Source: Modestobacter lapidis (GTDB lineage: Bacteria; Actinomycetota; Actinomycetes; Mycobacteriales; Geodermatophilaceae). Taken from it: a stretch of 64,000 nucleotides of DNA. The notes under the pieces were generated by a model. The model was not told the DNA's origin. It saw only the letters and a list, made by a program, of their open reading frames with translations, and ran no database searches. The position numbers and the translations under genes were made by a program. Shown here piece after piece: positions 1 to 64,000 of the stretch. Every line of letters starts with the position of its first letter. Position 1 is the stretch's first letter. The stretch is taken from contig JABAKE010000002.1 of the NCBI GenBank assembly GCA_019779905.1, forward strand, positions 310,001-374,000. The letters are read 5' to 3'.

Positions 1-1494
1 GCCGGCCGGGCCGGCTACGTGCTCCGCGCGAACGACCGGGGCGCCTTCACCGTCGCCTCGCCGACCCTCTACCCGCACATGTGGAGCTGGGACGCCGGCT
101 TCGTCGCCCTCGGCATCGCCACCGTGTCGGTGCCCCGGGCGCTGGCCGAGCTGCGCACGCTGCTGACCGGCCAGTGGGCCACCGGGATGATCCCGCACAT
201 CCTGTTCCACCAGCCCAGCGACTACTTCCCCGGCCCCGCGCGGTGGCGCATCCAGGTGGCCGCGGCGCGCCCGGCGGGGGTGCCCACCTCGGGCATCTGC
301 CAGCCGCCGATCCACGTGATCGCGCTATCGCGGATCCTGCACGACGCCCGCCGCCGGGGTGGGGAGGACCAGCGGCTGGCCGAGTCGTTCGTCGTCGAGA
401 CCTTCGACGCGTGGCTGGCCTGGCACTCCTACCTGGCCACCGCCCGCGACCCGTACTCCTACGGGTTGGTGGAGATCCACCACGGCTGGGAGTCCGGCAT
501 GGACGACTCCCCGCGCTGGGACTCCCCCTACGCCAACGTGCACCCCGGGCCGGACCTGCCGCCGTTCGTCCGGGCCGACCTGGCCCACGTGTCCGATCCC
601 TCGCAGCGGCCCAGCGACGTCGAGTACGCCCGCTACCTGTGGCTGCTGGAACAGAAGGTCCGCACCCGGTACGACGACGCCGCCTACCGGGCCACCGGCG
701 ATTTCGTCGTCGGGGACGTGCTGGTGTCCGCGCTGCTGGCCGCGGCCAGCGACCTGCTCGCCGACATGGGGGAGGAGCTGGGCATCGGCGGCGGCGCGGC
801 CGGTGGGGTGGCGCAGTCCCGGGCGATCGCCCGCCGGTTCCGCACCGGGGTGCTGCGGTCGGTCGACCCGACCTCCGGGCTGGCCCGCGACCTGGACCTG
901 CGCACCGGCAGGTGGCTGGAGGTGGAGAGCGCCGCGGGGTTCGCGCCGCTGCTGTGCGGCGGCGACGACGCGGTCACCCGCCGGCAGCGCGACCTGCTGC
1001 TCGGGCCGCGGTGGTGCGGGAACTCCCGGCTGCGCTGGCCGGTGGTGCCGTCGGTCTCCCCCGCCTCGCCGGCGTTCCGCGAACGCACCTACTGGCGCGG
1101 CCCGCAGTGGCCGGTGCTCAACTGGCTGATGGCGTGGGCGCTGAACCGGTCGGGAGAACCGGAGGCGGCCAACGCGCTGCGGCTGGCCGGGCTGTCGCAA
1201 CTGGTCGACTGCAACTTCGCCGAGTACTACGAGCCGCTCACCGGCGAGGTGCTGGGCAGCAGGGACCAGTCCTGGACGGCGGCCATCGCGCTGGACTTCC
1301 TGGCCGCCCGCCGCCCGGCGCAGCGCCGCCCGGTGCGCTGGCTGACCAGCGAGCTGCCGCGGATCACGCCGGCGCAGCGCCCGTCCGGGACGAGCACCGC
1401 GCACCCGGCGCGGGTCGCCGGGCACCGGCCGGGGCACGGCCCGGCCGCACCGCCACGCGGCTCCGACGGAACCGGGAGTGCGGCCGACCGGTGA
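1..1494 (+). CDS. glucosylglycerate hydrolase-like glycosidase (GH63/MGH1-like), 5' partial
   Basis: The frame is open from base 1, so the N-terminus lies outside the window. The protein has the look of an (alpha/alpha)6-barrel glycosidase of the mannosyl-/glucosylglycerate hydrolase group: WSWDAGF near the visible start, GQWATGMIPHILFH, then GWESGMDDSPRWD (the Asp is the expected acid), YWRGPQWPVLNW, and YYEPLTGE carrying the expected base Glu. The family hydrolyses compatible-solute glycosides such as glucosylglycerate in the cytoplasm. The last 60 or so residues are Arg/Pro/Ala-rich and resemble no domain. The exact substrate cannot be fixed from sequence. Confidence 0.8.
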   Translation, partial: AGRAGYVLRANDRGAFTVASPTLYPHMWSWDAGFVALGIATVSVPRALAELRTLLTGQWATGMIPHILFHQPSDYFPGPARWRIQVAAARPAGVPTSGICQPPIHVIALSRILHDARRRGGEDQRLAESFVVETFDAWLAWHSYLATARDPYSYGLVEIHHGWESGMDDSPRWDSPYANVHPGPDLPPFVRADLAHVSDPSQRPSDVEYARYLWLLEQKVRTRYDDAAYRATGDFVVGDVLVSALLAAASDLLADMGEELGIGGGAAGGVAQSRAIARRFRTGVLRSVDPTSGLARDLDLRTGRWLEVESAAGFAPLLCGGDDAVTRRQRDLLLGPRWCGNSRLRWPVVPSVSPASPAFRERTYWRGPQWPVLNWLMAWALNRSGEPEAANALRLAGLSQLVDCNFAEYYEPLTGEVLGSRDQSWTAAIALDFLAARRPAQRRPVRWLTSELPRITPAQRPSGTSTAHPARVAGHRPGHGPAAPPRGSDGTGSAADR

Positions 1495-1590
1495 CGTGAC
1501 GGTTGCGTGACGACCGGGCCCTCCCGGGTGTCCCCGTCGCGACGACGGGCACGCAGCCGGTGACCCCGACAGCCGACTCGAGGAGCCCCC

Positions 1591-2154
1591 GTGAGATCCG
1601 CCGCCGTCGTCCCGGCCACCGCCGCCCTCCTCCTGCTCGCCGCATGCGGGGACAACCCGACCGGTGTCGGCGGGAGCTTCGCGACCCAGGAGGGCGACGT
1701 CGAGGAACCGATCGAGGTGCCCGTCGAGGTCAGCACCGAGCTGGTCGACCCCGAGGGCAGCGTGCTGGGCACCGCCACCTTCACCGACACCGACAGCGGG
1801 GTGGAGGTCGAGGTGGACGCCAGCGGCCTGAGCCCGGGCACGCATCCGGTGGGCCTGTACGAGGTCGGGATCTGCGAGCCGGACAGCGCCGCCCCCGGCG
1901 ACCCCCAGCTGCTGGGCGACTTCCTCTCCGCCGGCGAGCTCATCGTGTTCACCGAGGACCCCGGCGACCTGCCGCCGCTGATCGTCGGCGAGGCGGAGGT
2001 GGCCCGGATGAGCAGCATGGTGGGTGCCAGCGACCTCGGCGACCTGCTCGACGAGGACGGCAGCGCCCTCATCGTCCACGCGGCGACCGACGCGGCGGCG
2101 CCGTCGGCGGAGGCGGCGGGCAGCCGGCTGGCCTGCGCCGAGATCTCCGGCTGA
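1591..2154 (+). CDS. SodC-like (Cu/Zn superoxide dismutase fold) lipoprotein, copper site degenerate
   Basis: GTG start with GAGGAG seven bases upstream. Residues 1-18 form a signal peptide and LLAAC gives a lipobox with Cys19, so the mature protein should be membrane-anchored outside the cell. The body follows the SodC beta-barrel pattern: GSVLGTATF, LSPGTH, EVGIC (Cys95) and, near the end, SALIVHA followed by RLAC. In active enzymes the first region reads GxHGxHxH. Here it is GTHPVGLYEVG, so the two copper-binding His are Gly88 and Tyr90, and no zinc-loop His are seen. The fold assignment is inference from pattern. A dismutase role is unlikely, and a structural or metal-free role is possible. 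Confidence 0.65.
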   Translation: MRSAAVVPATAALLLLAACGDNPTGVGGSFATQEGDVEEPIEVPVEVSTELVDPEGSVLGTATFTDTDSGVEVEVDASGLSPGTHPVGLYEVGICEPDSAAPGDPQLLGDFLSAGELIVFTEDPGDLPPLIVGEAEVARMSSMVGASDLGDLLDEDGSALIVHAATDAAAPSAEAAGSRLACAEISG

Positions 2155-2203
2155 ACCGGCCGGCGCGGCCGGGGCGCGGCGGGCCGCACCCCGGCCGGAT
2201 GGC

Positions 2204-3205
2204 TCAGGGCCGCGGGTTCGGGCTCACGGTCAGCGCCGGGTCGGTCAGCGCGACCGGGGACAGGACCTCGTCGATCCGCTGCTTCACCTCGGGGTCGAGG
2301 CGGACCCCGGCGGCCTGGACGTTGTCGAGCACCTGCTCGGGGCGGCTGGCGCCGATGATGGCCGCGGCGACGTTCTCCTCCTGGAGCACCCACGCGACGG
2401 CGAGTGCGCCCATCGACAGGCCCAGGTCGGCGGCGATCGGCTGGAGCTCCTGGACCCGCTCCAGGACGTCGTCCTTCAGCCACCGGGAGATGAAGTTCGC
2501 GCCACCGCCCTTCTGGTCGGTGGCCCGCGACCCGTCCGGCACCGGCTGCCCGGGCCGGTACTTGCCGGTGAGCACCCCCTGCGCGATCGGCGAGAAGACC
2601 ACCTGGCTGATGCCCAGCTCGCGGCAGACCGGGATCACCTCGGCCTCGGGCACCCGGTGCAGCGCGGAGTACTGCGGCTGGTTGGACACCAGCGGCACGT
2701 GCAGCTCGTCGGCCAGCGCCTTGGCGGCCCGGATCTCCTCGGCCCGCCACTCGGAGACGCCGATGTAGAGGGCCTGGCCGGCGCGCACGACGGCGGCGAA
2801 GGCCTCCATCGTCTCCTCGAGCGGGGTCTCGTAGTCGTACCGGTGGGCCTGGTACAGGTCGACGTAGTCGACGCCCAGCCGGCGCAGCGACCCCTCGATG
2901 GACTCGCGGATGTGCTTGCGGGACAGGCCGCGGTCGTTGGCGCCCGGCCCGGTCGGCCAGTAGACCTTGGTGAAGATCTCGATGCCGCCGCGGCGCTCGC
3001 CGGCCAGCGCCTTGCCCAGCACCTGCTCCGCGCGACCCTCGGCGTAGCCGTCGGCGGTGTCGAAGGTGGTGATGCCGACGTCGAGGGCCGCGCTGACGCA
3101 GGCGGTCGCGGCGTCGGCCTCGACCTGCCCGCCGTGGGTGATCCAGTTGCCGTAGGTGATCTCGCTGATCTTGAGGCCGCTGCGGCCGAGGTGTCGGAAC
3201 TCCAT
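2204..3205 (-). CDS. aldo/keto reductase, KCNAB/YghZ-like
   Basis: A 333-residue NADPH-dependent reductase of the (beta/alpha)8 aldo/keto family, beginning MEFRHLGRSGLK. The catalytic tetrad can be read as Asp and Tyr in FDTADGYAEG, Lys in IFTKVYWP and His in YQAHRYD. The C-terminal IIGASRPEQVLDN is the usual cofactor-phosphate loop. The ATG at 3205 was chosen because family members start at MEFRxLG; a longer in-frame start at 3244 would add unmatched residues. It converges with the SodC-like gene, with 49 GC-rich bases between. Substrate unknown. Confidence 0.88.
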   Translation of the reverse strand: MEFRHLGRSGLKISEITYGNWITHGGQVEADAATACVSAALDVGITTFDTADGYAEGRAEQVLGKALAGERRGGIEIFTKVYWPTGPGANDRGLSRKHIRESIEGSLRRLGVDYVDLYQAHRYDYETPLEETMEAFAAVVRAGQALYIGVSEWRAEEIRAAKALADELHVPLVSNQPQYSALHRVPEAEVIPVCRELGISQVVFSPIAQGVLTGKYRPGQPVPDGSRATDQKGGGANFISRWLKDDVLERVQELQPIAADLGLSMGALAVAWVLQEENVAAAIIGASRPEQVLDNVQAAGVRLDPEVKQRIDEVLSPVALTDPALTVSPNPRP

Positions 3206-3295
3206 GCGCCCATTCCTACCCGGGGGCGGCACAGCCTGCGCCACCGCTGCACCGTGCCGGGCGGCCGCACCTCCTCGACCCGTCGTCCGCCGAGG

Positions 3296-3430
3296 TCACG
3301 GGTCTCGGCGTCGATCCTCGGTGCGGTCCTCGACGGCACCGTGGCGCAGCAGGCTGGCGATGGCCAGGCCGAGGCCTCCCCAGATCACGACCATCGCCAC
3401 CACCATCATCACGATCGCGGCCGTACTCAT
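3296..3430 (-). CDS. MetS-type small subunit of NSS transporter
   Basis: A 44-residue protein with one membrane helix (AIVMMVVAMVVIWGGLGLAI) followed by a charged tail ending RRRDP. It overlaps the 3' end of the sodium symporter gene by ATGA, so translation is coupled. In Corynebacterium the MetP methionine transporter needs a small one-helix partner, MetS, encoded in the same position. Size, topology and position all match. Role in complex assembly or activity is inferred from that family. Confidence 0.78.
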   Translation of the reverse strand: MSTAAIVMMVVAMVVIWGGLGLAIASLLRHGAVEDRTEDRRRDP

Positions 3431-5061
3431 CGGGTTCCTCCCTCGTCGTGCCCGGTGACCGGGGGGTTGCCGGCGGGCGGGTCCGTCGTGGGGATCGCCT
3501 GCAACGGCGCCGCCGGATCGGAGCCGGGGGGCGGCCCGTCCAGGTGGGTCCCGGCGCGCCACGGCAGCCGGGCGAGGAGGAAGCCGACCACCGGCAGCGC
3601 CACGACCAGCAGCCAGCCGAAGACCAGCAGCAACCAGCCGGGGTAGTCCTCGTAGGGCGCGGCGAGGTCGTCCCGCAGCGCGAGGACGAGCACGACGGCC
3701 AGGCCCACCGGGGCCACGAAGCTCGTCAGCACGCGCCAGCCGGCGCCGACCCGGGGCCGGCCGTGGACGTTGAGGTGCTCGCCGAGGCCGGCCAGGGCCC
3801 GGAGCACCCAGACGACGACCAGCATGCTGACCAGCGCCACGACGAGGATGCCGTACTGGTTGACGAAGTGGTCGACGACGTCGAGCACGTAGATGCCGCT
3901 CGTCGTGCTGAACAGCACCAGGCTCAGCACGGCGGCGGGGACGCCGACCACGAGGGTCGCGGTGCGGCGGCTGGTGTCGAGCTTGTCGCGGACGGCGGAG
4001 ATCACGACCTCGATCACGCTGACCAGCGAGGTGATGCCGGCGATGACCAGCGAGCCGAAGAACAGGACGCCGAGGAGGGCGCCGGCCGGGGCTTCGCTGA
4101 TGATCGCCGGGAAGGCGATGAAGGCCAGCCCGATCCCGTCGCTGGCGACCTCGCCGACCGGGACCCCGCTGGCCTGGGCCATGAAGCCCAGAGCGGCGAA
4201 CACGCCGATGCCGGCGAGCAGCTCGAAACCGGAGTTCGAGAAGCCGACGACGAGGCCGGAGCCGATCATGTCCTCGCGACGGCCGACGTACGAGGCGTAC
4301 GTGATCATGATGCCGAAGCCGATCGACAGCGAGAAGAAGATCTGGCCGAACGCGGCGGCCCAGACGGGAGCCGAGGTGAGCGCCGACCAGTCGGGGGTGA
4401 ACAGCGCGTCGAGGCCGGTGGCAGCGCCCGGCAGCAGCAGCGCCTGCACCACGAGCGCGGCGAAGGCGAGCACCAGCACCGGGATGAAGACCAGCGAGGT
4501 CGCACCGATCCCGCGCTGGACGCCGAGGACCATGATCGCGAGGACGGCCAGCCAGACGAGCACGAGGGGCACGAGCACCCCCGGCACCACGTCGGTGGTG
4601 ACCTGGACGTCCCCCGCCTGGAGGAACTCACCGAAGAAGAACCCCTCGGGGTCGGCGCCCCACGCACCGTCCAGGGAGAAGAAGGTGTAGCGCAGCGCCC
4701 AGGCGATGACCGCCGCGTAGTAGACGGCGATGAGGAAGCAGATGCCCACCTGCCACCAGCCGAGCCCCTCGGTGCCGCGGCGCAGCCGGGCGAAGGAGAG
4801 CGGCGCAGAGCCGCGGTGGCGGTGGCCGATCGCGTAGTCCAGCAGGAGGAACGGGATGCCGGCGGTCAGCAGCGCGACCAGGTAGGGCAGCACGAAGGCG
4901 CCGCCGCCGTTCTCGTAGGCGACGTAGGGGAACCGCCAGATGTTGCCCAGCCCGACGGCCGACCCGATCGCCGCCAGGATGAAGACGCGCCGGGAGCTGA
5001 AGGCGCCGCGGCGGCGCTCCGCGTCCGGCTCTCCCGTGGCCCGCCCCGCCGTCGTGCCCAT
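3427..5061 (-). CDS. sodium-dependent transporter, NSS/SNF family
   Basis: A 544-residue, about 12-helix neurotransmitter:sodium symporter homologue. TM1 has the signature AIGSAVGLGNIWRFPYVAYE followed by NGGGAF, which contributes the Na+ and substrate sites. A second signature region, SIGFGIMITYASY, corresponds to TM6/7. ATG at 5061 is preceded by GGGAGG and was preferred to an upstream start at 5100. Bacterial members import amino acids (LeuT, MetP, TnaT) using the sodium gradient. The small MetS-like partner gene points to methionine or a similar neutral amino acid, but this is only inferred. Confidence 0.93.
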   Translation of the reverse strand: MGTTAGRATGEPDAERRRGAFSSRRVFILAAIGSAVGLGNIWRFPYVAYENGGGAFVLPYLVALLTAGIPFLLLDYAIGHRHRGSAPLSFARLRRGTEGLGWWQVGICFLIAVYYAAVIAWALRYTFFSLDGAWGADPEGFFFGEFLQAGDVQVTTDVVPGVLVPLVLVWLAVLAIMVLGVQRGIGATSLVFIPVLVLAFAALVVQALLLPGAATGLDALFTPDWSALTSAPVWAAAFGQIFFSLSIGFGIMITYASYVGRREDMIGSGLVVGFSNSGFELLAGIGVFAALGFMAQASGVPVGEVASDGIGLAFIAFPAIISEAPAGALLGVLFFGSLVIAGITSLVSVIEVVISAVRDKLDTSRRTATLVVGVPAAVLSLVLFSTTSGIYVLDVVDHFVNQYGILVVALVSMLVVVWVLRALAGLGEHLNVHGRPRVGAGWRVLTSFVAPVGLAVVLVLALRDDLAAPYEDYPGWLLLVFGWLLVVALPVVGFLLARLPWRAGTHLDGPPPGSDPAAPLQAIPTTDPPAGNPPVTGHDEGGTR

Positions 5062-5186
5062 GCGACCTCCCGAGTCATGATCCACCGAGCCATGGCGCAC
5101 CGGTCGACGTCGCGCCGTGGGAGAGAGGATGCCAGGACTCCGGCGCCCGCGGACCCCGCCGGGGCCGTCGTGGCCGGAGCCGGACG

Positions 5187-5227
5187 CACGAGAGCCCGGG
5201 AGGTCGATGACCTCCCGGGCTCTCGTG
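5187..5227 (-). terminator. 19-bp perfect hairpin after ssrA
   Basis: Bases 5187-5205 and 5209-5227 are exact inverted repeats with a 3-base loop, 13 bases beyond the tmRNA 3' end. There is no U tract, as is common for actinobacterial terminators and RNA 3' processing hairpins. Confidence 0.75.
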
Positions 5228-5239
5228 GAGTGCGGGGTG

Positions 5240-5611
5240 TGGAGGTGGCGGGAATCGAACCCGCGTCCTCCGACGCCTCACCAGGGCTTCTCCGAGCGCA
5301 GTTCACTCTGTCTCTGCTCGGCCCCACCGATCACGTGAACGAGTCGGTGTGACGGGCCCAGCCACTGTTTGTTGTCCCACGCGTACCCGTGACCGGCACG
5401 CGCGGTGAGTCATCTAGCTGATGCCAGGATCCGGGCCGATGACGAACCCGGGCTGACAGACTCGCCTAGCTGCCGTCAGGCAGCGAGAGCGAAGTCGCGC
5501 TGATTGGAATCGGCGCTTGGTGTTTTGCAACGGATGGTTAACGAGATCATCGTTGCCTTCCTCGGCTCGCTTCCCCTGGTCAAACGACCGAAGTCGAGAC
5601 CAATCACCCCC
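5240..5611 (-). ncRNA. ssrA: transfer-messenger RNA
   Basis: One-piece tmRNA on the minus strand. The 5' end GGGGGTG (5611-5605) pairs with CACCTCC (5247-5241), making a 7-bp acceptor stem with one G-U. It is followed by the conserved GATTGGTCTCGACTTCGG. The 3' part has a normal T-arm (GCGGG-TTCGATT-CCCGC). The tag frame runs 5513-5475 and encodes ADSNQRDFALAA then TGA, close to the mycobacterial ADSHQRDYALAA, with resume codon GCC. CCA is not encoded. With SmpB (10.9-11.4 kb) it rescues stalled ribosomes and tags nascent chains for proteolysis. Confidence 0.97.
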
Positions 5612-5678
5612 TGTGCAGTTATGCATCCAGGGTAACGGGTGGCGGCCAGGATGTGTTCCCCGCCGTCCCGGCGTCGTC

Positions 5679-6833
5679 CTAGATCCAGTCGCGGCGCTTG
5701 AACACCAGGTACAGGACGACGCTCACCATGAGCATCAGCACCAGCGCCATCGGGTAGCCCAGGTGCCAGGACAGCTCCGGCATGTCGTCGAAGTTCATCC
5801 CGTACACGGTGCCGACGAGGGTGGGCGCGAAGAGGATGGCCGCCCAGGCGGAGATCTTCTTGACCTCCTCGCCCTGCGCGATGCTGGCCTCGGTGAGCTC
5901 GCGGATCTCGTCGTTCTGTCGCTGCGCGACCAGCGTGGCGTTCACCGTCAGGATGTCGCGCAGCTGCACCCGGAAGTTCTCCACCCGCTCGGTGACCTGG
6001 GTGACGTGGTCGGCGACGTCCCGCAGGTGGCTGCGCAGCTCCTCGTCGACGTGGTACTTCTCGAAGCCCGCGGTGATCGCGTCGAGGATGCCGGTCAGCG
6101 GCTGCACGGCCCGCTGGAAGTCCAGCACCTCCTGCGAAAGTTCGTAGATGCGCCGCGAAGCCCCCGGGTCGCCGCTGAACACCTCGACCTCGATCTCGTC
6201 GATGTCGTTGGCCAGGCCGGCGACCACCGGCACGTACCCGTCGACGACGGCGTCGAGGATCGCGTACAGCACCGCCTCGCTGCCCCGGGCCAGCAGCTCC
6301 GGGTCGCTCTCCAGCCGGCGGCGCACCCGCGCCAGGTCAGGCGATTCGCTGTGCCGGACGGTGATCACGAAGTCCGCGCCGAGGAACAGGTGCAGCTCAC
6401 CGAACTCCACCTCCTCGGCCGCGTCGAGGTACCGGGCGGCCTTGAGGACGACGAACAGCGTGTCGCCGTAGCGCTCGAACTTCGGCCGCTGGTGCGCCTT
6501 GATCGCGTCCTCGACGGCCAGCTCGGGCAGTTCGTACTGCTCGGCCAGCTCACCCAGCTCGCCGGGCTCGGGCCGGTAGAGGCCCAGCCACACCATCCGG
6601 TCGTCGAAGCCCTCCTCCAGCCACTCGTGGCCCTCGGCGGCCGAGGCGGGCGTGGCGATCCGGCGGCCGGCGGCATAGACGCCGTTGTCGACCATCGGCG
6701 AGCGGCGACCGACCGGCGGCTCGACGGCCGGTGGGTCGGGCAGCAGCGGGGCCACCACCGGACGGGCCCGGCGGGTGAGGGAGGTCAGGGCGGTACGGGG
6801 GGTGCTGAGCGGCGCACGGCGACGGTCGGCCAC
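5679..6833 (-). CDS. corA: CorA-family magnesium/cobalt channel
   Basis: 384 residues: a large cytoplasmic alpha/beta and coiled-coil domain, then two C-terminal membrane helices. The selectivity motif YGMNF sits at the end of the first helix, and the protein ends with the basic tail KRRDWI, both standard for CorA. The GTG start at 6833 has AGGAG six bases before it. An internal ATG at 6695 (MVDNGVY) resembles the start of many homologues, so the first 46 Pro/Arg-rich residues could be non-native. It mediates Mg2+ influx as a pentamer. The 261 bases upstream contain no recognised riboswitch. Confidence 0.93.
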   Translation of the reverse strand: MADRRRAPLSTPRTALTSLTRRARPVVAPLLPDPPAVEPPVGRRSPMVDNGVYAAGRRIATPASAAEGHEWLEEGFDDRMVWLGLYRPEPGELGELAEQYELPELAVEDAIKAHQRPKFERYGDTLFVVLKAARYLDAAEEVEFGELHLFLGADFVITVRHSESPDLARVRRRLESDPELLARGSEAVLYAILDAVVDGYVPVVAGLANDIDEIEVEVFSGDPGASRRIYELSQEVLDFQRAVQPLTGILDAITAGFEKYHVDEELRSHLRDVADHVTQVTERVENFRVQLRDILTVNATLVAQRQNDEIRELTEASIAQGEEVKKISAWAAILFAPTLVGTVYGMNFDDMPELSWHLGYPMALVLMLMVSVVLYLVFKRRDWI

Positions 6834-7094
6834 GACGGGCTCCTGGGTGGACGCGGGGGACGGGGGCGGCGGAGCGGTCCCCGTGCGCGATCCAGCAGGC
6901 GGTCAGGAGCGGACCGGGTGCGTCAGCGGGCGGGGACCTCGGGACTGGGACCGGGCGGCTCGCTGCTGCGCATGGCCTCCTCCTCCCGGACGTCCGGAGC
7001 CCGGCGTCCGCGGGCCGCCGCCCATGGTGGCACGCCATGCCAGCCGGCAGCACCGCACGGTGGCGGCCGGCCGGGTGAACGGTCGGCCCGGCCG

Positions 7095-7979
7095 TCAGCC
7101 CCGACCGGCCAGCACGCCGGGCGGGTAGGCGCCCCCGGCGAGCAGCCGGCCGGCGAGCGCCTCGGCCAGCTGGACGACCCGCCCGGTGCGCTCGGCGCCC
7201 AGGTGCTCGAACGGCGCCGCGGACAGCGCGTCGGTCTCCGCCTCGAGCGCGGCCCTGGCGCGTGCGCCGGCCTCGGTGAGCGCCCCGTCGGCGACGTGGC
7301 CGCGCGCCTCCAGCGCGTGCAGCGCCGCGGCCCATTCCCCGTCCGACCAGCCGCGGGTGGCCTTGGCCGCCGGCAGCGTGAAGCCCCGGCCGGTGAGGGT
7401 GTGGGTGACCAGCGACTCGAGGCCGGACAGCCCGCTGCGCACGACGGCGACGACGTGGCCGTCGCCGCGGTGCTCCCGCAGCAGGGTGGCCGCGTGCCAG
7501 AGCTCGAGCACCGGCTCGTCGGGCCAGGGCAGGTCGGCGTGCCCGGCGTAGAGCGGACGGCCCTCGGGGGTGAGCACGGTGCAGGCCTCGCGCAGCAGGC
7601 CGGCCAGCTCCGCCACGTCGTCCCCGGCTGCGGCCGCCGGTCCGCCGAGCAGCCGGGTCAGCGAGGCGCGGGCGGCGTCCTGGCGGGCGGCGACGGCCTG
7701 CTCGGGCCCGGCGAGGGTCCACGCCCGCGGCACGTGCCGGGCCACCAGGGAGGGCGCGAAGTTGTTGAAGGTCGCCGTCACCACGCCCGGGCCGACCGCG
7801 CCCATCGCCGCCGCCCGGCCGGCGAAGTACGCCATCCGGCCGGGGCGCAGGCCCGTCGCCGCCAGGTGCTCGTCGTGCTCGGGGGCGAAGTAGACGTGCG
7901 AGTGCAGCGGCTCGATCCGCCGGTGCGCCCGGCCGGCCAGCCGGAGGTCGAGGGATCCGGACGGCTCGGGGTTCACCAC
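7095..7979 (-). CDS. SCO6745-family protein
   Basis: 294-residue helical protein of the actinobacterial SCO6745 family. Recognisable parts are IEPLHSHVYFAPE near the N-terminus, FAGRAAAMGAVGPGVVTATFNNF, and a helical C-terminus rich in Ala and Glu. No catalytic motif is visible. Function unknown; the family is widespread and is often loosely annotated as a helix-turn-helix or MarR-like protein. It is followed after about 50 bases, on the same strand, by nothing that clarifies its role. Confidence 0.7.
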   Translation of the reverse strand: MVNPEPSGSLDLRLAGRAHRRIEPLHSHVYFAPEHDEHLAATGLRPGRMAYFAGRAAAMGAVGPGVVTATFNNFAPSLVARHVPRAWTLAGPEQAVAARQDAARASLTRLLGGPAAAAGDDVAELAGLLREACTVLTPEGRPLYAGHADLPWPDEPVLELWHAATLLREHRGDGHVVAVVRSGLSGLESLVTHTLTGRGFTLPAAKATRGWSDGEWAAALHALEARGHVADGALTEAGARARAALEAETDALSAAPFEHLGAERTGRVVQLAEALAGRLLAGGAYPPGVLAGRG

Positions 7980-8036
7980 CCGGCAGAGCTTAGGCGGGAT
8001 GGTTCTGTCGAGCTGACCACGACCGAACCACTCCGC

Positions 8037-9032
8037 TCAGCGGAGCGGGGCGAGGCGGTGCGACCAGGACACCTGGGTGCGGTGCGTGGCGAAGCCCAGG
8101 CTCTCGTAGAGGCCGAGCGCACCGGTGACGTTCTCGCTGTCGACCTCGAGGCCGGCGGTCTGGCAGTCGTTCGCCGCCGCGGCGTGCAGCGCCGCGATGA
8201 TCACCGCCTTGGAGAGCCCGCGGCCGCGGGCCTCGGGGAGGACGCCGATCTGCCCGAAGTAGCCCTCGCGCACCCCGGTCGCCGCGGCGGCGGTCTCGGA
8301 GACGTAGGACAGCGCGTACGCGACGACGGCGCCCTCGGAGATCGCGAGCACCGACAGGTCGGGGCGGAAGGTCCGCTGCCCGGTGAACATGACCTGCCAG
8401 GACACCTCGTCGCGCTCGCTGGAGCCGTAGTGCTCGGTGAAGGCGGCGTTGTGGGCTGCCCGCACCTCCTCGTTGCGGTCCCAGGTGAACGGCACCAGGT
8501 CCACGCCGTCGACCTGCCGGAGCGGGGGGAGGTCGGTGAGCGGCCGCTCCATGTGGAAGAACCAGCGCGCCTGCTCCAGCCCCGCCCGGCGGACCAGCGC
8601 CTCCACCGAGGGCATGGTCGTGTAGACGGTGGCGGTCAGCCGGGCCGGTGCCTCGGGGTGCCGCTCGGCGTGCAGCTGGGTGCCGCGCTCCAGCTGCCAG
8701 GCCAGCAGCGCCCGGCCGATCCCGCGCCCGCGCCACTCCGGGTGCACCCGACCCTCCAGGTGCACGCCGTAGGCGTCCCGGAAGGTGGGCGGCGCGATCG
8801 TCGTGGCGTACCCGACGACGGCGCCGTCCCCGGTGAGCACGATCCGCCCGTCCTCCGCCAGGTCGGCGAACTCGTGGACCCACCACTCCACGAGGTCCTC
8901 GGCCGACTTGAGCGCACCGGTGTCGTCGACGGCCTCGGCTGCGGCCAGCAGTTCGGCGACGGGCCCGGCGTCCTCCGGGCGCATCGGACGGACGGTGAGG
9001 CCCTCGGGAACGGCGATCGCAGGAGTGGACAC
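8037..9032 (-). CDS. tandem-GNAT acetyltransferase
   Basis: 331 residues with two GNAT folds. The N-terminal one has the acetyl-CoA loop VHPEWRGRGIGRALL, the C-terminal one GVLPEARGRGLSKAV followed by EVDSENVTGALGLYESLGF. The double arrangement resembles mycothiol synthase and related actinobacterial enzymes, but the flanks differ and mycothiol synthase is not claimed. The GTG at 9032 (VSTPAIAVPEGL) was chosen since the fold begins just after it. No clear ribosome site precedes it. Acceptor substrate unknown. Confidence 0.85.
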   Translation of the reverse strand: MSTPAIAVPEGLTVRPMRPEDAGPVAELLAAAEAVDDTGALKSAEDLVEWWVHEFADLAEDGRIVLTGDGAVVGYATTIAPPTFRDAYGVHLEGRVHPEWRGRGIGRALLAWQLERGTQLHAERHPEAPARLTATVYTTMPSVEALVRRAGLEQARWFFHMERPLTDLPPLRQVDGVDLVPFTWDRNEEVRAAHNAAFTEHYGSSERDEVSWQVMFTGQRTFRPDLSVLAISEGAVVAYALSYVSETAAAATGVREGYFGQIGVLPEARGRGLSKAVIIAALHAAAANDCQTAGLEVDSENVTGALGLYESLGFATHRTQVSWSHRLAPLR

Positions 9033-9043
9033 GGTGAAACAGG

Positions 9044-9937
9044 CTAGGGGGTCACCCCGAAAAGACGCGCACCGTTGCCCCACAGGACGGCGCGCAGCCA
9101 CTCCTCGCCCAGCCCGAGCCGGTGCAGCGCGGCGAGCTGGTGGCTGTACGGGTACGGGATGGTCGGGAAGTCACTGCCCAGCACCACCTTGTCCCGCAGC
9201 GCGCCCAGCCGGGGCAGCAGCGCGGCATCGAAGGGCATCAGCCGCTCGGTGAAGTCGGTGCCGAACATGGTGGTGTCCAGGTGCACCCGCTCGTACCGCT
9301 CGGCGAGTTCGAGGAACGCGGCGTACTCGGGCATGCCGAGGTGGGCGATCACCAGCTGGAGCCGGGGGAAGCGCTCGAGCAGCCCGATCATCGGCGCCGG
9401 CCCGGTGTGCTCGCCGCGCAGCGGACCCGAGCCGCAGTGGATGACCACCGGCGTCCCGGTCTCCTCCAGTCGCGCCCACACCGGGTCGAGCAGCGGATCG
9501 CGCGGGTCGAACCGGCCGACCTGCACGTGCACCTTGAACACCCGTGCACCGGCGGCCAGCGCGGCTGCCACGTCCGCGCCCGCCGTCGGCTCCGGATAGA
9601 AGGTCGCCGACTGCAGCACCCGGGGATCCCGCTGCGCGAACTCGGCCGACCACTGGTTCAGCCAGGCGGCCATGCCCGGCTTGTGCGGGTAGGGCAGCGT
9701 CGGAAAGGCGCGGACGCCCAGACCGCTCAGCAGCGCCAACCGCTCGTCGACCGGCAGCGCGTAGTGAATCGGCCACGGCCGCCCGTAGTGCCGCTCGCCC
9801 TCGGCGAAGTACTGCCACACCTTGGTCTGCACCCGCTCGGGCAGGAAGTGCACGTGCACGTCGACCAGGCCGGGCAGGCCCAGCTCCCGCCAGTACCGGG
9901 GGACGTCGGCGTCGTCGGCCGGCGGCTGCAGAGTCAT
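9044..9937 (-). CDS. amidohydrolase (Amidohydro_2 family)
   Basis: 297-residue TIM-barrel metallohydrolase. Metal ligands can be read as HxH in DVHVHF, then IHCG, AHLG and the catalytic Asp in GSDFPTIPYPY. This order is typical of the ACMSD/2-pyrone-dicarboxylate lactonase branch of Amidohydro_2, which hydrolyses or decarboxylates small aromatic-derived acids. It ends 11 bases before the GNAT gene and begins 9 bases after the oxidoreductase gene, so the three are probably co-transcribed. The real substrate is not inferable. Confidence 0.85.
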   Translation of the reverse strand: MTLQPPADDADVPRYWRELGLPGLVDVHVHFLPERVQTKVWQYFAEGERHYGRPWPIHYALPVDERLALLSGLGVRAFPTLPYPHKPGMAAWLNQWSAEFAQRDPRVLQSATFYPEPTAGADVAAALAAGARVFKVHVQVGRFDPRDPLLDPVWARLEETGTPVVIHCGSGPLRGEHTGPAPMIGLLERFPRLQLVIAHLGMPEYAAFLELAERYERVHLDTTMFGTDFTERLMPFDAALLPRLGALRDKVVLGSDFPTIPYPYSHQLAALHRLGLGEEWLRAVLWGNGARLFGVTP

Positions 9938-9946
9938 GCCCGCACG

Positions 9947-10882
9947 CTAGGCGAGCGTGACGACGACCTTGCCGCGCACGTGCCCGCCGGCGACCAGCCG
10001 CTGGGCGTCCGCCGTCTGCGCCAGCGGGAACGCCTTGGCGATCGGCACCCGTAGTTGCCCGGCGTCGGCCATCCGGGCCAGCTCCTCCAGGTCGTGGGAG
10101 TCGGGGCGGACGAATACGTACCGGCCGCCCAGCTCCAGCACGCCGGGGTCGACGACGCTGGCGATCCGGGCCCGGGCCCCGTCGGTGTCGCGCACCTGCG
10201 CCGGCGCATCGGCCAGGGTGTCACCGCCCACCAGGTCCAGGACGGCGTCCACCGGCTCGGTGAGCTGCCCGCTGATCGGCCCGGCCGCGTAGTCGAACAC
10301 CTCGGCCACCCCGGCGTCGCGGAGGAAGCCGTGGTTCCTCGGGCTCGCCGTGCCGATGACGTGCGCGCCGAGCGCGACGGCGATCTGGACGGCGAAGAAC
10401 CCGACCCCGCCGGAGGCCCGGTGCACCAGCACCCGGTCGCCCTCGCCGACGTCGAGCACCTCGGTGAGCGACTGGTAGGCGGTCAGCCCGGCCAGCGGCA
10501 GCGCCCCGGCCTCGGCGAACGACAGCGACTCGGGCTTGGCGGCCAGGCAGCGCTGGGGCGCGGGCACGAACTCGGCCGTCGTCCCCCACTGCACGTCGTC
10601 CCGGCGCAGGTAGCCGAACACCTCGTCACCGGGAGCGAAGTCGACCACCGCCGGGCCGACCCGCTCGACGACGCCGGCCAGGTCCCAGCCCGGGATGATC
10701 GGGAAGTGGTGCGGGAACGCCCCGGCCAGGTGCCCGCCGCGGATGCCGATGTCGACCGGGTTCACGCCGGCGGCATGGGTGCGGACCAGCACGGTGTCCG
10801 GGCCGACCGGGGGCTCGGGCAGGTCGTCGCGGACGCTGAGCACGTCCTCGTCGCCGAACCGGTCGTAGCCGACGCCTCTCAT
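9947..10882 (-). CDS. zinc-less quinone oxidoreductase-like MDR enzyme
   Basis: 311-residue medium-chain dehydrogenase/reductase. The GroES-like N-terminus has GVNPVDIGIR and IPGWDLAGVV; the Rossmann domain has VLVHRASGGVGFFAVQIA (the AxxGxGxxA dinucleotide site). No structural or catalytic zinc Cys cluster is seen, as in QorA-type NADPH quinone reductases. It starts 10 bases after smpB ends on the same strand and likely sits at the distal end of that transcript. Substrate unknown. Confidence 0.88.
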   Translation of the reverse strand: MRGVGYDRFGDEDVLSVRDDLPEPPVGPDTVLVRTHAAGVNPVDIGIRGGHLAGAFPHHFPIIPGWDLAGVVERVGPAVVDFAPGDEVFGYLRRDDVQWGTTAEFVPAPQRCLAAKPESLSFAEAGALPLAGLTAYQSLTEVLDVGEGDRVLVHRASGGVGFFAVQIAVALGAHVIGTASPRNHGFLRDAGVAEVFDYAAGPISGQLTEPVDAVLDLVGGDTLADAPAQVRDTDGARARIASVVDPGVLELGGRYVFVRPDSHDLEELARMADAGQLRVPIAKAFPLAQTADAQRLVAGGHVRGKVVVTLA

Positions 10883-10892
10883 CGGGGCAACC

Positions 10893-11369
10893 TCACTTGC
10901 GGCCCTTCACGTAACGCCCGAAGGCCCGTTCCATCTCCCGGCGCGAGTCGCGCTCGGCGAGGGTCTGCCGCTTGTCGTAGGCCTTCTTGCCCTTGGCGAG
11001 GGCGAGGGTGGCCTTGACCTTGCCGTCCTTGAAGTACAGGTCCAACGGGACGAGCGAGAGCCCGCCCTCCTTGGTCTTGCCGATCAGCTTCTCGATCTCG
11101 GCGCGGTGCATGAGCACCTTGCGCTTGCGGCGCGGGGCGTGGTTGGTCCAGGTGCCCTCGGTGTACTCGGGGATGTGGACGTGCTGCAGCCACACCTCGC
11201 CCTGGTCGACCGTGGCGAAGCCGTCGACCAGCGAGGCACGACCGGCGCGCAGGCTCTTCACCTCGGTGCCGGTGAGCACGAGGCCGACCTCGTAGGTGTC
11301 GAGGATCGAGTAGTCGTGCCGCGCCTTCTTGTTCTGGGCGATGAGCTTGCGCCCGGTCTCACGCGGCAT
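10893..11369 (-). CDS. smpB: SsrA-binding protein SmpB
   Basis: 158 residues, the usual family length. Starts [20 protein letters not shown]; contains [13 protein letters not shown], the RNA-binding beta-barrel strand [20 protein letters not shown] region, and the basic C-terminal tail [12 protein letters not shown] that becomes helical in the decoding centre. It binds tmRNA and mimics the anticodon stem during trans-translation. It lies 66 bases after ftsX, and its RNA partner ssrA is 5.3 kb further on the same strand. Confidence 0.98.
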
Positions 11370-11435
11370 GGCCCCAGTCTACGGACCCCGCGCCACCGCC
11401 TCCCGACTTCCCGGCCGGCTCCCCCGGCCGCGCGG

Positions 11436-12320
11436 CTACAGGCGGACGTACAGCCGAAGCGTCACGTAGGCGGCCACCGAGGCCAGCCCGACACCGGCCG
11501 CCGCGATGATCGGCGAGATCGCGGCGATCGCCGACCAGTCGACCGGCGGGATGATGCCCGCCTTGATCGGCCCGGCCAGTGTCTTGTCGACGAAGAGGAC
11601 CTTGGTCAGCACCAGCCCGCCGATGGCCAGCCCGGCGCCGATCAGGCCGGCCAGCGCCGCCTCGAGGATGAAGGGGAGCTGGGTGTACCAGCGCGAGGCG
11701 CCGACCAGCCGCATGATGTTGGTCTCGTTGCGTCGGTTGAAGGCCGCGAGCTGGATCGTGTTGGAGATCAGCAGCAGCGCGGCGAGCGCCTGGACGACGG
11801 CCACCGCGATGGTCGCGTTCCGGGCGCCGTTGAGCAGGCTGAACAACCGGTCGAGGAAGTCGCCCTCGTCGCGGACGTCCTCCACGCCGTTCTGCCCGAT
11901 CGGGAACTGCTGGGCGATGACCTCGTACCGCTCGGGGTTCACCAGCTCGACCCGGAAGCTTTCCGGCAGCGCGTCCTGCGGGGTGTTGGCGATCAGCGCC
12001 GGCTGCTCCTGGAACTGCTGGGTGAAGCGCTCGTAGGCCTCGGCCTTCGACTCGTAGATGTAGTCCTGCACCTCCGGCGAGCCCTCGAGGGCGGCGGCGA
12101 TGGCGTCGCGCTGCGGGTCGGTGACGTCGTCGGTCAGGTAGATCGAGACCTGCACCTTGTCGTAGTAGATCTCCCGCATGTCGCCGATCATGTTGGCGAT
12201 CAGCAGACCCGTGCCCATGAGGCCCAGCGAGATCCCGGTGGTCAGGATCATCGCCACCGTCATGGTGAGGTTCCGACGCAGCCCGGCGGCCACCTCGGAC
12301 AGGACGAAGTTGACGCGCAT
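11436..12320 (-). CDS. ftsX: cell division membrane protein FtsX
   Basis: 294 residues with the FtsX layout: short cytoplasmic N-terminus, first membrane helix near residues 20-45, an extracellular domain of about 130 residues, then three helices at the C-terminus. INxMRLVGAS-type sequence (NIMRLVGASRWY) marks the conserved cytoplasmic loop. With FtsE it transmits ATP-driven signals across the membrane to peptidoglycan hydrolases of the RipC or NlpC/P60 type in actinobacteria. It starts 61 bases after ftsE. Confidence 0.97.
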   Translation of the reverse strand: MRVNFVLSEVAAGLRRNLTMTVAMILTTGISLGLMGTGLLIANMIGDMREIYYDKVQVSIYLTDDVTDPQRDAIAAALEGSPEVQDYIYESKAEAYERFTQQFQEQPALIANTPQDALPESFRVELVNPERYEVIAQQFPIGQNGVEDVRDEGDFLDRLFSLLNGARNATIAVAVVQALAALLLISNTIQLAAFNRRNETNIMRLVGASRWYTQLPFILEAALAGLIGAGLAIGGLVLTKVLFVDKTLAGPIKAGIIPPVDWSAIAAISPIIAAAGVGLASVAAYVTLRLYVRL

Positions 12321-12381
12321 CAGTTCCCTGTCGTGTTCTGCGGTGCGTCGGTCATCGGCAGGTCAGTGACCCGCTGGCACC

Positions 12382-13071
12382 TCAACGCCCCACGCCGTAG
12401 ACGCCGCGGGACTGGTCGCGGCTGACGATGCCGTCGTTGAGCTCGATCACGCGGCGCCGCATCGAGTCGACGATGTGGTAGTCGTGCGTGGCCATCACCA
12501 CGGTGGTGCCGGTGCGGTTGATCCGCTCCAGCAGCAGCATGATGTCCTGGCTGGTCTCGGGGTCGAGGTTGCCGGTGGGCTCGTCGGCCAGCAGCACCAG
12601 CGGCCGGTTCACGAAGGCCCGGGCGATGGCCACGCGCTGCTGCTCACCACCGGAGAGCTCGTTGGGCAGGCGGCTCTCCTTGCCCTCCAGGCCGACCATC
12701 TCCAGCACCTCGGGCACGACGCGCTTGATGGTGCGCTGCGGCTTGTTGATCACCTCGAGGGCGAAGGCCACGTTCTCGGCCACCGTCTTGTTGCGCAGCA
12801 GCCGGAAGTCTTGGAAGACGCAGCCCATGGTGCGGCGGAGCTTGGGCACCTGCCACTTGCTCATCGTGCCCAGGTTCTTGTCGTTGACCGTGACGACGCC
12901 CTTGGTGGGGTTGTCCTCCTTCAGCAGCAGCCGCAGGAAGGTCGACTTGCCCGACCCGGACGAACCGATGAGGAAGACGAACTCGCCCTTGTCGATCTGC
13001 ATGGAGACGTCATCCAGCGCCGGCCGGGGGCTGGTCGGGTAGATCTTGGTGACGTGTTGCAATTCGATCAC
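12382..13071 (-). CDS. ftsE: cell division ATP-binding protein FtsE
   Basis: 229-residue ABC ATPase. Walker [10 protein letters not shown], signature [15 protein letters not shown], Walker [13 protein letters not shown] and the switch His in MATHDYHIV are all intact. Family-typical start [11 protein letters not shown]. Works as a dimer with FtsX at the septum. Located between prfB and ftsX, the usual actinobacterial order. Confidence 0.98.
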
Positions 13072-13139
13072 GAGGGACGACGGTACCCGGCGCAGGCCTC
13101 ACCATGACCGGTTCACCCGGCGCGCCGCGAGGTCCTTCT

Positions 13140-14252
13140 TCAGCTCGCCTCGGCGGTCTCCTGCTGCCGCCGCCACCGGATGCCGGCGTCGATGAAGGTG
13201 TCGATGTCGCCGTCGAGGACGTTGCCGGGGTTGCCGCTCTCGACCTCGGTCCGCAGGTCCTTGACCATCTGGTAGGGGTGCAGGACGTAGGAGCGCATCT
13301 GATTGCCCCAGCTGCTGCCCTCCCCCTTGAGCGCGTCCATCTCGGCCCGCTGCTCCTGCTGGCGGACGACGAGCAGCCGGGCCTGCAGCACCCGCAGCGC
13401 AGCGGCCCGGTTCTGGATCTGGGACTTCTCGTTCTGGCAGGACACCACGATGCCGGTCGGGATGTGCGTCATCCGGACGGCGGAGTCGGTGGTGTTGACG
13501 CTCTGCCCGCCGGGGCCCGAGGACCGGAAGACGTCGACCCGGATCTCGTTCTCCGGGATGTCGACGTGGTCGGTCTGCTCGACCACGGGCAGCACCTCGA
13601 CCCCGGCGAAGGAGGTCTGCCGGCGGCCCTGGTTGTCGAACGGCGATATGCGCACCAGGCGGTGGGTGCCCTGCTCGACCGAGAGGGTGCCGTAGGCGTA
13701 GGGCTGCTTGACGGTGAACGTGGCCGACTTGATGCCGGCCTCCTCGGCGTAGGAGACGTCGTACACCTCGGTCGGGTACCTGTGCCGCTCGGCCCAGCGC
13801 AGGTACATCCGCATCAGCATCTCGGCGAAGTCGGCGGCGTCCACGCCCCCGGCCTCCGAGCGGATGGTCACCAGCGCCTCGCGGGAGTCGTACTCCCCCG
13901 AGAGCAGGGTGCGGACCTCGAGCTCCTCGATCGCCGACCGGATGCTCACCAGCTCGCGCTCGGTCTCGGCGGTGGTGGCCTCGTCGCCCTCCTCGGCGGC
14001 CATCTCGTGCATGAGGCCGACGTCGTCGAGCCGGGAGCGGAGGTCCTCCACGCGGCGGAGGTCGCCCTGCAGGTAGGACAGCCGCGAGGTGACCGCCTGG
14101 GCGGCCTCGACGTCGTTCCACAGGTCGGGTGCGGCGGCCTGTTGCTCCAGGTCGGCGATCTCCTGGCGCATGTCGTCGATCCGCAGGACGGCCTCGATCG
14201 ACCTCAGCGTCGTGTTCAGTTCGTCGAGTACGACAGAGAAGTCAGCGGCCAC
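13140..14252 (-). CDS. prfB: peptide chain release factor 2
   Basis: 370 residues from the GTG at 14252. The stop-codon-recognition tripeptide SPF is present (RISPFDNQG), and the GGQ loop reads [17 protein letters not shown], so it should release at UGA and UAA. The upstream in-frame ATG at 14300 would add 16 residues not found in homologues. The open frame is continuous: the programmed +1 frameshift of many prfB genes is absent here. It heads the prfB-ftsE-ftsX-smpB group and is divergent from a small membrane protein gene. Confidence 0.96.
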
Positions 14253-14298
14253 GTCGATCGAGGGTAGTGCGCTCTGATCCCGGGTACCGAGCCGAGTC

Positions 14299-14580
14299 AT
14301 GACCGACCCCCCACCCCGCCGTCCCGACTACTCCCAGGGCCTGCCCGACCACCACGACCCGACAGCGGGCATCGGTGGCGCGCGCCCCGCGCAGAGCGCG
14401 CTGACGTTGCGGTTGGTGCTGGCCACCTTCGGGCTGATCATCTGCACGGTGTTCGGCTTCCTCGTCCTGCGGCTGGACGTGCCGGTGGCCTTCGCCGTCA
14501 TCCTGTTCGTGCTGGCCGTCATCGCGGCCGTGGACGTCGTCGTGATCGTCCACCGCAAGCGGCGCGGCGAACCGGGCTGA
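14299..14580 (+). CDS. small two-helix membrane protein (DUF6343-like)
   Basis: 93 residues: about 35 polar, Pro-rich residues, then two membrane helices ([19 protein letters not shown] and [21 protein letters not shown]) and a basic tail HRKRRGEPG. The ATG lies 46 bases from the divergent prfB start, so promoters overlap. The similarity to DUF6343 is by shape only. Function unknown. Confidence 0.6.
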
Positions 14581-14614
14581 TCCAGCCGGGCACACGCCCG
14601 GGCGGCCGGAACGC

Positions 14615-16399
14615 TCAGCCGACCCCGGCGACGACGAGCGGGTGCGCGCGCCGTGACCGGAGGCCGCCCATCCACCGTTCCAGGTCGGCGGCGGGCATCG
14701 GCCGGGCGATGTGGAAGCCCTGCGCGTAGGTGCACCCCAGCTCGGTGGCCAGGGCCAGCTGCTCCGCGGTCTCCACGCCTTCGGCCAGGCTGCGCATGCC
14801 GCAGGCCTGGGCGAGGCCGACGACGGCTGCGACGGCCGCCGCGGACTGGCTGCGCCGGTGGACGGGTGCGGCTACCAGCTCGCGGTCGATCTTGAGGATG
14901 CCGGCGGGCATGGAGACCAGCTGGGAGAGCGAGGAGAAGCCGCTGCCGAAGTCGTCGATGGAGACCTCGACGCCGGAGATGCGCAGCGCGGCGAACTGCT
15001 CGGCGGCCCGCTCGGGATCCTCGGCGACGCAGGTCTCGGTGAGCTCGAGCAGCAGCCGCTCGGGAACCAGGCCGGCCGTGGTCAGGGCATCGGTGACGTC
15101 GGCGAGCAGGGTGCCGGTGGCCAGGTGCGCAGCGCTGATGTTGACCCCGACGATGAGGTCCAGCCCGATGCGCTCCCACTCGGCGGCCTGCCGGGCGGCC
15201 TCGGCGAGCACCCAGCGGGTGAGCGGGGCGATCAGCCCGTTCTGCTCGGCGACGGGAACGAAGTCGGCCGGTGGCAGCAGACCACGCTCGGGGTGCTGCC
15301 ACCGGACCAGCGCCTCCACGCCGGTGACCGCGCCGGTCGGCAGGTGCAGCACCGGCTGGTAGTGCAGGACCAGGTCACCGGCCTCGATGGCACCGCGCAG
15401 CTCGGTGGCGACCAGCGCCTTCTGCCGGACGGCGGTGCGCAGCTCGGGGCTGAACACCCGCACGCGGTTGCGGCCGGCGGACTTGGCCGCGTACATGGCC
15501 AGGTCCGCGTCGCCGACCAGGTCGGTGGAGCGGAGCCCCGCGACGTCGGCGGCGCTGGCGGTGGCGATGCCGATGCTCGCGGTGAGCCGGGCACTGCGGC
15601 CGGCGAGCTGGAAGGGCTCGTCGAAGGTGCTCTGGCAGCGGGCGGCGAGGGCCGCGGCGCCGACGGCGTCGCAGTCGCGGCCCAGGACGACGAACTCGTC
15701 GCCACCGAGCCGGCCGACGGTGTCCTCCGCGCGGGTGCGGGAGCTCAGCCGGGCGGCGAGCTGACGCAGCAGGTCGTCGCCCACCTCGTGGCCGAGGGAG
15801 TCGTTGACGTCCTTGAAGCCGTCGACGTCGAGGAACAGGACGGTGACCGACGGCTGGTCGGGGCGGCGCAGCTCGGTGTCGATCAGCTCGTGCAGGTGGG
15901 CCCGGTTGGGCAGCTCGGTGAGGTGGTCGTGCCGCGCCTGCCAGGCCGAGGCCCGCTCGGCGGTGACCCGGGAGGTGATGTCGGTGTGGGTGACCACGAT
16001 CTGGCCGGCCCGGTCGACCCGGGAGGCCTGCAGGTGGAACCAGCGGATGCCCGCCGTGGTGGCGAACGCGTAGTCGAACGAGACGAGCTCGCGCTCGCCG
16101 CGGGACAGCGAGCGGAGGCGGTCGAGCACCCGCAGGCTGCCGGGGTCGTCGGTCAGCTGCCGGGCCAGCCCGAAGTAGTCGCCGCCGATGCCGATGGCGA
16201 GCCGGTCGTCGCCGTACAGCTCGGCGGCCGCCTGCCACGCGGAGTTGGCCAGCAGCACGCGTCCCTCGGCGTCGAGCAGCAGCGTGGGCGAGGGCAGCGC
16301 GTCGAGCACGGCCTCGACGACGACGGTGTGGCCACGCTGGGCACCGTCGCGTCGCCGCACGTCCTGGGGCAGCCCGGGGCCGCCTGCTCGTCCCGGCAC
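14615..16399 (-). CDS. PAS-GGDEF-EAL cyclic-di-GMP turnover protein
   Basis: 594 residues. PAS sensor at about 20-140, GGDEF domain centred near 233, EAL domain from about 355. The GGDEF motif is intact (RLGGDEFVVL) and is preceded five residues earlier by RAED, an RxxD inhibitory site. The EAL domain has GVEALVRWQH, ELTET and DDFGSGFSSL, so both cyclase and phosphodiesterase activity are possible. The GTG at 16399 has AGGAGG six bases upstream and was preferred to a start at 16645. No membrane helix is seen, so the PAS domain probably reads a cytoplasmic signal. Confidence 0.93.
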   Translation of the reverse strand: MPGRAGGPGLPQDVRRRDGAQRGHTVVVEAVLDALPSPTLLLDAEGRVLLANSAWQAAAELYGDDRLAIGIGGDYFGLARQLTDDPGSLRVLDRLRSLSRGERELVSFDYAFATTAGIRWFHLQASRVDRAGQIVVTHTDITSRVTAERASAWQARHDHLTELPNRAHLHELIDTELRRPDQPSVTVLFLDVDGFKDVNDSLGHEVGDDLLRQLAARLSSRTRAEDTVGRLGGDEFVVLGRDCDAVGAAALAARCQSTFDEPFQLAGRSARLTASIGIATASAADVAGLRSTDLVGDADLAMYAAKSAGRNRVRVFSPELRTAVRQKALVATELRGAIEAGDLVLHYQPVLHLPTGAVTGVEALVRWQHPERGLLPPADFVPVAEQNGLIAPLTRWVLAEAARQAAEWERIGLDLIVGVNISAAHLATGTLLADVTDALTTAGLVPERLLLELTETCVAEDPERAAEQFAALRISGVEVSIDDFGSGFSSLSQLVSMPAGILKIDRELVAAPVHRRSQSAAAVAAVVGLAQACGMRSLAEGVETAEQLALATELGCTYAQGFHIARPMPAADLERWMGGLRSRRAHPLVVAGVG

Positions 16400-16643
16400 G
16401 ATCCACCTCCTGCCCTGGAGTCTCGCCGAACGCCGTCCCTGGCGCTCCTGACGCCTCCTCACCATCGGCATCAGGAGCCCCGGGCACACCCCCGCCACGC
16501 CGAAGCGACCGTAAAGAGTGAGTCGACCCACGTCGCACCGGCGAGTCGGGCCGGTGATCCGGCACACGCTGTGCGCATGTCGCCGTTCGTCGGCGTGTCG
16601 CCCGTCCGGTGTTCCGCGCCGGGACCGGGGGTAGGAGGGCCGC

Positions 16644-16880
16644 ATGAGCGACTCGACGACGATCCAGCTCGGTGGCGAGGACTACGTGGTGCAGCCCGGC
16701 AACGGCGTGCTGAAGATCGGCCGGCCGACCGGGGACGGCGTGGCCTGGCTGGACGACCTGGACCTGGGGCTGCTGCCCGCGCCCGCGCGCGAGGCGGTGG
16801 AGCGCGGCGACCTGGGTGACGGCTCGCTGGAGGTCGCGCTGCTGGGCGTGGTGCGCGCCGAGACCGACCGCGGCGCCTGA
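16644..16880 (+). CDS. hypothetical protein, 78 residues
   Basis: ATG with AGGAGGG spaced five bases upstream. Residues such as IQLGGEDYVVQPGNGVLKIG suggest a small beta-rich domain, followed by an acidic helix. Divergent from the GGDEF-EAL gene across 244 bases. No family recognised. Coding is supported by the ribosome site and amino-acid composition. Confidence 0.6.
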   Translation: MSDSTTIQLGGEDYVVQPGNGVLKIGRPTGDGVAWLDDLDLGLLPAPAREAVERGDLGDGSLEVALLGVVRAETDRGA

Positions 16881-16965
16881 TGAAGGACCCCGCACTCGGC
16901 GGTCTTGCGGATCTCTTGCGGAACGCTCGAGGTGACCCCGCGGCTCGGCTCGCAGTGTTCCCGGC

Positions 16966-17079
16966 ATGGACATCGACGCCGCTTACGCACTGCTGGCCGA
17001 GCTCGAGCTGCGCGAGGTCGAGGACCTCGGCATGGAGTACTTCGAGGCCGAGCTGGCCGACCTGCTGCCGCTGGCGTGA
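16966..17079 (+). CDS. possible 37-residue acidic small protein
   Basis: ATG frame encoding MDIDAAYALLAELELREVED and a Leu/Glu-rich remainder ending LLPLA. It is strongly helical and acidic. No clear ribosome site. The surrounding 16881-17224 stretch holds nothing else that I recognise. Could be chance. Confidence 0.3.
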   Translation: MDIDAAYALLAELELREVEDLGMEYFEAELADLLPLA

Positions 17080-17224
17080 CGGACGTTTCGTCATGGGCAG
17101 CCCAGGCGTCATCCGCGGCGAGGCCCGCCGCAGACGTCGCGTTCCGGCCGGTTAGGGCGGCGGGGTCCAGATCCGGGAAAGGGTCAGCAGATCGGGCCTG
17201 TTCGGGAAGCCCTGAGCCGGGCGT

Positions 17225-18022
17225 TCACGACGCCACTCCCAGGGCGACGCCGGCGGACGGGACCAAAGGACGGCCGGATCGCAGGTCGGCGCCGAAGAGC
17301 AGCTGCGTCCGCACGCGCGCGGGTGGAACGGCGGGCATCCGGTCGGCGCCGGACAACTCGGCCTCCCCGTTCCCGGCGACGGTGACGAGGACGGGCAGGC
17401 CGAGGGCTCGTCCGGCGTAGGTCCCCGGCGGAGGCACCACCCTGCCGGCGTCCAGCGTCAGCCGGAGGCGGCCGTCACCGGGGAGCCGGCGGGTGACGCC
17501 GTCGAGCTCGATCGGGCGGCCGAGGAGGCGGGCCGCCTCGGTGATCTCCCCGGCCGCAACGAGCTGCCGGACCCGGGTCGAGGAGGCGCCCCCCTGCAGC
17601 TCCACCTCCTCGACGGTGTGGCCGAGGTCGCGCAGCATGCCGGCGTCCCCGGCTGCGCGCGCACCGAAGCGGAACCCCCGCCCCAGCACGACCCGGCGGG
17701 CGCCCATCGGCCGCAGCACCTGTTCCGCCCAGTCCTCCGGCGCGGTCCGCGCCACGTCCTGGGTGAACCGCACGACCAGTACCTCGGCGATGCCGGCGTC
17801 GGCCATTAGCTCCAGGCGACGGTTCAGCGGTGCGATCAGGTCCACCGGACGCCCGAGCACCAGGCGGGGATGCGGATCGAACGTCACCACGGTCGGGACC
17901 AGCCCGTTGGTCGCGAGCCGCTGGAACAGTGCACGGTGACCGGTGTGGACACCATCGAAGGTGCCGACCGTGACAGCCCGCGGCCGGCAGCGCAGTGCAG
18001 ACGGGTCTGCGTGGACGAGCAT
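17225..18022 (-). CDS. FAD synthetase-like protein (RibF-type adenylyltransferase, kinase part degenerate)
   Basis: 265 residues from the ATG at 18022, which has GGAGG upstream. The FMN adenylyltransferase half is complete: GTFDGVHTGH (nucleotide binding), TFDPHP, LGRGFRFG and SSTRVRQL. The C-terminal part follows LLGRPIELDGV but lacks the G-F-P-T-A-N motif of riboflavin kinase and is shorter than bifunctional RibF (about 310). It should therefore make FAD from FMN rather than phosphorylate riboflavin. Its position beside a FADH2-using monooxygenase suggests local cofactor supply; that is inference. Confidence 0.78.
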   Translation of the reverse strand: MLVHADPSALRCRPRAVTVGTFDGVHTGHRALFQRLATNGLVPTVVTFDPHPRLVLGRPVDLIAPLNRRLELMADAGIAEVLVVRFTQDVARTAPEDWAEQVLRPMGARRVVLGRGFRFGARAAGDAGMLRDLGHTVEEVELQGGASSTRVRQLVAAGEITEAARLLGRPIELDGVTRRLPGDGRLRLTLDAGRVVPPPGTYAGRALGLPVLVTVAGNGEAELSGADRMPAVPPARVRTQLLFGADLRSGRPLVPSAGVALGVAS

Positions 18023-18061
18023 GCGGGGATCCTCCACGTCGGGCGGGGTCGGGAGGGGCAG

Positions 18062-18094
18062 CCGGTGGCCCGGGCGGAGCGCCCGGGCCACCGG
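18062..18094 (-). terminator. 15-bp perfect hairpin between hpaB-like and FAD synthetase genes
   Basis: Bases 18062-18076 pair exactly with 18080-18094 around a 3-base loop, six bases past the monooxygenase stop. It probably ends or attenuates the upstream transcript before the FAD synthetase gene. No U tract. Confidence 0.7.
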
Positions 18095-18100
18095 ACCCTG

Positions 18101-19693
18101 CTACGCGGTGACGGGCTGCCCGGATCCCCCGATGTAGTCCTTGTGCACGTCCTGCTCCCGGGCGTACTCGGGCTGGAAGCGGACACTCGCGTAGTGCGAC
18201 GCCTTCTCGGCCGCCTCAGCCCGCTTGCCGAGGTCAGCGGTGTCCCCGAAGTCCAGGACCTCGCGTGCCAGCTGGGTGAGCGGGCCGTCCACCTGGTACT
18301 CGGTCCGCTGCATGGTGAGCAGGTTGATCAGGTAGAGCGGCGTCCCGTTGAACTTTTCGAACATCTCGTGCCGGGCGCCCCACTCCGTGAGGAAGCGCTC
18401 GCTGATCTGCCGGAAGATCTTGATCCGGTCACGGGCGCTGATCTCCGAGCCGCGCAGCGCCTGCTCCAGCTTCGGCCCAATGTAGGGGTCGTCCAGCTCC
18501 CGCTTGGTCGGCTGGATGACCACGCCGCGGCCGCAGAAGTCGATGAGGAGGTTGACCATCTCGTGCTGGTGCTCGAGGTAGTGGGCCCGGCCGAAATCGA
18601 TGAAGATGTTGTTCGGCTTGTAGAGGCCACCCGGGGTGTGGAAGCCGGTCTCCTCGGCGGCGATCATGAACGCCCGGCAGGTCTCCCGGAAGCGGATGAG
18701 CTCGGCGAGCTGTGCCTGCACCACGGGGCTGCCACTGGTGCCGAGCGCCTGGGTGATCAGCAGGGCCAGCCCGACCATGAGCTCGGCGTGCACGGTGTGC
18801 CGGATCTGGGTCTCCAGGTGCACCCAGTCGAACTGCCGCTGCGGGTACCACTTGGCGTGGTCGGGGTTGCCGATGTGCTGCACCTGCGACCAGGGGATGA
18901 GCACGTCGTCGAAGTACACCATCCCGTCCAGCTCGTCCCCGATGGTCGCCAGCGGACGGTCATAGGGGTCGGCGTCCGGCGTGGCCCTCGACTCCCGGGC
19001 GACGACGCTGACTCCGGGAGTGGCCACCGGCACCAGGGCGTAGACCGTCTGCTCGGGCGTCTGGCCGGGCCGCCACAGGTTCCCGATCAACAGGTGGTTC
19101 ACGAAGGGGATGGAGGTGCCGATCGCCTTCCACCCGCGGACGACGATCCCCTCGTCGTTCTCCTCGAGGATCTTCAGCATCGGCGTCTCGGCCATGGCGT
19201 CGTCCCGGCCGCGGTCGTACTGGACGTCGAGGAACATCGGCGAGAGGGCGAGGTCCTTGGACGTGACCTCGTCCCACTGGCGCTGGATGTTGCCCGACAG
19301 GTCACGGTGACCGTTGGCGAACCGGGAGTTCTCCGCCCACGGCTCCTGGTCGTCGACCTGCGTGAACATGACGACGTTCATCCCGGCCGGTGGCCGGGTG
19401 AAGATGCCGCCCTTGAAGTGCCGGAAGATGAACTGCGCGTATTCCCGGCGGCGGACGATGTCCTCCTTGGAGCGCGGCAGGAACCAGTGCATGGACTGGC
19501 GCTCCCCGTTCTCGTCGATGAACGTCGTGATGTCCTGGTGCTTGGGGTCCAGGTGCAGGTCGTAGTAGCCGGCGATCGCCTCGGCGTAGCCGCGGGTCTT
19601 CGGGTGGGTCGTGATGTCCTCGATGAGCTCGCCGCCGACGTACACGCGGCGACCGTCCCGCAGGGACTCCAGGTACTCCTGACCAGTTCTCAT
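18101..19693 (-). CDS. HpaB-family FADH2-dependent aromatic monooxygenase
   Basis: 530 residues, the usual length of 4-hydroxyphenylacetate 3-monooxygenase oxygenase subunits. Recognisable blocks are RTGQEYLESLRDGRRVYVGG at the start, then MHWFLPRSKEDIVRRR, IVVRGWKAIGTSIPF, MVYFDDVLIPW and a long helical C-terminal flavin-binding region. These group D enzymes ortho- or para-hydroxylate phenols (including chlorophenols and resorcinol) with reduced flavin supplied by a separate reductase, here the fusion at 24371-25519. ATG overlap with the NTF2-like gene implies coupling. With maleylacetate reductase nearby, a phenol feeding into hydroxyquinol-type chemistry is plausible but unproven. Confidence 0.92.
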   Translation of the reverse strand: MRTGQEYLESLRDGRRVYVGGELIEDITTHPKTRGYAEAIAGYYDLHLDPKHQDITTFIDENGERQSMHWFLPRSKEDIVRRREYAQFIFRHFKGGIFTRPPAGMNVVMFTQVDDQEPWAENSRFANGHRDLSGNIQRQWDEVTSKDLALSPMFLDVQYDRGRDDAMAETPMLKILEENDEGIVVRGWKAIGTSIPFVNHLLIGNLWRPGQTPEQTVYALVPVATPGVSVVARESRATPDADPYDRPLATIGDELDGMVYFDDVLIPWSQVQHIGNPDHAKWYPQRQFDWVHLETQIRHTVHAELMVGLALLITQALGTSGSPVVQAQLAELIRFRETCRAFMIAAEETGFHTPGGLYKPNNIFIDFGRAHYLEHQHEMVNLLIDFCGRGVVIQPTKRELDDPYIGPKLEQALRGSEISARDRIKIFRQISERFLTEWGARHEMFEKFNGTPLYLINLLTMQRTEYQVDGPLTQLAREVLDFGDTADLGKRAEAAEKASHYASVRFQPEYAREQDVHKDYIGGSGQPVTA

Positions 19694-20121
19694 GCTGCCG
19701 TCTCTGCCTCTCGGGTGGGGGTGGTGTCCATCTGCCGTCGGAAGGTGCCGCTGTCCCAGTAGTCCTGGGACCGTTCGATGAAGCCGTCTGCGGTGTCCAG
19801 CACGTGGACACCACGAAGCTCCAGCCGCTGGCCGACCGCCCGGAAGGGGCCCATGTCGGTCTGCAGCGTCCCGGTGAGGACGTACCGGCCGAAGGCCAGT
19901 CCGCCCTGCTCCAGGACGTCGGTCGCCGTCCATTGGGCGTCCGGGAAGGCGGCGAAGAAGCGCCGCAGCCCGGCCGCGACGGCGTCCCGTCCCTGCGTCG
20001 GGCGCCCGACCGCGACGTCCTCGTGCGCGCCGTCAGGGGCGTAGAGCGCTGCCGCCGCGCCGGCGTCGTGCCGGTTGTAGGCCTCGTAGAGGGCCACGAG
20101 GACCCGTCCGTCAGCTGCCAT
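19690..20121 (-). CDS. NTF2/SnoaL-like protein
   Basis: 143 residues with the cone-shaped NTF2 pattern: LVALYEAYNRHDAGAAAALYAPDG at the N-terminus, FFAAFPDAQW, then beta strands ending GFIERSQDYWD. Such proteins act as small-molecule isomerases, hydrolases or simple binding proteins. It overlaps the monooxygenase gene by ATGA, so a role on its substrate or product is likely. Catalytic residues cannot be assigned. Confidence 0.8.
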   Translation of the reverse strand: MAADGRVLVALYEAYNRHDAGAAAALYAPDGAHEDVAVGRPTQGRDAVAAGLRRFFAAFPDAQWTATDVLEQGGLAFGRYVLTGTLQTDMGPFRAVGQRLELRGVHVLDTADGFIERSQDYWDSGTFRRQMDTTPTREAETAA

Positions 20122-20142
20122 GCCGGGAACCTTGGGCCCAGT

Positions 20143-20152
20143 GCGTTAACCG
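20143..20152. promoter_or_regulatory. CGTTAAC element upstream of the NTF2/monooxygenase genes
   Basis: GCGTTAACCG lies 22 bases upstream of the NTF2-like start. The same CGTTAAC core recurs in a perfect palindrome upstream of maleylacetate reductase (23255-23264). Possible operator or promoter part; inference from the repetition only. Confidence 0.35.
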
Positions 20153-20174
20153 GGGAGAAACCCGGCCGTGCCGG

Positions 20175-23100
20175 TCAGCGGCGGAGTTGGTCGAGCAGCT
20201 GCTGCGTCGAGTCGGCGGGGGTCAGGTCCAGCTCGTCGAGTGCCTGCCGGCACCGGCGGAACGTGGTGATGACCCGGTCCGCGTCGCCGAGGGCGTCGGC
20301 GATGCGCATCCTCAACCGCCAGGCGCTCTCCTTGTACGGGTCGACCGCGAGGACGGCCTCGACCAGGTCCTCGGCCTCCCGGTAGCGCTCCGCGGCGAAG
20401 GCGAGGTGCGCTGCGGACAAGCGCGCCTCCACGGCTCGCGACGCCAGTTCCCGCCTGCGCTGGTCGGCCCACGCCGACTCGACGCCGGGCAGGTACGGGC
20501 CGCGGTCGAGCAGTTCCAGCGCGCGGAGCAGGACGCTGAACTGCGCCTCCCCGCGCAGCCGAGCGGCCTCGGCGAGCAACGCCTCGGCACGATTGGCTTC
20601 GCCGTCTAGGGCCACCGGGGCGGGGAAGGCAAGCACGCTGCCGGCAAAGACCGGCCCGACACCGTCAGGTAGCACCTCCCGCAGCCGGTGGACCGCCTGC
20701 CGCAGGTAGGCGCGCGCCGAGTCGTCGTTGCGGCCGCCGAAGAGGGCGGCCAGTAACTCCTCCCGGGTGGCCCGGTGCCCCGGCGCCGCCGCGAGGTAAG
20801 CCAGCAGGGTCAAGCTCTTCGCGATCCGTGGCTTGACCACACGGCCGTCCACGGTCAGTTCCGTCCGGCCGAACTCCGCCAAGACCAGGACGGTTCGCGC
20901 CGCGGGGTCCACCGAGATGCCCCGCGCCCGCAGCGCCCGGCCCACGTCGTGCCAGGCGGAGTCGGCGCCGGCCTCGGCATCGAGCCGGCGGGAGACGACC
21001 GCCGGAAAGTCGGCGAGGGCGAGCAGCACCTGGTGGTTGGACTCCTGGCGGGCGGCCGCGGCCAGGGCCTGGTCGGCGGCGGCATCGGCCGCACCGGCCT
21101 CACCGAGACGCCACCTCGCCTCGGCGAGGTAGATCGCCGCCGTGGGAAGGTCGAGGACCCGGCCCGCAGCGCGCATGCTATTAACCGCATGACCGAGCAG
21201 CGCCGCGGCCTGCCGTACGGAACGGTCCGCGCGGAGCAGCGCCAGGCCACGCCAGGTATCGAGGGCCTCGGCGATGAACTCGTACCGGCGGCCGCCGGCC
21301 GCCTCCACCTCGTCGAGCAGCGCCATGGCCACCGCCGGGTCACCGCCCAGACGCAACTCGGCCTTTGCCTCGATGATCCGGTTGAGCCACTCGAACACCA
21401 CGGACCCGCTGGCCTGGATGAGCTCCCGGCCCCGCTGGATGACCGCCCGCGCCTCCGCCTTCTTGCCGAGGTCGATCATGAGCTCCGCGCCGACCATCCC
21501 GTGCATCCAGGCTGGGGACCAGTCCCCCGCGTCGGCCGCGCGGTACAGCGCCAGCGCCTCCGCCAGCCGCCCGGTGGCGCGGAGCGCTCCCACCCGCCAC
21601 GGCGCGGAAACGGCGGCGGCCCACGGCGAGGTCGGCGCGCTGGTGACCTCGTGAAGACGCCCGTGCGCGTAGTGGACCCGCATGACCAAGGCGTCCATCG
21701 GTCCGCCGCTCAGCGTCGGCGGGCCGGTTCCGGGCTCGTGCCGCACCAGGGACATCAGGTAAACCACCGCGTCGAGTTCGGGACTGGACTCGCCCGCCGT
21801 GATGACGGCGCGGGCGTCCTCGATCCGCCCCAGGTGCCAGTAGCACCAGGCCATCAGGCTGGCGGCCGTCGTCGACCGCCGGGCCAACTCCTCCCGGTGG
21901 CCCTCGGCCGCCAGCCGATCCGCGATGGCCTCGCCGCTGCGGTAGTCCTCCCGGGCGATGGCCAGCATGAGCTCCGCCGTGGCCAGGCGCCGCACGCCCT
22001 GCCGGTCCTGGCCGCGCAGGGCGGCCAGCCAGCGCTCGGCCACGGCGAAGTCAAGTCGTCCGATCACCGCATGGATGCCGGTCTCGGCCGCACCCAGGGC
22101 GAGTTCTGGCGCGCCCGCCGCGAGAAACTCCTCGACTGCCTCCTCCAGGTGGCCCTCGCTGACCATCAGCTCCCCATGGGCCCGGCGCAGCAGCCGCACG
22201 TCGGCGGGCTCCCTGCGCTCCAAACGTGTCCGGAGGTACTCCCGGAAGCGCGGGTGGCACCGCATGCCGCCCTTCCCGGCGTCCCAGGAGACCGGGAGGT
22301 GGTGGGCGCGCAGGGCGGCGAGCCGCTCACCGGCCCGCTGCTGACCGAGTGCGGCGGCCCGCGCGGCAGTCACTTCGTCGAGAAGCGCGGTGCCCACCAG
22401 GAACTCCTCGTCGGCCTCGTCGAGGTGGCTGAGAATCTGGGAGGCGAGGTAGCCGTGCAGCGGATCGGCCTCACCGCCCGCACCGGCCACGTGTTCGCGG
22501 GAACGCCAGGCCTCGAAGAGCACACCGGTGACCCACCCGCCCGTGGCCTCAACCGCGCGCACCGGGTCGATGTCGGTCATCCCGGCCTCCGCCAGCGCCT
22601 CGGCGGCCTCGTCCGGCCGGAAGGCCAGGTCGGCCTCGCCCACCGCCGCGGCCCGGTCTGCGCCGGCGCCGCGGACGTCGATGGGCACGTCCACCCGGCC
22701 GAGCAGCAGGATGCGGGAGGTCGAGGGCGCGTAGCGGGCGAGCGCCGCTAGGACGGCCCGGGCGTCGGCGGCCCCCTCCCCTGCCAGCTGGTCCAGCCCG
22801 TCCACGACGAGCAGGAGCGCGGTGTCCCCGATCGACTCCGCCAGCAGACCCGCCGCCTCGGCGTGCGGGATGCGTGCGCCCAGCGCGCTGCTGACCACGC
22901 CCGCGGCCTCGGGCACCCGGGCGGCGATGGCCGCTTCCAGGTAGACGAGCAGCCGCCCGGGGGCGACATCGGTCGCGTCCAGCGTCAGCCAGGCGACCGG
23001 CCGGCCGAGCGCGGCGGCAGCCTGGACGGCGGCCGTCGTCTTGCCTGCGCCCGCGGTGGCGGTGATCCAGACCAGTCGGTGCGCCTCGACGAGCTCGGCG

Positions 23101-23207
23101 ATCAGCTGGGCGATGCGCGGCCGCGCGACGAGTCGCTCAGCCAGCGGCGGCACGGTGAACTTGCTGCGGATGACCGTCGGCGAACGCCGCCGGCCCTCAC
23201 GTGACAT
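20175..23207 (-). CDS. large NTPase/BTAD transcriptional activator
   Basis: 1010 residues. The N-terminus carries a MalT/STAND-like NTPase with Walker A TATAGAGKTT and Walker B LLLVVDGLDQL. A long TPR-like helical middle section follows (about 350-740). The C-terminus has an OmpR-type winged helix (VKPRIAKSLTLLAYLAAAPG) and a bacterial transcriptional activator domain ending in TPR helices. Usual BTAD regulators put DNA binding at the N-terminus; here it follows the NTPase, as in some LuxR-like giants. It lies between the two arms of the catabolic cluster and is the obvious regulator candidate. Confidence 0.88.
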   Translation of the reverse strand: MSREGRRRSPTVIRSKFTVPPLAERLVARPRIAQLIAELVEAHRLVWITATAGAGKTTAAVQAAAALGRPVAWLTLDATDVAPGRLLVYLEAAIAARVPEAAGVVSSALGARIPHAEAAGLLAESIGDTALLLVVDGLDQLAGEGAADARAVLAALARYAPSTSRILLLGRVDVPIDVRGAGADRAAAVGEADLAFRPDEAAEALAEAGMTDIDPVRAVEATGGWVTGVLFEAWRSREHVAGAGGEADPLHGYLASQILSHLDEADEEFLVGTALLDEVTAARAAALGQQRAGERLAALRAHHLPVSWDAGKGGMRCHPRFREYLRTRLERREPADVRLLRRAHGELMVSEGHLEEAVEEFLAAGAPELALGAAETGIHAVIGRLDFAVAERWLAALRGQDRQGVRRLATAELMLAIAREDYRSGEAIADRLAAEGHREELARRSTTAASLMAWCYWHLGRIEDARAVITAGESSPELDAVVYLMSLVRHEPGTGPPTLSGGPMDALVMRVHYAHGRLHEVTSAPTSPWAAAVSAPWRVGALRATGRLAEALALYRAADAGDWSPAWMHGMVGAELMIDLGKKAEARAVIQRGRELIQASGSVVFEWLNRIIEAKAELRLGGDPAVAMALLDEVEAAGGRRYEFIAEALDTWRGLALLRADRSVRQAAALLGHAVNSMRAAGRVLDLPTAAIYLAEARWRLGEAGAADAAADQALAAAARQESNHQVLLALADFPAVVSRRLDAEAGADSAWHDVGRALRARGISVDPAARTVLVLAEFGRTELTVDGRVVKPRIAKSLTLLAYLAAAPGHRATREELLAALFGGRNDDSARAYLRQAVHRLREVLPDGVGPVFAGSVLAFPAPVALDGEANRAEALLAEAARLRGEAQFSVLLRALELLDRGPYLPGVESAWADQRRRELASRAVEARLSAAHLAFAAERYREAEDLVEAVLAVDPYKESAWRLRMRIADALGDADRVITTFRRCRQALDELDLTPADSTQQLLDQLRR

Positions 23208-23254
23208 CGCTCACCGACCCGGGCACAGGCGGAACATACCGAGGCTTTTCGCGT

Positions 23255-23264
23255 CCGTTAACGG
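23255..23264. promoter_or_regulatory. palindrome CCGTTAACGG in the regulator/maleylacetate reductase intergenic region
   Basis: A perfect 10-bp palindrome in the 60-base divergent region, 3 bases before the maleylacetate reductase ATG at 23268. Shares CGTTAAC with 20143-20152. Suggested operator; not demonstrated. Confidence 0.4.
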
Positions 23265-23267
23265 GTC

Positions 23268-24374
23268 ATGGACACGCTCTCGTCCATGCGCTTCGTGCAC
23301 GACATGCCCGGTCCCCGCGTCGTCTTCGGCGCCGGCAGCCTGCACCGGGTCGCCGCCGAGGCCGCCGCCCTGGGCGGCGAACGGGTCCTGCTCGTGGCCG
23401 GCTCGCACTCCGCGGACGCCCGCGACGTGCTGGCGGCGGACCTGGGCGCACGTCTGGTCGGCGGCCTCACCGGGGTGACCGAGCACGTTCCGGTCGAGGT
23501 GGCGCGCGCAGCGGTCGCGGAGGCCGACCGGTGCGGTGCCGACCTGGTGGTCGCCCTCGGCGGCGGATCGGCGACCGGACTGGCGAAGGCGGTGGCCAGG
23601 GAGCGGCGGCTGCCGGTCCTCGCAGTCCCCACGACGTACGCGGGCAGCGAGATGACGTCGATCTGGGGCCTCACCGACGGAACCCGTAAGACGACCGGCC
23701 GCGATCCCCGGGTCCTGCCCCGGACCGTCGTCTACGACCCGGACCTAACGCACTCGTTGTCCCCGTCGCTCACCGCGGTCAGCGGGATGAACGCCGTCGC
23801 ACACTGCGTCGAGGCGACGTACAGCAGCGATGCCTCGCCGCTGGTCCGGCTCGCCGCCGTAGAGGCGGTGCGCGCGCTGGCCGACGCGCTTCCCCGTTGT
23901 GTCCGTGAACCCGGGGACTCCGACGCGCGGGCGCTAGCCGCCTACGGTGCCTGGCTCGCGGGCATCGCTCTCGGCAACGCCACGATGGGCATCCACCACA
24001 AGCTCTGCCACGTGCTCGGCGGCGCCCAGCGGCTCCCGCACGGCGGGCTCCACGCGGTGCTTCTGCCATACGCCGCGGCGTACAACCGTGAGGCCGCGCC
24101 CGAGCCGATGGCGGGGCTCGCCGCCGCTCTGGGCGCCGAGGATGCGCCCACGGGGTTGTGGGAGCTGGCCGGGCGGATCGGCGCGCCCCGGAGCCTGGCC
24201 GAGATCGGCTTCGACCCAGCGGGCATCGACGACGTGGCCGCCACGGTCGTCACCGCGCCCCCGAGCAACCCCCGCCCCGTCGACGCGGGGTCCCTCCGCT
24301 CGCTGCTGCTCGCCGCACTGGTCGGCAACCGGCCCGATCGCAGCCCCGTCCTGATGACCCAGGGAGCGTCATGA
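23268..24374 (+). CDS. maleylacetate reductase
   Basis: 368-residue iron-alcohol-dehydrogenase-fold protein of the maleylacetate reductase branch: VFGAGSLHRVAAEA, GGGSATGLAKAVA (nucleotide site), PTTYAGSEMTSIWGLT, RDPRVLPRTVVYDP and GIHHKLCHVLGG followed by LPHG. It reduces maleylacetate to 3-oxoadipate with NAD(P)H, the last specific step of hydroxyquinol, resorcinol and chlorophenol degradation. The start at 23268 is uncertain; an ATG at 23286 (MRFVHDMPGP) fits homologues equally. It overlaps the next gene by ATGA. No hydroxyquinol dioxygenase gene is present in the window. Confidence 0.92.
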   Translation: MDTLSSMRFVHDMPGPRVVFGAGSLHRVAAEAAALGGERVLLVAGSHSADARDVLAADLGARLVGGLTGVTEHVPVEVARAAVAEADRCGADLVVALGGGSATGLAKAVARERRLPVLAVPTTYAGSEMTSIWGLTDGTRKTTGRDPRVLPRTVVYDPDLTHSLSPSLTAVSGMNAVAHCVEATYSSDASPLVRLAAVEAVRALADALPRCVREPGDSDARALAAYGAWLAGIALGNATMGIHHKLCHVLGGAQRLPHGGLHAVLLPYAAAYNREAAPEPMAGLAAALGAEDAPTGLWELAGRIGAPRSLAEIGFDPAGIDDVAATVVTAPPSNPRPVDAGSLRSLLLAALVGNRPDRSPVLMTQGAS

Positions 24375-25519
24375 CCGTCTCCGGCCCACCCACCGTGACC
24401 ACCACCACCGATCAGGCGGTCTTCCGCGACGTCGTCGGCCACTTCACCAGCGGGGTCACCGTCATCACCACCCGGGACGGCGGCCAGCAGTTCGGCGTGA
24501 CCGCCAGCGCCGTCTCCTCGCTGTCGATGGACCCCCCGATGGTGCTGGTCTGCCTCAACCGACGGCTGCCCACCAACGACGCGGTGCGGTCGTCGGGGGT
24601 CTTCGCGATCAACATCCTCTCCGAAGACCAAGGCGAACTGGCCACACAGTTCGCCACCCGGCACCCGGACAAGTTCCGGGACGTGGCGCTCGCCGCGGGG
24701 ACGCTCGACGTACCGGTGATCGCCGAGTCCCTCGCTCACCTCGAGTGCCGGGTCCGCGAGTGCGTCGACGTGGCCACGCACAGCGTCTTCTTCGCCGAGG
24801 TGCAGACCGCGACCGCCGGACCCGGTGCACCCCTGGCCTACTTCCGGGGGTCCTTCGGACGGTTCGCCGAGACGCTCGACGACTCCGTCTACCGCGAGAT
24901 CCGTGAACGCGTTCTCAGCCGAACCGTCGCACTCGGCGAGTCGATCACCGTGGAGGGCATGGCCACCGAACTCGACGTCGGCCGGGCGCCGGTCTTCCGC
25001 GCCCTCCAGCAACTGCGTTCGGACGGCCTGCTCGTCGCCGGCAGCGGCGGGTACACCGTCACGCCGGTCACCGTGGAGACCGCCTGGCAGGCCTACGACG
25101 CCCGCGCCGCGATCGAGTGCGGCGTGATCGACCAGATGGGCGGCTCCCTCGCCGCGGACCAACTCGCGAGCCTGCGTGCAGCCGCCCAAGGAACACTGCC
25201 CTGGATTGCCGCCGACCGGTTCGTTGACGTCGACGCCTACGTCACCGCCAATGCCCACTTCCACGAGGCCGTCGTCGGGCTCGCCGGGAACGCCAGCCTG
25301 TCGGCGGCGTACCGGAGGTTGTCACTCCCCGCGGTGATGTCCCGGGCACTGCACGGCGTGGAGAAGACCCTCGACCGCTTCACTGCCGACCACGTCGCGG
25401 TCGTGGACTTCCTCGAGGCGCGAGACCCCGACGGGGCACGGGCGCTCATCCTGGACCACACCGAGGCCGGGAAGGAGCGGGTCCGGATCGCCATCTCGGC
25501 GGCCGGCGGCGCCTACTGA
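24371..25519 (+). CDS. flavin reductase fused to GntR/FCD regulator
   Basis: 382 residues in two parts. Residues 1-165 match HpaC/DIM6-type flavin reductases (FTSGVTVITT, TASAVSSLSMDPPMVLVCL, FAINILSEDQ), which supply FADH2 to HpaB-type oxygenases. Residues 172-235 form a GntR winged helix (ITVEGMATELDVGRAPVFRA) and 240-382 an FCD all-helical ligand domain with probable metal His (NAHFHEAV; DHVAVVDFL). Start has GGAG and is coupled by ATGA to maleylacetate reductase. The fusion could let flavin, NADH or an aromatic ligand set expression of the pathway. Confidence 0.9.
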   Translation: MTVSGPPTVTTTTDQAVFRDVVGHFTSGVTVITTRDGGQQFGVTASAVSSLSMDPPMVLVCLNRRLPTNDAVRSSGVFAINILSEDQGELATQFATRHPDKFRDVALAAGTLDVPVIAESLAHLECRVRECVDVATHSVFFAEVQTATAGPGAPLAYFRGSFGRFAETLDDSVYREIRERVLSRTVALGESITVEGMATELDVGRAPVFRALQQLRSDGLLVAGSGGYTVTPVTVETAWQAYDARAAIECGVIDQMGGSLAADQLASLRAAAQGTLPWIAADRFVDVDAYVTANAHFHEAVVGLAGNASLSAAYRRLSLPAVMSRALHGVEKTLDRFTADHVAVVDFLEARDPDGARALILDHTEAGKERVRIAISAAGGAY

Positions 25520-25628
25520 CCGGCACGATTTCGCCGTCCGGTGACCTGCCGCGCTCACGGTCGTCGGCTGCTCGCCTGTGTCCGCCGTCGGGGACGCAGG
25601 CGATGAGCGCACAACGGCGGCGGTCAGC

Positions 25629-26084
25629 TCAGCCGTCGACGTACCGGTCCCGCTCGACGACGAACTGCCCGGTGGCGGTGTTGGCGTCGATGAACTCCGG
25701 CAGCAGCGGGATGCGCACCGTCACGGTCACGCAGACCGAGAACTCCTCCCCCGGCGTCAACGCCGGCAGGTAGGTACCCGCCGCACCGCACCCGGCGCCC
25801 ACCGGCGCGTACGCCAGCCGGACGTCGGTCGCCGCCACCGACTGGTCCTGCACGGCCAGCGCGACGGCCGCCTCCGCCCGCGACTGCCCGCTGACCGGGT
25901 CCGGCGCGGTGCCCAGCGCGCGCCCGGCCTCCCGCGCCGCCGCATTCGCCGCGAACACCCCGCGCTGCACCGCCGAGAACCCGGCGACGATGTACACCAG
26001 CGGCAGGAACACCACCAGCGCGATGAACACGAACTCCACGATCGCCGACCCGCGCTCGCCGTCGTCGCCCCGCCGGCGGCTCAC
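25629..26084 (-). CDS. TadE-like pilus protein
   Basis: 151 residues starting MSRRRGDDGERGSAIVEFVF, the standard TadE motif with the pseudopilin-like Glu, then one membrane helix (IALVVFLPLVYIVAGFSAV) and an exported domain of about 110 residues with two Cys. TadE/TadF pseudopilins are needed for Flp-type pilus assembly. Overlaps the preceding TadE-like gene by four bases. Last gene of the tad operon. Confidence 0.85.
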   Translation of the reverse strand: MSRRRGDDGERGSAIVEFVFIALVVFLPLVYIVAGFSAVQRGVFAANAAAREAGRALGTAPDPVSGQSRAEAAVALAVQDQSVAATDVRLAYAPVGAGCGAAGTYLPALTPGEEFSVCVTVTVRIPLLPEFIDANTATGQFVVERDRYVDG

Positions 26085-26431
26085 GGCTCCTCCTCCACCG
26101 CACGCCCGGTGGCGCGCAACGGCAGCAGGTCACCCAACGCGGCGAACAGGCTGGGCACCGCCCCCGAGCACTGGACGACGACCAGCGTCAGGCCGCTGTC
26201 GTCCACCTCCTGCACCGAGGTGCACGCCAGCCCCGCCGCCGTTCCGTCCGACGTCGCCGCGGCGACCACCTCCAGGGTCCGCGCGGCGCCCATCGCCACC
26301 GGCACGTCCGCGTTGGCCGCGTACCGGGCGCCCTCCTGGGCGCTGGCCACCACCACGTTGCGCACGTGCACGTAGACCGCGACCTGCAGCACTGCCAGCA
26401 ACAGCGCGACGACCAGCACTCCGACCAGCAC
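26081..26431 (-). CDS. TadE-like pilus protein, start uncertain
   Basis: 116 residues from a GTG at 26431: a membrane helix (VLVVALLLAVLQVAVYVHV) followed by VVASAQEGARYAANADVP and a domain with two Cys. The codons just upstream in frame encode RGSAVVDF, the family motif, yet no ATG or GTG is found there before 26550. The true protein probably begins upstream at a non-standard codon, or the start was lost by insertion of the GC-rich repeat at about 26475-26545. The annotated start truncates the motif. Confidence 0.7.
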   Translation of the reverse strand: MLVGVLVVALLLAVLQVAVYVHVRNVVVASAQEGARYAANADVPVAMGAARTLEVVAAATSDGTAAGLACTSVQEVDDSGLTLVVVQCSGAVPSLFAALGDLLPLRATGRAVEEEP

Positions 26432-26474
26432 GAAGTCGACGACCGCGCTGCCCCGCTCGCGGTCGCCGTCGCCT

Positions 26475-26545
26475 GGCCCCTCTGCAGGGTCCCGCCCCGG
26501 CCCCCGTGCAGGGCCCCGCTGCGAGCCTGCGAGGAGCGGGGGGTC
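26475..26545. repeat. GC-rich repeat-like stretch where the TadE gene should start
   Basis: Contains two near-copies of a 13-mer, TGCAGGGTCCCGC (26483-26495) and TGCAGGGCCCCGC (26507-26519), followed by an inverted GC-rich segment. It resembles dispersed intergenic repeats of GC-rich actinobacteria. Other copies cannot be checked here. Confidence 0.3.
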
Positions 26546-26550
26546 CTGGA

Positions 26551-26757
26551 TCAGCCGGCACTCGTGACGGAGGTCAACGCGTTCTGCACGGCGGAGACGA
26601 TCGCCTCGCGGAACGGGATGAGGATCGCCAGCACGAGGGCCGCCGTCATCACCGTGATCATCACCCAGCCGGGGACATCGCCCCGCTCGGCATCCTCGCC
26701 CCGCGCCCGGTCCACCAGGGCCGCCAGCGCAGCGATCAGGAACGCATACATGCGCAT
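26551..26757 (-). CDS. small pilin-like membrane protein of the tad locus
   Basis: 68 residues: amphipathic N-terminus (MRMYAFLIAALAALVDRARG), acidic ERGDVPG, then one membrane helix WVMITVMTAALVLAILIPF and a short polar tail. Size, single helix and position between tadC and the TadE genes suggest an Flp-type pilin or accessory protein. The canonical pilin processing motif (G/A followed by xxxxEY) is not clear, so major-pilin status is unproven. Confidence 0.6.
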   Translation of the reverse strand: MRMYAFLIAALAALVDRARGEDAERGDVPGWVMITVMTAALVLAILIPFREAIVSAVQNALTSVTSAG

Positions 26758-26788
26758 CCGTCGTCCTTCCTCCAGTTGATCACCGGCG

Positions 26789-26876
26789 TCACTGCGCCAG
26801 CGAGACGATGCTGATCAGCCCCGGGAACAGGGCGAACAGAACGGTGACCGGCAGCACCAGGAAGACGACCGGCACC
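26789..26876 (-). pseudogene. tadC: tadC 3' fragment (last 29 codons)
   Basis: Minus-strand codons read VPVVFLVLPVTVLFALFPGL and end SIVSLAQ then TGA. This is the C-terminal membrane helix of a TadC-type GspF protein. The rest of the gene is at 43482-44336, beyond the 16.6-kb element. Reading phases match exactly, so excision would restore an intact gene of about 313 codons. Confidence 0.88.
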
Positions 26877-26890
26877 GCAAGTGCCAGGGT
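26866..26890. repeat. attL, left junction of the element in tadC
   Basis: tadC sequence stops matching here. The crossover core is either ACC (26874-26876, restoring MMVPVVF) or ACCGC (26874-26878, restoring MMVAVPVVF). Both keep frame. GGCAC-CGCAA-GTGCC forms a small dyad at 26871-26885. Exact core not resolvable without an empty site. Confidence 0.7.
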
Positions 26891-26979
26891 CACCCCGTCC
26901 TCGAAACGAGGGTGACCCCGCCCGGTGCTGGAACACCAAAGCGGGGTCTTGATCTCCCGCCCCAGGAGGCAGAAGACCC

Positions 26980-27111
26980 ATGCCGAACGCTACGCATCGC
27001 ATCCGGCAGGACGACTACGTCCGCCACATCGACAGCCCGCTGTACCCGCCGCCCGTTGCCATCGCCGCGGCTTGGTCACGGCTCCGTCAGCTCGCCGGGA
27101 CGTCCGCGTGA
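26980..27111 (+). CDS. hypothetical 43-residue protein of the element
   Basis: ATG preceded by AGGAGG ten bases upstream; sequence begins MPNATHRIRQDDYVRHID and is basic. First gene of a plus-strand run that ends with the tyrosine recombinase; its stop overlaps the next start as GTGA. Function unknown. Confidence 0.5.
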   Translation: MPNATHRIRQDDYVRHIDSPLYPPPVAIAAAWSRLRQLAGTSA

Positions 27112-27224
27112 CGCGCCGGCAGCGCATCGACCTTGAGCTGCTGCTCATCATCCGCCGCGCCGAGCGGGACACCCGCCGCGCCACCGAACCGTCAGACCAG
27201 CCCGCTACCCACACCGCACGCTGA
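27108..27224 (+). CDS. hypothetical 38-residue basic protein
   Basis: GTG start overlapping the previous stop. Encodes VTRRQRIDLELLLIIRRAER, then a polar tail ending THTAR. A helical, Arg-rich peptide with no known family. Supported mainly by the coupled start. Confidence 0.4.
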   Translation: MTRRQRIDLELLLIIRRAERDTRRATEPSDQPATHTAR

Positions 27225-27242
27225 CCGAAGGAGCCCACAGCC

Positions 27243-27788
27243 ATGCCCCGCTTCGCCACTGACCGCAACGACCCGCACTTCGCCATGTACTGGGTCACCG
27301 AGGGCCCGTTCCCGAAGCAGCTCTCTGACGTCGTCATGTACGCCCATCGCGAGGGGCTCATCTCGGCAGACGACCTGTTCGACCGAACCGACGACTGGAT
27401 GGCTGACGCCGCCAAGGTCGACCGACTCCTCTGGGAGCGCGGCGCCTGGGCCGCGTACCGGAAGGCGCTGACCCCACACCTGTTCTTCTCCGAGTGCCCG
27501 TTCTGGTGCCACGGCCAGCACCCGAAGGTCGGGATCGGCGGGGCCCACTGCGACGCGATTCACCACCAGCTGCCCGTAGGGGAGTACACGCGAGCCGACG
27601 GCAGCGTGATCGAGGTCGTCATCAACACGTGGCAGGACGACACCGGGATGGAGCCGCCCCAGGTCGACGAGTTCGGCGTGGCCGAGGACGACGTGTTCGA
27701 CGCAGAGGAGTTGGTCTTCCTCGCCGACGCGCACAAGAAGGCCGAGGAGCTGCTGCGGGCGATCAAGATGCACGGCGGTGACGTGTGA
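27243..27788 (+). CDS. DUF6907-like protein with Cys/His cluster
   Basis: 181 residues, with GAAGGAG before the ATG. The first 75 residues resemble a helical domain (VVMYAHREGLISADDLFDR). The middle has CPFWCHGQHP then HCDAIHHQLP, the Cys/His pattern of DUF6907 proteins common in actinobacterial phages and integrative elements. An acidic helix closes the protein. Probably nucleic-acid related, but the function is unknown. Overlaps the next gene by GTGA. Confidence 0.62.
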   Translation: MPRFATDRNDPHFAMYWVTEGPFPKQLSDVVMYAHREGLISADDLFDRTDDWMADAAKVDRLLWERGAWAAYRKALTPHLFFSECPFWCHGQHPKVGIGGAHCDAIHHQLPVGEYTRADGSVIEVVINTWQDDTGMEPPQVDEFGVAEDDVFDAEELVFLADAHKKAEELLRAIKMHGGDV

Positions 27789-28114
27789 GCGGCAAGACGT
27801 ACATGCTCAGCGACGACCGCGGTGAGCCGCTCGGCGTCGTCAGCCTGGACGCCATCAACACTCGGGCCAACCGTCTCGCCTTCACCCTCGCCGCGGTCAG
27901 CAACAAGCCGCGGGAACTGGAGCGGCTCACCGAGGAGGCGATCGCGGAGCTGGGTTCGCGGGAGTTCGGTTACGTCGCGGCCGGCGCGCTCGGGATCGTC
28001 GTGCAGGACATCCTCGAGCCGCTCGTCCAGATCGCCGAGGAGGTCGGCGTCCCGATGCGGGAGCGCCTGACCGACGATGCTGGCGAGCTGCTCAGGGCGG
28101 TGAAGGGACTGTGA
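27785..28114 (+). CDS. hypothetical 109-residue helical protein
   Basis: GTG start overlapping the upstream stop. Mostly helical after a short beta hairpin (YMLSDDRGEPLGVVSLDAIN), with ELERLTEEAIAELGSREFGY and LEPLVQIAEEVGVPMRERL. It overlaps the recombinase start by four bases, so the two are co-translated. No family recognised. Confidence 0.6.
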   Translation: MSGKTYMLSDDRGEPLGVVSLDAINTRANRLAFTLAAVSNKPRELERLTEEAIAELGSREFGYVAAGALGIVVQDILEPLVQIAEEVGVPMRERLTDDAGELLRAVKGL

Positions 28115-29292
28115 CCGCGCTGCGACTGGTCGACAGCCCGGCCAGAGGTGACACCGACCCGGACCTCCTGGACTACCTGGAGTGGGGCCGCGAGCTGCGT
28201 GGCCTCCGTCCCAACACCCTCCGCGTCCGCCGCGACGTCGTACAGCGCATGGTCTTCCGCGTCGGTAAGCCGCTGCGCGAGATCAGTGAGGCCGACCTAC
28301 TGGCGTGGGAGCGCACGTCTGTGGCCGGCCGCGCCCCGGAAACGCGCCACGCGTACATCAGCCACGTCAGGGCGTTGTTCCAGTGGGCGGTCAAGATGCA
28401 GATCGTCGCCGTCGACCCATCAGGCAGCCTGACGCAACCCAAGATCGCCCAAGGCGTCCCGCGCCCTATGCCCGAGGCAGACCTGCACAAGGCAGTCGAG
28501 AGCGCCACGCCAAAAATCCGGTTGATGATTCTCCTCGGTGCCTTTTGCGGGTTGAGGTGCCAGGAGATTGCCGGTCTGCACTGGAGCGACCTCCAGACAG
28601 GGGATGAGGAGACGACCCTGCTGGTGCGGGAAGGCAAGGGCGGCAAGGAACGCGTGGTCCCGGCCCCCGTTGTCGTCATCGAAGCGATGGTGGCCCACGG
28701 TCGGCGGCGATCCGGACCGATGTTCTACGGCCGCGACGCCCGACAGATCGCGCCTCACTCGGTATCGCAGAGCGTCAACCATCACCTGAAGCGTCAGGGC
28801 ATCGCTGCAACCGCCCATCAGCTGCGGCATCGGTACGCCACGGTGACCTACCGACTTTCCAAGGACGTCCTGATGATCCAGGAGTTGCTCGGTCACAACT
28901 CGCCGCAGACCACCGCCCGCTACACGGCCTACGACAAGAGCAAGGTGACGGAGGTCGTCAAGGCGCTGGACGCGGCGTGGCTCGGGCGGGAGGAACTCCC
29001 GTCGGAACCAGCGACCAAAGCAGAGACTGCGGCTCTCACGAGCCTCCTGGCCGAACGCGGCCCGGCGCAGGAGTCGGAGGATTCCGAGCTGGTCGTCGAA
29101 CCGGTCAAGCAGATGACGTCGCTGCCTCCGGTGCCGGGTCGGTCGAGGCCCGCCCGAGCCTTCGACCGTCCCGTGAGGCTGAAGGTTTCCTCGGCGGAGA
29201 ACACCTCCAGCAAGAGGCCGACCGTCGCCGATCTTGGGTTATTGGGTCCGCGGGTGCGGACGCCCTTGTTGTCGGAGCCACCCCAGCGCTGA
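28111..29292 (+). CDS. tyrosine recombinase (phage integrase/XerD-like)
   Basis: 393 residues. N-terminal SAM-like core-binding domain (about 15-100), catalytic domain about 115-280. Catalytic residues are visible: Arg in CGLRCQE (near 148), Lys in GKGGKER, His-x-x-Arg in HQLRHRY (near 235), His in LLGHNSP and the nucleophile Tyr in TTARYTAY (near 271). The last 110 residues are low-complexity and have no counterpart in the family. It may resolve replicated dimers or be an older integrase, because the serine integrase sits at the actual junction. Confidence 0.9.
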   Translation: MTALRLVDSPARGDTDPDLLDYLEWGRELRGLRPNTLRVRRDVVQRMVFRVGKPLREISEADLLAWERTSVAGRAPETRHAYISHVRALFQWAVKMQIVAVDPSGSLTQPKIAQGVPRPMPEADLHKAVESATPKIRLMILLGAFCGLRCQEIAGLHWSDLQTGDEETTLLVREGKGGKERVVPAPVVVIEAMVAHGRRRSGPMFYGRDARQIAPHSVSQSVNHHLKRQGIAATAHQLRHRYATVTYRLSKDVLMIQELLGHNSPQTTARYTAYDKSKVTEVVKALDAAWLGREELPSEPATKAETAALTSLLAERGPAQESEDSELVVEPVKQMTSLPPVPGRSRPARAFDRPVRLKVSSAENTSSKRPTVADLGLLGPRVRTPLLSEPPQR

Positions 29293-29300
29293 CCCGCAAG

Positions 29301-29343
29301 AGCACTGAGCCCCGCCGTCGCGATGACGGCGGGGCTCAGTGCT
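29301..29343. terminator. 19-bp perfect hairpin between convergent genes
   Basis: 29301-29319 and 29325-29343 are exact inverted repeats with a 5-base loop, nine bases after the recombinase stop. Likely a bidirectional terminator serving the convergent small membrane protein gene too. Confidence 0.8.
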
Positions 29344-29404
29344 GTCGCGAGGGGGGGCTTCGACTGCTCAGAAGCTGAGCGGTCCGCCCCGGCGCCCGCT
29401 GCGG

Positions 29405-29578
29405 TCAGTTGGAGAGTGTCAGCAGCATCATGACCACGCCGATGACGGTGAAGACCATCCAGACCGTGAGCATGCCGCGCATGGACTCCAGCGCCTTGGT
29501 CTGCCGGCCGATGTGCTCGGCCTGAAACTTCTGCCACGGGTCGGTGATCGTCTCGGGGGTGAGGTCGCTGCGGTCCAT
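29405..29578 (-). CDS. 57-residue single-helix membrane protein
   Basis: ATG with GGAGG five bases upstream. Residues 1-34 are polar (MDRSDLTPETITDPWQKF and on), 35-57 form one membrane helix rich in Met and Val ending LTLSN. Cytoplasmic N-terminus expected. Too short for easy automatic detection, but the ribosome site is strong. Function unknown. Confidence 0.65.
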   Translation of the reverse strand: MDRSDLTPETITDPWQKFQAEHIGRQTKALESMRGMLTVWMVFTVIGVVMMLLTLSN

Positions 29579-29704
29579 CGATTACCTCCACGTCATCGCG
29601 TGCCGCACTTCGGCGGCCGTCTCTGTCTCGTATCGGCAGCCGCCTCGACCAGCACGCCCCCGTCCCGACATCGGGCAGCCGCCAGGGCTCGCTACGCTGC
29701 CCGC

Positions 29705-29947
29705 GTGCCCGAGTTGCTCTCCGCCGCCGTCGGGCGGGAGATCCGCCGGCTGATGACTGAGCGCGACGTGAGCGCCTACGCGCTCTCCAAGAGCACCGGC
29801 ATCCCGCAGTCGACACTGAGTCGGAAGTTCAACGGCGCGGCCTCGTTCGACTTCGACGATGTCCAGAAGATCGCCCCAGTCCTGTCGACGGACGCCACGT
29901 CTGTCGTGCGTGCGGCCGAGCGGAGCGGCACTAACCCGACCGGGTGA
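29705..29947 (+). CDS. Xre-type HTH regulator, candidate immunity repressor
   Basis: 80 residues, nearly all a Cro/CI-type five-helix domain: IRRLMTERDVSAYALSKSTG and IPQSTLSRKFNG form the turn and recognition helix. GTG start at 29705. Lacks a dimerisation or cleavage domain, so it is either a Cro-like or a minimal repressor. Position between left-arm genes facing both ways suits lysogeny control. Confidence 0.78.
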   Translation: MPELLSAAVGREIRRLMTERDVSAYALSKSTGIPQSTLSRKFNGAASFDFDDVQKIAPVLSTDATSVVRAAERSGTNPTG

Positions 29948-30001
29948 TTCTGCTTCCGTTTTCGGGTGTAGTCGAAGGCCGATACTGCCGATTTCGGAAG
30001 T

Positions 30002-30280
30002 ATGGAAGCCACCACGCTCCTCCCCTCCCCCAGGATCACCGCCGCGATCCTCGAGGCCGCCACGTACGCCCGCACCGCTGTCGTCGTGCAGGACGCCCAC
30101 GGCGCCGTCTACACCCTCGACCGACTCAATGAGGCCCAGGCGGCCGACCCGGACCTCACGGTGCTCCTGGACCACTACGCGGCGATGGACTACGTCGCCT
30201 GCTCCGGTGGCCGGATCGCCGCCGCCGCACGGGCCGCAACCGTCACCCTGGCCCAGCAGCACGCCCGGGGTCTCCTGTGA
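30002..30280 (+). CDS. hypothetical 92-residue protein
   Basis: Begins MEATTLLPSPRITAAILEAA; a central strand pair VVVQDAHGAVYTLDRL is followed by two helices. It overlaps the next gene by ATGTGA-type coupling (stop 30280, start 30277). No family recognised; probably co-expressed with the HTH protein that follows. Confidence 0.55.
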   Translation: MEATTLLPSPRITAAILEAATYARTAVVVQDAHGAVYTLDRLNEAQAADPDLTVLLDHYAAMDYVACSGGRIAAAARAATVTLAQQHARGLL

Positions 30281-30906
30281 CCGCGGCGGTCGACGGACGG
30301 GCACCGACGATCCTCACCGAGTGGGGCGCCCGGAAGCTCACCCAGCGCATCCGGGCCAAGGTCGCCGACGCCCTCGACCTGATCGTGCAGGCGTGGGAGG
30401 GCCGCGCCTGGGAGGCGCTGGACTACCCGACGTGGGACGACTACCTCGCCGCCGAACTCCCGGAGGTCAAGGCGTTCCGGCTGCCGATCGACACCCGCCG
30501 TGATGCTGTCGCCGCCTGGTCCGCCCGGGGCATGTCCCAGCGAGCCATGGCCGCCGGTCTCAACGTCTCCCCGGCCACGATCGCCGCCGACGTCGCCGAG
30601 GTCGTGCCGCACGACGAGGACGCCACGGTCGTCTCCCTGGATGGCCGGCAGCGCAAGGCGCGGGTCCGCCGCGAGCGTCCTGCGCCCGAGCCCCCGCCGG
30701 CCATGACGAAGCGCGACCGGGCCGTGCAGCTCGTCGCCGAACAGGGCGACCGCGGGCTCACTGTCAAGGAGCTTTGCGCCCTCACTGACTGGCCGCAGAC
30801 CACCGCCAGCGGCACGCTCACCCCGCTGGAGCGGCAGGGACGCATCCGCCGCGTGTCGGTCTTCCGGCTCGGATGCGCCGCCTACATCGTCGCAGCACAA
30901 CATTGA
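30277..30906 (+). CDS. double-HTH DNA-binding protein of the element
   Basis: 209 residues. The N-terminus has a block seen in actinobacterial phage and plasmid proteins, AWEGRAWEALDYPTWDDYLA. A first HTH (WSARGMSQRAMAAGLNVSPA) is followed by an acidic/Pro-rich linker, and a C-terminal winged helix reads LTVKELCALTDWPQTTASGT followed by LERQGRIRRV. Similar to proteins that bind element DNA for partition or regulation, but no specific role is claimed. Ends inside a terminator hairpin. Confidence 0.68.
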   Translation: MTAAVDGRAPTILTEWGARKLTQRIRAKVADALDLIVQAWEGRAWEALDYPTWDDYLAAELPEVKAFRLPIDTRRDAVAAWSARGMSQRAMAAGLNVSPATIAADVAEVVPHDEDATVVSLDGRQRKARVRRERPAPEPPPAMTKRDRAVQLVAEQGDRGLTVKELCALTDWPQTTASGTLTPLERQGRIRRVSVFRLGCAAYIVAAQH

Positions 30907-30943
30907 GTCGCGCCGGCATCTCGACGGCGGCGCTCAATGTTGT
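30897..30943 (+). terminator. terminator hairpin after the double-HTH gene
   Basis: ACAACATTGAG (30897-30907) pairs with CTCAATGTTGT (30933-30943), extended by imperfect GC pairs. Overlaps the stop codon of the preceding gene. Confidence 0.65.
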
Positions 30944-30980
30944 TCGGAACGCCTCAGGACACGTCGGAAAAGCGTGCCGT

Positions 30981-31205
30981 CTAGAAGCCGTAGATCCGCT
31001 TGCGTTCCTCGGCGGCCGTACGGCGGCGGTCGGGATAGCGCTGGTTCCGCCACCCGGCCAGGAGCGCAATGGGGAGCAGGATGAGCAGCCAGGGATGGAG
31101 CGCGAAGACCACTAGGCCGACGATGACGCCGAGAATGAGCGCAAGAACCGTGAACCCGGCAAGGTGTCCAGCGAACACCGCGGCTGGGGTGATGTTTCGC
31201 CTCAT
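30981..31205 (-). CDS. 74-residue two-helix membrane protein
   Basis: ATG at 31205 with GGAG seven bases upstream. Two membrane helices (VFAGHLAGFTVLALILGVIV and VVFALHPWLLILLPIALLAG) and a strongly basic C-terminus (RRRTAAEERKRIYGF). Shape fits a small phage membrane protein such as a holin or exclusion factor, but no lysin gene is adjacent, so it remains unassigned. Confidence 0.6.
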   Translation of the reverse strand: MRRNITPAAVFAGHLAGFTVLALILGVIVGLVVFALHPWLLILLPIALLAGWRNQRYPDRRRTAAEERKRIYGF

Positions 31206-31278
31206 ACTTCGACTCCTTGGCTGCATGTCCGGTGATGATCTCGATGCGGTCGCAAAGCCGAACACTGATCGTCCGCGG

Positions 31279-31632
31279 TCATTTGGCCGGCGCAGGCGAA
31301 GGTTCAGTGACTCTGCTGACCCTTGACAGGATGACCCACCAGAACAGTGCCATCAACTGCGGGACTGACAGGGCAGCCAGGACTAGCCAAAGGGACCGGT
31401 CGGCTAGTAGCACGGTGATGGCCGCCGGGAGGCCAAGGATCGACAGTGCTGGCGGCAGGAGGAGTCGCAGGAGGTCTTCAGGCGCCCGCGGCCCCTCGGC
31501 CGCGAGAGAGGCCCCCTTGGCGTCGAACCCCACCGCGAGCTTGCTTGACTCAGGTTCTTTAAGGCCTTCGACCCTCGGGGGCTGTGGGTCAGAGCCGTTC
31601 GCCCCTTTCGGCGACTCGTTGCCGGAGCTCAC
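31279..31632 (-). CDS. 117-residue membrane protein
   Basis: GTG at 31632 overlapping the stop of the upstream gene as GTGA. A polar N-terminal half (residues 1-58) precedes two helices (LLPPALSILGLPAAITVLLA and LWLVLAALSVPQLMALFWWV). No family recognised. Coupled to the ribbon-helix-helix-like gene, so the pair may act together. Confidence 0.55.
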   Translation of the reverse strand: MSSGNESPKGANGSDPQPPRVEGLKEPESSKLAVGFDAKGASLAAEGPRAPEDLLRLLLPPALSILGLPAAITVLLADRSLWLVLAALSVPQLMALFWWVILSRVSRVTEPSPAPAK

Positions 31633-31847
31633 TGCACCTGAAGTTCTCGCGTCTCTCCGTCTGGGGTCCAGACGAGGATCTTTCCGCCGCCCTGACGCGT
31701 CTCGAAGGCGTACTTCTCCAGGCTTACTGCGTCGCGCAAGACGTCCTCGACCGACACGTTGCGCTGCTTGGCGATGCGGACCAGTTCTTGGTACACCTCG
31801 CCGGCGAAGAGCACACTGACGTCGCTGGTGTCTCTCGTCTGACTCAT
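31629..31847 (-). CDS. 72-residue ribbon-helix-helix-like protein
   Basis: ATG at 31847 with GGAG upstream. The segment DVSVLFAGEVYQELVRIAKQ then NVSVEDVLRDAVSLEKY has the strand-helix-helix spacing of ribbon-helix-helix DNA-binding proteins; the C-terminus forms a beta hairpin (KILVWTPDGETRELQV). Could be a regulator of its own two-gene operon or an antitoxin-like protein, although the partner is a membrane protein rather than a known toxin. Confidence 0.55.
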   Translation of the reverse strand: MSQTRDTSDVSVLFAGEVYQELVRIAKQRNVSVEDVLRDAVSLEKYAFETRQGGGKILVWTPDGETRELQVQ

Positions 31848-32017
31848 AGAGGCGACTCCGGAGCGTGATGGTGACTCGTGGCATGAAGAGGCGATAGCAA
31901 ACCACGGCGGGGATGGCCCAGCCACCTGCGACAACGTTGTGTGATCAACCCGCAGTCCCGTACCCCAAGCTCAAGGACGCAGGACAGCCTCAGCCGGGCA
32001 GACGGTCCGGCGTGTCG

Positions 32018-32326
32018 CTACCACCTGCGACGTCTACGGTCCGTCACCTCCTGCCGCTCGGCGACGAGGAGGCCGCCCCACATCCCATACCGCTCGTCAG
32101 CGGCCAGGGCGTAGTCGAGGCAGGCGGCCCGGACCGGGCACCGCCGGCACAGCTCGACCGCCAGCTCGACGCTGTCGCGCTTATCCGGCCACCACGCCTC
32201 CGGGTCGGCCGTCCGGCACGGCACCGTGCCCGCGTCAGCTATCTGGCGGGCCAGCTCAGACCACTCGGCGAGCGCCGCGGGCGGGATGGCGAACGCGGGT
32301 GCTGGTGCGGATTCAGCGGGAGCCAT
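32018..32326 (-). CDS. WhiB-like iron-sulfur regulator of the element
   Basis: 102 residues with the four Cys of the [4Fe-4S] site at 37, 60, 63 and 69 (VPCRT; LCRRCPVRAAC) and the following turn YGMWGGL, then a basic tail RRRRRW. WhiB proteins bind the housekeeping sigma factor. Phage versions, such as WhiB of mycobacteriophage TM4, interfere with host WhiB2. Here it may act on host or element promoters. Confidence 0.9.
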   Translation of the reverse strand: MAPAESAPAPAFAIPPAALAEWSELARQIADAGTVPCRTADPEAWWPDKRDSVELAVELCRRCPVRAACLDYALAADERYGMWGGLLVAERQEVTDRRRRRW

Positions 32327-32476
32327 TCGCTTATTACGTCACAGGACTTATCCGCGCTCCATTCGACGCGCCTCTGCACAACCTCAGGAGTTTCGTCACT
32401 TCCTGCCAGGTCGGTTTCGGAACGGCTCCGCTTACCTTCGACCGGTCACCACTGACCCACGAACGGGGAGCTTCCG

Positions 32477-33127
32477 ATGAGTACCGTGATCATGCGCCGC
32501 GTCACCGGCCTAGCCATAGCCGCCGCGGCTGCGGTCACGCTGACGGCGTGCGGCAACACCGCCACCGAGGACACCGCCGGCGGGCCGGAGCTGCCCGACG
32601 TTCAAAGCGAGGTCGAAGCCAACGCCAGCGCTGACGCCGCAGCCGAAAGCGAAGTCGCAGCCAGCTCCACAACGCCGGCCACCAACGAGCGCGGCAACCT
32701 CGTGAAGGGATTCGGCGAGGAGGGTGGCATCACCAGCCCCACGGGCGAGCAGCTGCTGACATTCGCCGTCGACTCGATCACTCCTGACGCGCCCTGCACA
32801 GGGAAGTACGCCGAGCCCGCGGAGAACGGCCACATCATCGCGATCGCCTTGCGCGTCAGCACCAGCGCAGCACTGACGGCTGACAACTACATCTCAGTGT
32901 CCCCGTACGACTTCAAGTTCATCGGATCCGATGGGATCACTGTCGACGAACTGGCCACAGCGGCGACCTACTCGTGCTTCGACTCAGACCAGACGTTCAC
33001 CAGCGACGGACTCGGCCCGGCACAGATGTACGTCGGCAACGTCGTCATCGATGCGCCGGAAGCAGCCGGAACCTTGGTGTTCGACCCATCCTGGGGGCAG
33101 ATGGGCGCCTGGGAGTACAACTTCTGA
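32477..33127 (+). CDS. element-encoded lipoprotein
   Basis: 216 residues: signal peptide with lipobox LTACGN (Cys25), an Ala/Glu/Ser-rich spacer to about 75, then a beta-rich domain with two further Cys, similar in style to DUF4352 immunoglobulin-like lipoproteins. ATG preceded by GGGGAG. It faces away from the structural genes and has its own terminator, which is the pattern of a cargo or lysogenic-conversion gene, for instance for superinfection exclusion. That role is inference. Confidence 0.72.
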   Translation: MSTVIMRRVTGLAIAAAAAVTLTACGNTATEDTAGGPELPDVQSEVEANASADAAAESEVAASSTTPATNERGNLVKGFGEEGGITSPTGEQLLTFAVDSITPDAPCTGKYAEPAENGHIIAIALRVSTSAALTADNYISVSPYDFKFIGSDGITVDELATAATYSCFDSDQTFTSDGLGPAQMYVGNVVIDAPEAAGTLVFDPSWGQMGAWEYNF

Positions 33128-33130
33128 CGC

Positions 33131-33163
33131 TGCTGCTGACCGGCGGCGTGTCGGTCAGCAGCA
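33131..33163 (+). terminator. 12-bp hairpin after the lipoprotein gene
   Basis: TGCTGCTGACCG (33131-33142) pairs exactly with CGGTCAGCAGCA (33152-33163), 4 bases after the stop codon. Confidence 0.7.
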
Positions 33164-33184
33164 GATCAGTGAGAGGCTTCTGTC

Positions 33185-33463
33185 ATGAGTGAAGACATTG
33201 TCGTAACAGACGAGGAGATACTCAGGGCGGTTGGCGTTTGTACCGCCCACATTGAGCAGCAGGCCGGCCGAATGAGCGTCCCTGAGTACACGAGACACCT
33301 AATCGACGCCCTCGAATCAATGGGCGACCTCAGGCTGGCCCACGCCCTTGTCTTCATCAACACAGTCTTGGTGGACTTGACCGCCGCAGATCGCAAGGTG
33401 GGAAAGGGGCAGGTGCTGAGCGATCTAGCTTTCGCTCTCGAGGCACAGAGGGGCGAGAGCTAG
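33185..33463 (+). CDS. hypothetical 92-residue protein
   Basis: ATG with GAGAGG upstream. Acidic helical protein (VTDEEILRAVGVCTAHIEQQ; LRLAHALVFINTVLVDLT). Convergent with the tape-measure gene, whose stop is only 23 bases away. Lower GC than host genes. No family recognised. Confidence 0.55.
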   Translation: MSEDIVVTDEEILRAVGVCTAHIEQQAGRMSVPEYTRHLIDALESMGDLRLAHALVFINTVLVDLTAADRKVGKGQVLSDLAFALEAQRGES

Positions 33464-33486
33464 ATCGCTGCAGCGGTCACAAGTGG

Positions 33487-36400
33487 TCAGCCATGCAGGA
33501 AGTTCTGTGTGTGCTGATTGTCCTGCACAGCGCGGATCATGGCGTTCACGTCGGGCGGGGCCACCACGGTCACCGGGTAGGAGCGGGCGTCGGTCACCGA
33601 AGCGACCGCGCCCGAGTTGGACCGCTGCCACACGTCGAACGAATCCGCCGCACGACCGTTAGGCACAACCGTCTCTGGTGAGCCGGTGCCGTTGAACGTG
33701 TAGCCGGGCAGCAGCGGCCCGCCCATGTCCCGCACGTGCGGGTTGAGCAGACCGCCCCTCGCGAGGAAGTCGATGTGCGGGTGATCCATGTGGTTCTGCG
33801 TGGGCGACCCGCGGTCCGGCATCCGCTTGAAGGCGCCGCCGCCGCGGCCAGCGATGGACTGCTGCCAGATGACGTTGTCCACCCCGAATTGGCGGCGGCC
33901 GGGGCCGTTGAAAAAGTTCGCGATGTCCCAGCCGATGCGCAGGTTCGACGTCATCACGTCGATTGCCTTGCCCATTGAGTGCTTCGACGGCGTGTTCGTC
34001 CCGTACACGTTCCGCTTGGCGAAGCCGCCGATGTTCCGGATGCCCCACGTGTCCATCACGTACCGCCGGGCGGACGCCGCACGCGGGCCCAAGCCCGACG
34101 ACGAAGACGGCGACGCCTCCGGCTCTAGGTTCGCGGCCAGCCAGGCGCGCAGCTCATCGAACGCCTTCTCCATGACCGCATCAGCACCGGACGAGATCGG
34201 CGGCTGGAAGGGCGCGGTCGACGGCGGGCGCGGAACGTCGTTGATCCCACCGAACGCGTAGCCCTGCACGTCCACACCGAGCCGGCGGCCAGTCTCACGC
34301 CAGATGTCCAGCGACCGGGGACGCTTCGCCGGGGAGAGCGGTATGTACGCCTCCCCGCCCGTCTCATCCTCCGCCCACACCCGCCAGTCGCCGGCGGCGG
34401 CGATCTGCGCGACGTGATCCTCAATCCCGCCGTCGGCGTGCGGGATCGGCTGGCCGCGCACCCCACGCGGGGCAGCCGGGATGATCGCGTTCTTGCCGAG
34501 CGCCGCCAGCACAGGGTTGACCCCGTTGGCGAGGGTGATGCCGTACTGCGCCGCAATGTCGGCGATCGTGCTGGTCCCGGAGGCCAGCGCCTCCGCCGCA
34601 GCATCCGCCGCGCCCTGACCCGCCTTCCGCGAGATCCCCGCGAGCACCGGGGCCGCCATCGTCAGCTGCGCGCCCCACGCATCGGTTGCCTCCTTGGACC
34701 GCATCGCGGTGATGTCGTCGAACCGGTCCAGCTCCGCATCCGACCGGTTGACCAGGTCGGCCACCAGAGGAGCGCCCTCCGGCCCCATGCGGGCCAACTC
34801 GTCCAGCGTGCCCTGAGACACCCGGCCCGCCAACGTGAGCATGTTCGTCTGCCAGTTCGCCTGCGCATTGACCTGTTCCTCGAGGCGACGCATGTACTCG
34901 TCGAACGAGAAACCGGTGTCGGTGACGAAGTCCTGCCACGATTCCGCGCTCGCCCCAGCGGCCTCCGCGGCCTTGCGCGCCGCCGATTCCTCCGCGGCCT
35001 TCTTCTCGTCCAGCAGGCTCGTGTACACACCCAGGGGGTTGATGAAGTCGGCGAGGGTGGACCCGAGTTCCTCCGTCTTCTTGCGGAGATCCTCGGTGGC
35101 GTCCTCACTCAAGCCGAGAGAGGCGGCGTAGGCCCCCAGGCTTCCGTACGTCGACTCAACCGAAGCAGGAATGCCAGCGACCGCAATCGAAGCGGCACCA
35201 GTCGCCCCAGCCAGCCCAGTAGCGGACTCCGCGGCAAGGCGCTGCTCGTTCTCCACGCCCTTCAACGCATCCTGATAGCCGGGGAGCAGTTCCCGCAGAT
35301 CGGCGACACTGCCGCCGTTCCGCTCCACCTCCGCAGCCATCACCTCGAACTGCTTGGCCGCCATGTCGGCGTTGCCACCCTGAACCATCAGCGCAAGCGC
35401 CTGGTCGAGCCCCTCGATCTCTTCAAGGCTGCGGCGCCGCGACGCCGCGCCACCACCGGTACCCGCGGCCCCGAAAGTGACGGCGTTGAACAGCGAGCCG
35501 CCGAAGTCGTTCAGCCGCTCCATGTTGCTGGGATCGGTGAGTCGCATGACCGCGCCGGAGAACCCGTCGATCTCCGTAGCGAGCCCGCCGCCGAGGGCAC
35601 GGAACCGCTCGTCCAAAGCGGCCGTGTCCATCGACTTGCCCATGTCCAGCAGGGCGGCCGTCATCTCCTCCATCGTCGCCGGAGTCGGAGCCATCGCGCT
35701 GTCGAGGGCGCTGACCGCCGTACCCAGCACAGCCATGCCGGCGGCGATCCCCATCGCCTTGCCGATTTTCCCGAGGCCGCCGGCAACGCCCGGCATGGTC
35801 GTGTTCAGCGTCTGGAACGCCTTGTACGTCTCGATGACCCGCGGGAACACCAAGAGGAAAGCGCCAGCCGCGAGAGAGGCCACGCCAGCGACTCCGGCCA
35901 GCCCTCCAAGGGTCTTCTGCACCGGGTCAGGCAGATCCGCGAACCAGCCCGCCACGTCGGCGAGCCCGCCAGCGAGGTCCGCCAGCACGGGCAGGAACGT
36001 CTCACCGATCTCGATCGCGGCGTCGTTGATCCCGTTGCGAGCGATCGCCAACTGCGAGGCGGTCGTGTCGTACCGCTTCGCGGCTTCCTCAACGAGTGCC
36101 GTGTTCTCCTGCCACGACTGATTACCCAGGTCGAGAGATTTCGTGAGAAGGTCACCCGCGCCAGCCATCTGCAACAGCACCGCGGTGTCCTGGGTGCCCT
36201 TGTAGCCCAAATCATGCAGGGTGGCGACCACGTTGCCGCCGGACTCCTGCACACCATTGAGTCCCTGCACAACGGCGTCGATGGCCCGAACCGGGTCGCT
36301 CTCGAAGGCGCGGGCGAAGTCGGCCGACGACATACCCGCGACCTCGGCGAAGCCTTCCAGCTCAGAGCCGCCGGTCTGGACCGCCGCGTAGATGTCCTGC

Positions 36401-37149
36401 ATGACGCGGGTCATCACGCCGCCGCCACGCTCAGCATTGATCCCGACGCTGACCATCGCGTTGCTGAGCGCGAGCACGTCGGACTCGGACGCGCCAATCA
36501 GCTTCGCCGAACCCGTGATGTAGGACGCCATGTTGACAATTTCAGATTCCGTGGACGCCCCGGCGTTGCCGAGAGCGACCAGGGAAGCGCCCAACCGGCC
36601 CACATCTTCCGGGGCCGTCTGCATCACGTTCATCATCTGCGCGAGGCTCGTGGCAGCCTCGTCAGCACTCATGTCGGTCGTCTGCGAAAGGTCGACCATC
36701 GTCTTGGTGAAGGCGGCGATGTCCTGCCGCTTGACCCCGAGCTGACCGGCCGCCTCCGCAACGGCGGCGATCTCCTTATGCGTGGACGGCAGCGTCCGCG
36801 CCAGGCCGCGCAGCTCGCCCTCGAGCGCGGCCATTTCCGTGGCCGAACCGTCGACGGTCTTCGTTACTCCGGCCCAGGCGGATTCCCAGTCGATCGCGGC
36901 CTTCACCGTCGCGCCTAGCGCGGCAACCGTGACCGCACCGAACCCGGCCAGCGCCATGCCGGCGTCGTCCCACGCGGCACGGTTGTCCTGCGCCGACCGG
37001 GCCAGCCGCCCCAGCGCCGTAGACGCCTGCTGCTGCGACTTCTCCGTCGTCTTGCCGACGTCCTCAGTCGACTTCTTGGCCCGATCCATCTGGGCCTTGA
37101 AGTCGTCCACATTGGCCCGGAGGCGGACAAGCACGGTGCGTTCAGCCAC
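33487..37149 (-). CDS. phage tape measure protein with C-terminal peptidase-like domain
   Basis: 1220 residues. N-terminal coiled coil (1-60), then the TP901-type tape-measure core (about 80-430) with KEIAAVAEAAGQLGVKRQDI, a hydrophobic segment near 445 (VAGVASLAAGAFLLVFPRV), long helical stretches, and near 1010-1125 a domain with KHSMGKAIDVM and DHPHIDF. The His/Asp and HxH pattern is that of M15/ARB_07466-like peptidoglycan peptidases, suggesting wall digestion during DNA entry. Tape measures set tail length, yet no other tail gene is present in the element. Confidence 0.9.
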   Translation of the reverse strand: MAERTVLVRLRANVDDFKAQMDRAKKSTEDVGKTTEKSQQQASTALGRLARSAQDNRAAWDDAGMALAGFGAVTVAALGATVKAAIDWESAWAGVTKTVDGSATEMAALEGELRGLARTLPSTHKEIAAVAEAAGQLGVKRQDIAAFTKTMVDLSQTTDMSADEAATSLAQMMNVMQTAPEDVGRLGASLVALGNAGASTESEIVNMASYITGSAKLIGASESDVLALSNAMVSVGINAERGGGVMTRVMQDIYAAVQTGGSELEGFAEVAGMSSADFARAFESDPVRAIDAVVQGLNGVQESGGNVVATLHDLGYKGTQDTAVLLQMAGAGDLLTKSLDLGNQSWQENTALVEEAAKRYDTTASQLAIARNGINDAAIEIGETFLPVLADLAGGLADVAGWFADLPDPVQKTLGGLAGVAGVASLAAGAFLLVFPRVIETYKAFQTLNTTMPGVAGGLGKIGKAMGIAAGMAVLGTAVSALDSAMAPTPATMEEMTAALLDMGKSMDTAALDERFRALGGGLATEIDGFSGAVMRLTDPSNMERLNDFGGSLFNAVTFGAAGTGGGAASRRRSLEEIEGLDQALALMVQGGNADMAAKQFEVMAAEVERNGGSVADLRELLPGYQDALKGVENEQRLAAESATGLAGATGAASIAVAGIPASVESTYGSLGAYAASLGLSEDATEDLRKKTEELGSTLADFINPLGVYTSLLDEKKAAEESAARKAAEAAGASAESWQDFVTDTGFSFDEYMRRLEEQVNAQANWQTNMLTLAGRVSQGTLDELARMGPEGAPLVADLVNRSDAELDRFDDITAMRSKEATDAWGAQLTMAAPVLAGISRKAGQGAADAAAEALASGTSTIADIAAQYGITLANGVNPVLAALGKNAIIPAAPRGVRGQPIPHADGGIEDHVAQIAAAGDWRVWAEDETGGEAYIPLSPAKRPRSLDIWRETGRRLGVDVQGYAFGGINDVPRPPSTAPFQPPISSGADAVMEKAFDELRAWLAANLEPEASPSSSSGLGPRAASARRYVMDTWGIRNIGGFAKRNVYGTNTPSKHSMGKAIDVMTSNLRIGWDIANFFNGPGRRQFGVDNVIWQQSIAGRGGGAFKRMPDRGSPTQNHMDHPHIDFLARGGLLNPHVRDMGGPLLPGYTFNGTGSPETVVPNGRAADSFDVWQRSNSGAVASVTDARSYPVTVVAPPDVNAMIRAVQDNQHTQNFLHG

Positions 37150-37174
37150 GCTCGCACCCTGCGGCCATTTCCGG

Positions 37175-37480
37175 TTACAGCGGTGGACCGTTTCCGCTCA
37201 CGGAACCGCCTTCGGCGTCGACCAACGCCCGCGGCAGATGTAGGCGGTGCATCGCGTGACGTTCCCTCGAGAGCAGACCCGGCAGAGGCGACGAGTGACT
37301 GTTCCGCCACGCCGCTCGGGCACGCAGGAACGCCGCGAACTCGTCAGCCGTCCACTCCACCGCCCACGGCATGGGCCGGCCGTCAGGCGAGGTCGGCGGC
37401 GTCTGCGACGGGCGGAACCGCAGCAGCTCCTGCGGCGGCAGCTCGCCGCTGTCCGCCCGCTGCACTTCCCTACGACGCAT
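37175..37480 (-). CDS. hypothetical 101-residue protein between terS-like and tape-measure genes
   Basis: Start overlaps the upstream stop by ATGA. Contains PMPWAVEWTADEFAAFLRAR followed by AAWRNSH and a basic C-terminus. In full phages a tail-assembly chaperone precedes the tape measure; this protein is short and lacks a clear frameshift site, so I do not assign that role. Gap to the tape measure is 25 bases. Confidence 0.5.
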   Translation of the reverse strand: MRRREVQRADSGELPPQELLRFRPSQTPPTSPDGRPMPWAVEWTADEFAAFLRARAAWRNSHSSPLPGLLSRERHAMHRLHLPRALVDAEGGSVSGNGPPL

Positions 37481-37854
37481 CAGACGGCGCCCCGGATGCC
37501 GTAGGTGCCACGCACACCCACACGCCGCTGAGGGCGAGCACTGGCCTGCTGGTCGCCCTCCTCCCCATTCGGCAGCCTCAAGGCCGCCAGCAGCCGGGCA
37601 AGCGTGATGCGCTGCTGCCGAGCCTCAGTCGCCGCCGGGTGAGCCTTCATGCCCTGCGGCGACTCGACCATCACCCCGTCACGGCGCACCTCGGCATCGA
37701 GCTTGGCCAGCAGATCCACGGTGCGAACCGCCTCCACCAGCAGGGCGCGCTCATGCTGCTCCAGGTCGAACACGTCCACCACGGACGACCACAGAGCTAG
37801 AGCCTCGGCTCCCACGCCCTCAGGGGACGACTCAGGGGGCTTACGCACGGTCAC
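37480..37854 (-). CDS. terminase small subunit-like protein
   Basis: 124 residues: LWSSVVDVFDLEQHERALLV, EAVRTVDLLAKLDAEVRRDG, an HPA motif (MKAHPAATEARQQR) and LARLLAALRLP, then a basic tail RRVGVRGTYGIRG. This order is that of the small terminase proteins of actinobacterial siphophages (P27/phage_terminase_4-like), which recognise the packaging site. No large-subunit ATPase gene follows. An orphan small terminase is a hallmark of phage satellites that redirect helper packaging. GTG start; no clear ribosome site. Confidence 0.68.
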   Translation of the reverse strand: MTVRKPPESSPEGVGAEALALWSSVVDVFDLEQHERALLVEAVRTVDLLAKLDAEVRRDGVMVESPQGMKAHPAATEARQQRITLARLLAALRLPNGEEGDQQASARPQRRVGVRGTYGIRGAV

Positions 37855-38107
37855 CGCCGCCCCGGCAGGTCAAGCGATTCAGCTGGCCCGGCCCCCGAGG
37901 CACCTCCCGGCGGTCCCGAGTTGATCATGAGGCAAGGGGTCCCCCGCCACCCCCCATCACGGTGGGTGACGAAGGTGGGGGATGACCCGAGCGCGACGGC
38001 TGACCGGGCGACCTCCGGGAGTCGACCGGTACCCCTCCGCGCTCGAGATCCACAGTCAGTGACTACGCGTGACGCCATCCCCCCGACCGTCTTGCCACCC
38101 GGGACGG
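37855..38107. other. 253-base gap upstream of the small terminase gene
   Basis: No gene supported. It has G- and C-runs around 37937-37985 (CCCCCCATCAC and GTGGGGGATG, partly complementary). In tailed phages the packaging (cos/pac) site often lies beside terS, so this is the first place to look. No site is identified. Confidence 0.3.
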
Positions 38108-38773
38108 TCACGACCGGACCTCCATGGCCTCGCGCTGCTGCTCGTTCCTGACTGCGGCGAGCTGAACACCGGACAGTGCCGCGGCTCCTTCGAGTGGGGT
38201 GTCGGCGACCTTGTCGATCTGCTCGTCGCTCAGGCTGCCGAGTTCGCGGGGCTTGAGGCCGCCCAGGGTCATGGCCATGCGGAAGTCGTCCTGAACGGAG
38301 TTGGCTGCCTGCTGCCACAGCTCGTTCACCTCGTCGTTGAGGTGAGGCCGAACGTCGAGGAAGGCGTTGGCGACGTTGACCCAGCCGGCCTCGGTTGCCC
38401 GTTCGACGATGGCTCGGGCGAGCGGCTCGTCACCCGACCGCTCGGCTCGGGCGAGCAGGGCCAGCGCCTCGCTCTCGGACTTGAGCTGAGCCGCCCGGTC
38501 GCCCGCGTCCCGCCGGCTGATGGCGAGGGAGGCGGGATCTCCGGCGACACCGACCAGGCCGAAGACCTTGCTCTCGGTGATGCGACGCTGCCGGTTGACG
38601 TTGGCCTCGTGGGCATCGGCCGCAGCCTGCGCCTCGTCACGGATCACGCGGTAGATCCGTGCGAGCTGCTGGCGCCGCCACTCATCGGTGCGTCCTGCTT
38701 CGGTGCGGATAACGTCGATCTGCCGGGCGCACTTGGTGCGGATGCCCTCGATCTGCTGTTCCAGGGTGCTCAT
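38108..38773 (-). CDS. coiled-coil phage-type protein, possible scaffold or capsid-associated
   Basis: 221 residues from an ATG with GGAGGAG upstream. Almost wholly helical and charged: EQQIEGIRTKCARQIDVIRT, heptad-like sections to about 90, then LLARAERSGDEPLARAIVER and an acidic C-terminus. Size and composition resemble scaffolding or head-associated proteins of phages. In a satellite, such a protein could alter helper capsid size, but there is no sequence proof. Transcribed with the terS-like gene. Confidence 0.5.
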   Translation of the reverse strand: MSTLEQQIEGIRTKCARQIDVIRTEAGRTDEWRRQQLARIYRVIRDEAQAAADAHEANVNRQRRITESKVFGLVGVAGDPASLAISRRDAGDRAAQLKSESEALALLARAERSGDEPLARAIVERATEAGWVNVANAFLDVRPHLNDEVNELWQQAANSVQDDFRMAMTLGGLKPRELGSLSDEQIDKVADTPLEGAAALSGVQLAAVRNEQQREAMEVRS

Positions 38774-38787
38774 GTTGTGGCTCCTCC

Positions 38788-39228
38788 TCACGCGGCCCGC
38801 TGGTCGCGGGCGGCTCGGTAGTGCTCGAAGTTCTCCCGGCTGATCCGCCATCGGCCGTTCTCCTGCTCGGCCGGTAGTCGCCCGCTCTGGCAGGCCATCC
38901 GGATTGCCCGGTCGGTCTGATCGAGCAGGTCGGCCACCTGCGTGGTGGTCAGCCACTGCGACTTTGGCGCTGGTTCCGGGACGTTCCGCGGGACTGTTCC
39001 GTGGACGGAAGCCCGCCAGTTGAGGCCGGCGACCGACAGGCCGATGAGGACGACGTCCACTTCGGCATCTACGCCGCGGACCTCTGACCGGAGGCGGTCC
39101 AGCGGCAGGTTCTGGTGCAGCCAGGCGGCGACCCGGGCGGGGACGATGACGACGCCTGCGCCGTCGAGTCCGTGGACGTAGTGCTTCGGGTCCCGGGCGA
39201 GCGCCTGAGGCTTCCGCGGGTCGCTCAC
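38788..39228 (-). CDS. excisionase/AlpA-like HTH protein
   Basis: 146 residues from the GTG at 39228 (coupled to the upstream stop). The C-terminal 55 residues form a MerR-type HTH_17 domain: WLTTTQVADLLDQTDRAIRM then SGRLPAEQENGRWRISREN, as in excisionases and AlpA activators. The N-terminal half has a beta-rich segment (YVHGLDGAGVVIVPARVAAW) of unknown type. Could direct excision or, as AlpA does in satellites, activate the element's own genes. Confidence 0.7.
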   Translation of the reverse strand: MSDPRKPQALARDPKHYVHGLDGAGVVIVPARVAAWLHQNLPLDRLRSEVRGVDAEVDVVLIGLSVAGLNWRASVHGTVPRNVPEPAPKSQWLTTTQVADLLDQTDRAIRMACQSGRLPAEQENGRWRISRENFEHYRAARDQRAA

Positions 39229-39470
39229 TCGGCACCCCCGAACTCGTCGTCGACGGTCGGTCGCTCCGGGAAGCCCGGTGCACCCCAGGGGACGAAGAAG
39301 ACCGTCGGCTCCCAAACCTCCGAGGCGACGCCGACCGGCTCACCGTCGGGACCCTCGACCAACTCGGGATTCCCGATGACGGTCACCGGCTTGCCGTCCA
39401 TCGCCACGAGTGCGGCGATCTCCTCCCCCGTCCATTGGTGCTGCGTCACGGGCGCCTGGTCGCGGGTCAC
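39225..39470 (-). CDS. hypothetical 81-residue acidic protein
   Basis: GTG at 39470, coupled by GTGA on both sides. Begins VTRDQAPVTQHQWTGEEIAA and contains VTVIGNPELVEGPDGEPVG; Pro/Glu-rich. No family recognised. Its tight overlaps make it a genuine operon member. Confidence 0.5.
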   Translation of the reverse strand: MTRDQAPVTQHQWTGEEIAALVAMDGKPVTVIGNPELVEGPDGEPVGVASEVWEPTVFFVPWGAPGFPERPTVDDEFGGAE

Positions 39471-39712
39471 GCGCCCGGCTCCGGGTTGGCGACCGTGACC
39501 AGGCGCAGCGCCACCAGATGCGCGCACTGGTCGGTGCGGGCCGGGCAGTTGCACGTCCAGCCGAACGCCGACGACCACGCAGCCCGGTACAGCTCACCGG
39601 AGTCGCCGCGGACGATGGCGATCACGCCGAGCTCGCGGGTCGCGGTACGGATCGTGAGCCGACCTTCGGCGAGGTACCTACGGCCCTTGTTGTGCGCGGA
39701 CTCTCGAGTCAC
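39467..39712 (-). CDS. small SWIM-type zinc-finger protein
   Basis: 81 residues. Beta-strand rich (LTIRTATRELGVIAIVRGDS) and ending with TCNCPARTDQCAHLVAL, the CxC...CxH signature of SWIM zinc fingers, which bind DNA or proteins. GTG start overlaps the rep-like gene stop, so it is translated with it. Role in replication or recombination is possible. Confidence 0.65.
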   Translation of the reverse strand: MTRESAHNKGRRYLAEGRLTIRTATRELGVIAIVRGDSGELYRAAWSSAFGWTCNCPARTDQCAHLVALRLVTVANPEPGA

Positions 39713-40275
39713 GCGACTTCACCCGCCTCAGCAACAGGAGTGGGCAGCCACTCGGCTCCGTTGCTGCCGCTCTTCGCCGACCCCTTGGGTGGCGAGACGC
39801 AGGCGCCGTCGTGGGCACCTCGTGTGCCGCGGTGTTCGTCTACTGCCAGGTACTCACTGACGTGAGTGCTCTGTTCTTTATTGAAGTGCGCCACTAGGTG
39901 GCGCACAGAACTTGAGTTCTGGACACGAGTAGATGGCGCACAGAACTCCTCGTCTGCGCGCCAGGAGTGGCGCACAGAACTGCCCGGACCGTCGGTCGGG
40001 ATGGTGGCGAGGTAGACCGCCATCCGACGCTTGCCGGCCGGTGTCTCACGCGTCAGCCACCCCGCTTCGACGGCTCGCTGGAGGTGTCTGTCGACGGTCC
40101 GCGGCGGTAGGCCGGTGGCCTCCACCATCTGGTCCCGCCAGGCCTTTAGTTCGCCCGTGGGCGTCATCAGTTCGACCAGGCACAGGAGGGTGCCCCGGAC
40201 GACGCGCTCGCTCTTGGGGAAGGCGTCAGAGGTGACGGCTTGCCGCCACTTGAGCCGAGGGGTCAGCCGGGTCAC
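39709..40275 (-). CDS. replication initiator-like winged-helix protein with internal iterons
   Basis: 188 residues. Residues 15-90 form a winged helix: FPKSERVVRGTLLCLVELMT, WRDQMVEATGLPPRTVDRHL and WLTRETPAGKRRMAVYL. The C-terminal half is polar and contains short repeats SSVRH because three 14-bp DNA repeats lie inside the coding region (39899-39981). This arrangement, an initiator whose gene holds its own origin, is that of lambda O and many plasmid or satellite Rep genes. Initiator function is inferred from this layout, not from a recognised Rep family. Confidence 0.6.
   Translation of the reverse strand: MTRLTPRLKWRQAVTSDAFPKSERVVRGTLLCLVELMTPTGELKAWRDQMVEATGLPPRTVDRHLQRAVEAGWLTRETPAGKRRMAVYLATIPTDGPGSSVRHSWRADEEFCAPSTRVQNSSSVRHLVAHFNKEQSTHVSEYLAVDEHRGTRGAHDGACVSPPKGSAKSGSNGAEWLPTPVAEAGEVA
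39852..39981. repeat. iteron cluster, candidate replication origin
   Basis: Three direct copies of TGGCGCACAGAACT at 39899-39912, 39934-39947 and 39968-39981, spaced 35 and 34 bases (about three helical turns). Copy one is part of a dyad with TGCGCCA at 39887-39893. Beside it is an AT-rich tract (CTGTTCTTTATTGAA, 39871-39885) and the hairpin ACTCAC-TGAC-GTGAGT (39852-39867). Layout is that of an iteron origin with an unwinding element. Confidence 0.7.
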
Positions 40276-40535
40276 CGGTCCACCGCCACGAGTTCGACCA
40301 TCCGGCGGTCACGGTGCTCGACCAGGGCGAGGATGTCGTCCACCCGGTCGACCGGGCACGTGAGGCACTTCTGCCGGGGGCACCACATCCGCGGGACGCC
40401 GATCTCGTCGAGCACGGAGGCGAGGCCGTTGCCGCGCATCCAGGCCGACCTGCGGCCGACTTCGATGCTGACCATCCGGTCGCCGCCGCTGCGCCGGCGC
40501 CGCTGCTTCGGGAAGGGCAGGTAGCTGTCAGGCAC
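40272..40535 (-). CDS. hypothetical 87-residue Cys-containing basic protein
   Basis: GTG at 40535, overlapping the upstream gene by 8 bases and the rep-like gene by 4. Basic N-terminus (FPKQRRRRSGG) and a CPRQKCLTCP cluster followed by an acidic/basic helix (VDDILALVEHRDRRMVELV). The three Cys may bind metal together with another ligand. Unknown function. Confidence 0.5.
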   Translation of the reverse strand: MPDSYLPFPKQRRRRSGGDRMVSIEVGRRSAWMRGNGLASVLDEIGVPRMWCPRQKCLTCPVDRVDDILALVEHRDRRMVELVAVDR

Positions 40536-40911
40536 TGGGCACCAGCCCCAGGTGCCGCCGCTGCTGGCGCGCTCGTCCGGCCCGATCGGGTTCGCCGCGC
40601 CGGTCACACAACTCGGCGTAGCTGGGCCTGTTCGCGGTTCGATGGACCTCGGCCACAATCTCCGGGGTCCATCGGGCGGGCTCGTCGTCGGCGCCCTGGC
40701 CGGCTTCGAGCTCCGTCCGCAGGCGCCATGCACGCCACTCGGGATCGGTTTCGGCGCGCCAGCATTCGGCGGCCAGGACGGTGGCGGCGACCTTTCTGCG
40801 GTCGTTGTCGGGCAGGGCGACCCACTCGGGGGACCCGTAGTCCGGGATGGGCCCGTCTGCGGCACTGATCAGCGCGGTGGCCCACGGGATGGGGCTTGGG
40901 AGAAGGCTCAC
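40528..40911 (-). CDS. DUF2742-like phage protein
   Basis: 127 residues. Central part PDYGSPEWVALPDNDRRKVA then VLAAECWRAETDPEWRAWRL follows the DUF2742 pattern found in mycobacterial prophages (phiRv type) and related elements. Basic C-terminus. Start overlaps the upstream stop. Function of the family is unknown. Confidence 0.58.
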   Translation of the reverse strand: MSLLPSPIPWATALISAADGPIPDYGSPEWVALPDNDRRKVAATVLAAECWRAETDPEWRAWRLRTELEAGQGADDEPARWTPEIVAEVHRTANRPSYAELCDRRGEPDRAGRARQQRRHLGLVPSA

Positions 40912-41330
40912 CGGGCGTCACCGCCGACCCACTGGCGCATCCATGCCGCGTGCCGTTGTCGGCGGGTGGACTGGATGAAGCCGACGGGGCGGATGATCCC
41001 GGCTTTCGCGGCGGCCATGAAGAACGCGCCGATGTGGTTGGGGTGCGACGGCTCGGGTGCACCGATCTCGCGGCAGGTGTCCGAGCAGAACGGAACGCCG
41101 CTGGCGGCCAGGTGCTCGATCGCGGTCGACCAGCAGGACCGCGTCCACTTGTCCGCACTCTCGAACGTCGCCTGTAGCTTCTCGTCCTGCAGAAGGCGGT
41201 TCAGCTCGTCGAGCGTCAGGCGTGCCGAACTGTCACCGCTCGCCCTACAATCAGCAGCGAGAACCTGCGGCTTGGCGGCGGCGGACTCGGGAAGGGCGGC
41301 CCCTGGCAGGGCCGCCTTTTCGTTTATCAC
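40908..41330 (-). CDS. conserved phage protein of unknown function
   Basis: 140 residues. The C-terminal 90 residues (WSTAIEHLAASGVPFCSDTC, EPSHPNHIGAFFMAAAKAGI, VGFIQSTRRQRHAAWMRQWV) match a small domain common in early regions of actinobacteriophages and integrative elements. It looks like a compact helical, nucleic-acid-related domain. No enzymatic motif seen. Confidence 0.6.
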   Translation of the reverse strand: MINEKAALPGAALPESAAAKPQVLAADCRASGDSSARLTLDELNRLLQDEKLQATFESADKWTRSCWSTAIEHLAASGVPFCSDTCREIGAPEPSHPNHIGAFFMAAAKAGIIRPVGFIQSTRRQRHAAWMRQWVGGDAR

Positions 41331-41554
41331 GCGGCCGCACCCCGATCCGGGGTCGAGCCGTGCAGCAGCAGGGCGAGCTTCTCTCGCTGCTCATTCGTCA
41401 GCGGTGGCGCGGTGGCCAAGACCTTCTGGACGTACTCGGTGATGCGCTCGGCGGCCAGTTCTCGCCTGGCGTCGTCGGCGTTTGCCTTGCCCCAGCGCAC
41501 AGCGGCGCCAGCGCGGGCGGTGCTGTTGCGGAGAGTCGGACTACTTGCGGGCAT
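41327..41554 (-). CDS. phiRv-type hypothetical protein
   Basis: 75 residues: a basic N-terminus (RNSTARAGAAVRWGKANADD) and the C-terminal helix pair TEYVQKVLATAPPLTNEQRE then LALLLHG, often seen in small proteins of mycobacterial prophage-like elements. First gene after a 100-base gap holding an imperfect dyad (GTCACGAT / GATTGTGAC, 41629-41651) that could be the early operator. Confidence 0.55.
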   Translation of the reverse strand: MPASSPTLRNSTARAGAAVRWGKANADDARRELAAERITEYVQKVLATAPPLTNEQREKLALLLHGSTPDRGAAA

Positions 41555-41654
41555 GCGGGAACCCCTCGGGTTCCGGTTGCCCTACTTCATCCGGTTCGGC
41601 ATTCCATGCCGGGCGTCACGTGCTGCTGTCACGATAGCAAGAGATTGTGACGAG

Positions 41655-42083
41655 TCAAAGACGCAGCGTGAAAGGCGCTCCGGGGCGGCCCTTTCGCATG
41701 TCGCCAAGTAGGAGTCCACCTGAGACGAAGCGCGTCAGGTGGTCGCAGTTCAGCTGGACACCCACTTGTTCTGGCAGCAGTGGATCGGCGATTTGATCCA
41801 CCTCGAAGACCCGCGGCTTCCAACGCCGATCACCGTCCAGCGTGCGTCGCGCTCGCGCACTAGCAGCCGACTCGGCAGCGTTCCTGCTTGCCGATCTCCT
41901 GTACTGCGGCAACCACACGAGCAGTCCACGAGGGGTCTGGAAGCACGTAAGCAAGGGACAGTCCCGCTGCTGGCAGTAGTACTCGAGCACGGCGGCACGG
42001 CGGCGGTGCGATCGGGACAGGCTCGACCAGGCCATCCCCAGTGCTTGGATCTCTTGCTCCCGAGAGGTCAGCGGGTCGGTCAT
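41655..42083 (-). CDS. hypothetical protein downstream of the integrase
   Basis: 142 residues, ATG overlapping the integrase stop. Contains SHRRRAAVLEYYCQQRDCPL, LVWLPQYRRS and NCDHLTRFVSGGLLLGDMRK. No family recognised. Translational coupling with the integrase suggests a role in recombination control, such as a directionality factor, but that is only positional inference. Confidence 0.55.
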   Translation of the reverse strand: MTDPLTSREQEIQALGMAWSSLSRSHRRRAAVLEYYCQQRDCPLLTCFQTPRGLLVWLPQYRRSASRNAAESAASARARRTLDGDRRWKPRVFEVDQIADPLLPEQVGVQLNCDHLTRFVSGGLLLGDMRKGRPGAPFTLRL

Positions 42084-43450
42084 GCCGTCCTCCAGTCGAC
42101 CTGCACCTGATCAGGCGAGAATCGATGCCCCTTGCCGGCGGGCAGGATCGTCACGGCCATGAGCAGGTCCACGACCTGCTTGCGGTCGCGCAGCGGCATC
42201 GTCTCCCACGCCGTCAGGACGTCCTCGGAGTCCGCGAGCGCGGTAATCGGCGACTCCCCCAATACCCGGCTGATGCGGTCCTCCAGGTCATTGATCCGGC
42301 TGGTCAGCTGCTGGGAGCGATCCCGGACGGCGGACGCGGACAGCAGCCCATCAGCGAGCAGGGCCGCCAGGTCATCGCGCCGGGTGCGCAGTTCGGCGCA
42401 CTCGGCGCGTAAGGCAGGAACGTCCTCGTCCTCCACGAACAGCGCAGCCGCGTCGGGCTGCGACAGGCGAGCAACGATGACCGCCTCAACTACTTCGTCC
42501 ACGAGATCTAGCCGGCGAGACAAGTAGCAGGCGGTACACCGGTACGCCTGCCACCGCTTGCCCTGCACGCCCATCGGCGAGGCGAACATGACGGCCTCGC
42601 ACCGGCCGCAGCGGGCGAGGCCGGACAGCAGGAACTTCGGGTCGGTGCCCTGCTGCACGCGACGCTGCACGTCCCGCAGCCTCTCCCCCAGCCGCTCCTG
42701 AACGTCGGTCGGGAGGATGACCGGCCAAGTGCCGGCGGTGACGTCGGCGCCGTTGTAGGTGACGCGGCCTGCATAGCGAGGATTCAGCAGGGCCCGGCGC
42801 AGCGAGGTGACGTTCCACGCCTTGCCCGCGGTGGTGGTCAGCTCCTGCTCGTCGAGCATCCGGACACCTGCCGCGAGCGTGTCCCCCGCGAGCACCATCT
42901 CGGCGGCCCGCTCGAGCGCCTTCGCTTCCAGGTCGACGACAACGATCTCGCCGTCCTGCCGGTCGTAGCCGAACGGTCGACGGGTCCAGCCCATCCGGCC
43001 CGCGCTGGCGCGCTGTTCGTTCGCTCGTCGCTGGCGGACACCCTTGCGCTCGACTTCCCCGCGGGCGACGGAGGCGAGGATGCGGGCGAGCATCCGCCCG
43101 GTGTCGGTGCCAAGGTCGATGTCGCCGGTGACGGTGGCGAGACGTACCCCGGTCGCCTCGCAGATGGAGATGACTTCCTCGAGGTCAACCAGGCGCCGGG
43201 TGAGCCGGTCGACGTGCCAGACGACGATGGCGTCCACGGACCGGCCGCGCATGAGGCTTAGGAGCCTCTGGTACCCGGGTCGGGGCTTGCCGGTGCTGGC
43301 GGACATGTCGTTGTCGGTGATCGTCTCCACGACGACCCAGCCGCGCTGGTCGGCGATGCGCTGGCAGTCTGCGATCTGGCGGTCCACCGCCGCGCCCTCG
43401 CCGGTTCGGTCAAGGGACTGCCGGGCGTAGATCGCGGATCTGAGGGACAC
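42080..43450 (-). CDS. large serine integrase
   Basis: 456 residues from a GTG at 43450. Resolvase catalytic domain at the N-terminus (AIYARQSLDRTGEG with catalytic Ser12; TDNDMSAS; WHVDRLTRR; VARGEVERKGVRQ), then a recombinase domain (ALLNPRYAGRVTY), a zinc ribbon (LARCGRCEAVM and YRCTACYLSRR) and a coiled coil near 350-410. Typical phage serine integrases are 450-600 residues. A TTG 24 bases upstream is an alternative start. The gene begins 30 bases from the tadC junction, as expected for an integrase beside attP. Confidence 0.95.
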   Translation of the reverse strand: MSLRSAIYARQSLDRTGEGAAVDRQIADCQRIADQRGWVVVETITDNDMSASTGKPRPGYQRLLSLMRGRSVDAIVVWHVDRLTRRLVDLEEVISICEATGVRLATVTGDIDLGTDTGRMLARILASVARGEVERKGVRQRRANEQRASAGRMGWTRRPFGYDRQDGEIVVVDLEAKALERAAEMVLAGDTLAAGVRMLDEQELTTTAGKAWNVTSLRRALLNPRYAGRVTYNGADVTAGTWPVILPTDVQERLGERLRDVQRRVQQGTDPKFLLSGLARCGRCEAVMFASPMGVQGKRWQAYRCTACYLSRRLDLVDEVVEAVIVARLSQPDAAALFVEDEDVPALRAECAELRTRRDDLAALLADGLLSASAVRDRSQQLTSRINDLEDRISRVLGESPITALADSEDVLTAWETMPLRDRKQVVDLLMAVTILPAGKGHRFSPDQVQVDWRTA

Positions 43451-43459
43451 ACCAGCAAA

Positions 43460-43495
43460 GGTAGCGGTTGACAACCGCGACCATCATGGCGATCT
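43460..43495. repeat. attR, right junction of the element in tadC
   Basis: Core ACC at 43480-43482 (or ACCGC at 43474-43478), matching the left junction. A perfect dyad GCGGTTG-A-CAACCGC covers 43464-43478 on the element side, as in attP half-sites of serine integrases. Confidence 0.7.
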
Positions 43496-44336
43496 CCTTC
43501 CGGCCACCGGCCTCGAGCAGCCGCCGCTTGCCGGCCTCCCGGACGTCGGCCGCCTGGGCGCGCAGCACCTCGGCCAGCGGGGTGCCGCGCTCGATCGCGA
43601 CGATCAACCCGTCGACGAACCGGGCCAGCGCGTCCAGCGACGTGCGGTCGGCGAGCTGCTGCAGCGCCTCCACCAGCGGCACCCCGGCCCGGGCGCGACC
43701 GAGCGCGGAGCCCAGCTCGCGGGCCAGCTCGCCGCCGGACAGCCGGGTGACCCGGGCGATCGCCGCGGTCGGGCTCTCCCCCGCCGTCACGGCCAGCGCG
43801 AGCAGGTCGGCGACGACGGGGAACTCCGCGAGCAGCAGCTCCTCGCGGCGCTGCACCTGCTGGGTCAGCCACCAGTCCCGGCCGAGCACGCCACCGACCA
43901 GACCGGCCACGCACAGCAGGACGGCGGACAGCACGTTGACCGACCCGGTGGCCGCCGCGCCGAGCACGGTCAGCACCGCCCCGCCCAGCAGACCCAGGGC
44001 ACCCCACACCACCTGCTCGACCCGGAAGTCCTCCACCGTCGCGTCCGCGCTCAGCGCGTCCAGCCGGCGGCGGACGGCGATCCGGCCACCGAGGAGCTGG
44101 TCGATCCGGCGGGCGCCGTCGGCCAGCGCCGGGCCGAACACCCGCCGGGCCGCCGACAGCAGGCCCGGATCGGTCACCGTCCCGAGCAACCGGGACGGCG
44201 CCGGGGCGTCGGACACGTACGGGGCCAGCCGGTCGACCAGCCGCACCGCCCGGAACGGCGGGGCGTAGGAGACGGCGAGCAGCAGCCCGGAGGCCGCGAC
44301 CAGCCCGAGCAGCATGCCCAGCACACCGGTACTCAT
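43482..44336 (-). pseudogene. tadC: tadC 5' part, interrupted by the element
   Basis: About 285 codons of a TadC-type GspF membrane protein: N-terminal helix, cytoplasmic T2SSF domain (LLAEFPVVADLLALAVTAGE, VPLVEALQQLADRT, IVAIERGTPLAEVLRAQA) and LLEAGGRKEIAMM, at which point host sequence stops. Beyond the junction the frame runs 24 codons into the element. The last helix is at 26789-26876. Start overlaps tadB by ATGA. As integrated, the product lacks its final membrane helix. Confidence 0.92.
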
Positions 44337-45196
44337 TGGAGGACCCGCACGTCCTGCGGCAGCCGGCCGATCCGGAGCATCAGCTGGTACGCCGCCACGC
44401 AGACGACGCCGCCGCCGATCAGCAGCGCCGTCCCGACCGGGCTGTCGTAGGCGGCCAGCGTCTGCTGCTGGGTGGCCAGCAGGAGCAGCACGATCCAGGG
44501 TGCGGCGACGGCGAGCCGGGCGGCCTGGACCACCCAGCCCTGCCGGGTCTCCAGCTCGGCGCGGGCCCGGGTGTCCTCGCGCAGGAACACCGACAGCGTC
44601 CGCAGCACCCGGCCCAGGTCGCTGCCGCCGACCTCGCGGGCCACCCGCAGCGTCTCCACGATGCGGTCACCCACCGGATCGGCCAGGTCGTCCTTGAGCC
44701 GGTCGAGTGAGTCACTGAACCGACCGGTCGACCGGTGGTCGGCGGCGAACCGGGCGAAGGCTCCGCGCAGGACCTCGGGCCCACGTACGGCCAGCGCGGC
44801 CAGCGCCTCGGGCAGCGACAGCCCGGCGCGTACCGCCGAGGCCAGGTTGTCGACCACCTCCGGCCACACCTCGCGTAGGTCGGCGTGGCGCTTCGCGGCC
44901 AGCCGCCGGACCAGCAGGTGCGGTACCGCGGCGCCGAAGACCCCGAACACCAGGCTGATCGTCACCGTCCGGGTGGTCACGAGCACCAGCACCGTCACGA
45001 CGACGCCGAGCGCGGCCTGGAGGGCCACCAGCTGGGCGCCGTTGATGCCGGTCAGCCCGGCGGCGGACAGCAGCTGCTGGCGCCGGCCGGGACGACGGTC
45101 GCCGCCCCGACGCTGCGGTGCCCGCGGCCCGCTCCGCCAGACCAGCAGCAGCCCCACGCCGAGCGCCAGCCCGATCAGCCCACCGGGAATGCTCAC
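44333..45196 (-). CDS. tadB: TadB-type pilus assembly membrane protein
   Basis: 287 residues from a GTG with GGAGG upstream. GspF/T2SSF domain with membrane helices at the N-terminus (VSIPGGLIGLALGVGLLLVW), centre and C-terminus. NLASAVRAGLSLPEALAALA and GSDLGRVLRTLSVFLRED are the expected F-domain helices. Forms the inner-membrane platform of the Tad pilus with TadC. Confidence 0.9.
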   Translation of the reverse strand: MSIPGGLIGLALGVGLLLVWRSGPRAPQRRGGDRRPGRRQQLLSAAGLTGINGAQLVALQAALGVVVTVLVLVTTRTVTISLVFGVFGAAVPHLLVRRLAAKRHADLREVWPEVVDNLASAVRAGLSLPEALAALAVRGPEVLRGAFARFAADHRSTGRFSDSLDRLKDDLADPVGDRIVETLRVAREVGGSDLGRVLRTLSVFLREDTRARAELETRQGWVVQAARLAVAAPWIVLLLLATQQQTLAAYDSPVGTALLIGGGVVCVAAYQLMLRIGRLPQDVRVLQ

Positions 45197-45269
45197 GTTG
45201 CCTCCTCGCTGGCGCTCGTCGGCCGCGTTCGCGGAGCTGCTGTGCTCATGCGTTCGCTCGCAAGCTCGC

Positions 45270-46502
45270 TCACGTGGCCGGCGCCCCGAGGAGGCCGGCC
45301 AGGTCCAGACCGAGGGCGGCGAACCGGTCGGGGTGCGGCGGGTACCCGTCGGCACGGACCAGCCGGCCGTCGCGGGTGGTGAACAGGTCGGCCGTCTCGA
45401 CGACGCTGCCCTCGGTGCGGCCGGGCAGCGCGACGACCTCGCGCACCCGGCGGTGGCCGGACGGGTCGGTGCCGACGTGCACCACCAGGTCGACCGACGA
45501 CGCCACGGTGGGGACGACGAAGGCGTGGCCGATGTTCTCCCCGGCCAGCAGCGGCAGGGTGCACATCTTCACCACGGCCTCGCGGGCGCTGTTGGCGTGC
45601 AGCGTGCACATCCCCGGCAGGCCGGAGTTCAGCGCGATGAGCAGGTCCAGGCACTCCTCCTGCCGGACCTCGCCCACGACCAGCCGCGAGGGCCGCATCC
45701 GCAGCGCCTCCTTGACCAGCCGGCGCAGCGGGATCTCCCCGGCGCCCTCCAGGTTGGGCTGCCGGGTCTGCATCGCGACCACGTCGGGCAGCGGCACGCG
45801 CAGCTCGAAGACCTCCTCGCAGGTGACCACCCGCTCGCGGGCCGGGATGGCCGCGCAGAGGCAGTTGAGCAGCGTGGTCTTGCCGGCCTGGGTGCCGCCG
45901 GAGACGAGGATGTTCAGCCCGGCGGCGACCGCCGCCTCGAGGAACCGGGCCACGTTCGCCGGCAGCGTGCCGAGGGCGACCAGCTCGTCGAGGCTGTGGG
46001 CCTGCAGGACGAACTTGCGAATGTTGACCGCCATGTGGCGGCGGGTGATGTCCGGGATGACCACGTGCAGCCGGGACCCGTCGGGCATCATCGCGTCGAC
46101 GAACGGCGTGCTCATGTCGATCCGCCGGCCGGAGGTGCGCAGCATCCGCTCGACCAGGTCGGCCAGCTGCCCCACGCCGAGGATCGTCGTGGTCAGCTCG
46201 CTGCGCCCGCGGCGGGCGATGAACACCCGGCCGGGCTCGTTGACCCAGATCTCCTCGATCTCCGGGTCGTCCAGGTACCGCTGCAGCGGACCGAACCCGG
46301 CCACCCGGTCCAGCACGTCCCGAACGACCGTCTCCGGGTCGGCGATCGAGGGCAGCGCCGAGGACAGCGACCGCTCGGAGTAGTCGGCCACGACGTCGCG
46401 CACCAGCACCCGGACGGTTCCGGGGTCGGTGAACGGGTCGAGCCCGCGCCGGCGGATGAGCTCACGAACCTCGCCATCGACCACGTCGACCGCACTGGCC
46501 AT
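45270..46502 (-). CDS. tadA: TadA/CpaF secretion ATPase
   Basis: 410 residues. Walker A GGTQAGKTTLLNCL, Asp box/Walker B around RMRPSRLVVGEVRQEE, and a His-containing CTLHANSA motif, all typical of CpaF-like GspE ATPases. Start chosen at ATG 46502 (MASAVDVVDGEVRELI); an upstream start would add about 80 low-complexity residues. It powers pilus polymerisation. A TadZ/CpaE gene is not seen upstream. Confidence 0.93.
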   Translation of the reverse strand: MASAVDVVDGEVRELIRRRGLDPFTDPGTVRVLVRDVVADYSERSLSSALPSIADPETVVRDVLDRVAGFGPLQRYLDDPEIEEIWVNEPGRVFIARRGRSELTTTILGVGQLADLVERMLRTSGRRIDMSTPFVDAMMPDGSRLHVVIPDITRRHMAVNIRKFVLQAHSLDELVALGTLPANVARFLEAAVAAGLNILVSGGTQAGKTTLLNCLCAAIPARERVVTCEEVFELRVPLPDVVAMQTRQPNLEGAGEIPLRRLVKEALRMRPSRLVVGEVRQEECLDLLIALNSGLPGMCTLHANSAREAVVKMCTLPLLAGENIGHAFVVPTVASSVDLVVHVGTDPSGHRRVREVVALPGRTEGSVVETADLFTTRDGRLVRADGYPPHPDRFAALGLDLAGLLGAPAT

Positions 46503-46671
46503 CCCCGGCACGACACCCCCGCTGACCAGCCATCGGAACGAATGAGTCCGGTGACTGTAAGGGAATGACGGGCCCCGTGGCGGGGCCCTGTGGACGGACA
46601 GTGAGCGGAGCGGCCGACGTTCACCCGGTCGGGTGACACCGATCGGGCCGGCGGAACCCGGGCGGCGCCGA

Positions 46672-46708
46672 CGGTCCCGCCCGCCCTCACGTCGAACGGG
46701 CGGGACCG
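46672..46708 (-). terminator. 12-bp hairpin after the GH6 gene
   Basis: CGGTCCCGCCCG (46672-46683) pairs exactly with CGGGCGGGACCG (46697-46708). The rest of 46503-46787 holds only further GC-rich dyads, for example GGGCCCC/GGGGCCC near 46570. Confidence 0.6.
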
Positions 46709-46787
46709 GTGCCACGGGACGACGCGGCATCCCCGTCATCGGCAGGGCCGGGGCCGAACGCGACCAGCCGGTGGTCGAGCGGAGAGC

Positions 46788-47855
46788 TCAGCCGCCGACG
46801 AGCTCTTCGGCCGCCTCGGGCCACCACTGACCCGCGATCGGGCCGCCCCGGCAGGTGCCGTCGGAGTCACCGGGCTGCTTGATCCACAGCAGCGCGTCGA
46901 CCCGCGGGAGGTCCGGCGAGGTGGTCGGCGGCGCCCCCAGCCGGCGTCCCTCCGGATTGCACCAGCGGTCCTCGCCCACGGCCGTGGCCGGCGGCGGGCC
47001 GGCGCCGTTCCGGCTGGTGTCGATGACGAAGTGCACGGGCGGCGTCCCGGGTGGTGCGGTCGCGGCCAGCTGCTGCGACAGGGCCAGGCCGTAGCTCGCG
47101 CTCGCCTCGGTGCTCTCGAAGTTCGACACGTTGAGCGCGAACCCGTCGGCCTGGTCGATGTTGCTGGCGCGCAGCGCGTCGGCGAGCGCCGGCAGCTCCT
47201 CGATCCAGCTGGCGTTGCCGGCGTCCAGGTAGATGCGGGCCCCCGGCTGCCGGGCCAGGATCTCCACCGCCTGGCCGAGCACCTGGTAGCGCTCCGCGGG
47301 GTCCAGACCCTCGCAGCCGACGATGGCCTGCGGGATCGCGTCCGGCTCCAGCACGACGATGGCCGGCCGGTCCTCGATCGCGGCGGCGAAGCTGCCGATC
47401 CAGCTCAGGTACTCGTCGGTGTCCGCCGCCCCTCCGGCGGAGTAGGAGCGGCAGTCCCGCAGCGGCACGTAGTACGCCACCAGGACCGGGATCTCACCGG
47501 CCTCGGCCGCAGCGACGGACACCTCGTGCACGGCCGGGTACGGGTTCCCCGGGTTCGCGAACCAGGTGGCGGCGGGTTGCCCGGCCAGCGGCTCGAGCTC
47601 CTCCGCCGCGGCGTCGTCGCCTGCGGCCCGGGCCTCCGCGAGCGCGACGGCGCCGTGCCCCTCAGGGTTGACCCACAGCTCACCGGACAGCCGGTCCTGC
47701 CCGTCGGCGGCGGACCCGGAGGTGACCGCGGGCGGCGTCGTCGACGGCGCCGCGTCGGGCGGTGCGGCATCGCCACCGCAGGCGACGGCGGTGCCGGCCG
47801 CGGCGGCCAGCACCGCGGCCCGCACGGACGACCGGAGGCCCGTGCCTCCGGTCAC
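46788..47855 (-). CDS. cslZ: GH6 endoglucanase-like lipoprotein (CslZ-like)
   Basis: 355 residues. Signal peptide with lipobox TAVACGG (Cys26), a Pro/Thr-rich linker, then a GH6 domain: TWFANPGNPYP, VAYYVPLRDC with following SYSAGG (signature 1), VVLEPDAIP (signature 2, catalytic Asp), FALNVSNFE and VHFVIDTSRNG, LLWIKQPGDSDG. In Streptomyces a GH6 enzyme, CslZ, is encoded with cslA and glxA and trims the glycan. The start overlaps glxA by ATGA, so the assignment rests on both domain and context. Confidence 0.9.
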   Translation of the reverse strand: MTGGTGLRSSVRAAVLAAAAGTAVACGGDAAPPDAAPSTTPPAVTSGSAADGQDRLSGELWVNPEGHGAVALAEARAAGDDAAAEELEPLAGQPAATWFANPGNPYPAVHEVSVAAAEAGEIPVLVAYYVPLRDCRSYSAGGAADTDEYLSWIGSFAAAIEDRPAIVVLEPDAIPQAIVGCEGLDPAERYQVLGQAVEILARQPGARIYLDAGNASWIEELPALADALRASNIDQADGFALNVSNFESTEASASYGLALSQQLAATAPPGTPPVHFVIDTSRNGAGPPPATAVGEDRWCNPEGRRLGAPPTTSPDLPRVDALLWIKQPGDSDGTCRGGPIAGQWWPEAAEELVGG

Positions 47856-49792
47856 GCGACGTGGACCCAGCGGGCCGGGGACGGCACCCCGTCGTCATCG
47901 AGCACGACCAACATGTACCAGCCCGACGGCGTGAGGCCCTCCGCGGCGGGCAGGCTCAGCTCGTAGGTCGTCCTCCCGGAGGACGCCGCCGTCCGGGAAG
48001 TCACCTCGAGGGCGACGGACCGCTGCTCGGGATCGGTCTGGTGGGTCACGGCGCTGGGCCGCATCAGCCGGGCCTCGGCGATGTCCGCGCTGTCGGCGGT
48101 GACCGGGAAGGTCGTTCCGCGGGTGACCTCGGCCGGGGCGGAGGTCACCGTCGGGCGCTCACCGGCGAACAGGTACGGCGGTGAGTAGATCTCGATCCGG
48201 GTCTCGAACTTCCCCGGGATGGTGTTGTCCTCGTCGGCGAACAGCGGGTCCGAGCCCATCGTCATGACCCGGCCGTCGGGCAGCAGGATCGCGGTGGCGT
48301 GGTAGTTGCGGCCCACCTCGTTGGGCGCCGCCGGCAGCAGCTCCCCCGTCTCGGGGTCGAACCTCGTGGTCAGGTTCAGGTCGCTCTGGCTGTTGCCCCG
48401 GTAGCCCACCGACCCGCCGGTGAGCAGGGTTTGGTCGTCGGGCAGCGTGACGGCGTTGATGTACCGCGCGGGGCTGGGATAGTCGACCAGTGGCTCGAAC
48501 CGCGGGGAGGGCAGGGTCAGGTCCACGACGTTGAACCGCGCCGTCGACTCCTCGCTGTCGCCCACCCCGCCGCCGCCGACGATCGCGACCTTCTGGTCCT
48601 GCGCCGGCGCGAGCAGGAAGGATGCGGCGGTCTCGTTGAACTCCGGGTCCTCGAGCCCGGGGACGTCCTGCCAGCTGTTGTCGGTCAGGTCCCAGATCCC
48701 GGGCTGGCGGCCCTCCTCGGCCGGCCCGTAGCCGGTGTTGGCGCCGCTGTAGAAGATGCGGTGGCCGTCGGCCAGCCGGTGCAGGCCGGGATAGGTCGGG
48801 AAGTAGCGGAACAGCTCCGGCCGCTCGGTCCACGTGCGGGTGGCCGGGTCGTAGACCTCGTTCTGGCCGTCGAGGATCTCGCCGTGCTCGTCCAGCCCCG
48901 AGACGGCCAGCACCTTGCCGTCCTCGAGCCCGACCAGCGTCGGGTACCAGCGGGACTCGGCCAGCCGGCCGGTCTCCCGGTAGGTCTCGGCGGCGACGTC
49001 GAACTCGTAGGACGCGTCGAGCCCGCGGTAGTTCTGCTTGTCCAGGGTGATGGTGTCGCCCTGGCCGTAGACGTCGTTGCGCAGGGCGGGGTCGATGTCC
49101 TCGACCTGGAACTGCAGGCCCTCCCGGATCTCGTACTCGTCGCCCTCGTCCTTGGCCTCGATCCACACGCTCACCTCACCGGTCATCCGGCTGCCGTCGG
49201 GCATGGTGTGCGCGGGCGGCACCAGGACGTCGGCGGTCGACACGTAGGTCTTGCCGCGGGCGGTGAACCGGGTGCCCTCGGGCAACGTGACGCTGCGGTC
49301 GTGCCGCTCGTTCTTGACGGTGAGGCTGCCGGCAGCGCGGTCGACGTCGTCGGCGAGCACCTCGTACTTGCGGGTGCCGCCGGCGATGAGCAGGTTGCCG
49401 TTGGGCAGGTAGGCGTGCCCGGAGCAGAAGAGGTCCTCCGGCGTCGGCACCTCCGTGGCCTCCCCGGTGGTCGGGTCCCAGACGATGGTCCGGAAGGTGC
49501 CGGCCTCGAAGTCCTTCGCGTTGTTGCCCGACCCGGCGATGAGCAGCACCTTGCCGGTGTGCAGCAGCGCCGCGTGGATGGCCTGGACCTCGTACTCCTC
49601 GGGCAGCGAGACGGTCTCCCAGGAGCCGTACTGCGCCTGGTAGTCGGGCTGGTCCCGCTGCCAGTCGGTGTAGGCACGCTCGGCCACGGACGTGACCACC
49701 GGGCCGTTGGCCGCCACCAGGGCGGCCACCGCCACCCCGATCAGGCCGGCGTTGCGCAGGCGGCGCAGCGGGCGCGGCTTGCGTCGGTTCAT
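47852..49792 (-). CDS. glxA: copper-radical oxidase GlxA-like (galactose oxidase family)
   Basis: 646 residues. An N-terminal signal anchor (LIGVAVAALVAANGPVV) precedes a seven-blade kelch domain and a C-terminal DUF1929 domain. Copper/radical residues can be read: Cys in DLFCSGHAYLP (thioether partner), Tyr in RYFPTYPGLH and the Tyr-His pair in RNYHATA. In Streptomyces lividans, GlxA oxidises the CslA-made glycan and is required for its attachment at hyphal tips and for development. Overlaps cslA and cslZ by four bases each. Confidence 0.9.
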   Translation of the reverse strand: MNRRKPRPLRRLRNAGLIGVAVAALVAANGPVVTSVAERAYTDWQRDQPDYQAQYGSWETVSLPEEYEVQAIHAALLHTGKVLLIAGSGNNAKDFEAGTFRTIVWDPTTGEATEVPTPEDLFCSGHAYLPNGNLLIAGGTRKYEVLADDVDRAAGSLTVKNERHDRSVTLPEGTRFTARGKTYVSTADVLVPPAHTMPDGSRMTGEVSVWIEAKDEGDEYEIREGLQFQVEDIDPALRNDVYGQGDTITLDKQNYRGLDASYEFDVAAETYRETGRLAESRWYPTLVGLEDGKVLAVSGLDEHGEILDGQNEVYDPATRTWTERPELFRYFPTYPGLHRLADGHRIFYSGANTGYGPAEEGRQPGIWDLTDNSWQDVPGLEDPEFNETAASFLLAPAQDQKVAIVGGGGVGDSEESTARFNVVDLTLPSPRFEPLVDYPSPARYINAVTLPDDQTLLTGGSVGYRGNSQSDLNLTTRFDPETGELLPAAPNEVGRNYHATAILLPDGRVMTMGSDPLFADEDNTIPGKFETRIEIYSPPYLFAGERPTVTSAPAEVTRGTTFPVTADSADIAEARLMRPSAVTHQTDPEQRSVALEVTSRTAASSGRTTYELSLPAAEGLTPSGWYMLVVLDDDGVPSPARWVHVA

Positions 49793-51630
49793 CGGGTGCT
49801 CTCCTGGGGTACCGGCGCGTCCTCGGGCTCGAGGACGGCGAGTTCGATGTCGCGGACGATCGCGGTGCGGGAGCCGGGCGTCCCGTCGTCACCCGCGGCG
49901 GGCAGGGCCGGCGGCGGAGGTGCCAGGACCGGCGGGGCCGGAGCCGCCACGGGCCGGTGCAGGCGCGCCCGCAGCAGGCCGGCGAGCCAGATGCCGGCCG
50001 GGACCAGGCACACGGTGAGGCTCAGCACCGCCCAGCTGCGGATGGCCAGGTGGGTGTTGCCCAGCGGCACCGACAGCGCGAGGGCGGCGAGCAGCAACGC
50101 CGCCCACCACAGGTTCTTGGTGAACGAGTCGAGCCGGTCACCGGAGACCGCGCCCTTGTTCGTGACGGCGAAGCTGATGTTGCGGTTGCGGATGGCCGCC
50201 CATAGCGCGCTGACGTACATGGGCGTCGAGACGACCGACATGAACATCCCGCTGACGCCGGAGGAGCCCTCCTCCTCGTGCGGACTGACGTTGTGCCGCC
50301 GGTTCCAGAAGTAGATACCGACCTGCATCACTGCGGCGTTGACGTAGAGCATCAGCCACAGCTGGGCGGCGACCAGCACGCCGGCCACGCCGGTCAGCAG
50401 GTAGGCGGCCAGGTTGGTGGCGCCGAGAACCCAGCTGACCGCCGTCGCCGGGTAGTAGGACATCAGCAGCGCGTAGTGGGCCCGGCGCCAGAACGACAGC
50501 CGGCGGAAGACCCGCCAGAACAGCCGCAGGATGACCTCGTCGGTCCCGCGGGCCCAGCGGCCCTGCTGGATGAAGTAGTCGCGCCAGGTCGTCGGCCCCT
50601 CGCCCACGGCGAGGACGTCGGGGGTGTAGACGGACTTCCACGTCGCGCCGCTGTCCGGATTCGTGCTGGAGTGCCAGACGATGCTGGTGGCGGCGTCCTC
50701 GGTGATGGAGTCCTGGAGGCCCCCGATCGCCCGCAGCGCCGAGAGCCGGACGGCGTTGTTGGTGCCGACGAACATCGCGGTGGAGAACCGGTTCGCGGCG
50801 CGCTGCAGGACGCTGTGGAACAGGTACTGCTGCGACTCCGCCGCCCGGGAGATGAAGTTGTCGTAGTTGCCGTACACCTGCGGCCCGACGACGAAGGCGA
50901 CGTCCGGGTCGTGGAAGTACCCCATCAGCCGCTCGGCGAAGTTCGGCAGCGGCACGTGGTCGGAGTCGACCGACACCCAGAAGTCGTAGTCGTCGCCGTG
51001 CCGGTCCAGCCAGGCGTTGTAGTTGCCGTGCTTGGTCTTGGCCTTGTTCCGGCCGGTGGGCTGGTTCCACCGCGGCACGCCGTGGCGGCTGAAGTGCCGG
51101 ACCCCGAGTTCGGCGCACATGGCCCGGACGTCCGGGTCGTCGCCCTCGTCGAGCAGCCACACGTCCAGCCGGCCGTCGTACCGGACCTGGACAGCGCCCT
51201 CCAGCGTGCGGCGCACCATCTCCAGCGGCTCCTTGCCGGGCACGATGGTGGTCAGGAAGGCGACCCGCTGACCGGTCAGCGGGGTCATCGGGATCGGGTC
51301 GCGGGCGTTGAGCGTGGCCACCGCCAGGGTGAAGACGTTGAGCAGCCGCAGCAGCTCGATCGTCCCGACGCTCGCGATGAGGACCAGCGCGAGCACGGAG
51401 CGCCAGTCACCGACGAACTCGGGGTAGTGCTCCGGCTGCAGCAGCCACAGCAGGAAGAGCGTTTCGAAGGCCAGCGCCGCGAGCACCAGCAGCCATGCCC
51501 GGGCACGGGGGACGCCGCTGGTCACCGGCCGGAAGCGGACCCGGCGGTCTTCCGGCGGGTCCTGCAACTGCCCGGCGAGCTCGCTGAAGTCGTCGTAGGG
51601 GTAACTGCGTTCGGCGGCCCGGTCAGCCAC
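49789..51630 (-). CDS. cslA: cellulose synthase-like glycosyltransferase CslA
   Basis: 613 residues. Two N-terminal membrane helices, a cytoplasmic GT2 domain, and four or five C-terminal helices. Catalytic motifs are complete: LLDEGDD, VSVDSDH (DxD), SITEDAATS (TED) and the QQGRW form of QxxRW. It polymerises a beta-glucan-type chain across the membrane, handed on to GlxA. N-terminal 45 residues are charged and cytoplasmic. Long, folded 5' leader (51849-51947). Confidence 0.94.
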   Translation of the reverse strand: MADRAAERSYPYDDFSELAGQLQDPPEDRRVRFRPVTSGVPRARAWLLVLAALAFETLFLLWLLQPEHYPEFVGDWRSVLALVLIASVGTIELLRLLNVFTLAVATLNARDPIPMTPLTGQRVAFLTTIVPGKEPLEMVRRTLEGAVQVRYDGRLDVWLLDEGDDPDVRAMCAELGVRHFSRHGVPRWNQPTGRNKAKTKHGNYNAWLDRHGDDYDFWVSVDSDHVPLPNFAERLMGYFHDPDVAFVVGPQVYGNYDNFISRAAESQQYLFHSVLQRAANRFSTAMFVGTNNAVRLSALRAIGGLQDSITEDAATSIVWHSSTNPDSGATWKSVYTPDVLAVGEGPTTWRDYFIQQGRWARGTDEVILRLFWRVFRRLSFWRRAHYALLMSYYPATAVSWVLGATNLAAYLLTGVAGVLVAAQLWLMLYVNAAVMQVGIYFWNRRHNVSPHEEEGSSGVSGMFMSVVSTPMYVSALWAAIRNRNISFAVTNKGAVSGDRLDSFTKNLWWAALLLAALALSVPLGNTHLAIRSWAVLSLTVCLVPAGIWLAGLLRARLHRPVAAPAPPVLAPPPPALPAAGDDGTPGSRTAIVRDIELAVLEPEDAPVPQESTR

Positions 51631-52601
51631 GCCGGGACGTGACCGGGAGGCTGCCTCCTGTTCCGTGCCGGGCCGGCTGACGAGCAGCCGGCAGGACCAG
51701 GGCGGACAGGAGCGCGTCGGCGGTCATACGCACGAGGAGGCCAGCTCGGTCCTGCGTGGGATGCGGCGGAGACGCACAGGGCGGGGCATGACACTCCTGT
51801 TCCAGGCTCTCTGGACCTGACAGGACGGCGGTCTCGCCACTCGCTCCCCGAACGGCCTGGCGACCGTGTTCTCCCCCCGCACCTCTGTTGGCGCGGCGGG
51901 GGCCGTTCGGATCTTCACGTCGTCTCGGGCACCCGCATCTCGGGTGCTGCCACCGAAACTAACCAGTACTGGTGACTCAGAGCAACTGGAAACTTTGTCT
52001 CACCCGAAGGAAGGAACTCCGCGTGAGCCTCTTGCTGCCGCTACGTCACATGATGTACGGCCGCGCTGGACGCCCATGCCGCCCTCTTCCTGCGCATGTC
52101 ACAGCAGCACCGCCGTTCGGTCACGCTGCGTTCGACGCGAACGCTGAGCAGTGAGGTTGCTGACAGTCACGCGCGCTCGGCCCTCCTGCTCGGCTGGATC
52201 CGGGATCGACGCGACGGTCGGAGCGACCGCCGGCGCGGGTCCGTCGAACCATTCTTCCGGCGCCGGGAGACAGCAGGTGCGGAATGGCGACCACCGTGCG
52301 CCTGTTCCCGCTCCGCACGGCGGTGCGGAGTCGACCGCCGTCCTCCATCGACGTCCAGAAACGGCGCCCTCGAGGCGACCCGGGGCGAGCCCGCGCCGGG
52401 ATCCGCGCTGGCAGGGACACCACGCAGCCGCCGAACTGCTCCACCGGTGCGCATCCCGGGTGCCGCCCCGGAGAGCCGCGCCGCCCACTCCCGATTCCGG
52501 CCGGCGCGGCCGGTGACCGGTGCCCGGGAATGGCAGTTCCGGCGAACTTCCGTGCCGCCGGGAACGCTGCCGGCCGGCTCCGTCGCCGGACCGGGGAATG
52601 G
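51631..52601. other. 970-base gene-poor stretch upstream of cslA
   Basis: No convincing gene. The part from 51960 to 52140 is lower in GC and may hold the cslA promoter. A plus-strand frame at 52023-52154 (MSLLLPLRHMMYGRAGRPCR..., 43 codons, AAGGAAGG before its GTG) is possible but weak. Arg-rich frames in 52100-52490 look like GC artefacts. Confidence 0.5.
51849..51947 (-). promoter_or_regulatory. folded leader of cslA
   Basis: CGAACGGCC (51849-51857) pairs with GGCCGTTCG (51901-51909) enclosing an inner stem CCCGC/GCGGG; a second hairpin GCACCCG-CATCT-CGGGTGC spans 51929-51947. On the minus strand these lie about 220-320 bases before the cslA start. No known riboswitch consensus recognised. 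Confidence 0.4.
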
Positions 52602-54008
52602 TCAGCCGGTGGGCCGAACCGCCCCGATGTAACCCGTCCAGTACATCGACCGGACGCTCACCCGGGCGCCGCTGTGCGGCGCCTCCACGATCCGGCCGCC
52701 ACCGAGGTAGAGGGCGACGTGGTGGATGGTCGAGGGATCGGTGCGGTCGGTGGCCCAGAAGACGAGGTCGCCGGGGCGCAGGTCGGCGCGGGCCACCTTG
52801 GGCAGCGACGCGTACTGGGCCCGGCTGTTCCGCGCGACACCGACGTCGGCCTGCGCGTAGGCGTAGCGGGTCAGCCCGGAGCAGTCGAAGCCGACCACGC
52901 CGGCGTCGACACCGAAGCCCGGACCCGGGCCGGTCAGCGTGCCCCCACCCCAGGCGTACGGGGTGCCGACCGCCTGCAGGGCGGCCTGGATCGCGGCGGC
53001 GGCCACGGGCGACGAGCCCGCGCCGGCGAGCTCCCCCAGCGGCACGTCGAGCTCGCCCTCGGCCAGCGCACCCGCGATGCCGGCCAGCCGGCGCTCGTAC
53101 GCCGGCGCCGCGTCGGAGTCGCCCAGCAGCGTGACGAGGTCCTGGTGGGCCTGTGCCAACTCGGCCAGCAGCGCGGTCCGTTCCTGCTCGACCGCCTCGG
53201 CCTGCCGGCGGGCGTCGGATTCCACCGCCTCGGCCGCCGCGAGGGTCTCGGCCGCGCCCTGCTGGAGCACGGCGGCCCGGCCGAGCGCCGCATCCGCCTC
53301 CGTCGCGGCACTGTCGGCCACGTGCCGGGCCATCGTGAATCGGACGAGCGCGTCGGCCTTCTGCCCACCGGCGTGGCCCAACAACGTCAACCGCTCGAGC
53401 AACTGCTCCGGGTTCCGGGAGCTGAGCAGCGCCTGCAGCCCGGGAGAAGTGCTGCCCTGGATGTAGCCGGCCCGCGCGAAGGCGGCGAGCTCGGTGCGCG
53501 CGGCGTCGAGCACGGCGCCCGCCTCCCTGGCCACGACGCCGGCCGCCTCCGCGGCGGCCTGCGCGGCCACGAACGCGGCCTGCTCGGCCTGGTAGCCGTC
53601 CAGCGCTATCGCGGAAGCCGCGCGGGCCGCGTCCAGCTCGGCCGAGGCGGTCGCCAGCCGGTCGGCCAGCCCGGCCAGCCGCTGGACGACGGCATCGGCG
53701 GCCTGCTCGGCGGCCCGGATCTCCTCCTCGCCCGGCCCCTCCGGTTCGGCGGGGGCGGTCGAGGTGGGGGCGGTCGAGGTGGGGGCAGCGGACCCGGGGG
53801 CGCCGGGCTCGGTGGGTGCCGCGGACTCGACCGCGCCGGGCGCGGTGGGTGCTGCCGGGTCGGCCGCAGCGATACCCGCGCCGGCGACCAGGCAGGCGGC
53901 TGCCGCAGCGCCGACGACGGCCAGCCGCGCCGCACTGCGGTCGATCCGTGGCCCCCGGGCCGGCGAACGGCGGAGGGCGACCGCTGTCGCCCGTCGTCTG
54001 CGCCCCAC
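52602..54008 (-). CDS. NlpC/P60 peptidoglycan endopeptidase with coiled coil
   Basis: 468 residues from a GTG at 54008 (start uncertain; 54149 is possible). A basic N-terminus and signal helix (LAVVGAAAAACLVAGAGIAA), a Pro/Thr/Ala linker, a long coiled coil (about 90-310) and a C-terminal NlpC/P60 domain with catalytic Cys in GFDCSGLTRYAYAQ and His in IHHVALYLGG. This is the RipA-like layout; such enzymes cleave stem peptides at division, and FtsEX, encoded at 11.4-13.1 kb, controls relatives through the coiled coil. Confidence 0.92.
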   Translation of the reverse strand: MGRRRRATAVALRRSPARGPRIDRSAARLAVVGAAAAACLVAGAGIAAADPAAPTAPGAVESAAPTEPGAPGSAAPTSTAPTSTAPAEPEGPGEEEIRAAEQAADAVVQRLAGLADRLATASAELDAARAASAIALDGYQAEQAAFVAAQAAAEAAGVVAREAGAVLDAARTELAAFARAGYIQGSTSPGLQALLSSRNPEQLLERLTLLGHAGGQKADALVRFTMARHVADSAATEADAALGRAAVLQQGAAETLAAAEAVESDARRQAEAVEQERTALLAELAQAHQDLVTLLGDSDAAPAYERRLAGIAGALAEGELDVPLGELAGAGSSPVAAAAIQAALQAVGTPYAWGGGTLTGPGPGFGVDAGVVGFDCSGLTRYAYAQADVGVARNSRAQYASLPKVARADLRPGDLVFWATDRTDPSTIHHVALYLGGGRIVEAPHSGARVSVRSMYWTGYIGAVRPTG

Positions 54009-54194
54009 CTGTACCCCCCGCCGGCGGACCCGTCGTCCGCGATCCACGCTGCCAGCCGGCGGCCTCCCGACGGAAGGGGTGTCACCCGTCCGAGGCCGAC
54101 CGGCGACGGGGACCCGGCTCAGCACGCCACTCGGTGCCCACCTCAGCACGGTCGGTGGAGCACGGCGGGGCCAGCAGGGCGGCGCCCCGCACTG

Positions 54195-54437
54195 TCAGTC
54201 GTGCACCCCGCCGCCGGGCGAGAGCTCCTCGAGCTCGTCGACCCGCAGGACCCGGTGCAGGGGGTACATCTCGATCAGGCTGTCGTCCGCCGTCCCGGTG
54301 GTGACGGTGAGCCAGCCGGCCGGCCCGAACCGCACGACCCGGTGCGGCAGCTCCACCTGCCCCGAGGGATGGGCGTCGTCGACGAGGGTCACCGAGGCCT
54401 GGTACAGGTGCCGGTCGTTGACCGTGGTGATGTCCAT
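54195..54437 (-). CDS. hypothetical 80-residue beta-rich protein
   Basis: Starts MDITTVNDRHLYQASVTLVD; alternating strands (VELPHRVVRFGPAGWLTVTT, IEMYPLHRVLRVDELEEL) suggest a small barrel. It lies between the ThDP enzyme and the NlpC/P60 gene, same strand. No family or function recognised. Confidence 0.6.
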   Translation of the reverse strand: MDITTVNDRHLYQASVTLVDDAHPSGQVELPHRVVRFGPAGWLTVTTGTADDSLIEMYPLHRVLRVDELEELSPGGGVHD

Positions 54438-54465
54438 GGCGGGACGCTAGTGCCGCCGCCGGCCC

Positions 54466-56013
54466 TCAGCCCGCGGAGCGCAGCACGGCGTCGATCAGGT
54501 GCGGCCCGGGCTCGGCGAGCGCGGCCCGGAACTGCCCGGCCAGCTCCTCCGCCGTCGTGGCGCGGGTGGCGGGCACGCCCATCCCGGTGGCCAGCGCGAC
54601 GAAGTCCAGCGACGGCCCGCCCAGGTCCAGCAACCGGCCGGCCCGCTCACCGCCGCTGCGCGCGCCGACGTTCTCCAGCTCGTGCTCGAGGATCGCGTAG
54701 GAGCCGTTGTCGCAGATGACGGTGGTGACGTCGAGCTGCTCGCGGGCCTGGGTCCACAGCGCCTGGAGGGTGTACATGGCGCTGCCGTCGGCCTGCAGGC
54801 TGACCACCGGACGATCGGGGCAGGCCACCGCCGCGCCGGTCGCGACCGGCATTCCCTGGCCGATGGCCCCGCCGGTCAGGGTGAGCCACTCGTGCCGCGG
54901 GGCGCCGGCGGTCGCCGCGGGCAGGTGCATGCCGGAGGTCAGCGCCTCGTCGACCACGATCGCCCGCTCGGGCAGCAGCGCGCCCACCACTGCGGCCAGC
55001 GAGCGCGGGGTCAGCGCGCCGCTGGGCAGCTCGGGGCGGGTTGCCCCGGCCACCACCGGGACTGCGTCGGGTGCGACCTGCTCGGCCAGCGACCGCAGCG
55101 CGGCCACGCCGTCCTCCTCGGGCAGGGACAGCACGTGCACCGTGCAGTCCGGCGGCGTCAGCCGGCCCGGCAGGTCGGGGTAACCGAAGAACGCCACCGG
55201 CTCCGGCGTCCCGACCAGGATCAGGTGCTGCACGCCCTCGAGCTCGGCCATCGCCTGCGGCGGCGCGTAGGGCAGCTTGAGGACGTCGGGCACCCCGGCG
55301 CCGCGGGCCATCCGGGCCGGGGACCTGGTGGCCAGCAGCCGGGCCCCGGTGCCCGCGGCCACCTGCGCGGCGGCGAGCAGCCCGTCGGCGCTCACCGCAT
55401 CGCTCCCGAGGAACAGCACCGTCTTCTCGCCGAGCACCGCGGCCACCTGCTCGACCAGCGCGGCGGCGACGGTCGGCGCCGGCCGGCGCGGCCGCACCGG
55501 AGCCACCGCCGCGCCCTCGCTCCACGACACGTCGGCCGGGAGCACCAGCGTCGCCACCGATCCGGGCGCCCGGGTCGCGGCGGCCACCGCGTCCGCGACG
55601 TCCTCGCCCACCGATGCGGTGGTCAGCGACCGGCGGACCCAGCCGGACACCGCGCCGGCGATCGCATCGATGTCGGACTCCAGCGGCGCGTCCAGCCGCT
55701 TGTGCCCCAGCGCGTGATCACCCACCACGTTGACCAGCGGGGTGCGGGCGCGGTGGGCGTTGTGCAGGTTCGCCACGCCGTTGCCCAGGCCCGGCCCCAG
55801 GTGCAGCAGCGTGGCCGCCGGGCGGCCGGTCATCCGGGCGTAGCCGTCGGCGGCGCCGGTGGCGACGCCCTCGAACAGGGTCAGGACGGCGCGCATCTCG
55901 GGCACGTCGTCCAGGGCAGCCACGAAGTGCATCTCCGAGGTTCCCGGATTCGCGAAGCAGACGTCCACCCCGCCGCCGACGAGAGTGCGGATCACTGCCT
56001 GTGCGCCGTTCAC
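54466..56013 (-). CDS. acetolactate synthase-like ThDP enzyme
   Basis: 515 residues with the three thiamine-diphosphate enzyme domains. Catalytic Glu48 lies in LTLFEGVATGAADGYAR; the cofactor motif reads QADGSAMYTLQALWTQ then VICDNGSYA (GDG-N type). Overall closer to acetolactate-synthase-like and benzoylformate-decarboxylase-like proteins than to IlvB, and no regulatory-subunit gene is adjacent. Probably decarboxylates a 2-oxo acid or ligates two; the product is unknown. Confidence 0.85.
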   Translation of the reverse strand: MNGAQAVIRTLVGGGVDVCFANPGTSEMHFVAALDDVPEMRAVLTLFEGVATGAADGYARMTGRPAATLLHLGPGLGNGVANLHNAHRARTPLVNVVGDHALGHKRLDAPLESDIDAIAGAVSGWVRRSLTTASVGEDVADAVAAATRAPGSVATLVLPADVSWSEGAAVAPVRPRRPAPTVAAALVEQVAAVLGEKTVLFLGSDAVSADGLLAAAQVAAGTGARLLATRSPARMARGAGVPDVLKLPYAPPQAMAELEGVQHLILVGTPEPVAFFGYPDLPGRLTPPDCTVHVLSLPEEDGVAALRSLAEQVAPDAVPVVAGATRPELPSGALTPRSLAAVVGALLPERAIVVDEALTSGMHLPAATAGAPRHEWLTLTGGAIGQGMPVATGAAVACPDRPVVSLQADGSAMYTLQALWTQAREQLDVTTVICDNGSYAILEHELENVGARSGGERAGRLLDLGGPSLDFVALATGMGVPATRATTAEELAGQFRAALAEPGPHLIDAVLRSAG

Positions 56014-56111
56014 GGGGCCTCCGATTGCGGCCGCGCACGGGGAAGCGGCCTGGTTCGCAGCCTGTCACGGGTGGTCGCGGGCGGCGATCCGACTGCGGCA
56101 GGATCAGGGGC

Positions 56112-56510
56112 ATGGCCAGCACCGAGGATGGCACCACCCTCCGCCGGGGCGCCCGGCCACATCCGGCGTGGAGCGCGCTGGTCGGGCTGACGTCACTCGG
56201 GGTGCTGCTGCAGGGGCTGTGGGCGGGGCTGTTCCTGCGCCGCGACGCCGACGGCAGCACCTGGTACGCGCTGCACCAGCACGGCGCCGAGGCGACCATC
56301 GTGCTCGCCCTGCTGGCCACCGTCGCCGCCGCGGTGTGGCTGCGGCACCGCCGGGACCTGCTGGTCGGCACCGCCCTGCTGCTGGTGCTCCTGGTCGTCG
56401 AGTACTTCCTCGGCCGGGCCGGGGGCACCGGCGTCGCGGTGCACGTGCCGCTGGCGATGCTCCTCATGGGGCTGGCGGTGTGGCTGCCGATGGCGGCCCG
56501 CCGGGGCTGA
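56112..56510 (+). CDS. four-helix membrane protein
   Basis: 132 residues with four hydrophobic segments (ALVGLTSLGVLLQGLWAGLF, ATIVLALLATVAAAVWL, ALLLVLLVVEYFL, VPLAMLLMGLAVWL). Starts ATG at 56112. Divergent from the ThDP enzyme gene and one base ahead of the AlkD-like gene. Function unknown. Confidence 0.7.
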   Translation: MASTEDGTTLRRGARPHPAWSALVGLTSLGVLLQGLWAGLFLRRDADGSTWYALHQHGAEATIVLALLATVAAAVWLRHRRDLLVGTALLLVLLVVEYFLGRAGGTGVAVHVPLAMLLMGLAVWLPMAARRG

Positions 56511-56511
56511 C

Positions 56512-57225
56512 GTGCCCCTGCACGGAGGGCCGCCGGACCTGGCCGTCGCCGTTCGGACGGCGCTGCGCGACGCCGCGGACCCGGCCCGCGCGGCCGGCAT
56601 GCAGGCGTACCTGAAGTCGGCGCAGCCCTGTCTCGGGGTGCGGGTGCCGGCGGTCCGCCGGATGACGCTGGCGCTCGCCCGGGAGCAGCCGCCCTCCTCG
56701 GCAGCCGAGGTGCGCGATGTGGCCACCACCCTGTGGCGCGGCGCGGCCCACCGCGAGGAGCGGTACGCCGCGGTCGCGCTGACCGGCCTGCCCGTCGCCC
56801 GCGGCTCGCTGGTCCTGCTGTCGCTGTACCAAGAGGTCATCGTCACCGGCGCGTGGTGGGACCACGTGGACGGCGTCGCGCCCCGCGTCCGGGACCTCCT
56901 CCTCGCCTCCCCGGCGACGATGACCATGCTGCTGCGCGGCTGGGCCCGCTCTCCGGACCGGTGGCTGCGCCGCAGCGCGGTCATCGCGCAGCTCGGGGCC
57001 AAGGCCCGCACCGACACCGCGCTGCTGACCGAGGTGATCGAGGTCAACGCCGCCGATCCGGAGTTCTTCGTCCGCAAGGCCATCGGGTGGGCGCTGCGCG
57101 ACTACGCACGCACCGACCCTGGCTGGGTCCGCCGTTTCCTCACCGAGCACGAGCTGAGCCCCTTGTCCCGCCGGGAAGCGGCCAAGCACCTCAGCGGCGT
57201 CCCCGCAGCAGGCCGGCCGGGCTGA
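56512..57225 (+). CDS. AlkD-like DNA alkylation repair protein
   Basis: 237 residues of HEAT-like helices. Conserved blocks: YLKSAQPCLGVRVPAVRRM, REERYAAVAL, WWDHVDGVAPRV (the Trp/Asp pair lines the lesion site in AlkD), WLRRSAVIAQL and DPEFFVRKAIGWALRDYA. These enzymes excise N3/N7-alkylpurines without base flipping. GTG start immediately after the membrane protein gene suggests co-transcription. Confidence 0.9.
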   Translation: MPLHGGPPDLAVAVRTALRDAADPARAAGMQAYLKSAQPCLGVRVPAVRRMTLALAREQPPSSAAEVRDVATTLWRGAAHREERYAAVALTGLPVARGSLVLLSLYQEVIVTGAWWDHVDGVAPRVRDLLLASPATMTMLLRGWARSPDRWLRRSAVIAQLGAKARTDTALLTEVIEVNAADPEFFVRKAIGWALRDYARTDPGWVRRFLTEHELSPLSRREAAKHLSGVPAAGRPG

Positions 57226-57236
57226 TCAGAAGGTGA

Positions 57237-58163
57237 TCACCAGGCGGCCGCGGACGCCGCCGCCCTCCAGGCGGCGGTGCCCGCGGCCGCCTCCTCGGCC
57301 GGGAACGTCGCGGCGACCCGCAGGGTCACGATGCCCTTCACGACGGCCTGCCGGAGCCCGTCGAGCTTGCCGGGCGCCTGGGCGTACTCGCGCACCATCA
57401 CCGGGATGACCCGCAGGTCCCGCTCGCCGTTCCCGCGGTAGCCGCGCACGGTCGCGACCGCGCCGCCGTCCCTGACCGCCGGCAGCACGGCGGCATCCTG
57501 CACCGAGCCGTCGGCCAGCCCGTCGACGCCGTCGGGGAACTCGGCGCGGATCCGGTCGGCGACGTCGTCCCCGCGCCGGACGACGACGTCGGCCCCCAGG
57601 TCGCGCACCAGCTGCTCGTCGGCCTCCGACGAGTCCGCGACCACGGTCAGCCCCTCGGCCCTGGCCAGCTGGACGACGTAGCCGCCGAAGGCGCCGGCGG
57701 CACCGGTCACGGCGAGCACCTGGCCGGGTTGCAGGTCCATGGCGTCCAGCGCGAGCCGGGCGGTGAGCCCGTTCATCGGCAGCGTCGCCGCCGCGACGTC
57801 GCCCACCCCCGCCGGCACCCGCGCCACGGAGCCGACCGGGAGCACCAGGTTCTCCCGGTACCCGCCGTGCGCGCCGGAGGGGACGACGATGCCCATCACG
57901 TGCTCGCCGGCGGTCAGGTCGGTCTCCACCCCCGGGCCCACCTCGGCCAGCACCCCGGCGACGTCCATGCCCGGGACGTAGGGGAAGTGCACGGTCTCCT
58001 CGCGCTGGGCGTACGTGCCGTTGCGCGCGTAGGTGTCCGTGGGGTTGACCGTCGCCGCAGCCACCCGGAGCCGCACCTGGCCCTCGCCCAGCGGCTCGTC
58101 CGGGACGTCCACGACGTGCAGGGCCTCGGGCCCGCCGAACTCGGTCACTCCGACTGCTCTCAT
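57237..58163 (-). CDS. NADPH quinone oxidoreductase-like MDR enzyme
   Basis: 308 residues: MRAVGVTEFGGPEALHVVDV start, NPTDTYARNG, VPGMDVAGVLAEVG, and the Rossmann site LAVTGAAGAFGGYVVQLARA. No zinc ligands. Only about 30% resembles the enzyme at 9947-10882, so they are not a recent duplication. Convergent with the AlkD-like gene. Substrate unknown. Confidence 0.88.
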   Translation of the reverse strand: MRAVGVTEFGGPEALHVVDVPDEPLGEGQVRLRVAAATVNPTDTYARNGTYAQREETVHFPYVPGMDVAGVLAEVGPGVETDLTAGEHVMGIVVPSGAHGGYRENLVLPVGSVARVPAGVGDVAAATLPMNGLTARLALDAMDLQPGQVLAVTGAAGAFGGYVVQLARAEGLTVVADSSEADEQLVRDLGADVVVRRGDDVADRIRAEFPDGVDGLADGSVQDAAVLPAVRDGGAVATVRGYRGNGERDLRVIPVMVREYAQAPGKLDGLRQAVVKGIVTLRVAATFPAEEAAAGTAAWRAAASAAAW

Positions 58164-58229
58164 GCTCCCTGGCTACCGCACGCCGCCGCCGGCGACACCG
58201 CGGCTTCCACCAGGCAGCAGCCCGGTGGG

Positions 58230-58748
58230 CTACCGCCCCGGCGGCCGGGGCGACCAGGGCTGGAAGAGCCGGCCCAGCGTCCGGTCCGGCGAGCGGTAGA
58301 CCACCGTCGGGCCGCGGCGGACGGTCACCGTGACGGCGTCCTCGTGCCCCGCCCGCTGCAGCTCCACCGCGCGCACGTCCGAGACGGCGACCCTCCGACT
58401 CCCGTCGACCGCGGCCGCCTGGGCGGCCGACGTGGCGAACTCCGGCGTCCGGTTCCCTACCCGGGTGACGGCGACCCGCAGCCCGGCAGCGGCGACCACC
58501 GCCACGCTGGCGCCGAGCAGCAGGAACGAGACCCACAGCGAGTCCGGCAGCAGCACCGCGGCGACGGCCGCGCCGCCGAAGAGGACGACGAGCGCGCCCA
58601 TCCAGGCGAGCAGCTCGCGCAGCCGCCGGCGGGTCTCCTCGACGGTGCGGACCGGCGCCGGCGCGTCGCACCAGCCGTCGTCGTAGACGTCGAGCAGCCG
58701 CCACTCACCGGCGTCGTCGCGGACCGCGACCCGTCCCTGCCGGCTCAC
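58230..58748 (-). CDS. membrane protein, hypothetical
   Basis: 172 residues: a polar N-terminus (RDDAGEWRLLDVYDDGWCDA), two membrane helices (MGALVVLFGGAAVAAVLLPD and FLLLGASVAVVAAAGLRVAV) and a C-terminal PH-like beta segment (VTVTVRRGPTVVYRSPDRTL). No family recognised. Divergent from the lipoprotein gene at 58904. Confidence 0.65.
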   Translation of the reverse strand: MSRQGRVAVRDDAGEWRLLDVYDDGWCDAPAPVRTVEETRRRLRELLAWMGALVVLFGGAAVAAVLLPDSLWVSFLLLGASVAVVAAAGLRVAVTRVGNRTPEFATSAAQAAAVDGSRRVAVSDVRAVELQRAGHEDAVTVTVRRGPTVVYRSPDRTLGRLFQPWSPRPPGR

Positions 58749-58903
58749 CGCGGGGTCCCGTGCACCGGGCGGGTCATCAACGCAGCCTCTCCGGGGGACG
58801 ACGGTTCCTCGGTCCCGGCCAGTATGGCGGCTCCGGCACCCGCCCCCGCGAAGCCCCGGTTGCCGGCGGCCGCTGCCCAGCCGGGACGGCTACCGTCGCG
58901 CCG

Positions 58904-59623
58904 GTGAAGCTCCTCCGGCCGCCGGCCCTCCTGGTCTCGGCCGTCCTGCTGGCCGGGTGCTCGGCCGGGGACGCCGGCCGCCCCCCGACCTCGACGGAGG
59001 CCGGCGCGCCACCGTCCAGCAGCGCCGCCGCGACCTCGGTGGAGCCGGGCCCGGCCGCCGACGAAGCGGCCGCCGCGGCCGCGGCCGACCCGGCCACGGC
59101 GCGGACGGCCCAAGAGGCCGCGCTGGCCAGCGCCCTGCGCGCCGCCGACCTGCCGGCGGGCTGGTCGGTGCAGGCGAACCCGGTGCCCGACGGTGACCTC
59201 GCCGACGCCCCGAGCCTGGCCGGGATCTGCTCGGGCAGCGTGCCCAGCGAGGCACGGCGGACGGCGAAGTTCCCGGTCACCGGCCTGGATGCCGCCGGCA
59301 CCGCGGTGCTGGCCAGCGAGGCGATCTCCTACGAGACCGCGGCCGACGCCGAGCGAGCGCTGTCCGAGCTCGGGGCCGCCTTCGCGACCTGCCCGCCGGA
59401 GGACTACACGTTCCTGCCGGGCCCACCCACGGCGGGTCTCCTGCCGGACTCGCTGGCAATCCGGTACGAACTGTCCAACGGCGTCGGTCAGGTCGTTCTC
59501 GCGCAGGTGCGTGGCGCAGTGCTGTCCATCGTCATCGGCGAGGAGCCGGACACCACCCTGGCAGCCGCGCAGCGCATCGCCGACCGGATGGCCCGGCTGC
59601 CGGCCGCGGTCATCGGCGCCTGA
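58904..59623 (+). CDS. lipoprotein of sensor-domain type
   Basis: 239 residues from a GTG: signal peptide with lipobox VLLAGCSAG (Cys17), a Ser/Ala/Pro linker to about 70, then a globular domain beginning LASALRAADLPAGWSVQ, which resembles PknH-like extracellular sensor domains. TACCGT at 58891-58896 ends seven bases before the GTG, the geometry of a leaderless promoter. The longer frame from 58760 would hide the signal peptide. Confidence 0.78.
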   Translation: MKLLRPPALLVSAVLLAGCSAGDAGRPPTSTEAGAPPSSSAAATSVEPGPAADEAAAAAAADPATARTAQEAALASALRAADLPAGWSVQANPVPDGDLADAPSLAGICSGSVPSEARRTAKFPVTGLDAAGTAVLASEAISYETAADAERALSELGAAFATCPPEDYTFLPGPPTAGLLPDSLAIRYELSNGVGQVVLAQVRGAVLSIVIGEEPDTTLAAAQRIADRMARLPAAVIGA

Positions 59624-59653
59624 GCCGTTGCCCGACACGAGGAGGACGACCCG

Positions 59654-60106
59654 GTGAGCCAGCCCGAGGACGACTTCTACCGCGGCGACCCGCCGGCGGG
59701 CTCGACGGCGGCGGGGCAGGGACAGCCGGCGCCATCGGCACCGGGGCCGCCCGGCTACGGCCCACCACCCGGCTACGGCCCGCCACCCGGCTACGGCCCA
59801 CCGCCCGGCTACGGCCCACCGCCCGGCTACGGCCCACCGCCCGGTTACGGCGGCGCACCACAGTGGCGGCGGCCGACCAACACCCTGGCGATCCTGGCGC
59901 TGGTCATGGCCTTCGTGTTCGCCCCCGCCGGTCTGGTGCTCGGTGTCGTCGCCCGCCGGCAGATCCGCGAGACCGGCGAGGAGGGCGACGGCCTGGCGCT
60001 GGCCGGGATCATCATCGGCGGCATCGCCACCGCGCTCTTCGCCGCGGTGATCGTCCTCTGGGTGGTCGCCTTCGCCACCCTCGCGTCCGGCAGCTTCGCC
60101 CCCTGA
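59654..60106 (+). CDS. DUF4190 membrane protein with GYGPPP repeats
   Basis: 150 residues. Residues 30-66 are six tandem PPGYG-type repeats, encoded by near-identical 18-base units at 59750-59850, followed by the DUF4190 pair of membrane helices: TLAILALVMAFVFAPAGLVL then GLALAGIIIGGIATALFAAV. GTG start with AGGAGG upstream, 30 bases after the lipoprotein gene. Function of the family unknown; the Pro/Gly/Tyr tail is cytoplasmic. Confidence 0.85.
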   Translation: MSQPEDDFYRGDPPAGSTAAGQGQPAPSAPGPPGYGPPPGYGPPPGYGPPPGYGPPPGYGPPPGYGGAPQWRRPTNTLAILALVMAFVFAPAGLVLGVVARRQIRETGEEGDGLALAGIIIGGIATALFAAVIVLWVVAFATLASGSFAP

Positions 60107-60133
60107 CGACGGACCCCCGTGCCGGGTGCCTGA

Positions 60134-61084
60134 CTACGCGGGTGGGGTGAAGGTGGAGGTGCGCGGGAGCCCGGCGGCCCGGCCCTTGCCGGCGATGACC
60201 AGGGCCATCTTGCGGCTGGCCTCGTCGATCATCTCGTCGCCGAGCATCGCCGAGCCCTTCTGCCCGCCGGCCTCCGACGTCGCCCAGTCGTAGGCATCGA
60301 GGATGAGCTCCGCGTGGTCGTAGTCCTCCTGGGAGGGGGCGTAGATCGCGTTGGCCGCGTCGATCTGGTCCGGGTGGAGCACCCACTTGCCGTCGAACCC
60401 GAGCATCGCCGAGCGCCGGGCGGCCTCCTCGAAGGCCGGCACGTCCCGCACCTGCAGGAACGGGCCGTCGATGGCCTGCACGCCGCTGGCGCGGGCGGCC
60501 ATCAGGATCTGCATGAGGATGTAGTGGTACGGGTCGCCCGGGTAGTCGGGGTGCAGCGCGCCCACGGTCAGCGACTTCATGTTGATGCTGGCCATGAAGT
60601 CGGCCGGGCCGTAGATGATCGTCTCGATCCGCGGGCTGGCGACGGCGATCGAGTTGACGTTGACCAGGCCCTGCGCCGTCTCGATCTGCACCTCGATGCC
60701 GATCCGGCCGACCTCCAGGCCGTTGGCCTTCTCGACCTGGGTGAGTAGCAGGTCCAGCGCCTGCACCTGCGCGGCGTCGGCGACCTTGGGCAGCATGAGG
60801 CAGTCGAGCTCCGCGCCGGCGCCGCCCACCACCTCGACGACGTCGGTGAACGTCCACTCCGTGGTCCAGTCGTTGACCCGGACCGCACGGATCGTGTCGC
60901 CCCAGCCGCCTTCGTTCAGCGCCGCCACGATGTTCCTGCGGGCCCCGGGCTTGGCCAGCGGGGCGCAGGCGTCCTCCAGGTCGAGGAACACCTGGTCGGC
61001 GGGCAGCCCCTTGGCCTTCTCCAGGAAGCGGGGGTTGCTGCCGGGGACCGCCAGGTTGGAACGACGGGATCGCAGCTGGGCCAC
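60134..61084 (-). CDS. HpcH/HpaI-type CoA ester lyase (malyl-CoA lyase-like)
   Basis: 316 residues of the CitE/malyl-CoA lyase group: RRSNLAVPGSNPRFLEKAKG, DQVFLDLEDACAP, VRVNDW, EVQIETAQGLVNV (catalytic/Mg Glu) and YGPADFMASI (Mg Asp), ending with GFDGKWVLHPDQI. It should cleave malyl-, methylmalyl- or citramalyl-CoA. The set of residues matches the L-malyl-CoA/beta-methylmalyl-CoA lyases of actinobacteria; the precise ester is not decided. Confidence 0.9.
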   Translation of the reverse strand: MAQLRSRRSNLAVPGSNPRFLEKAKGLPADQVFLDLEDACAPLAKPGARRNIVAALNEGGWGDTIRAVRVNDWTTEWTFTDVVEVVGGAGAELDCLMLPKVADAAQVQALDLLLTQVEKANGLEVGRIGIEVQIETAQGLVNVNSIAVASPRIETIIYGPADFMASINMKSLTVGALHPDYPGDPYHYILMQILMAARASGVQAIDGPFLQVRDVPAFEEAARRSAMLGFDGKWVLHPDQIDAANAIYAPSQEDYDHAELILDAYDWATSEAGGQKGSAMLGDEMIDEASRKMALVIAGKGRAAGLPRTSTFTPPA

Positions 61085-61132
61085 GGTGCCTCCGCTGGGT
61101 GGTGGGTCGGCTGTGAGGAGAGGGTAGCGACG

Positions 61133-62062
61133 TCAGGTGATGGGTTCGGTCACCGTCGGCGAGCTGCTGCCCCGGATCACCAGGGCCACCCCGAGGACGA
61201 CGGCGATCATCCCGGGCAGCGCCAGCAGCGGCGGCACCTGCTGCAGCAGCACCAGCGCCACCAGGAGCGCGCCGGGGACCTCGAGCAGGATCGCCAGCCC
61301 GACCACGGTGGGGCCGACGGTGGAGAGCACCAGGTTGAGCAGGGTGTGCCCGAGCAGCTGCGCGCAGCCGGTGATCGCCGCGATCAGCCACCAGTCGCGG
61401 GCGCTGAACCCGGTGAGCGGCACGCCCACCACCGCGGCGGCCACCGCGATCGCCACCGCGCAGGTGGCGTAGCAGACCACCGCGTAGGCCGAGGTGGTCA
61501 GCCGCTCGCGGGCCCGGGCGCCGGCCAGCATGTAGCCGGCGGCGCAGATGGCGCCCAGCAGGGCGAGTCCGTCGCCGGCCAGCGCCCGCCACGACACGGT
61601 GACGTCGACGCCGGCGATCATCGCCGCGCCGAGCACGGCCAGGACCAGCCCGCCCCAGACCGTGCCGGGCAACCGGACGCCGGCGAACCGGGCCGCCAGC
61701 GCGGTCCAGATGGGGGTGGTGGTGACCAGCGCGGTCGAGGCGGCGACCGTCGTCATCGACAGGCTGGGCAGCCAGGCGGCGAAGTGCGCGGCGAGGAACA
61801 GTCCGGCGACCACCGAGCTGGCCAGGTGCCGGGGCCGCAGCCCGGTCAGCGTGGCCCGCTCGCGCAGCAGGACGACGGGCAGCAGCAGCACCGCGCCGGC
61901 GGCGTTGCGCCAGAACGCCAGCGCCAGCACCGACGTCGCGACCAGCGCGGTCAGCGGCCCGGAGAACGACACCCCGGCGATGGCCACCGCCATGATCCCG
62001 ACGTCCCGGCCGCCGGGCCGGGTCACTGCCCACGCGGGCGCCGCAGGTGCGGCCGTGCTCAT
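61133..62062 (-). CDS. EamA/DMT-superfamily transporter
   Basis: 309 residues with ten membrane helices in two EamA repeats (AAHFAAWLPSLSMTTVAAST with TTTPIWTAL; second repeat with LGHTLLNLVLSTVGPTVVGL). ATG at 62062 overlaps the PhzF gene by four bases. Such permeases export small metabolites. The pairing with PhzF is conserved only loosely, so no substrate is inferred. Confidence 0.9.
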   Translation of the reverse strand: MSTAAPAAPAWAVTRPGGRDVGIMAVAIAGVSFSGPLTALVATSVLALAFWRNAAGAVLLLPVVLLRERATLTGLRPRHLASSVVAGLFLAAHFAAWLPSLSMTTVAASTALVTTTPIWTALAARFAGVRLPGTVWGGLVLAVLGAAMIAGVDVTVSWRALAGDGLALLGAICAAGYMLAGARARERLTTSAYAVVCYATCAVAIAVAAAVVGVPLTGFSARDWWLIAAITGCAQLLGHTLLNLVLSTVGPTVVGLAILLEVPGALLVALVLLQQVPPLLALPGMIAVVLGVALVIRGSSSPTVTEPIT

Positions 62063-62970
62063 CCCGGGACCGCGATCGTCCCCACGGCGACCGGGAGCAC
62101 CCGGCCGCTGACCGTCGCGGCGGTGGCCACCCCGGCGGCCACGGTCACCGAGCAGGCGAGCACCGAGGGGCGGCCCATCGCCTCGCCCTGGTGGACCGTG
62201 TACTCCGTCGTCCCGTCGGCGGCGACCAGGCCGGTGGCGGCCAGCCACACCCCGGTGCCCAGCGCGGCCGAGCCGGTGGCCGGGTCCTCGCCCCAGCGCA
62301 GGTCGGCGGCGAAGACGCGGGCCCGCACGGTGCGGGAGGCGGCGTCCCAGGACAGCACCGACACGCCCTCCCCCACGCCCAGCCGGTTCAGGGCGGCGCG
62401 GTCCGGCCGGGCCCGGTCCACCGCGTCGGGGTGGACGGCGAGGTGGGCGAACGGCAGCCCGCAGCCGGCGACGAGCACCGGCACCCCGGCCAGGTCCGCG
62501 ACGGCCAGCCCGAAGGCGGTGGCCAGATCGGCGGGGTCGGGACCGGGCTCGACCGTGGCCGGACCGCCGCCGAGGGTGGCGCCGCCGTCGTCCACGGTCA
62601 GGTCGACGACGCCGACGCCGCACTCCTGCCGGAGCCGGCCGGCGGGCAGCCGACCGGCGCGGACCAGGGTGTGCGCCGCTCCGACGCTGGGGTGCCCGGC
62701 GAAGGGCAGCTCGGCGAACGGCGTGAAGATCCGGACCCGGTAGTCAGCGGTCGGATCGGTCGGGGCGCAGAGGAACGACGTCTCCGAGAGGTGGAACTCG
62801 AAGGCGAGCGCCTGGCACTGCCCGGTGGTCAGGAAGTCGGCGTCGAAGACGACGGCGAGGGGATTGCCGGCGAACGGTCGCGGCGCGAACACGTCCACGA
62901 CCTCGTAGGAGAGCCGGTCGGCTGCGGAGGACGCCACGGCGGCGACGGTAGCCGCAGCGCGCACCGCCAC
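62059..62970 (-). CDS. PhzF-family isomerase
   Basis: 303 residues with the duplicated PhzF/diaminopimelate-epimerase-like fold: VFAPRPFAGNPLAVV, catalytic Glu63 in LSETSFL, RIFTPFAELPFAGHPSVGAA, and second-half EDPATGSAALG followed by QGEAMGRPS. Members isomerise trans-2,3-dihydro-3-hydroxyanthranilate or unknown metabolites; no phenazine genes are nearby. The first 20 residues look like extension, and a later start is possible. Confidence 0.92.
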   Translation of the reverse strand: MAVRAAATVAAVASSAADRLSYEVVDVFAPRPFAGNPLAVVFDADFLTTGQCQALAFEFHLSETSFLCAPTDPTADYRVRIFTPFAELPFAGHPSVGAAHTLVRAGRLPAGRLRQECGVGVVDLTVDDGGATLGGGPATVEPGPDPADLATAFGLAVADLAGVPVLVAGCGLPFAHLAVHPDAVDRARPDRAALNRLGVGEGVSVLSWDAASRTVRARVFAADLRWGEDPATGSAALGTGVWLAATGLVAADGTTEYTVHQGEAMGRPSVLACSVTVAAGVATAATVSGRVLPVAVGTIAVPG

Positions 62971-62999
62971 GGGAACCGGACGGGACAGCGATCCTGCCG

Positions 63000-63032
63000 G
63001 TAGCGCTGTTTCAGCGCTTGCAGCGCTACACT
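63000..63032 (+). promoter_or_regulatory. VapBC promoter with triple AGCGCT operator
   Basis: AGCGCT occurs at 63002-63007, 63013-63018 and 63022-63027. GTAGCGCTG/CAGCGCTAC (63000-63008 and 63021-63029) is a 9-bp dyad. The -10-like TACACT (63027-63032) overlaps it and ends six bases before the antitoxin GTG, suggesting a leaderless, self-repressed transcript. Confidence 0.6.
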
Positions 63033-63038
63033 GAATGC

Positions 63039-63281
63039 GTGGCCACTGTCCAGATCCGCGGAGTTCCCGACGATGTCCACCGGATCCTCCGCCGGCGGGC
63101 CGCTGGAGCCGGGTTGAGCCTGCAGGAGTTCCTGCTCGCTGAGGTCGTCGACGGTGCCCGTTCGCCGGCGCCGGCAGAACTGGTGGCCGAGATCGATCAG
63201 CAGCTCGCCCGGGGTGCCGGCCACGGTTTCAGCTCGGTGGCCTCCGCGGAGTTCGTCCGCGCCGACCGCGACCAGCGGTGA
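63039..63281 (+). CDS. vapB: VapB/FitA-type antitoxin
   Basis: 80 residues starting at a GTG (VATVQIRGVPDDVHRILRRR). The strand plus two helices (AAGAGLSLQEFLLAEVVD) form a FitA-like ribbon-helix-helix DNA-binding domain; the C-terminus (SSVASAEFVRADRDQR) should wrap the toxin active site. Overlaps the toxin gene by four bases. It likely represses its own operon through the AGCGCT array just upstream. Confidence 0.88.
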   Translation: MATVQIRGVPDDVHRILRRRAAGAGLSLQEFLLAEVVDGARSPAPAELVAEIDQQLARGAGHGFSSVASAEFVRADRDQR

Positions 63282-63691
63282 GAGTTCTCGACGCGTCGGT
63301 GGTCACGGACGCCGTGGCCGTCTCCGGGATCGACGGCGAGCAGGCCCGCCGCCTGCTCGCCGCTGAGTCCTGGCTGCACGCCCCGGCGATGCTGACCGTC
63401 GAGGTGACGTCTGCCCTGCGCGCGATGGCGATCCGCGGTTTCCTCGACCAGGCGGACGCGCTGGAAGCTGCGAGTCGGGTCGCCCGGGTCCGCACCCGCC
63501 GCTACCCCTTTGAGCCGTTCCTCCCGCGGGCGTGGGAAATGAGAGACAACGTGACGCCCTACGACGCCTGGTACGTGGCGCTCGCCGAGGCGCTGGGCAC
63601 CACGCTGGTCACCAGCGACGCCCGGCTGCGCCGCGCCGACGGCCCCCGCTGCCCGATCCTCAGCCCGGCGGAGGCACTGGCGGCGGGCTGA
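63278..63691 (+). CDS. vapC: VapC-type PIN-domain toxin
   Basis: 137 residues with the PIN acidic residues visible: Asp in RVLDASVVTDAV, Glu in LTVEVTSALR, Asp in TPYDAWYVALAE and Asp in LVTSDARL. VapC toxins are Mg-dependent RNases that cut tRNA or rRNA. Complete and paired with its antitoxin, so likely active. Confidence 0.92.
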   Translation: MRVLDASVVTDAVAVSGIDGEQARRLLAAESWLHAPAMLTVEVTSALRAMAIRGFLDQADALEAASRVARVRTRRYPFEPFLPRAWEMRDNVTPYDAWYVALAEALGTTLVTSDARLRRADGPRCPILSPAEALAAG

Positions 63692-63741
63692 CCAGCGCGG
63701 TCGACCGGATCACCCGACCGGCGGCGGTAGCCTTCCCAGTC

Positions 63742-64000
63742 GTGACGACGGTGACGAGGGCGTACGTCTCGCGGATCGCGGGGCTCCCCGTCTTCGACCC
63801 CAACGGCGACCGGGTCGGCAAGGTGCGCGACGTCGTCGTGGCGCTGCGGGTGGGCACCGCACCGCCCCGCGCCCTGGGCATGATCATCGAGGTCGTCGCC
63901 CGCCGCCGGATCTTCTGCCCCATCGGCCGGGTCACCGGGATGGACGCCAGCTCCGTGGTGCTGTCCTCGGGCACGCTCAACCTCAAGCGCTTCGAGCAGC
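63742..64000 (+). CDS. PRC-barrel/MgtE-N-like protein, 3' partial
   Basis: Runs off the window after 86 codons. Visible part: AYVSRIAGLPVFDPNGDRVG, KVRDVVVALRVG, LGMIIEVVARRRIFCPIGRV, then SGTLNLKRFEQ. This matches the N-terminal PRC-barrel region of actinobacterial proteins that continue into MgtE-N and CBS domains and are thought to act in magnesium handling. TAGCCT at 63728-63733 lies eight bases before the GTG, so the transcript may be leaderless. Confidence 0.72.
   Translation, partial: MTTVTRAYVSRIAGLPVFDPNGDRVGKVRDVVVALRVGTAPPRALGMIIEVVARRRIFCPIGRVTGMDASSVVLSSGTLNLKRFEQ

Follow-up and report, generated by a model that had tools for sequence, protein, structure and literature searches.

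Classical PICI/SaPI elements occupy about 15 kb and carry an integrase gene, a repressor, a replication gene with its origin and the small terminase subunit TerS. A 2026 report presents the PLEs of Vibrio cholerae as the first known satellites whose chimeric tails contain a tape measure protein (TMP) that they encode themselves; the available portion of that report describes PLE TMPs as incorporated and required for transduction, and PLE11 as having a TMP, a chaperone and a hub (PMC12987554). The legend to Extended Data Fig. 10 of the same work reportedly lists a sample of cf-PICIs with putative tmp genes (PMC12987554). Candidate PICIs of Mycobacterium have been defined by an integrase together with a major capsid gene, in a paper whose main text does not contain the term 'tape measure' (PMC10654092). 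The class is therefore less undescribed outside streptomycetes than the initial annotation of the present locus had claimed, since these Mycobacterium candidates are in print, as are satellites for Streptomyces in the part of the literature consulted (PMC10690885).

The window analysed here comprises 64,000 nucleotides of Modestobacter lapidis contig JABAKE010000002.1, in which the Tad pilus gene tadC carries a 16,606-bp serine-integrase insertion. The element has defined attachment junctions, as expected of a satellite with its own integrase. Specifically, 3 bp core copies lie at both ends, one at 26874..26876 (ACC on the plus strand, GGT in the tadC sense) with the C-terminal part of tadC directly to its left, and the other at 43480..43482, adjoining the N-terminal part (43410-44336, minus strand) to the right of the element. 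Of 23 genomes of the genus in which tadC was sought, 19 gave a match, this genome among them, and all 18 of the other copies (18/18) are uninterrupted across the insertion point, which bears out the earlier proposal that the element interrupts this gene. The element itself is genuine, and tadC serves as an insertion site for elements in another family as well.

The plus-strand genes begin with g181 (27243..27788; 50% identical to a G061b gene), which opens the left operon. It is followed by g109 (27785..28114), which overlaps the gene for a 393-aa tyrosine recombinase (28111..29292; Pfam Phage_integrase, 9e-23) and is conserved together with it in G077 (52% and 60% identity respectively). The recombinase was overlooked in the initial annotation. 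No AlpA-like protein, also proposed at that stage, was identified among the ORFs scanned singly; the nearest candidate is a Cro/C1-type helix-turn-helix (HTH) protein in the ORF at 29339-29947, a candidate repressor with an estimated start (29705..29947; phrog_4583, 3.2e-13; HTH_26, 5.8e-7). Excisionase-family matches of a pooled PHROG scan are partly unassigned to individual members, and the candidates include six small genes of the element. Further along lie g92b (30002..30280), which has a coding score only and no assigned function, the HTH/winged-helix protein g209 (30277..30906; phrog_29861, 1.4e-8), a lipoprotein-like cargo gene (32477..33127; phrog_25640, 3.2e-13; 50% to one in G008) and g92 (33185..33463), an ORF without assigned function. 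Several long ORFs in this GC-rich sequence, for example 34414-36918 on the plus strand, were rejected as genes because they scored as the wrong frame.

On the minus strand, a co-directional block runs from the integrase gene to the TMP gene, its final member. The large serine integrase (464 aa, 42080..43474; Pfam Resolvase, 2.7e-30; Recombinase, 8e-11; phrog_95, 8.4e-99) is followed by g142 (41655..42083), which has no assigned function and is kept in G077 (65%), G061b (53%) and G059 (52%), by the small conserved g75 beside it (41327..41554; 84% in G077) and by g140, also without assigned function (40908..41330; phrog_21939, 9.5e-11). Two satellite markers come next: rep127 (40528..40911), with weak similarity (E 0.008) to DUF2742, which we take to be linked to phiRv elements, and the adjoining conserved g67 (40272..40475). 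An O-like replication initiator of 188 aa (39709..40275) matches phrog_391 ('replication initiation O-like') weakly, at 7.6e-5, and its gene contains three 18-nt iterons at 39895..39981, spaced by 35 and 34, where the origin probably lies. Beyond it are g81 (39467..39712; 72% in G061b), a small gene of no assigned function that overlaps both neighbours by 4 nt (39225..39470), and g140b (146 aa, 38788..39228), which by eye, unscored, is like a gene adjoining the helical protein in other elements. That conserved helical protein (221 aa, 38108..38773; alignment A6) is predicted by AlphaFold2 to form nine helices (pLDDT 83). TerS (124 aa, 37480..37854) matches phrog_1496 at 1.5e-17 and Pfam Terminase_4 below its cut-off, and g101 (37175..37480; pLDDT 70), without assigned function, lies between TerS and the TMP, as its counterpart does in G020 (62-66% identity). 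The block has 13 junctions, 7 of which are overlaps of 4 nt, and TerS and g101 overlap by 1 nt. The serine integrase, the Rep-like gene with a probable internal origin, the small-terminase-like protein and the tight overlaps are as first described. The frames of the TMP, TerS and the other genes of the block are intact, and the broken frames of a defective prophage were not found.

The initial annotation also overlooked the largest gene of the element. This gene, which takes up 22% of the element's length, encodes an intact TMP of 1,220 aa (33487..37149, minus strand; phrog_13339, 7.8e-172; PhageMin_Tail, 1.6e-19), and the idea of an element devoid of any virion gene is accordingly rejected. 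By motif inspection its C-terminal stretch, approximately residues 1015-1138, is peptidase-like, presumably of the M15 type; another TMP match of this genome (C90) spans only residues 1015-1130. With TerS and the TMP, the element retains putative packaging or assembly-hijack genes of the kind expected in a satellite. The statement that its gene set is the one expected of a satellite is weakened, because it rested on overlooking the TMP, the unusual feature of the set; the satellite reading itself survives.

The reported absence of recognizable large terminase, portal, capsid and lysis genes was upheld by PHROG scans of element ORFs, taken singly or in alignments, which likewise recognized no tail assembly chaperone; the gene preceding the TMP is the unannotated g101. 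Profile scans detected neither the capsid, portal, connector and TerL that cf-PICIs have of their own nor the major capsid gene by which Mycobacterium candidate PICIs are defined. A further 75 proteins from seven elements, from which TMPs, integrases, TerL, primases, WhiB, protease and genes of <60 aa had been excluded beforehand, matched 22 PHROG families at E<=1e-3, with portal, capsid, connector, tail tube, chaperone and lysis absent. In whole genomes, portal profile PF04860 was found in 1 of 12 (G061), portal profile PF05133 in 1 of 12 (G023) and capsid profile PF05065 in 3 of 18 (G061, G016, G023), never within any element read. Two portal profiles and one capsid profile do not span all types, and profiles can miss divergent genes: PF05065 is silent on the capsid region of prophage G023 and on G100. 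Within that sensitivity, the element has no complete virion gene set.

Ten compact TMP-bearing elements were recognized in Geodermatophilaceae: the one described here and those of G020, G024, G015, G078, G059 (split over two contigs), G077, G011, G030 and G080. Their TMPs, assigned by homology in G020 and G015 and by PHROG in the other eight, match several different PHROGs. The element of G020, in another genus and with a different integrase and site, has the same compact layout, TerS-g105-TMP with rep127 and g67, so that compact homologues of the same organization exist in other genomes. The frequency of TMPs among the family elements is subject to ascertainment, because five of the ten (G020, G015, G011, G030, G080) were first found by a TMP search, in whose list G059 also appears. 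Gene calls and phmmer found no TMP in the complete tadC elements of G027 (9.9 kb) and G049 (15.2 kb); a TMP is thus common in these elements, not universal. By eye, G049 has a DNA methyltransferase-like gene instead. A TMP occurs in 5 of 10 rep127 loci examined (10 of the 12 rep127 genomes, G353 and G154 being left out), and the helical protein adjoins one in 6 of 13 loci from further genomes of this order, including a single locus in tadC; these TMPs were sought by phmmer with nine query TMPs within the fetched stretches, and weaker ones may escape. For g67, 11 of 22 places were examined. An extra tail-assembly gene adjoins the TMP or a TMP-sized gene in G382, G286 and G182, with chaperone matches in G382 and G182; the 1,078-aa protein beside the chaperone in G182 has no PHROG match and was not counted as a TMP.

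Comparison with related genomes, suggested at the outset as a check, did not yield the missing head and tail set in the tadC-site relatives G024, G078 and G027 (profile scan), G049 (gene listing), G171 (listing and scan, 25 of 50 families listed) or G059. PF05065 is also absent from the genomes of G024, G078, G027, G049 and G171; the gene-by-gene scans covered elements other than those of G080 and G049. Homologous compact elements proved to be numerous elsewhere, which argues against a one-off deletion, and we rejected the element as a private deletion on this ground. In tblastn searches of 50,697 phage records, the TMP hit 776 and the integrase 1,220, and the helical protein, g101, TerS and rep127 hit none. 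There were no rep127 relatives in the viral contigs searched and no match in the plasmid collection searched; one scan of genome contigs yielded three named loci only. Foldseek returned no fold match for the helical protein (best E 0.15 in PDB, 0.25 in BFVD).

We favour, with a probability of about 0.58, the reading that the element is a helper-dependent, integrative phage satellite of Geodermatophilaceae that would supply its own TMP to the tails of a helper siphophage. Two steps are legible in the sequence: a serine integrase inserted the element at one fixed tadC codon, and the element brings TerS, an initiator-like gene that contains iterons and a TMP that is intact. Upon induction or infection by the helper, the element would excise and then replicate, and its TerS would steer the helper terminase onto satellite DNA. 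The helical protein, encoded between the replication genes and TerS, is proposed as an assembly-redirecting factor that might redirect head assembly. The satellite TMP would then take the place of the helper TMP as the helper tail tube polymerizes, and the resulting chimeric tails would carry the 16.6-kb genome.

A siphophage like prophage G023 is a candidate helper type, because it shares the TMP (61%), TerS (31%) and, as its integrase, the tyrosine recombinase (49%), and the two TMPs are nearly equal in length (1,212 aa in G023 and 1,220 aa here). The matching lengths suggest that the satellite TMP escapes or displaces the helper TMP, or controls DNA injection, rather than shortening the tail. 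G023 is a complete, related siphophage with a portal (PF05133) and, by eye, the usual order of head and tail genes, which the element lacks; conversely, it has no match to the other core genes of the element, for example rep127, g67, g101 and the helical gene.

The same resemblances would be expected if a siphophage lineage had shed its head genes and the bulk of its tail genes, so that TerS and the TMP came to stand side by side in a remnant that is inherited or slightly mobile and parasitizes nothing. A deletion-reduced prophage, named from the start as the main alternative, is still the main rival, and we consider it rather unlikely. It would accommodate the presence of two recombinase types, serine and tyrosine, within one element, the broken or partial state of some relatives (G085, G015b, G183) and the other late genes kept by some order-wide relatives, such as the minor tail protein and endolysin matches of G301. 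It accords less well with a compact set that recurs across several genera, sites, integrases and TMP PHROGs, with element-specific genes that have no tblastn match in phage records, or with an intact TMP and co-directional operon, the dN/dS between this TMP and that of G020 being 0.29, a signal part of which may predate capture.

If the satellite instead used its TMP as an interference factor, the protein would poison helper tail assembly and protect the population while going unused in satellite particles. Tail assembly is a known target of defence, with PLE11 Rta acting on the helper TMP in the portion of the report at hand (PMC12987554), and the complete, TMP-less G049 carries its methyltransferase-like gene in place of a TMP; but an inhibitor would not obviously need the full-length protein, with both its N-terminal region and its C-terminal peptidase-like stretch, and the PLE11 TMP is described there as incorporated in virions (PMC12987554), so that we regard this explanation as improbable. 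That the element has been domesticated, its mobility lost and the peptidase-like end of the TMP serving the host as a cell-wall hydrolase, is very improbable: there is an endolysin PHROG match over residues 1054-1130 (5.5e-9) and a match of the C-terminal stretch to a solved LysM-domain protein (5.4e-8), but the whole 1,220-aa TMP is conserved rather than a hydrolase alone, and the G020 TMP has no C-terminal domain.

More tentatively than the satellite reading itself, and at somewhat less than even odds, the element may belong to an undescribed actinobacterial satellite group that occurs in several families of a single GTDB order, often inside the tad pilus operon, and whose hallmark would be replacement of the helper TMP. 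TMPs would be swapped in and out of one slot adjoining TerS and/or the helical protein, and tail assembly or DNA injection would be controlled by one tail gene, with a tail-assembly gene in addition in some members. The lineage looks new, and the strategy has precedent. If the proposal is true, independent siphophage-type elements with full-length TMPs from several families would show TMP replacement to be a general strategy, and would offer a minimal one-tail-gene system for asking whether it serves the length of the tail, evasion of helper control or the injection of DNA. A search for compact integrative elements with TerS and a TMP and no capsid gene would reach elements missed by capsid-based definitions of PICIs.

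Among described systems, classical PICIs and SaPIs resemble the element in having an integrase, a repressor-like HTH protein, a replication gene with an origin and TerS within about 15 kb, whereas the element has its own TMP and a serine integrase, and no known capsid-redirection protein was found in it. The Mycobacterium candidate PICIs and phiRv1/phiRv2 are likewise small actinobacterial islands with serine or tyrosine integrases, as far as the published account consulted goes (PMC10654092), and relatives G024, G015 and G080 share a head-maturation-protease match with them; unlike these candidates, the element has no recognized capsid gene. The cf-PICIs are also compact and integrative, but are described as encoding capsid, portal, connectors and both terminases (PMC10690885, in part), of which TerS alone is recognized here. 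The PLEs differ in phylum and integration site, their host being a Vibrio and not an actinobacterium, whereas the TMPs here are of siphophage type; and a PLE pairs its TMP with a chaperone, in the portion of the report consulted (PMC12987554), which was not found in this element. Both are nevertheless integrative elements, helper-dependent in PLEs and presumably so here, with a TMP of their own, which in PLEs is described as ousting the helper TMP in chimeric tails (PMC12987554), and the likeness extends to some order-wide relatives in which a tail assembly gene (G382, G286, G182) or the gene for a minor tail protein (G301, G220) is also present.

The element that interrupts tadC is bordered by two copies of a 3-bp core (26874-26876 and 43480-43482), which lie 16,606 bp apart, and its GC content per kilobase is 0.64-0.72 versus 0.70-0.79 in most flanking kilobases. 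The tadC gene was found in 19 of the 23 genomes searched in the genus, our own included, and the codon of insertion is uninterrupted in all 18 others. The minus strand of the element carries a single block of 14 genes, the first encoding a serine integrase and the last a protein of 1,220 aa, with 4-nt overlaps at 7 of its 13 junctions and a 1-nt overlap between the gene for the small terminase subunit (TerS, matching the phage protein family profile phrog_1496) and the adjoining g101. Profiles identify this last product as a tail tape measure protein (TMP): it matches phrog_13339 (7.8e-172) and, above the cut-off, Pfam PhageMin_Tail, and 19 of the 23 PHROGs that it matches carry a tape measure description. 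Three iterons lie within the initiator-like gene (39709-40275). The plus-strand genes encode a tyrosine recombinase, an HTH protein and a lipoprotein-like product, alongside uncharacterized small genes. The element has two recombinases, one of the tyrosine type (28111-29292, plus strand) and the serine integrase (42080-43474, minus strand), and both types also occur in genome G077; multimer resolution and a second site may be considered as candidate roles of the tyrosine recombinase. A small gene (38788-39228) upstream of the conserved gene for a 221-aa helical protein has lookalikes, judged by eye, across the order (G077, G059, G183, G301 and G286). Outside the element, the window holds a tmRNA gene (5239-5611, minus strand) with the tag ADSNQRDFALAA.

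The same tadC codon is occupied in five other genomes, namely G024 (18.1 kb), G078 (14.2 kb), G049 (15.2 kb), G027 (9.9 kb) and G059 (on two contigs), and partial elements reside there in G008 and G061. In G171, from another family of the order, tadC is likewise split, by about 14.4 kb, and tadA is split at two different points in G077 and G182. Serine-integrase elements of this kind have three insertion points in the tad pilus operon, one in tadC (several genera, two families) and two in tadA (window 26874/43482; other stretches L192 4374-18808, L137/L138 and L194). As Tad pili are described as phage receptors in Caulobacter (PMC11067988), loss of the pilus might, by analogy, alter the phage susceptibility of the host. 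A further relative, in G020, belongs to another genus, uses a tyrosine integrase and occupies another site; it carries TerS, g105 and TMP in the order seen in our element, together with the satellite marker genes rep127 (65%) and g67 (57%). The initial annotation had called for gene order to be compared at tadC and elsewhere, and this comparison revealed compact elements in several genomes. Origin of our element by a private deletion is argued against by the compact relatives in G020, at the tadC codon and in the other family.

Ten Geodermatophilaceae elements carry a TMP (our own and those in G020, G024, G015, G078, G059, G077, G011, G030 and G080), of which those in G020, G015, G011, G030 and G080 were first found by a TMP search that also returned G059; G020 and G015 were later picked up through rep127 too. 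Three samples were gathered without a TMP query. Among complete tadC elements besides our own, found through the integrase, a PHROG TMP is present in three of five (G024, G078 and G059), and none was seen in G027 and G049. Twelve genomes matched rep127, and 5 of the 10 loci examined have a TMP (our own, G020, G015, G024 and G190). For the helical protein, phmmer placed a TMP near 6 of 13 loci elsewhere in the order (G183, interrupted; G382; G286 twice; G301; G171) and none near four (G247 twice, G143 and G172); G182 is uncertain, and G124 and G220 are limited by contig ends. A PHROG scan of four of the six TMP-bearing loci confirmed the TMP in all four. By eye, transposase-like genes separate two pieces of the TMP-like gene of G183 (L183 691-5591), and therefore some copies are decaying. 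Elements lacking a TMP bear large extra genes, such as ORFs of 1,421, 1,240 and 925 aa in G065 (L076/L077), and G049 (L131/L158) has a methyltransferase-like 306-aa gene recognized by eye; these extra genes look like defence cargo.

The best TMP PHROG is 13339 for our element, 1533 for G024, G077 and G080, 58 for G078, 6090 for G059, 10780 for G030 and G382, 934 for one G286 copy, 3547 for G301, and 971 for G011, G171 and G190, the last being labelled endolysin, with tape measure families as the next matches. Because these families differ, the elements have a slot in common rather than one inherited TMP. The dN/dS ratio of our TMP is 0.29 against G020 (930 codons) and 0.38 against the prophage in G023, values whose underlying divergence may in part precede capture.

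That prophage, a complete siphophage-type relative, shares with the element its TMP (61%; 1,212 versus 1,220 aa), TerS (31%) and tyrosine recombinase (49%). In the same set, complete phages with a TMP occur in G023, G016, G063, G100 and probably G044, as called by eye from gene order plus single profile matches (portal in G023, capsid in G016). Profile searches of our own genome returned no portal (PF04860, PF05133) and no capsid (PF05065), and a helper would therefore have to be external or of another type; as PF05065 also misses the capsid regions of the G023 prophage and of G100, its negative result is not proof that a capsid is absent.

We have very high confidence that the element and its TMP are present; the insertion site, gene content, intact TMP and recurrence are directly seen. 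We favour a satellite over a remnant, with a probability of about 0.7. Such a satellite would excise, replicate from the iterons and be packaged under the direction of TerS, while the helical protein would redirect assembly and the element's TMP would replace that of the helper as tails grow. We regard the chances that the TMP enters chimeric tails as evenly balanced.

Further late genes are found in relatives. TMP, TerS and the large terminase subunit (TerL) occur among elements of the family, with head-maturation-protease matches in G024, G080 and G015 (the last by our assignment, as the scan did not name the member), and minor-tail matches (phrog_226) in both G030 and G049; G080 also has a weak fibre-like match. 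Elsewhere, G301 and G220 have a minor tail protein, G301 an endolysin and G171 a TerL. The PHROG alignment scans covered all 22 families in one case and the best 25 of 47, of 39 and of 50 in the others, so that single weak matches in these three may have gone unseen. Several elements have a WhiB-like regulator close to their TMP (L074 5575-5886, L127 15972-16499, L137 8630-8872 and L117 8995-9303, assigned by eye; four matching proteins among 77 scanned), and none was recognized in our own element.

Among the matches listed in the open-licence literature, we found no publication on TMP-bearing satellites of actinobacteria. Candidate PICIs have been defined by an integrase and a capsid gene (PMC10654092) and small actinobacterial elements have been proposed as possible satellites (PMC10023795); 'tape measure' is absent from the main texts of both. 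The closest precedent is provided by the PLEs, satellites of Vibrio cholerae. The PLE11 TMP is present in virions, and deletion of tmp lowered transduction by 96% in PLE1 and 99% in PLE4; PLEs are described as the first satellites known to do so, and putative tmp genes are mentioned for capsid-forming PICIs (PMC12987554). The tmp-tac pair of PLEs resembles the arrangement in three of our genomes, where a single tail-assembly gene lies beside a TMP or TMP-sized gene: a tail assembly chaperone between the TMP and helical genes of G382 (L184 8881-9336; phrog_28033, 1.7e-24), a tail assembly protein directly after one TMP of G286 (L188 17615-17992; phrog_17360, 7.1e-39), these two families each matching in one of 18 genomes and having no match in the ten searched within the family, our own among them, and a chaperone match adjoining the TMP-sized gene of G182 (L194 9156-9596; phrog_3860, 1.8e-10).
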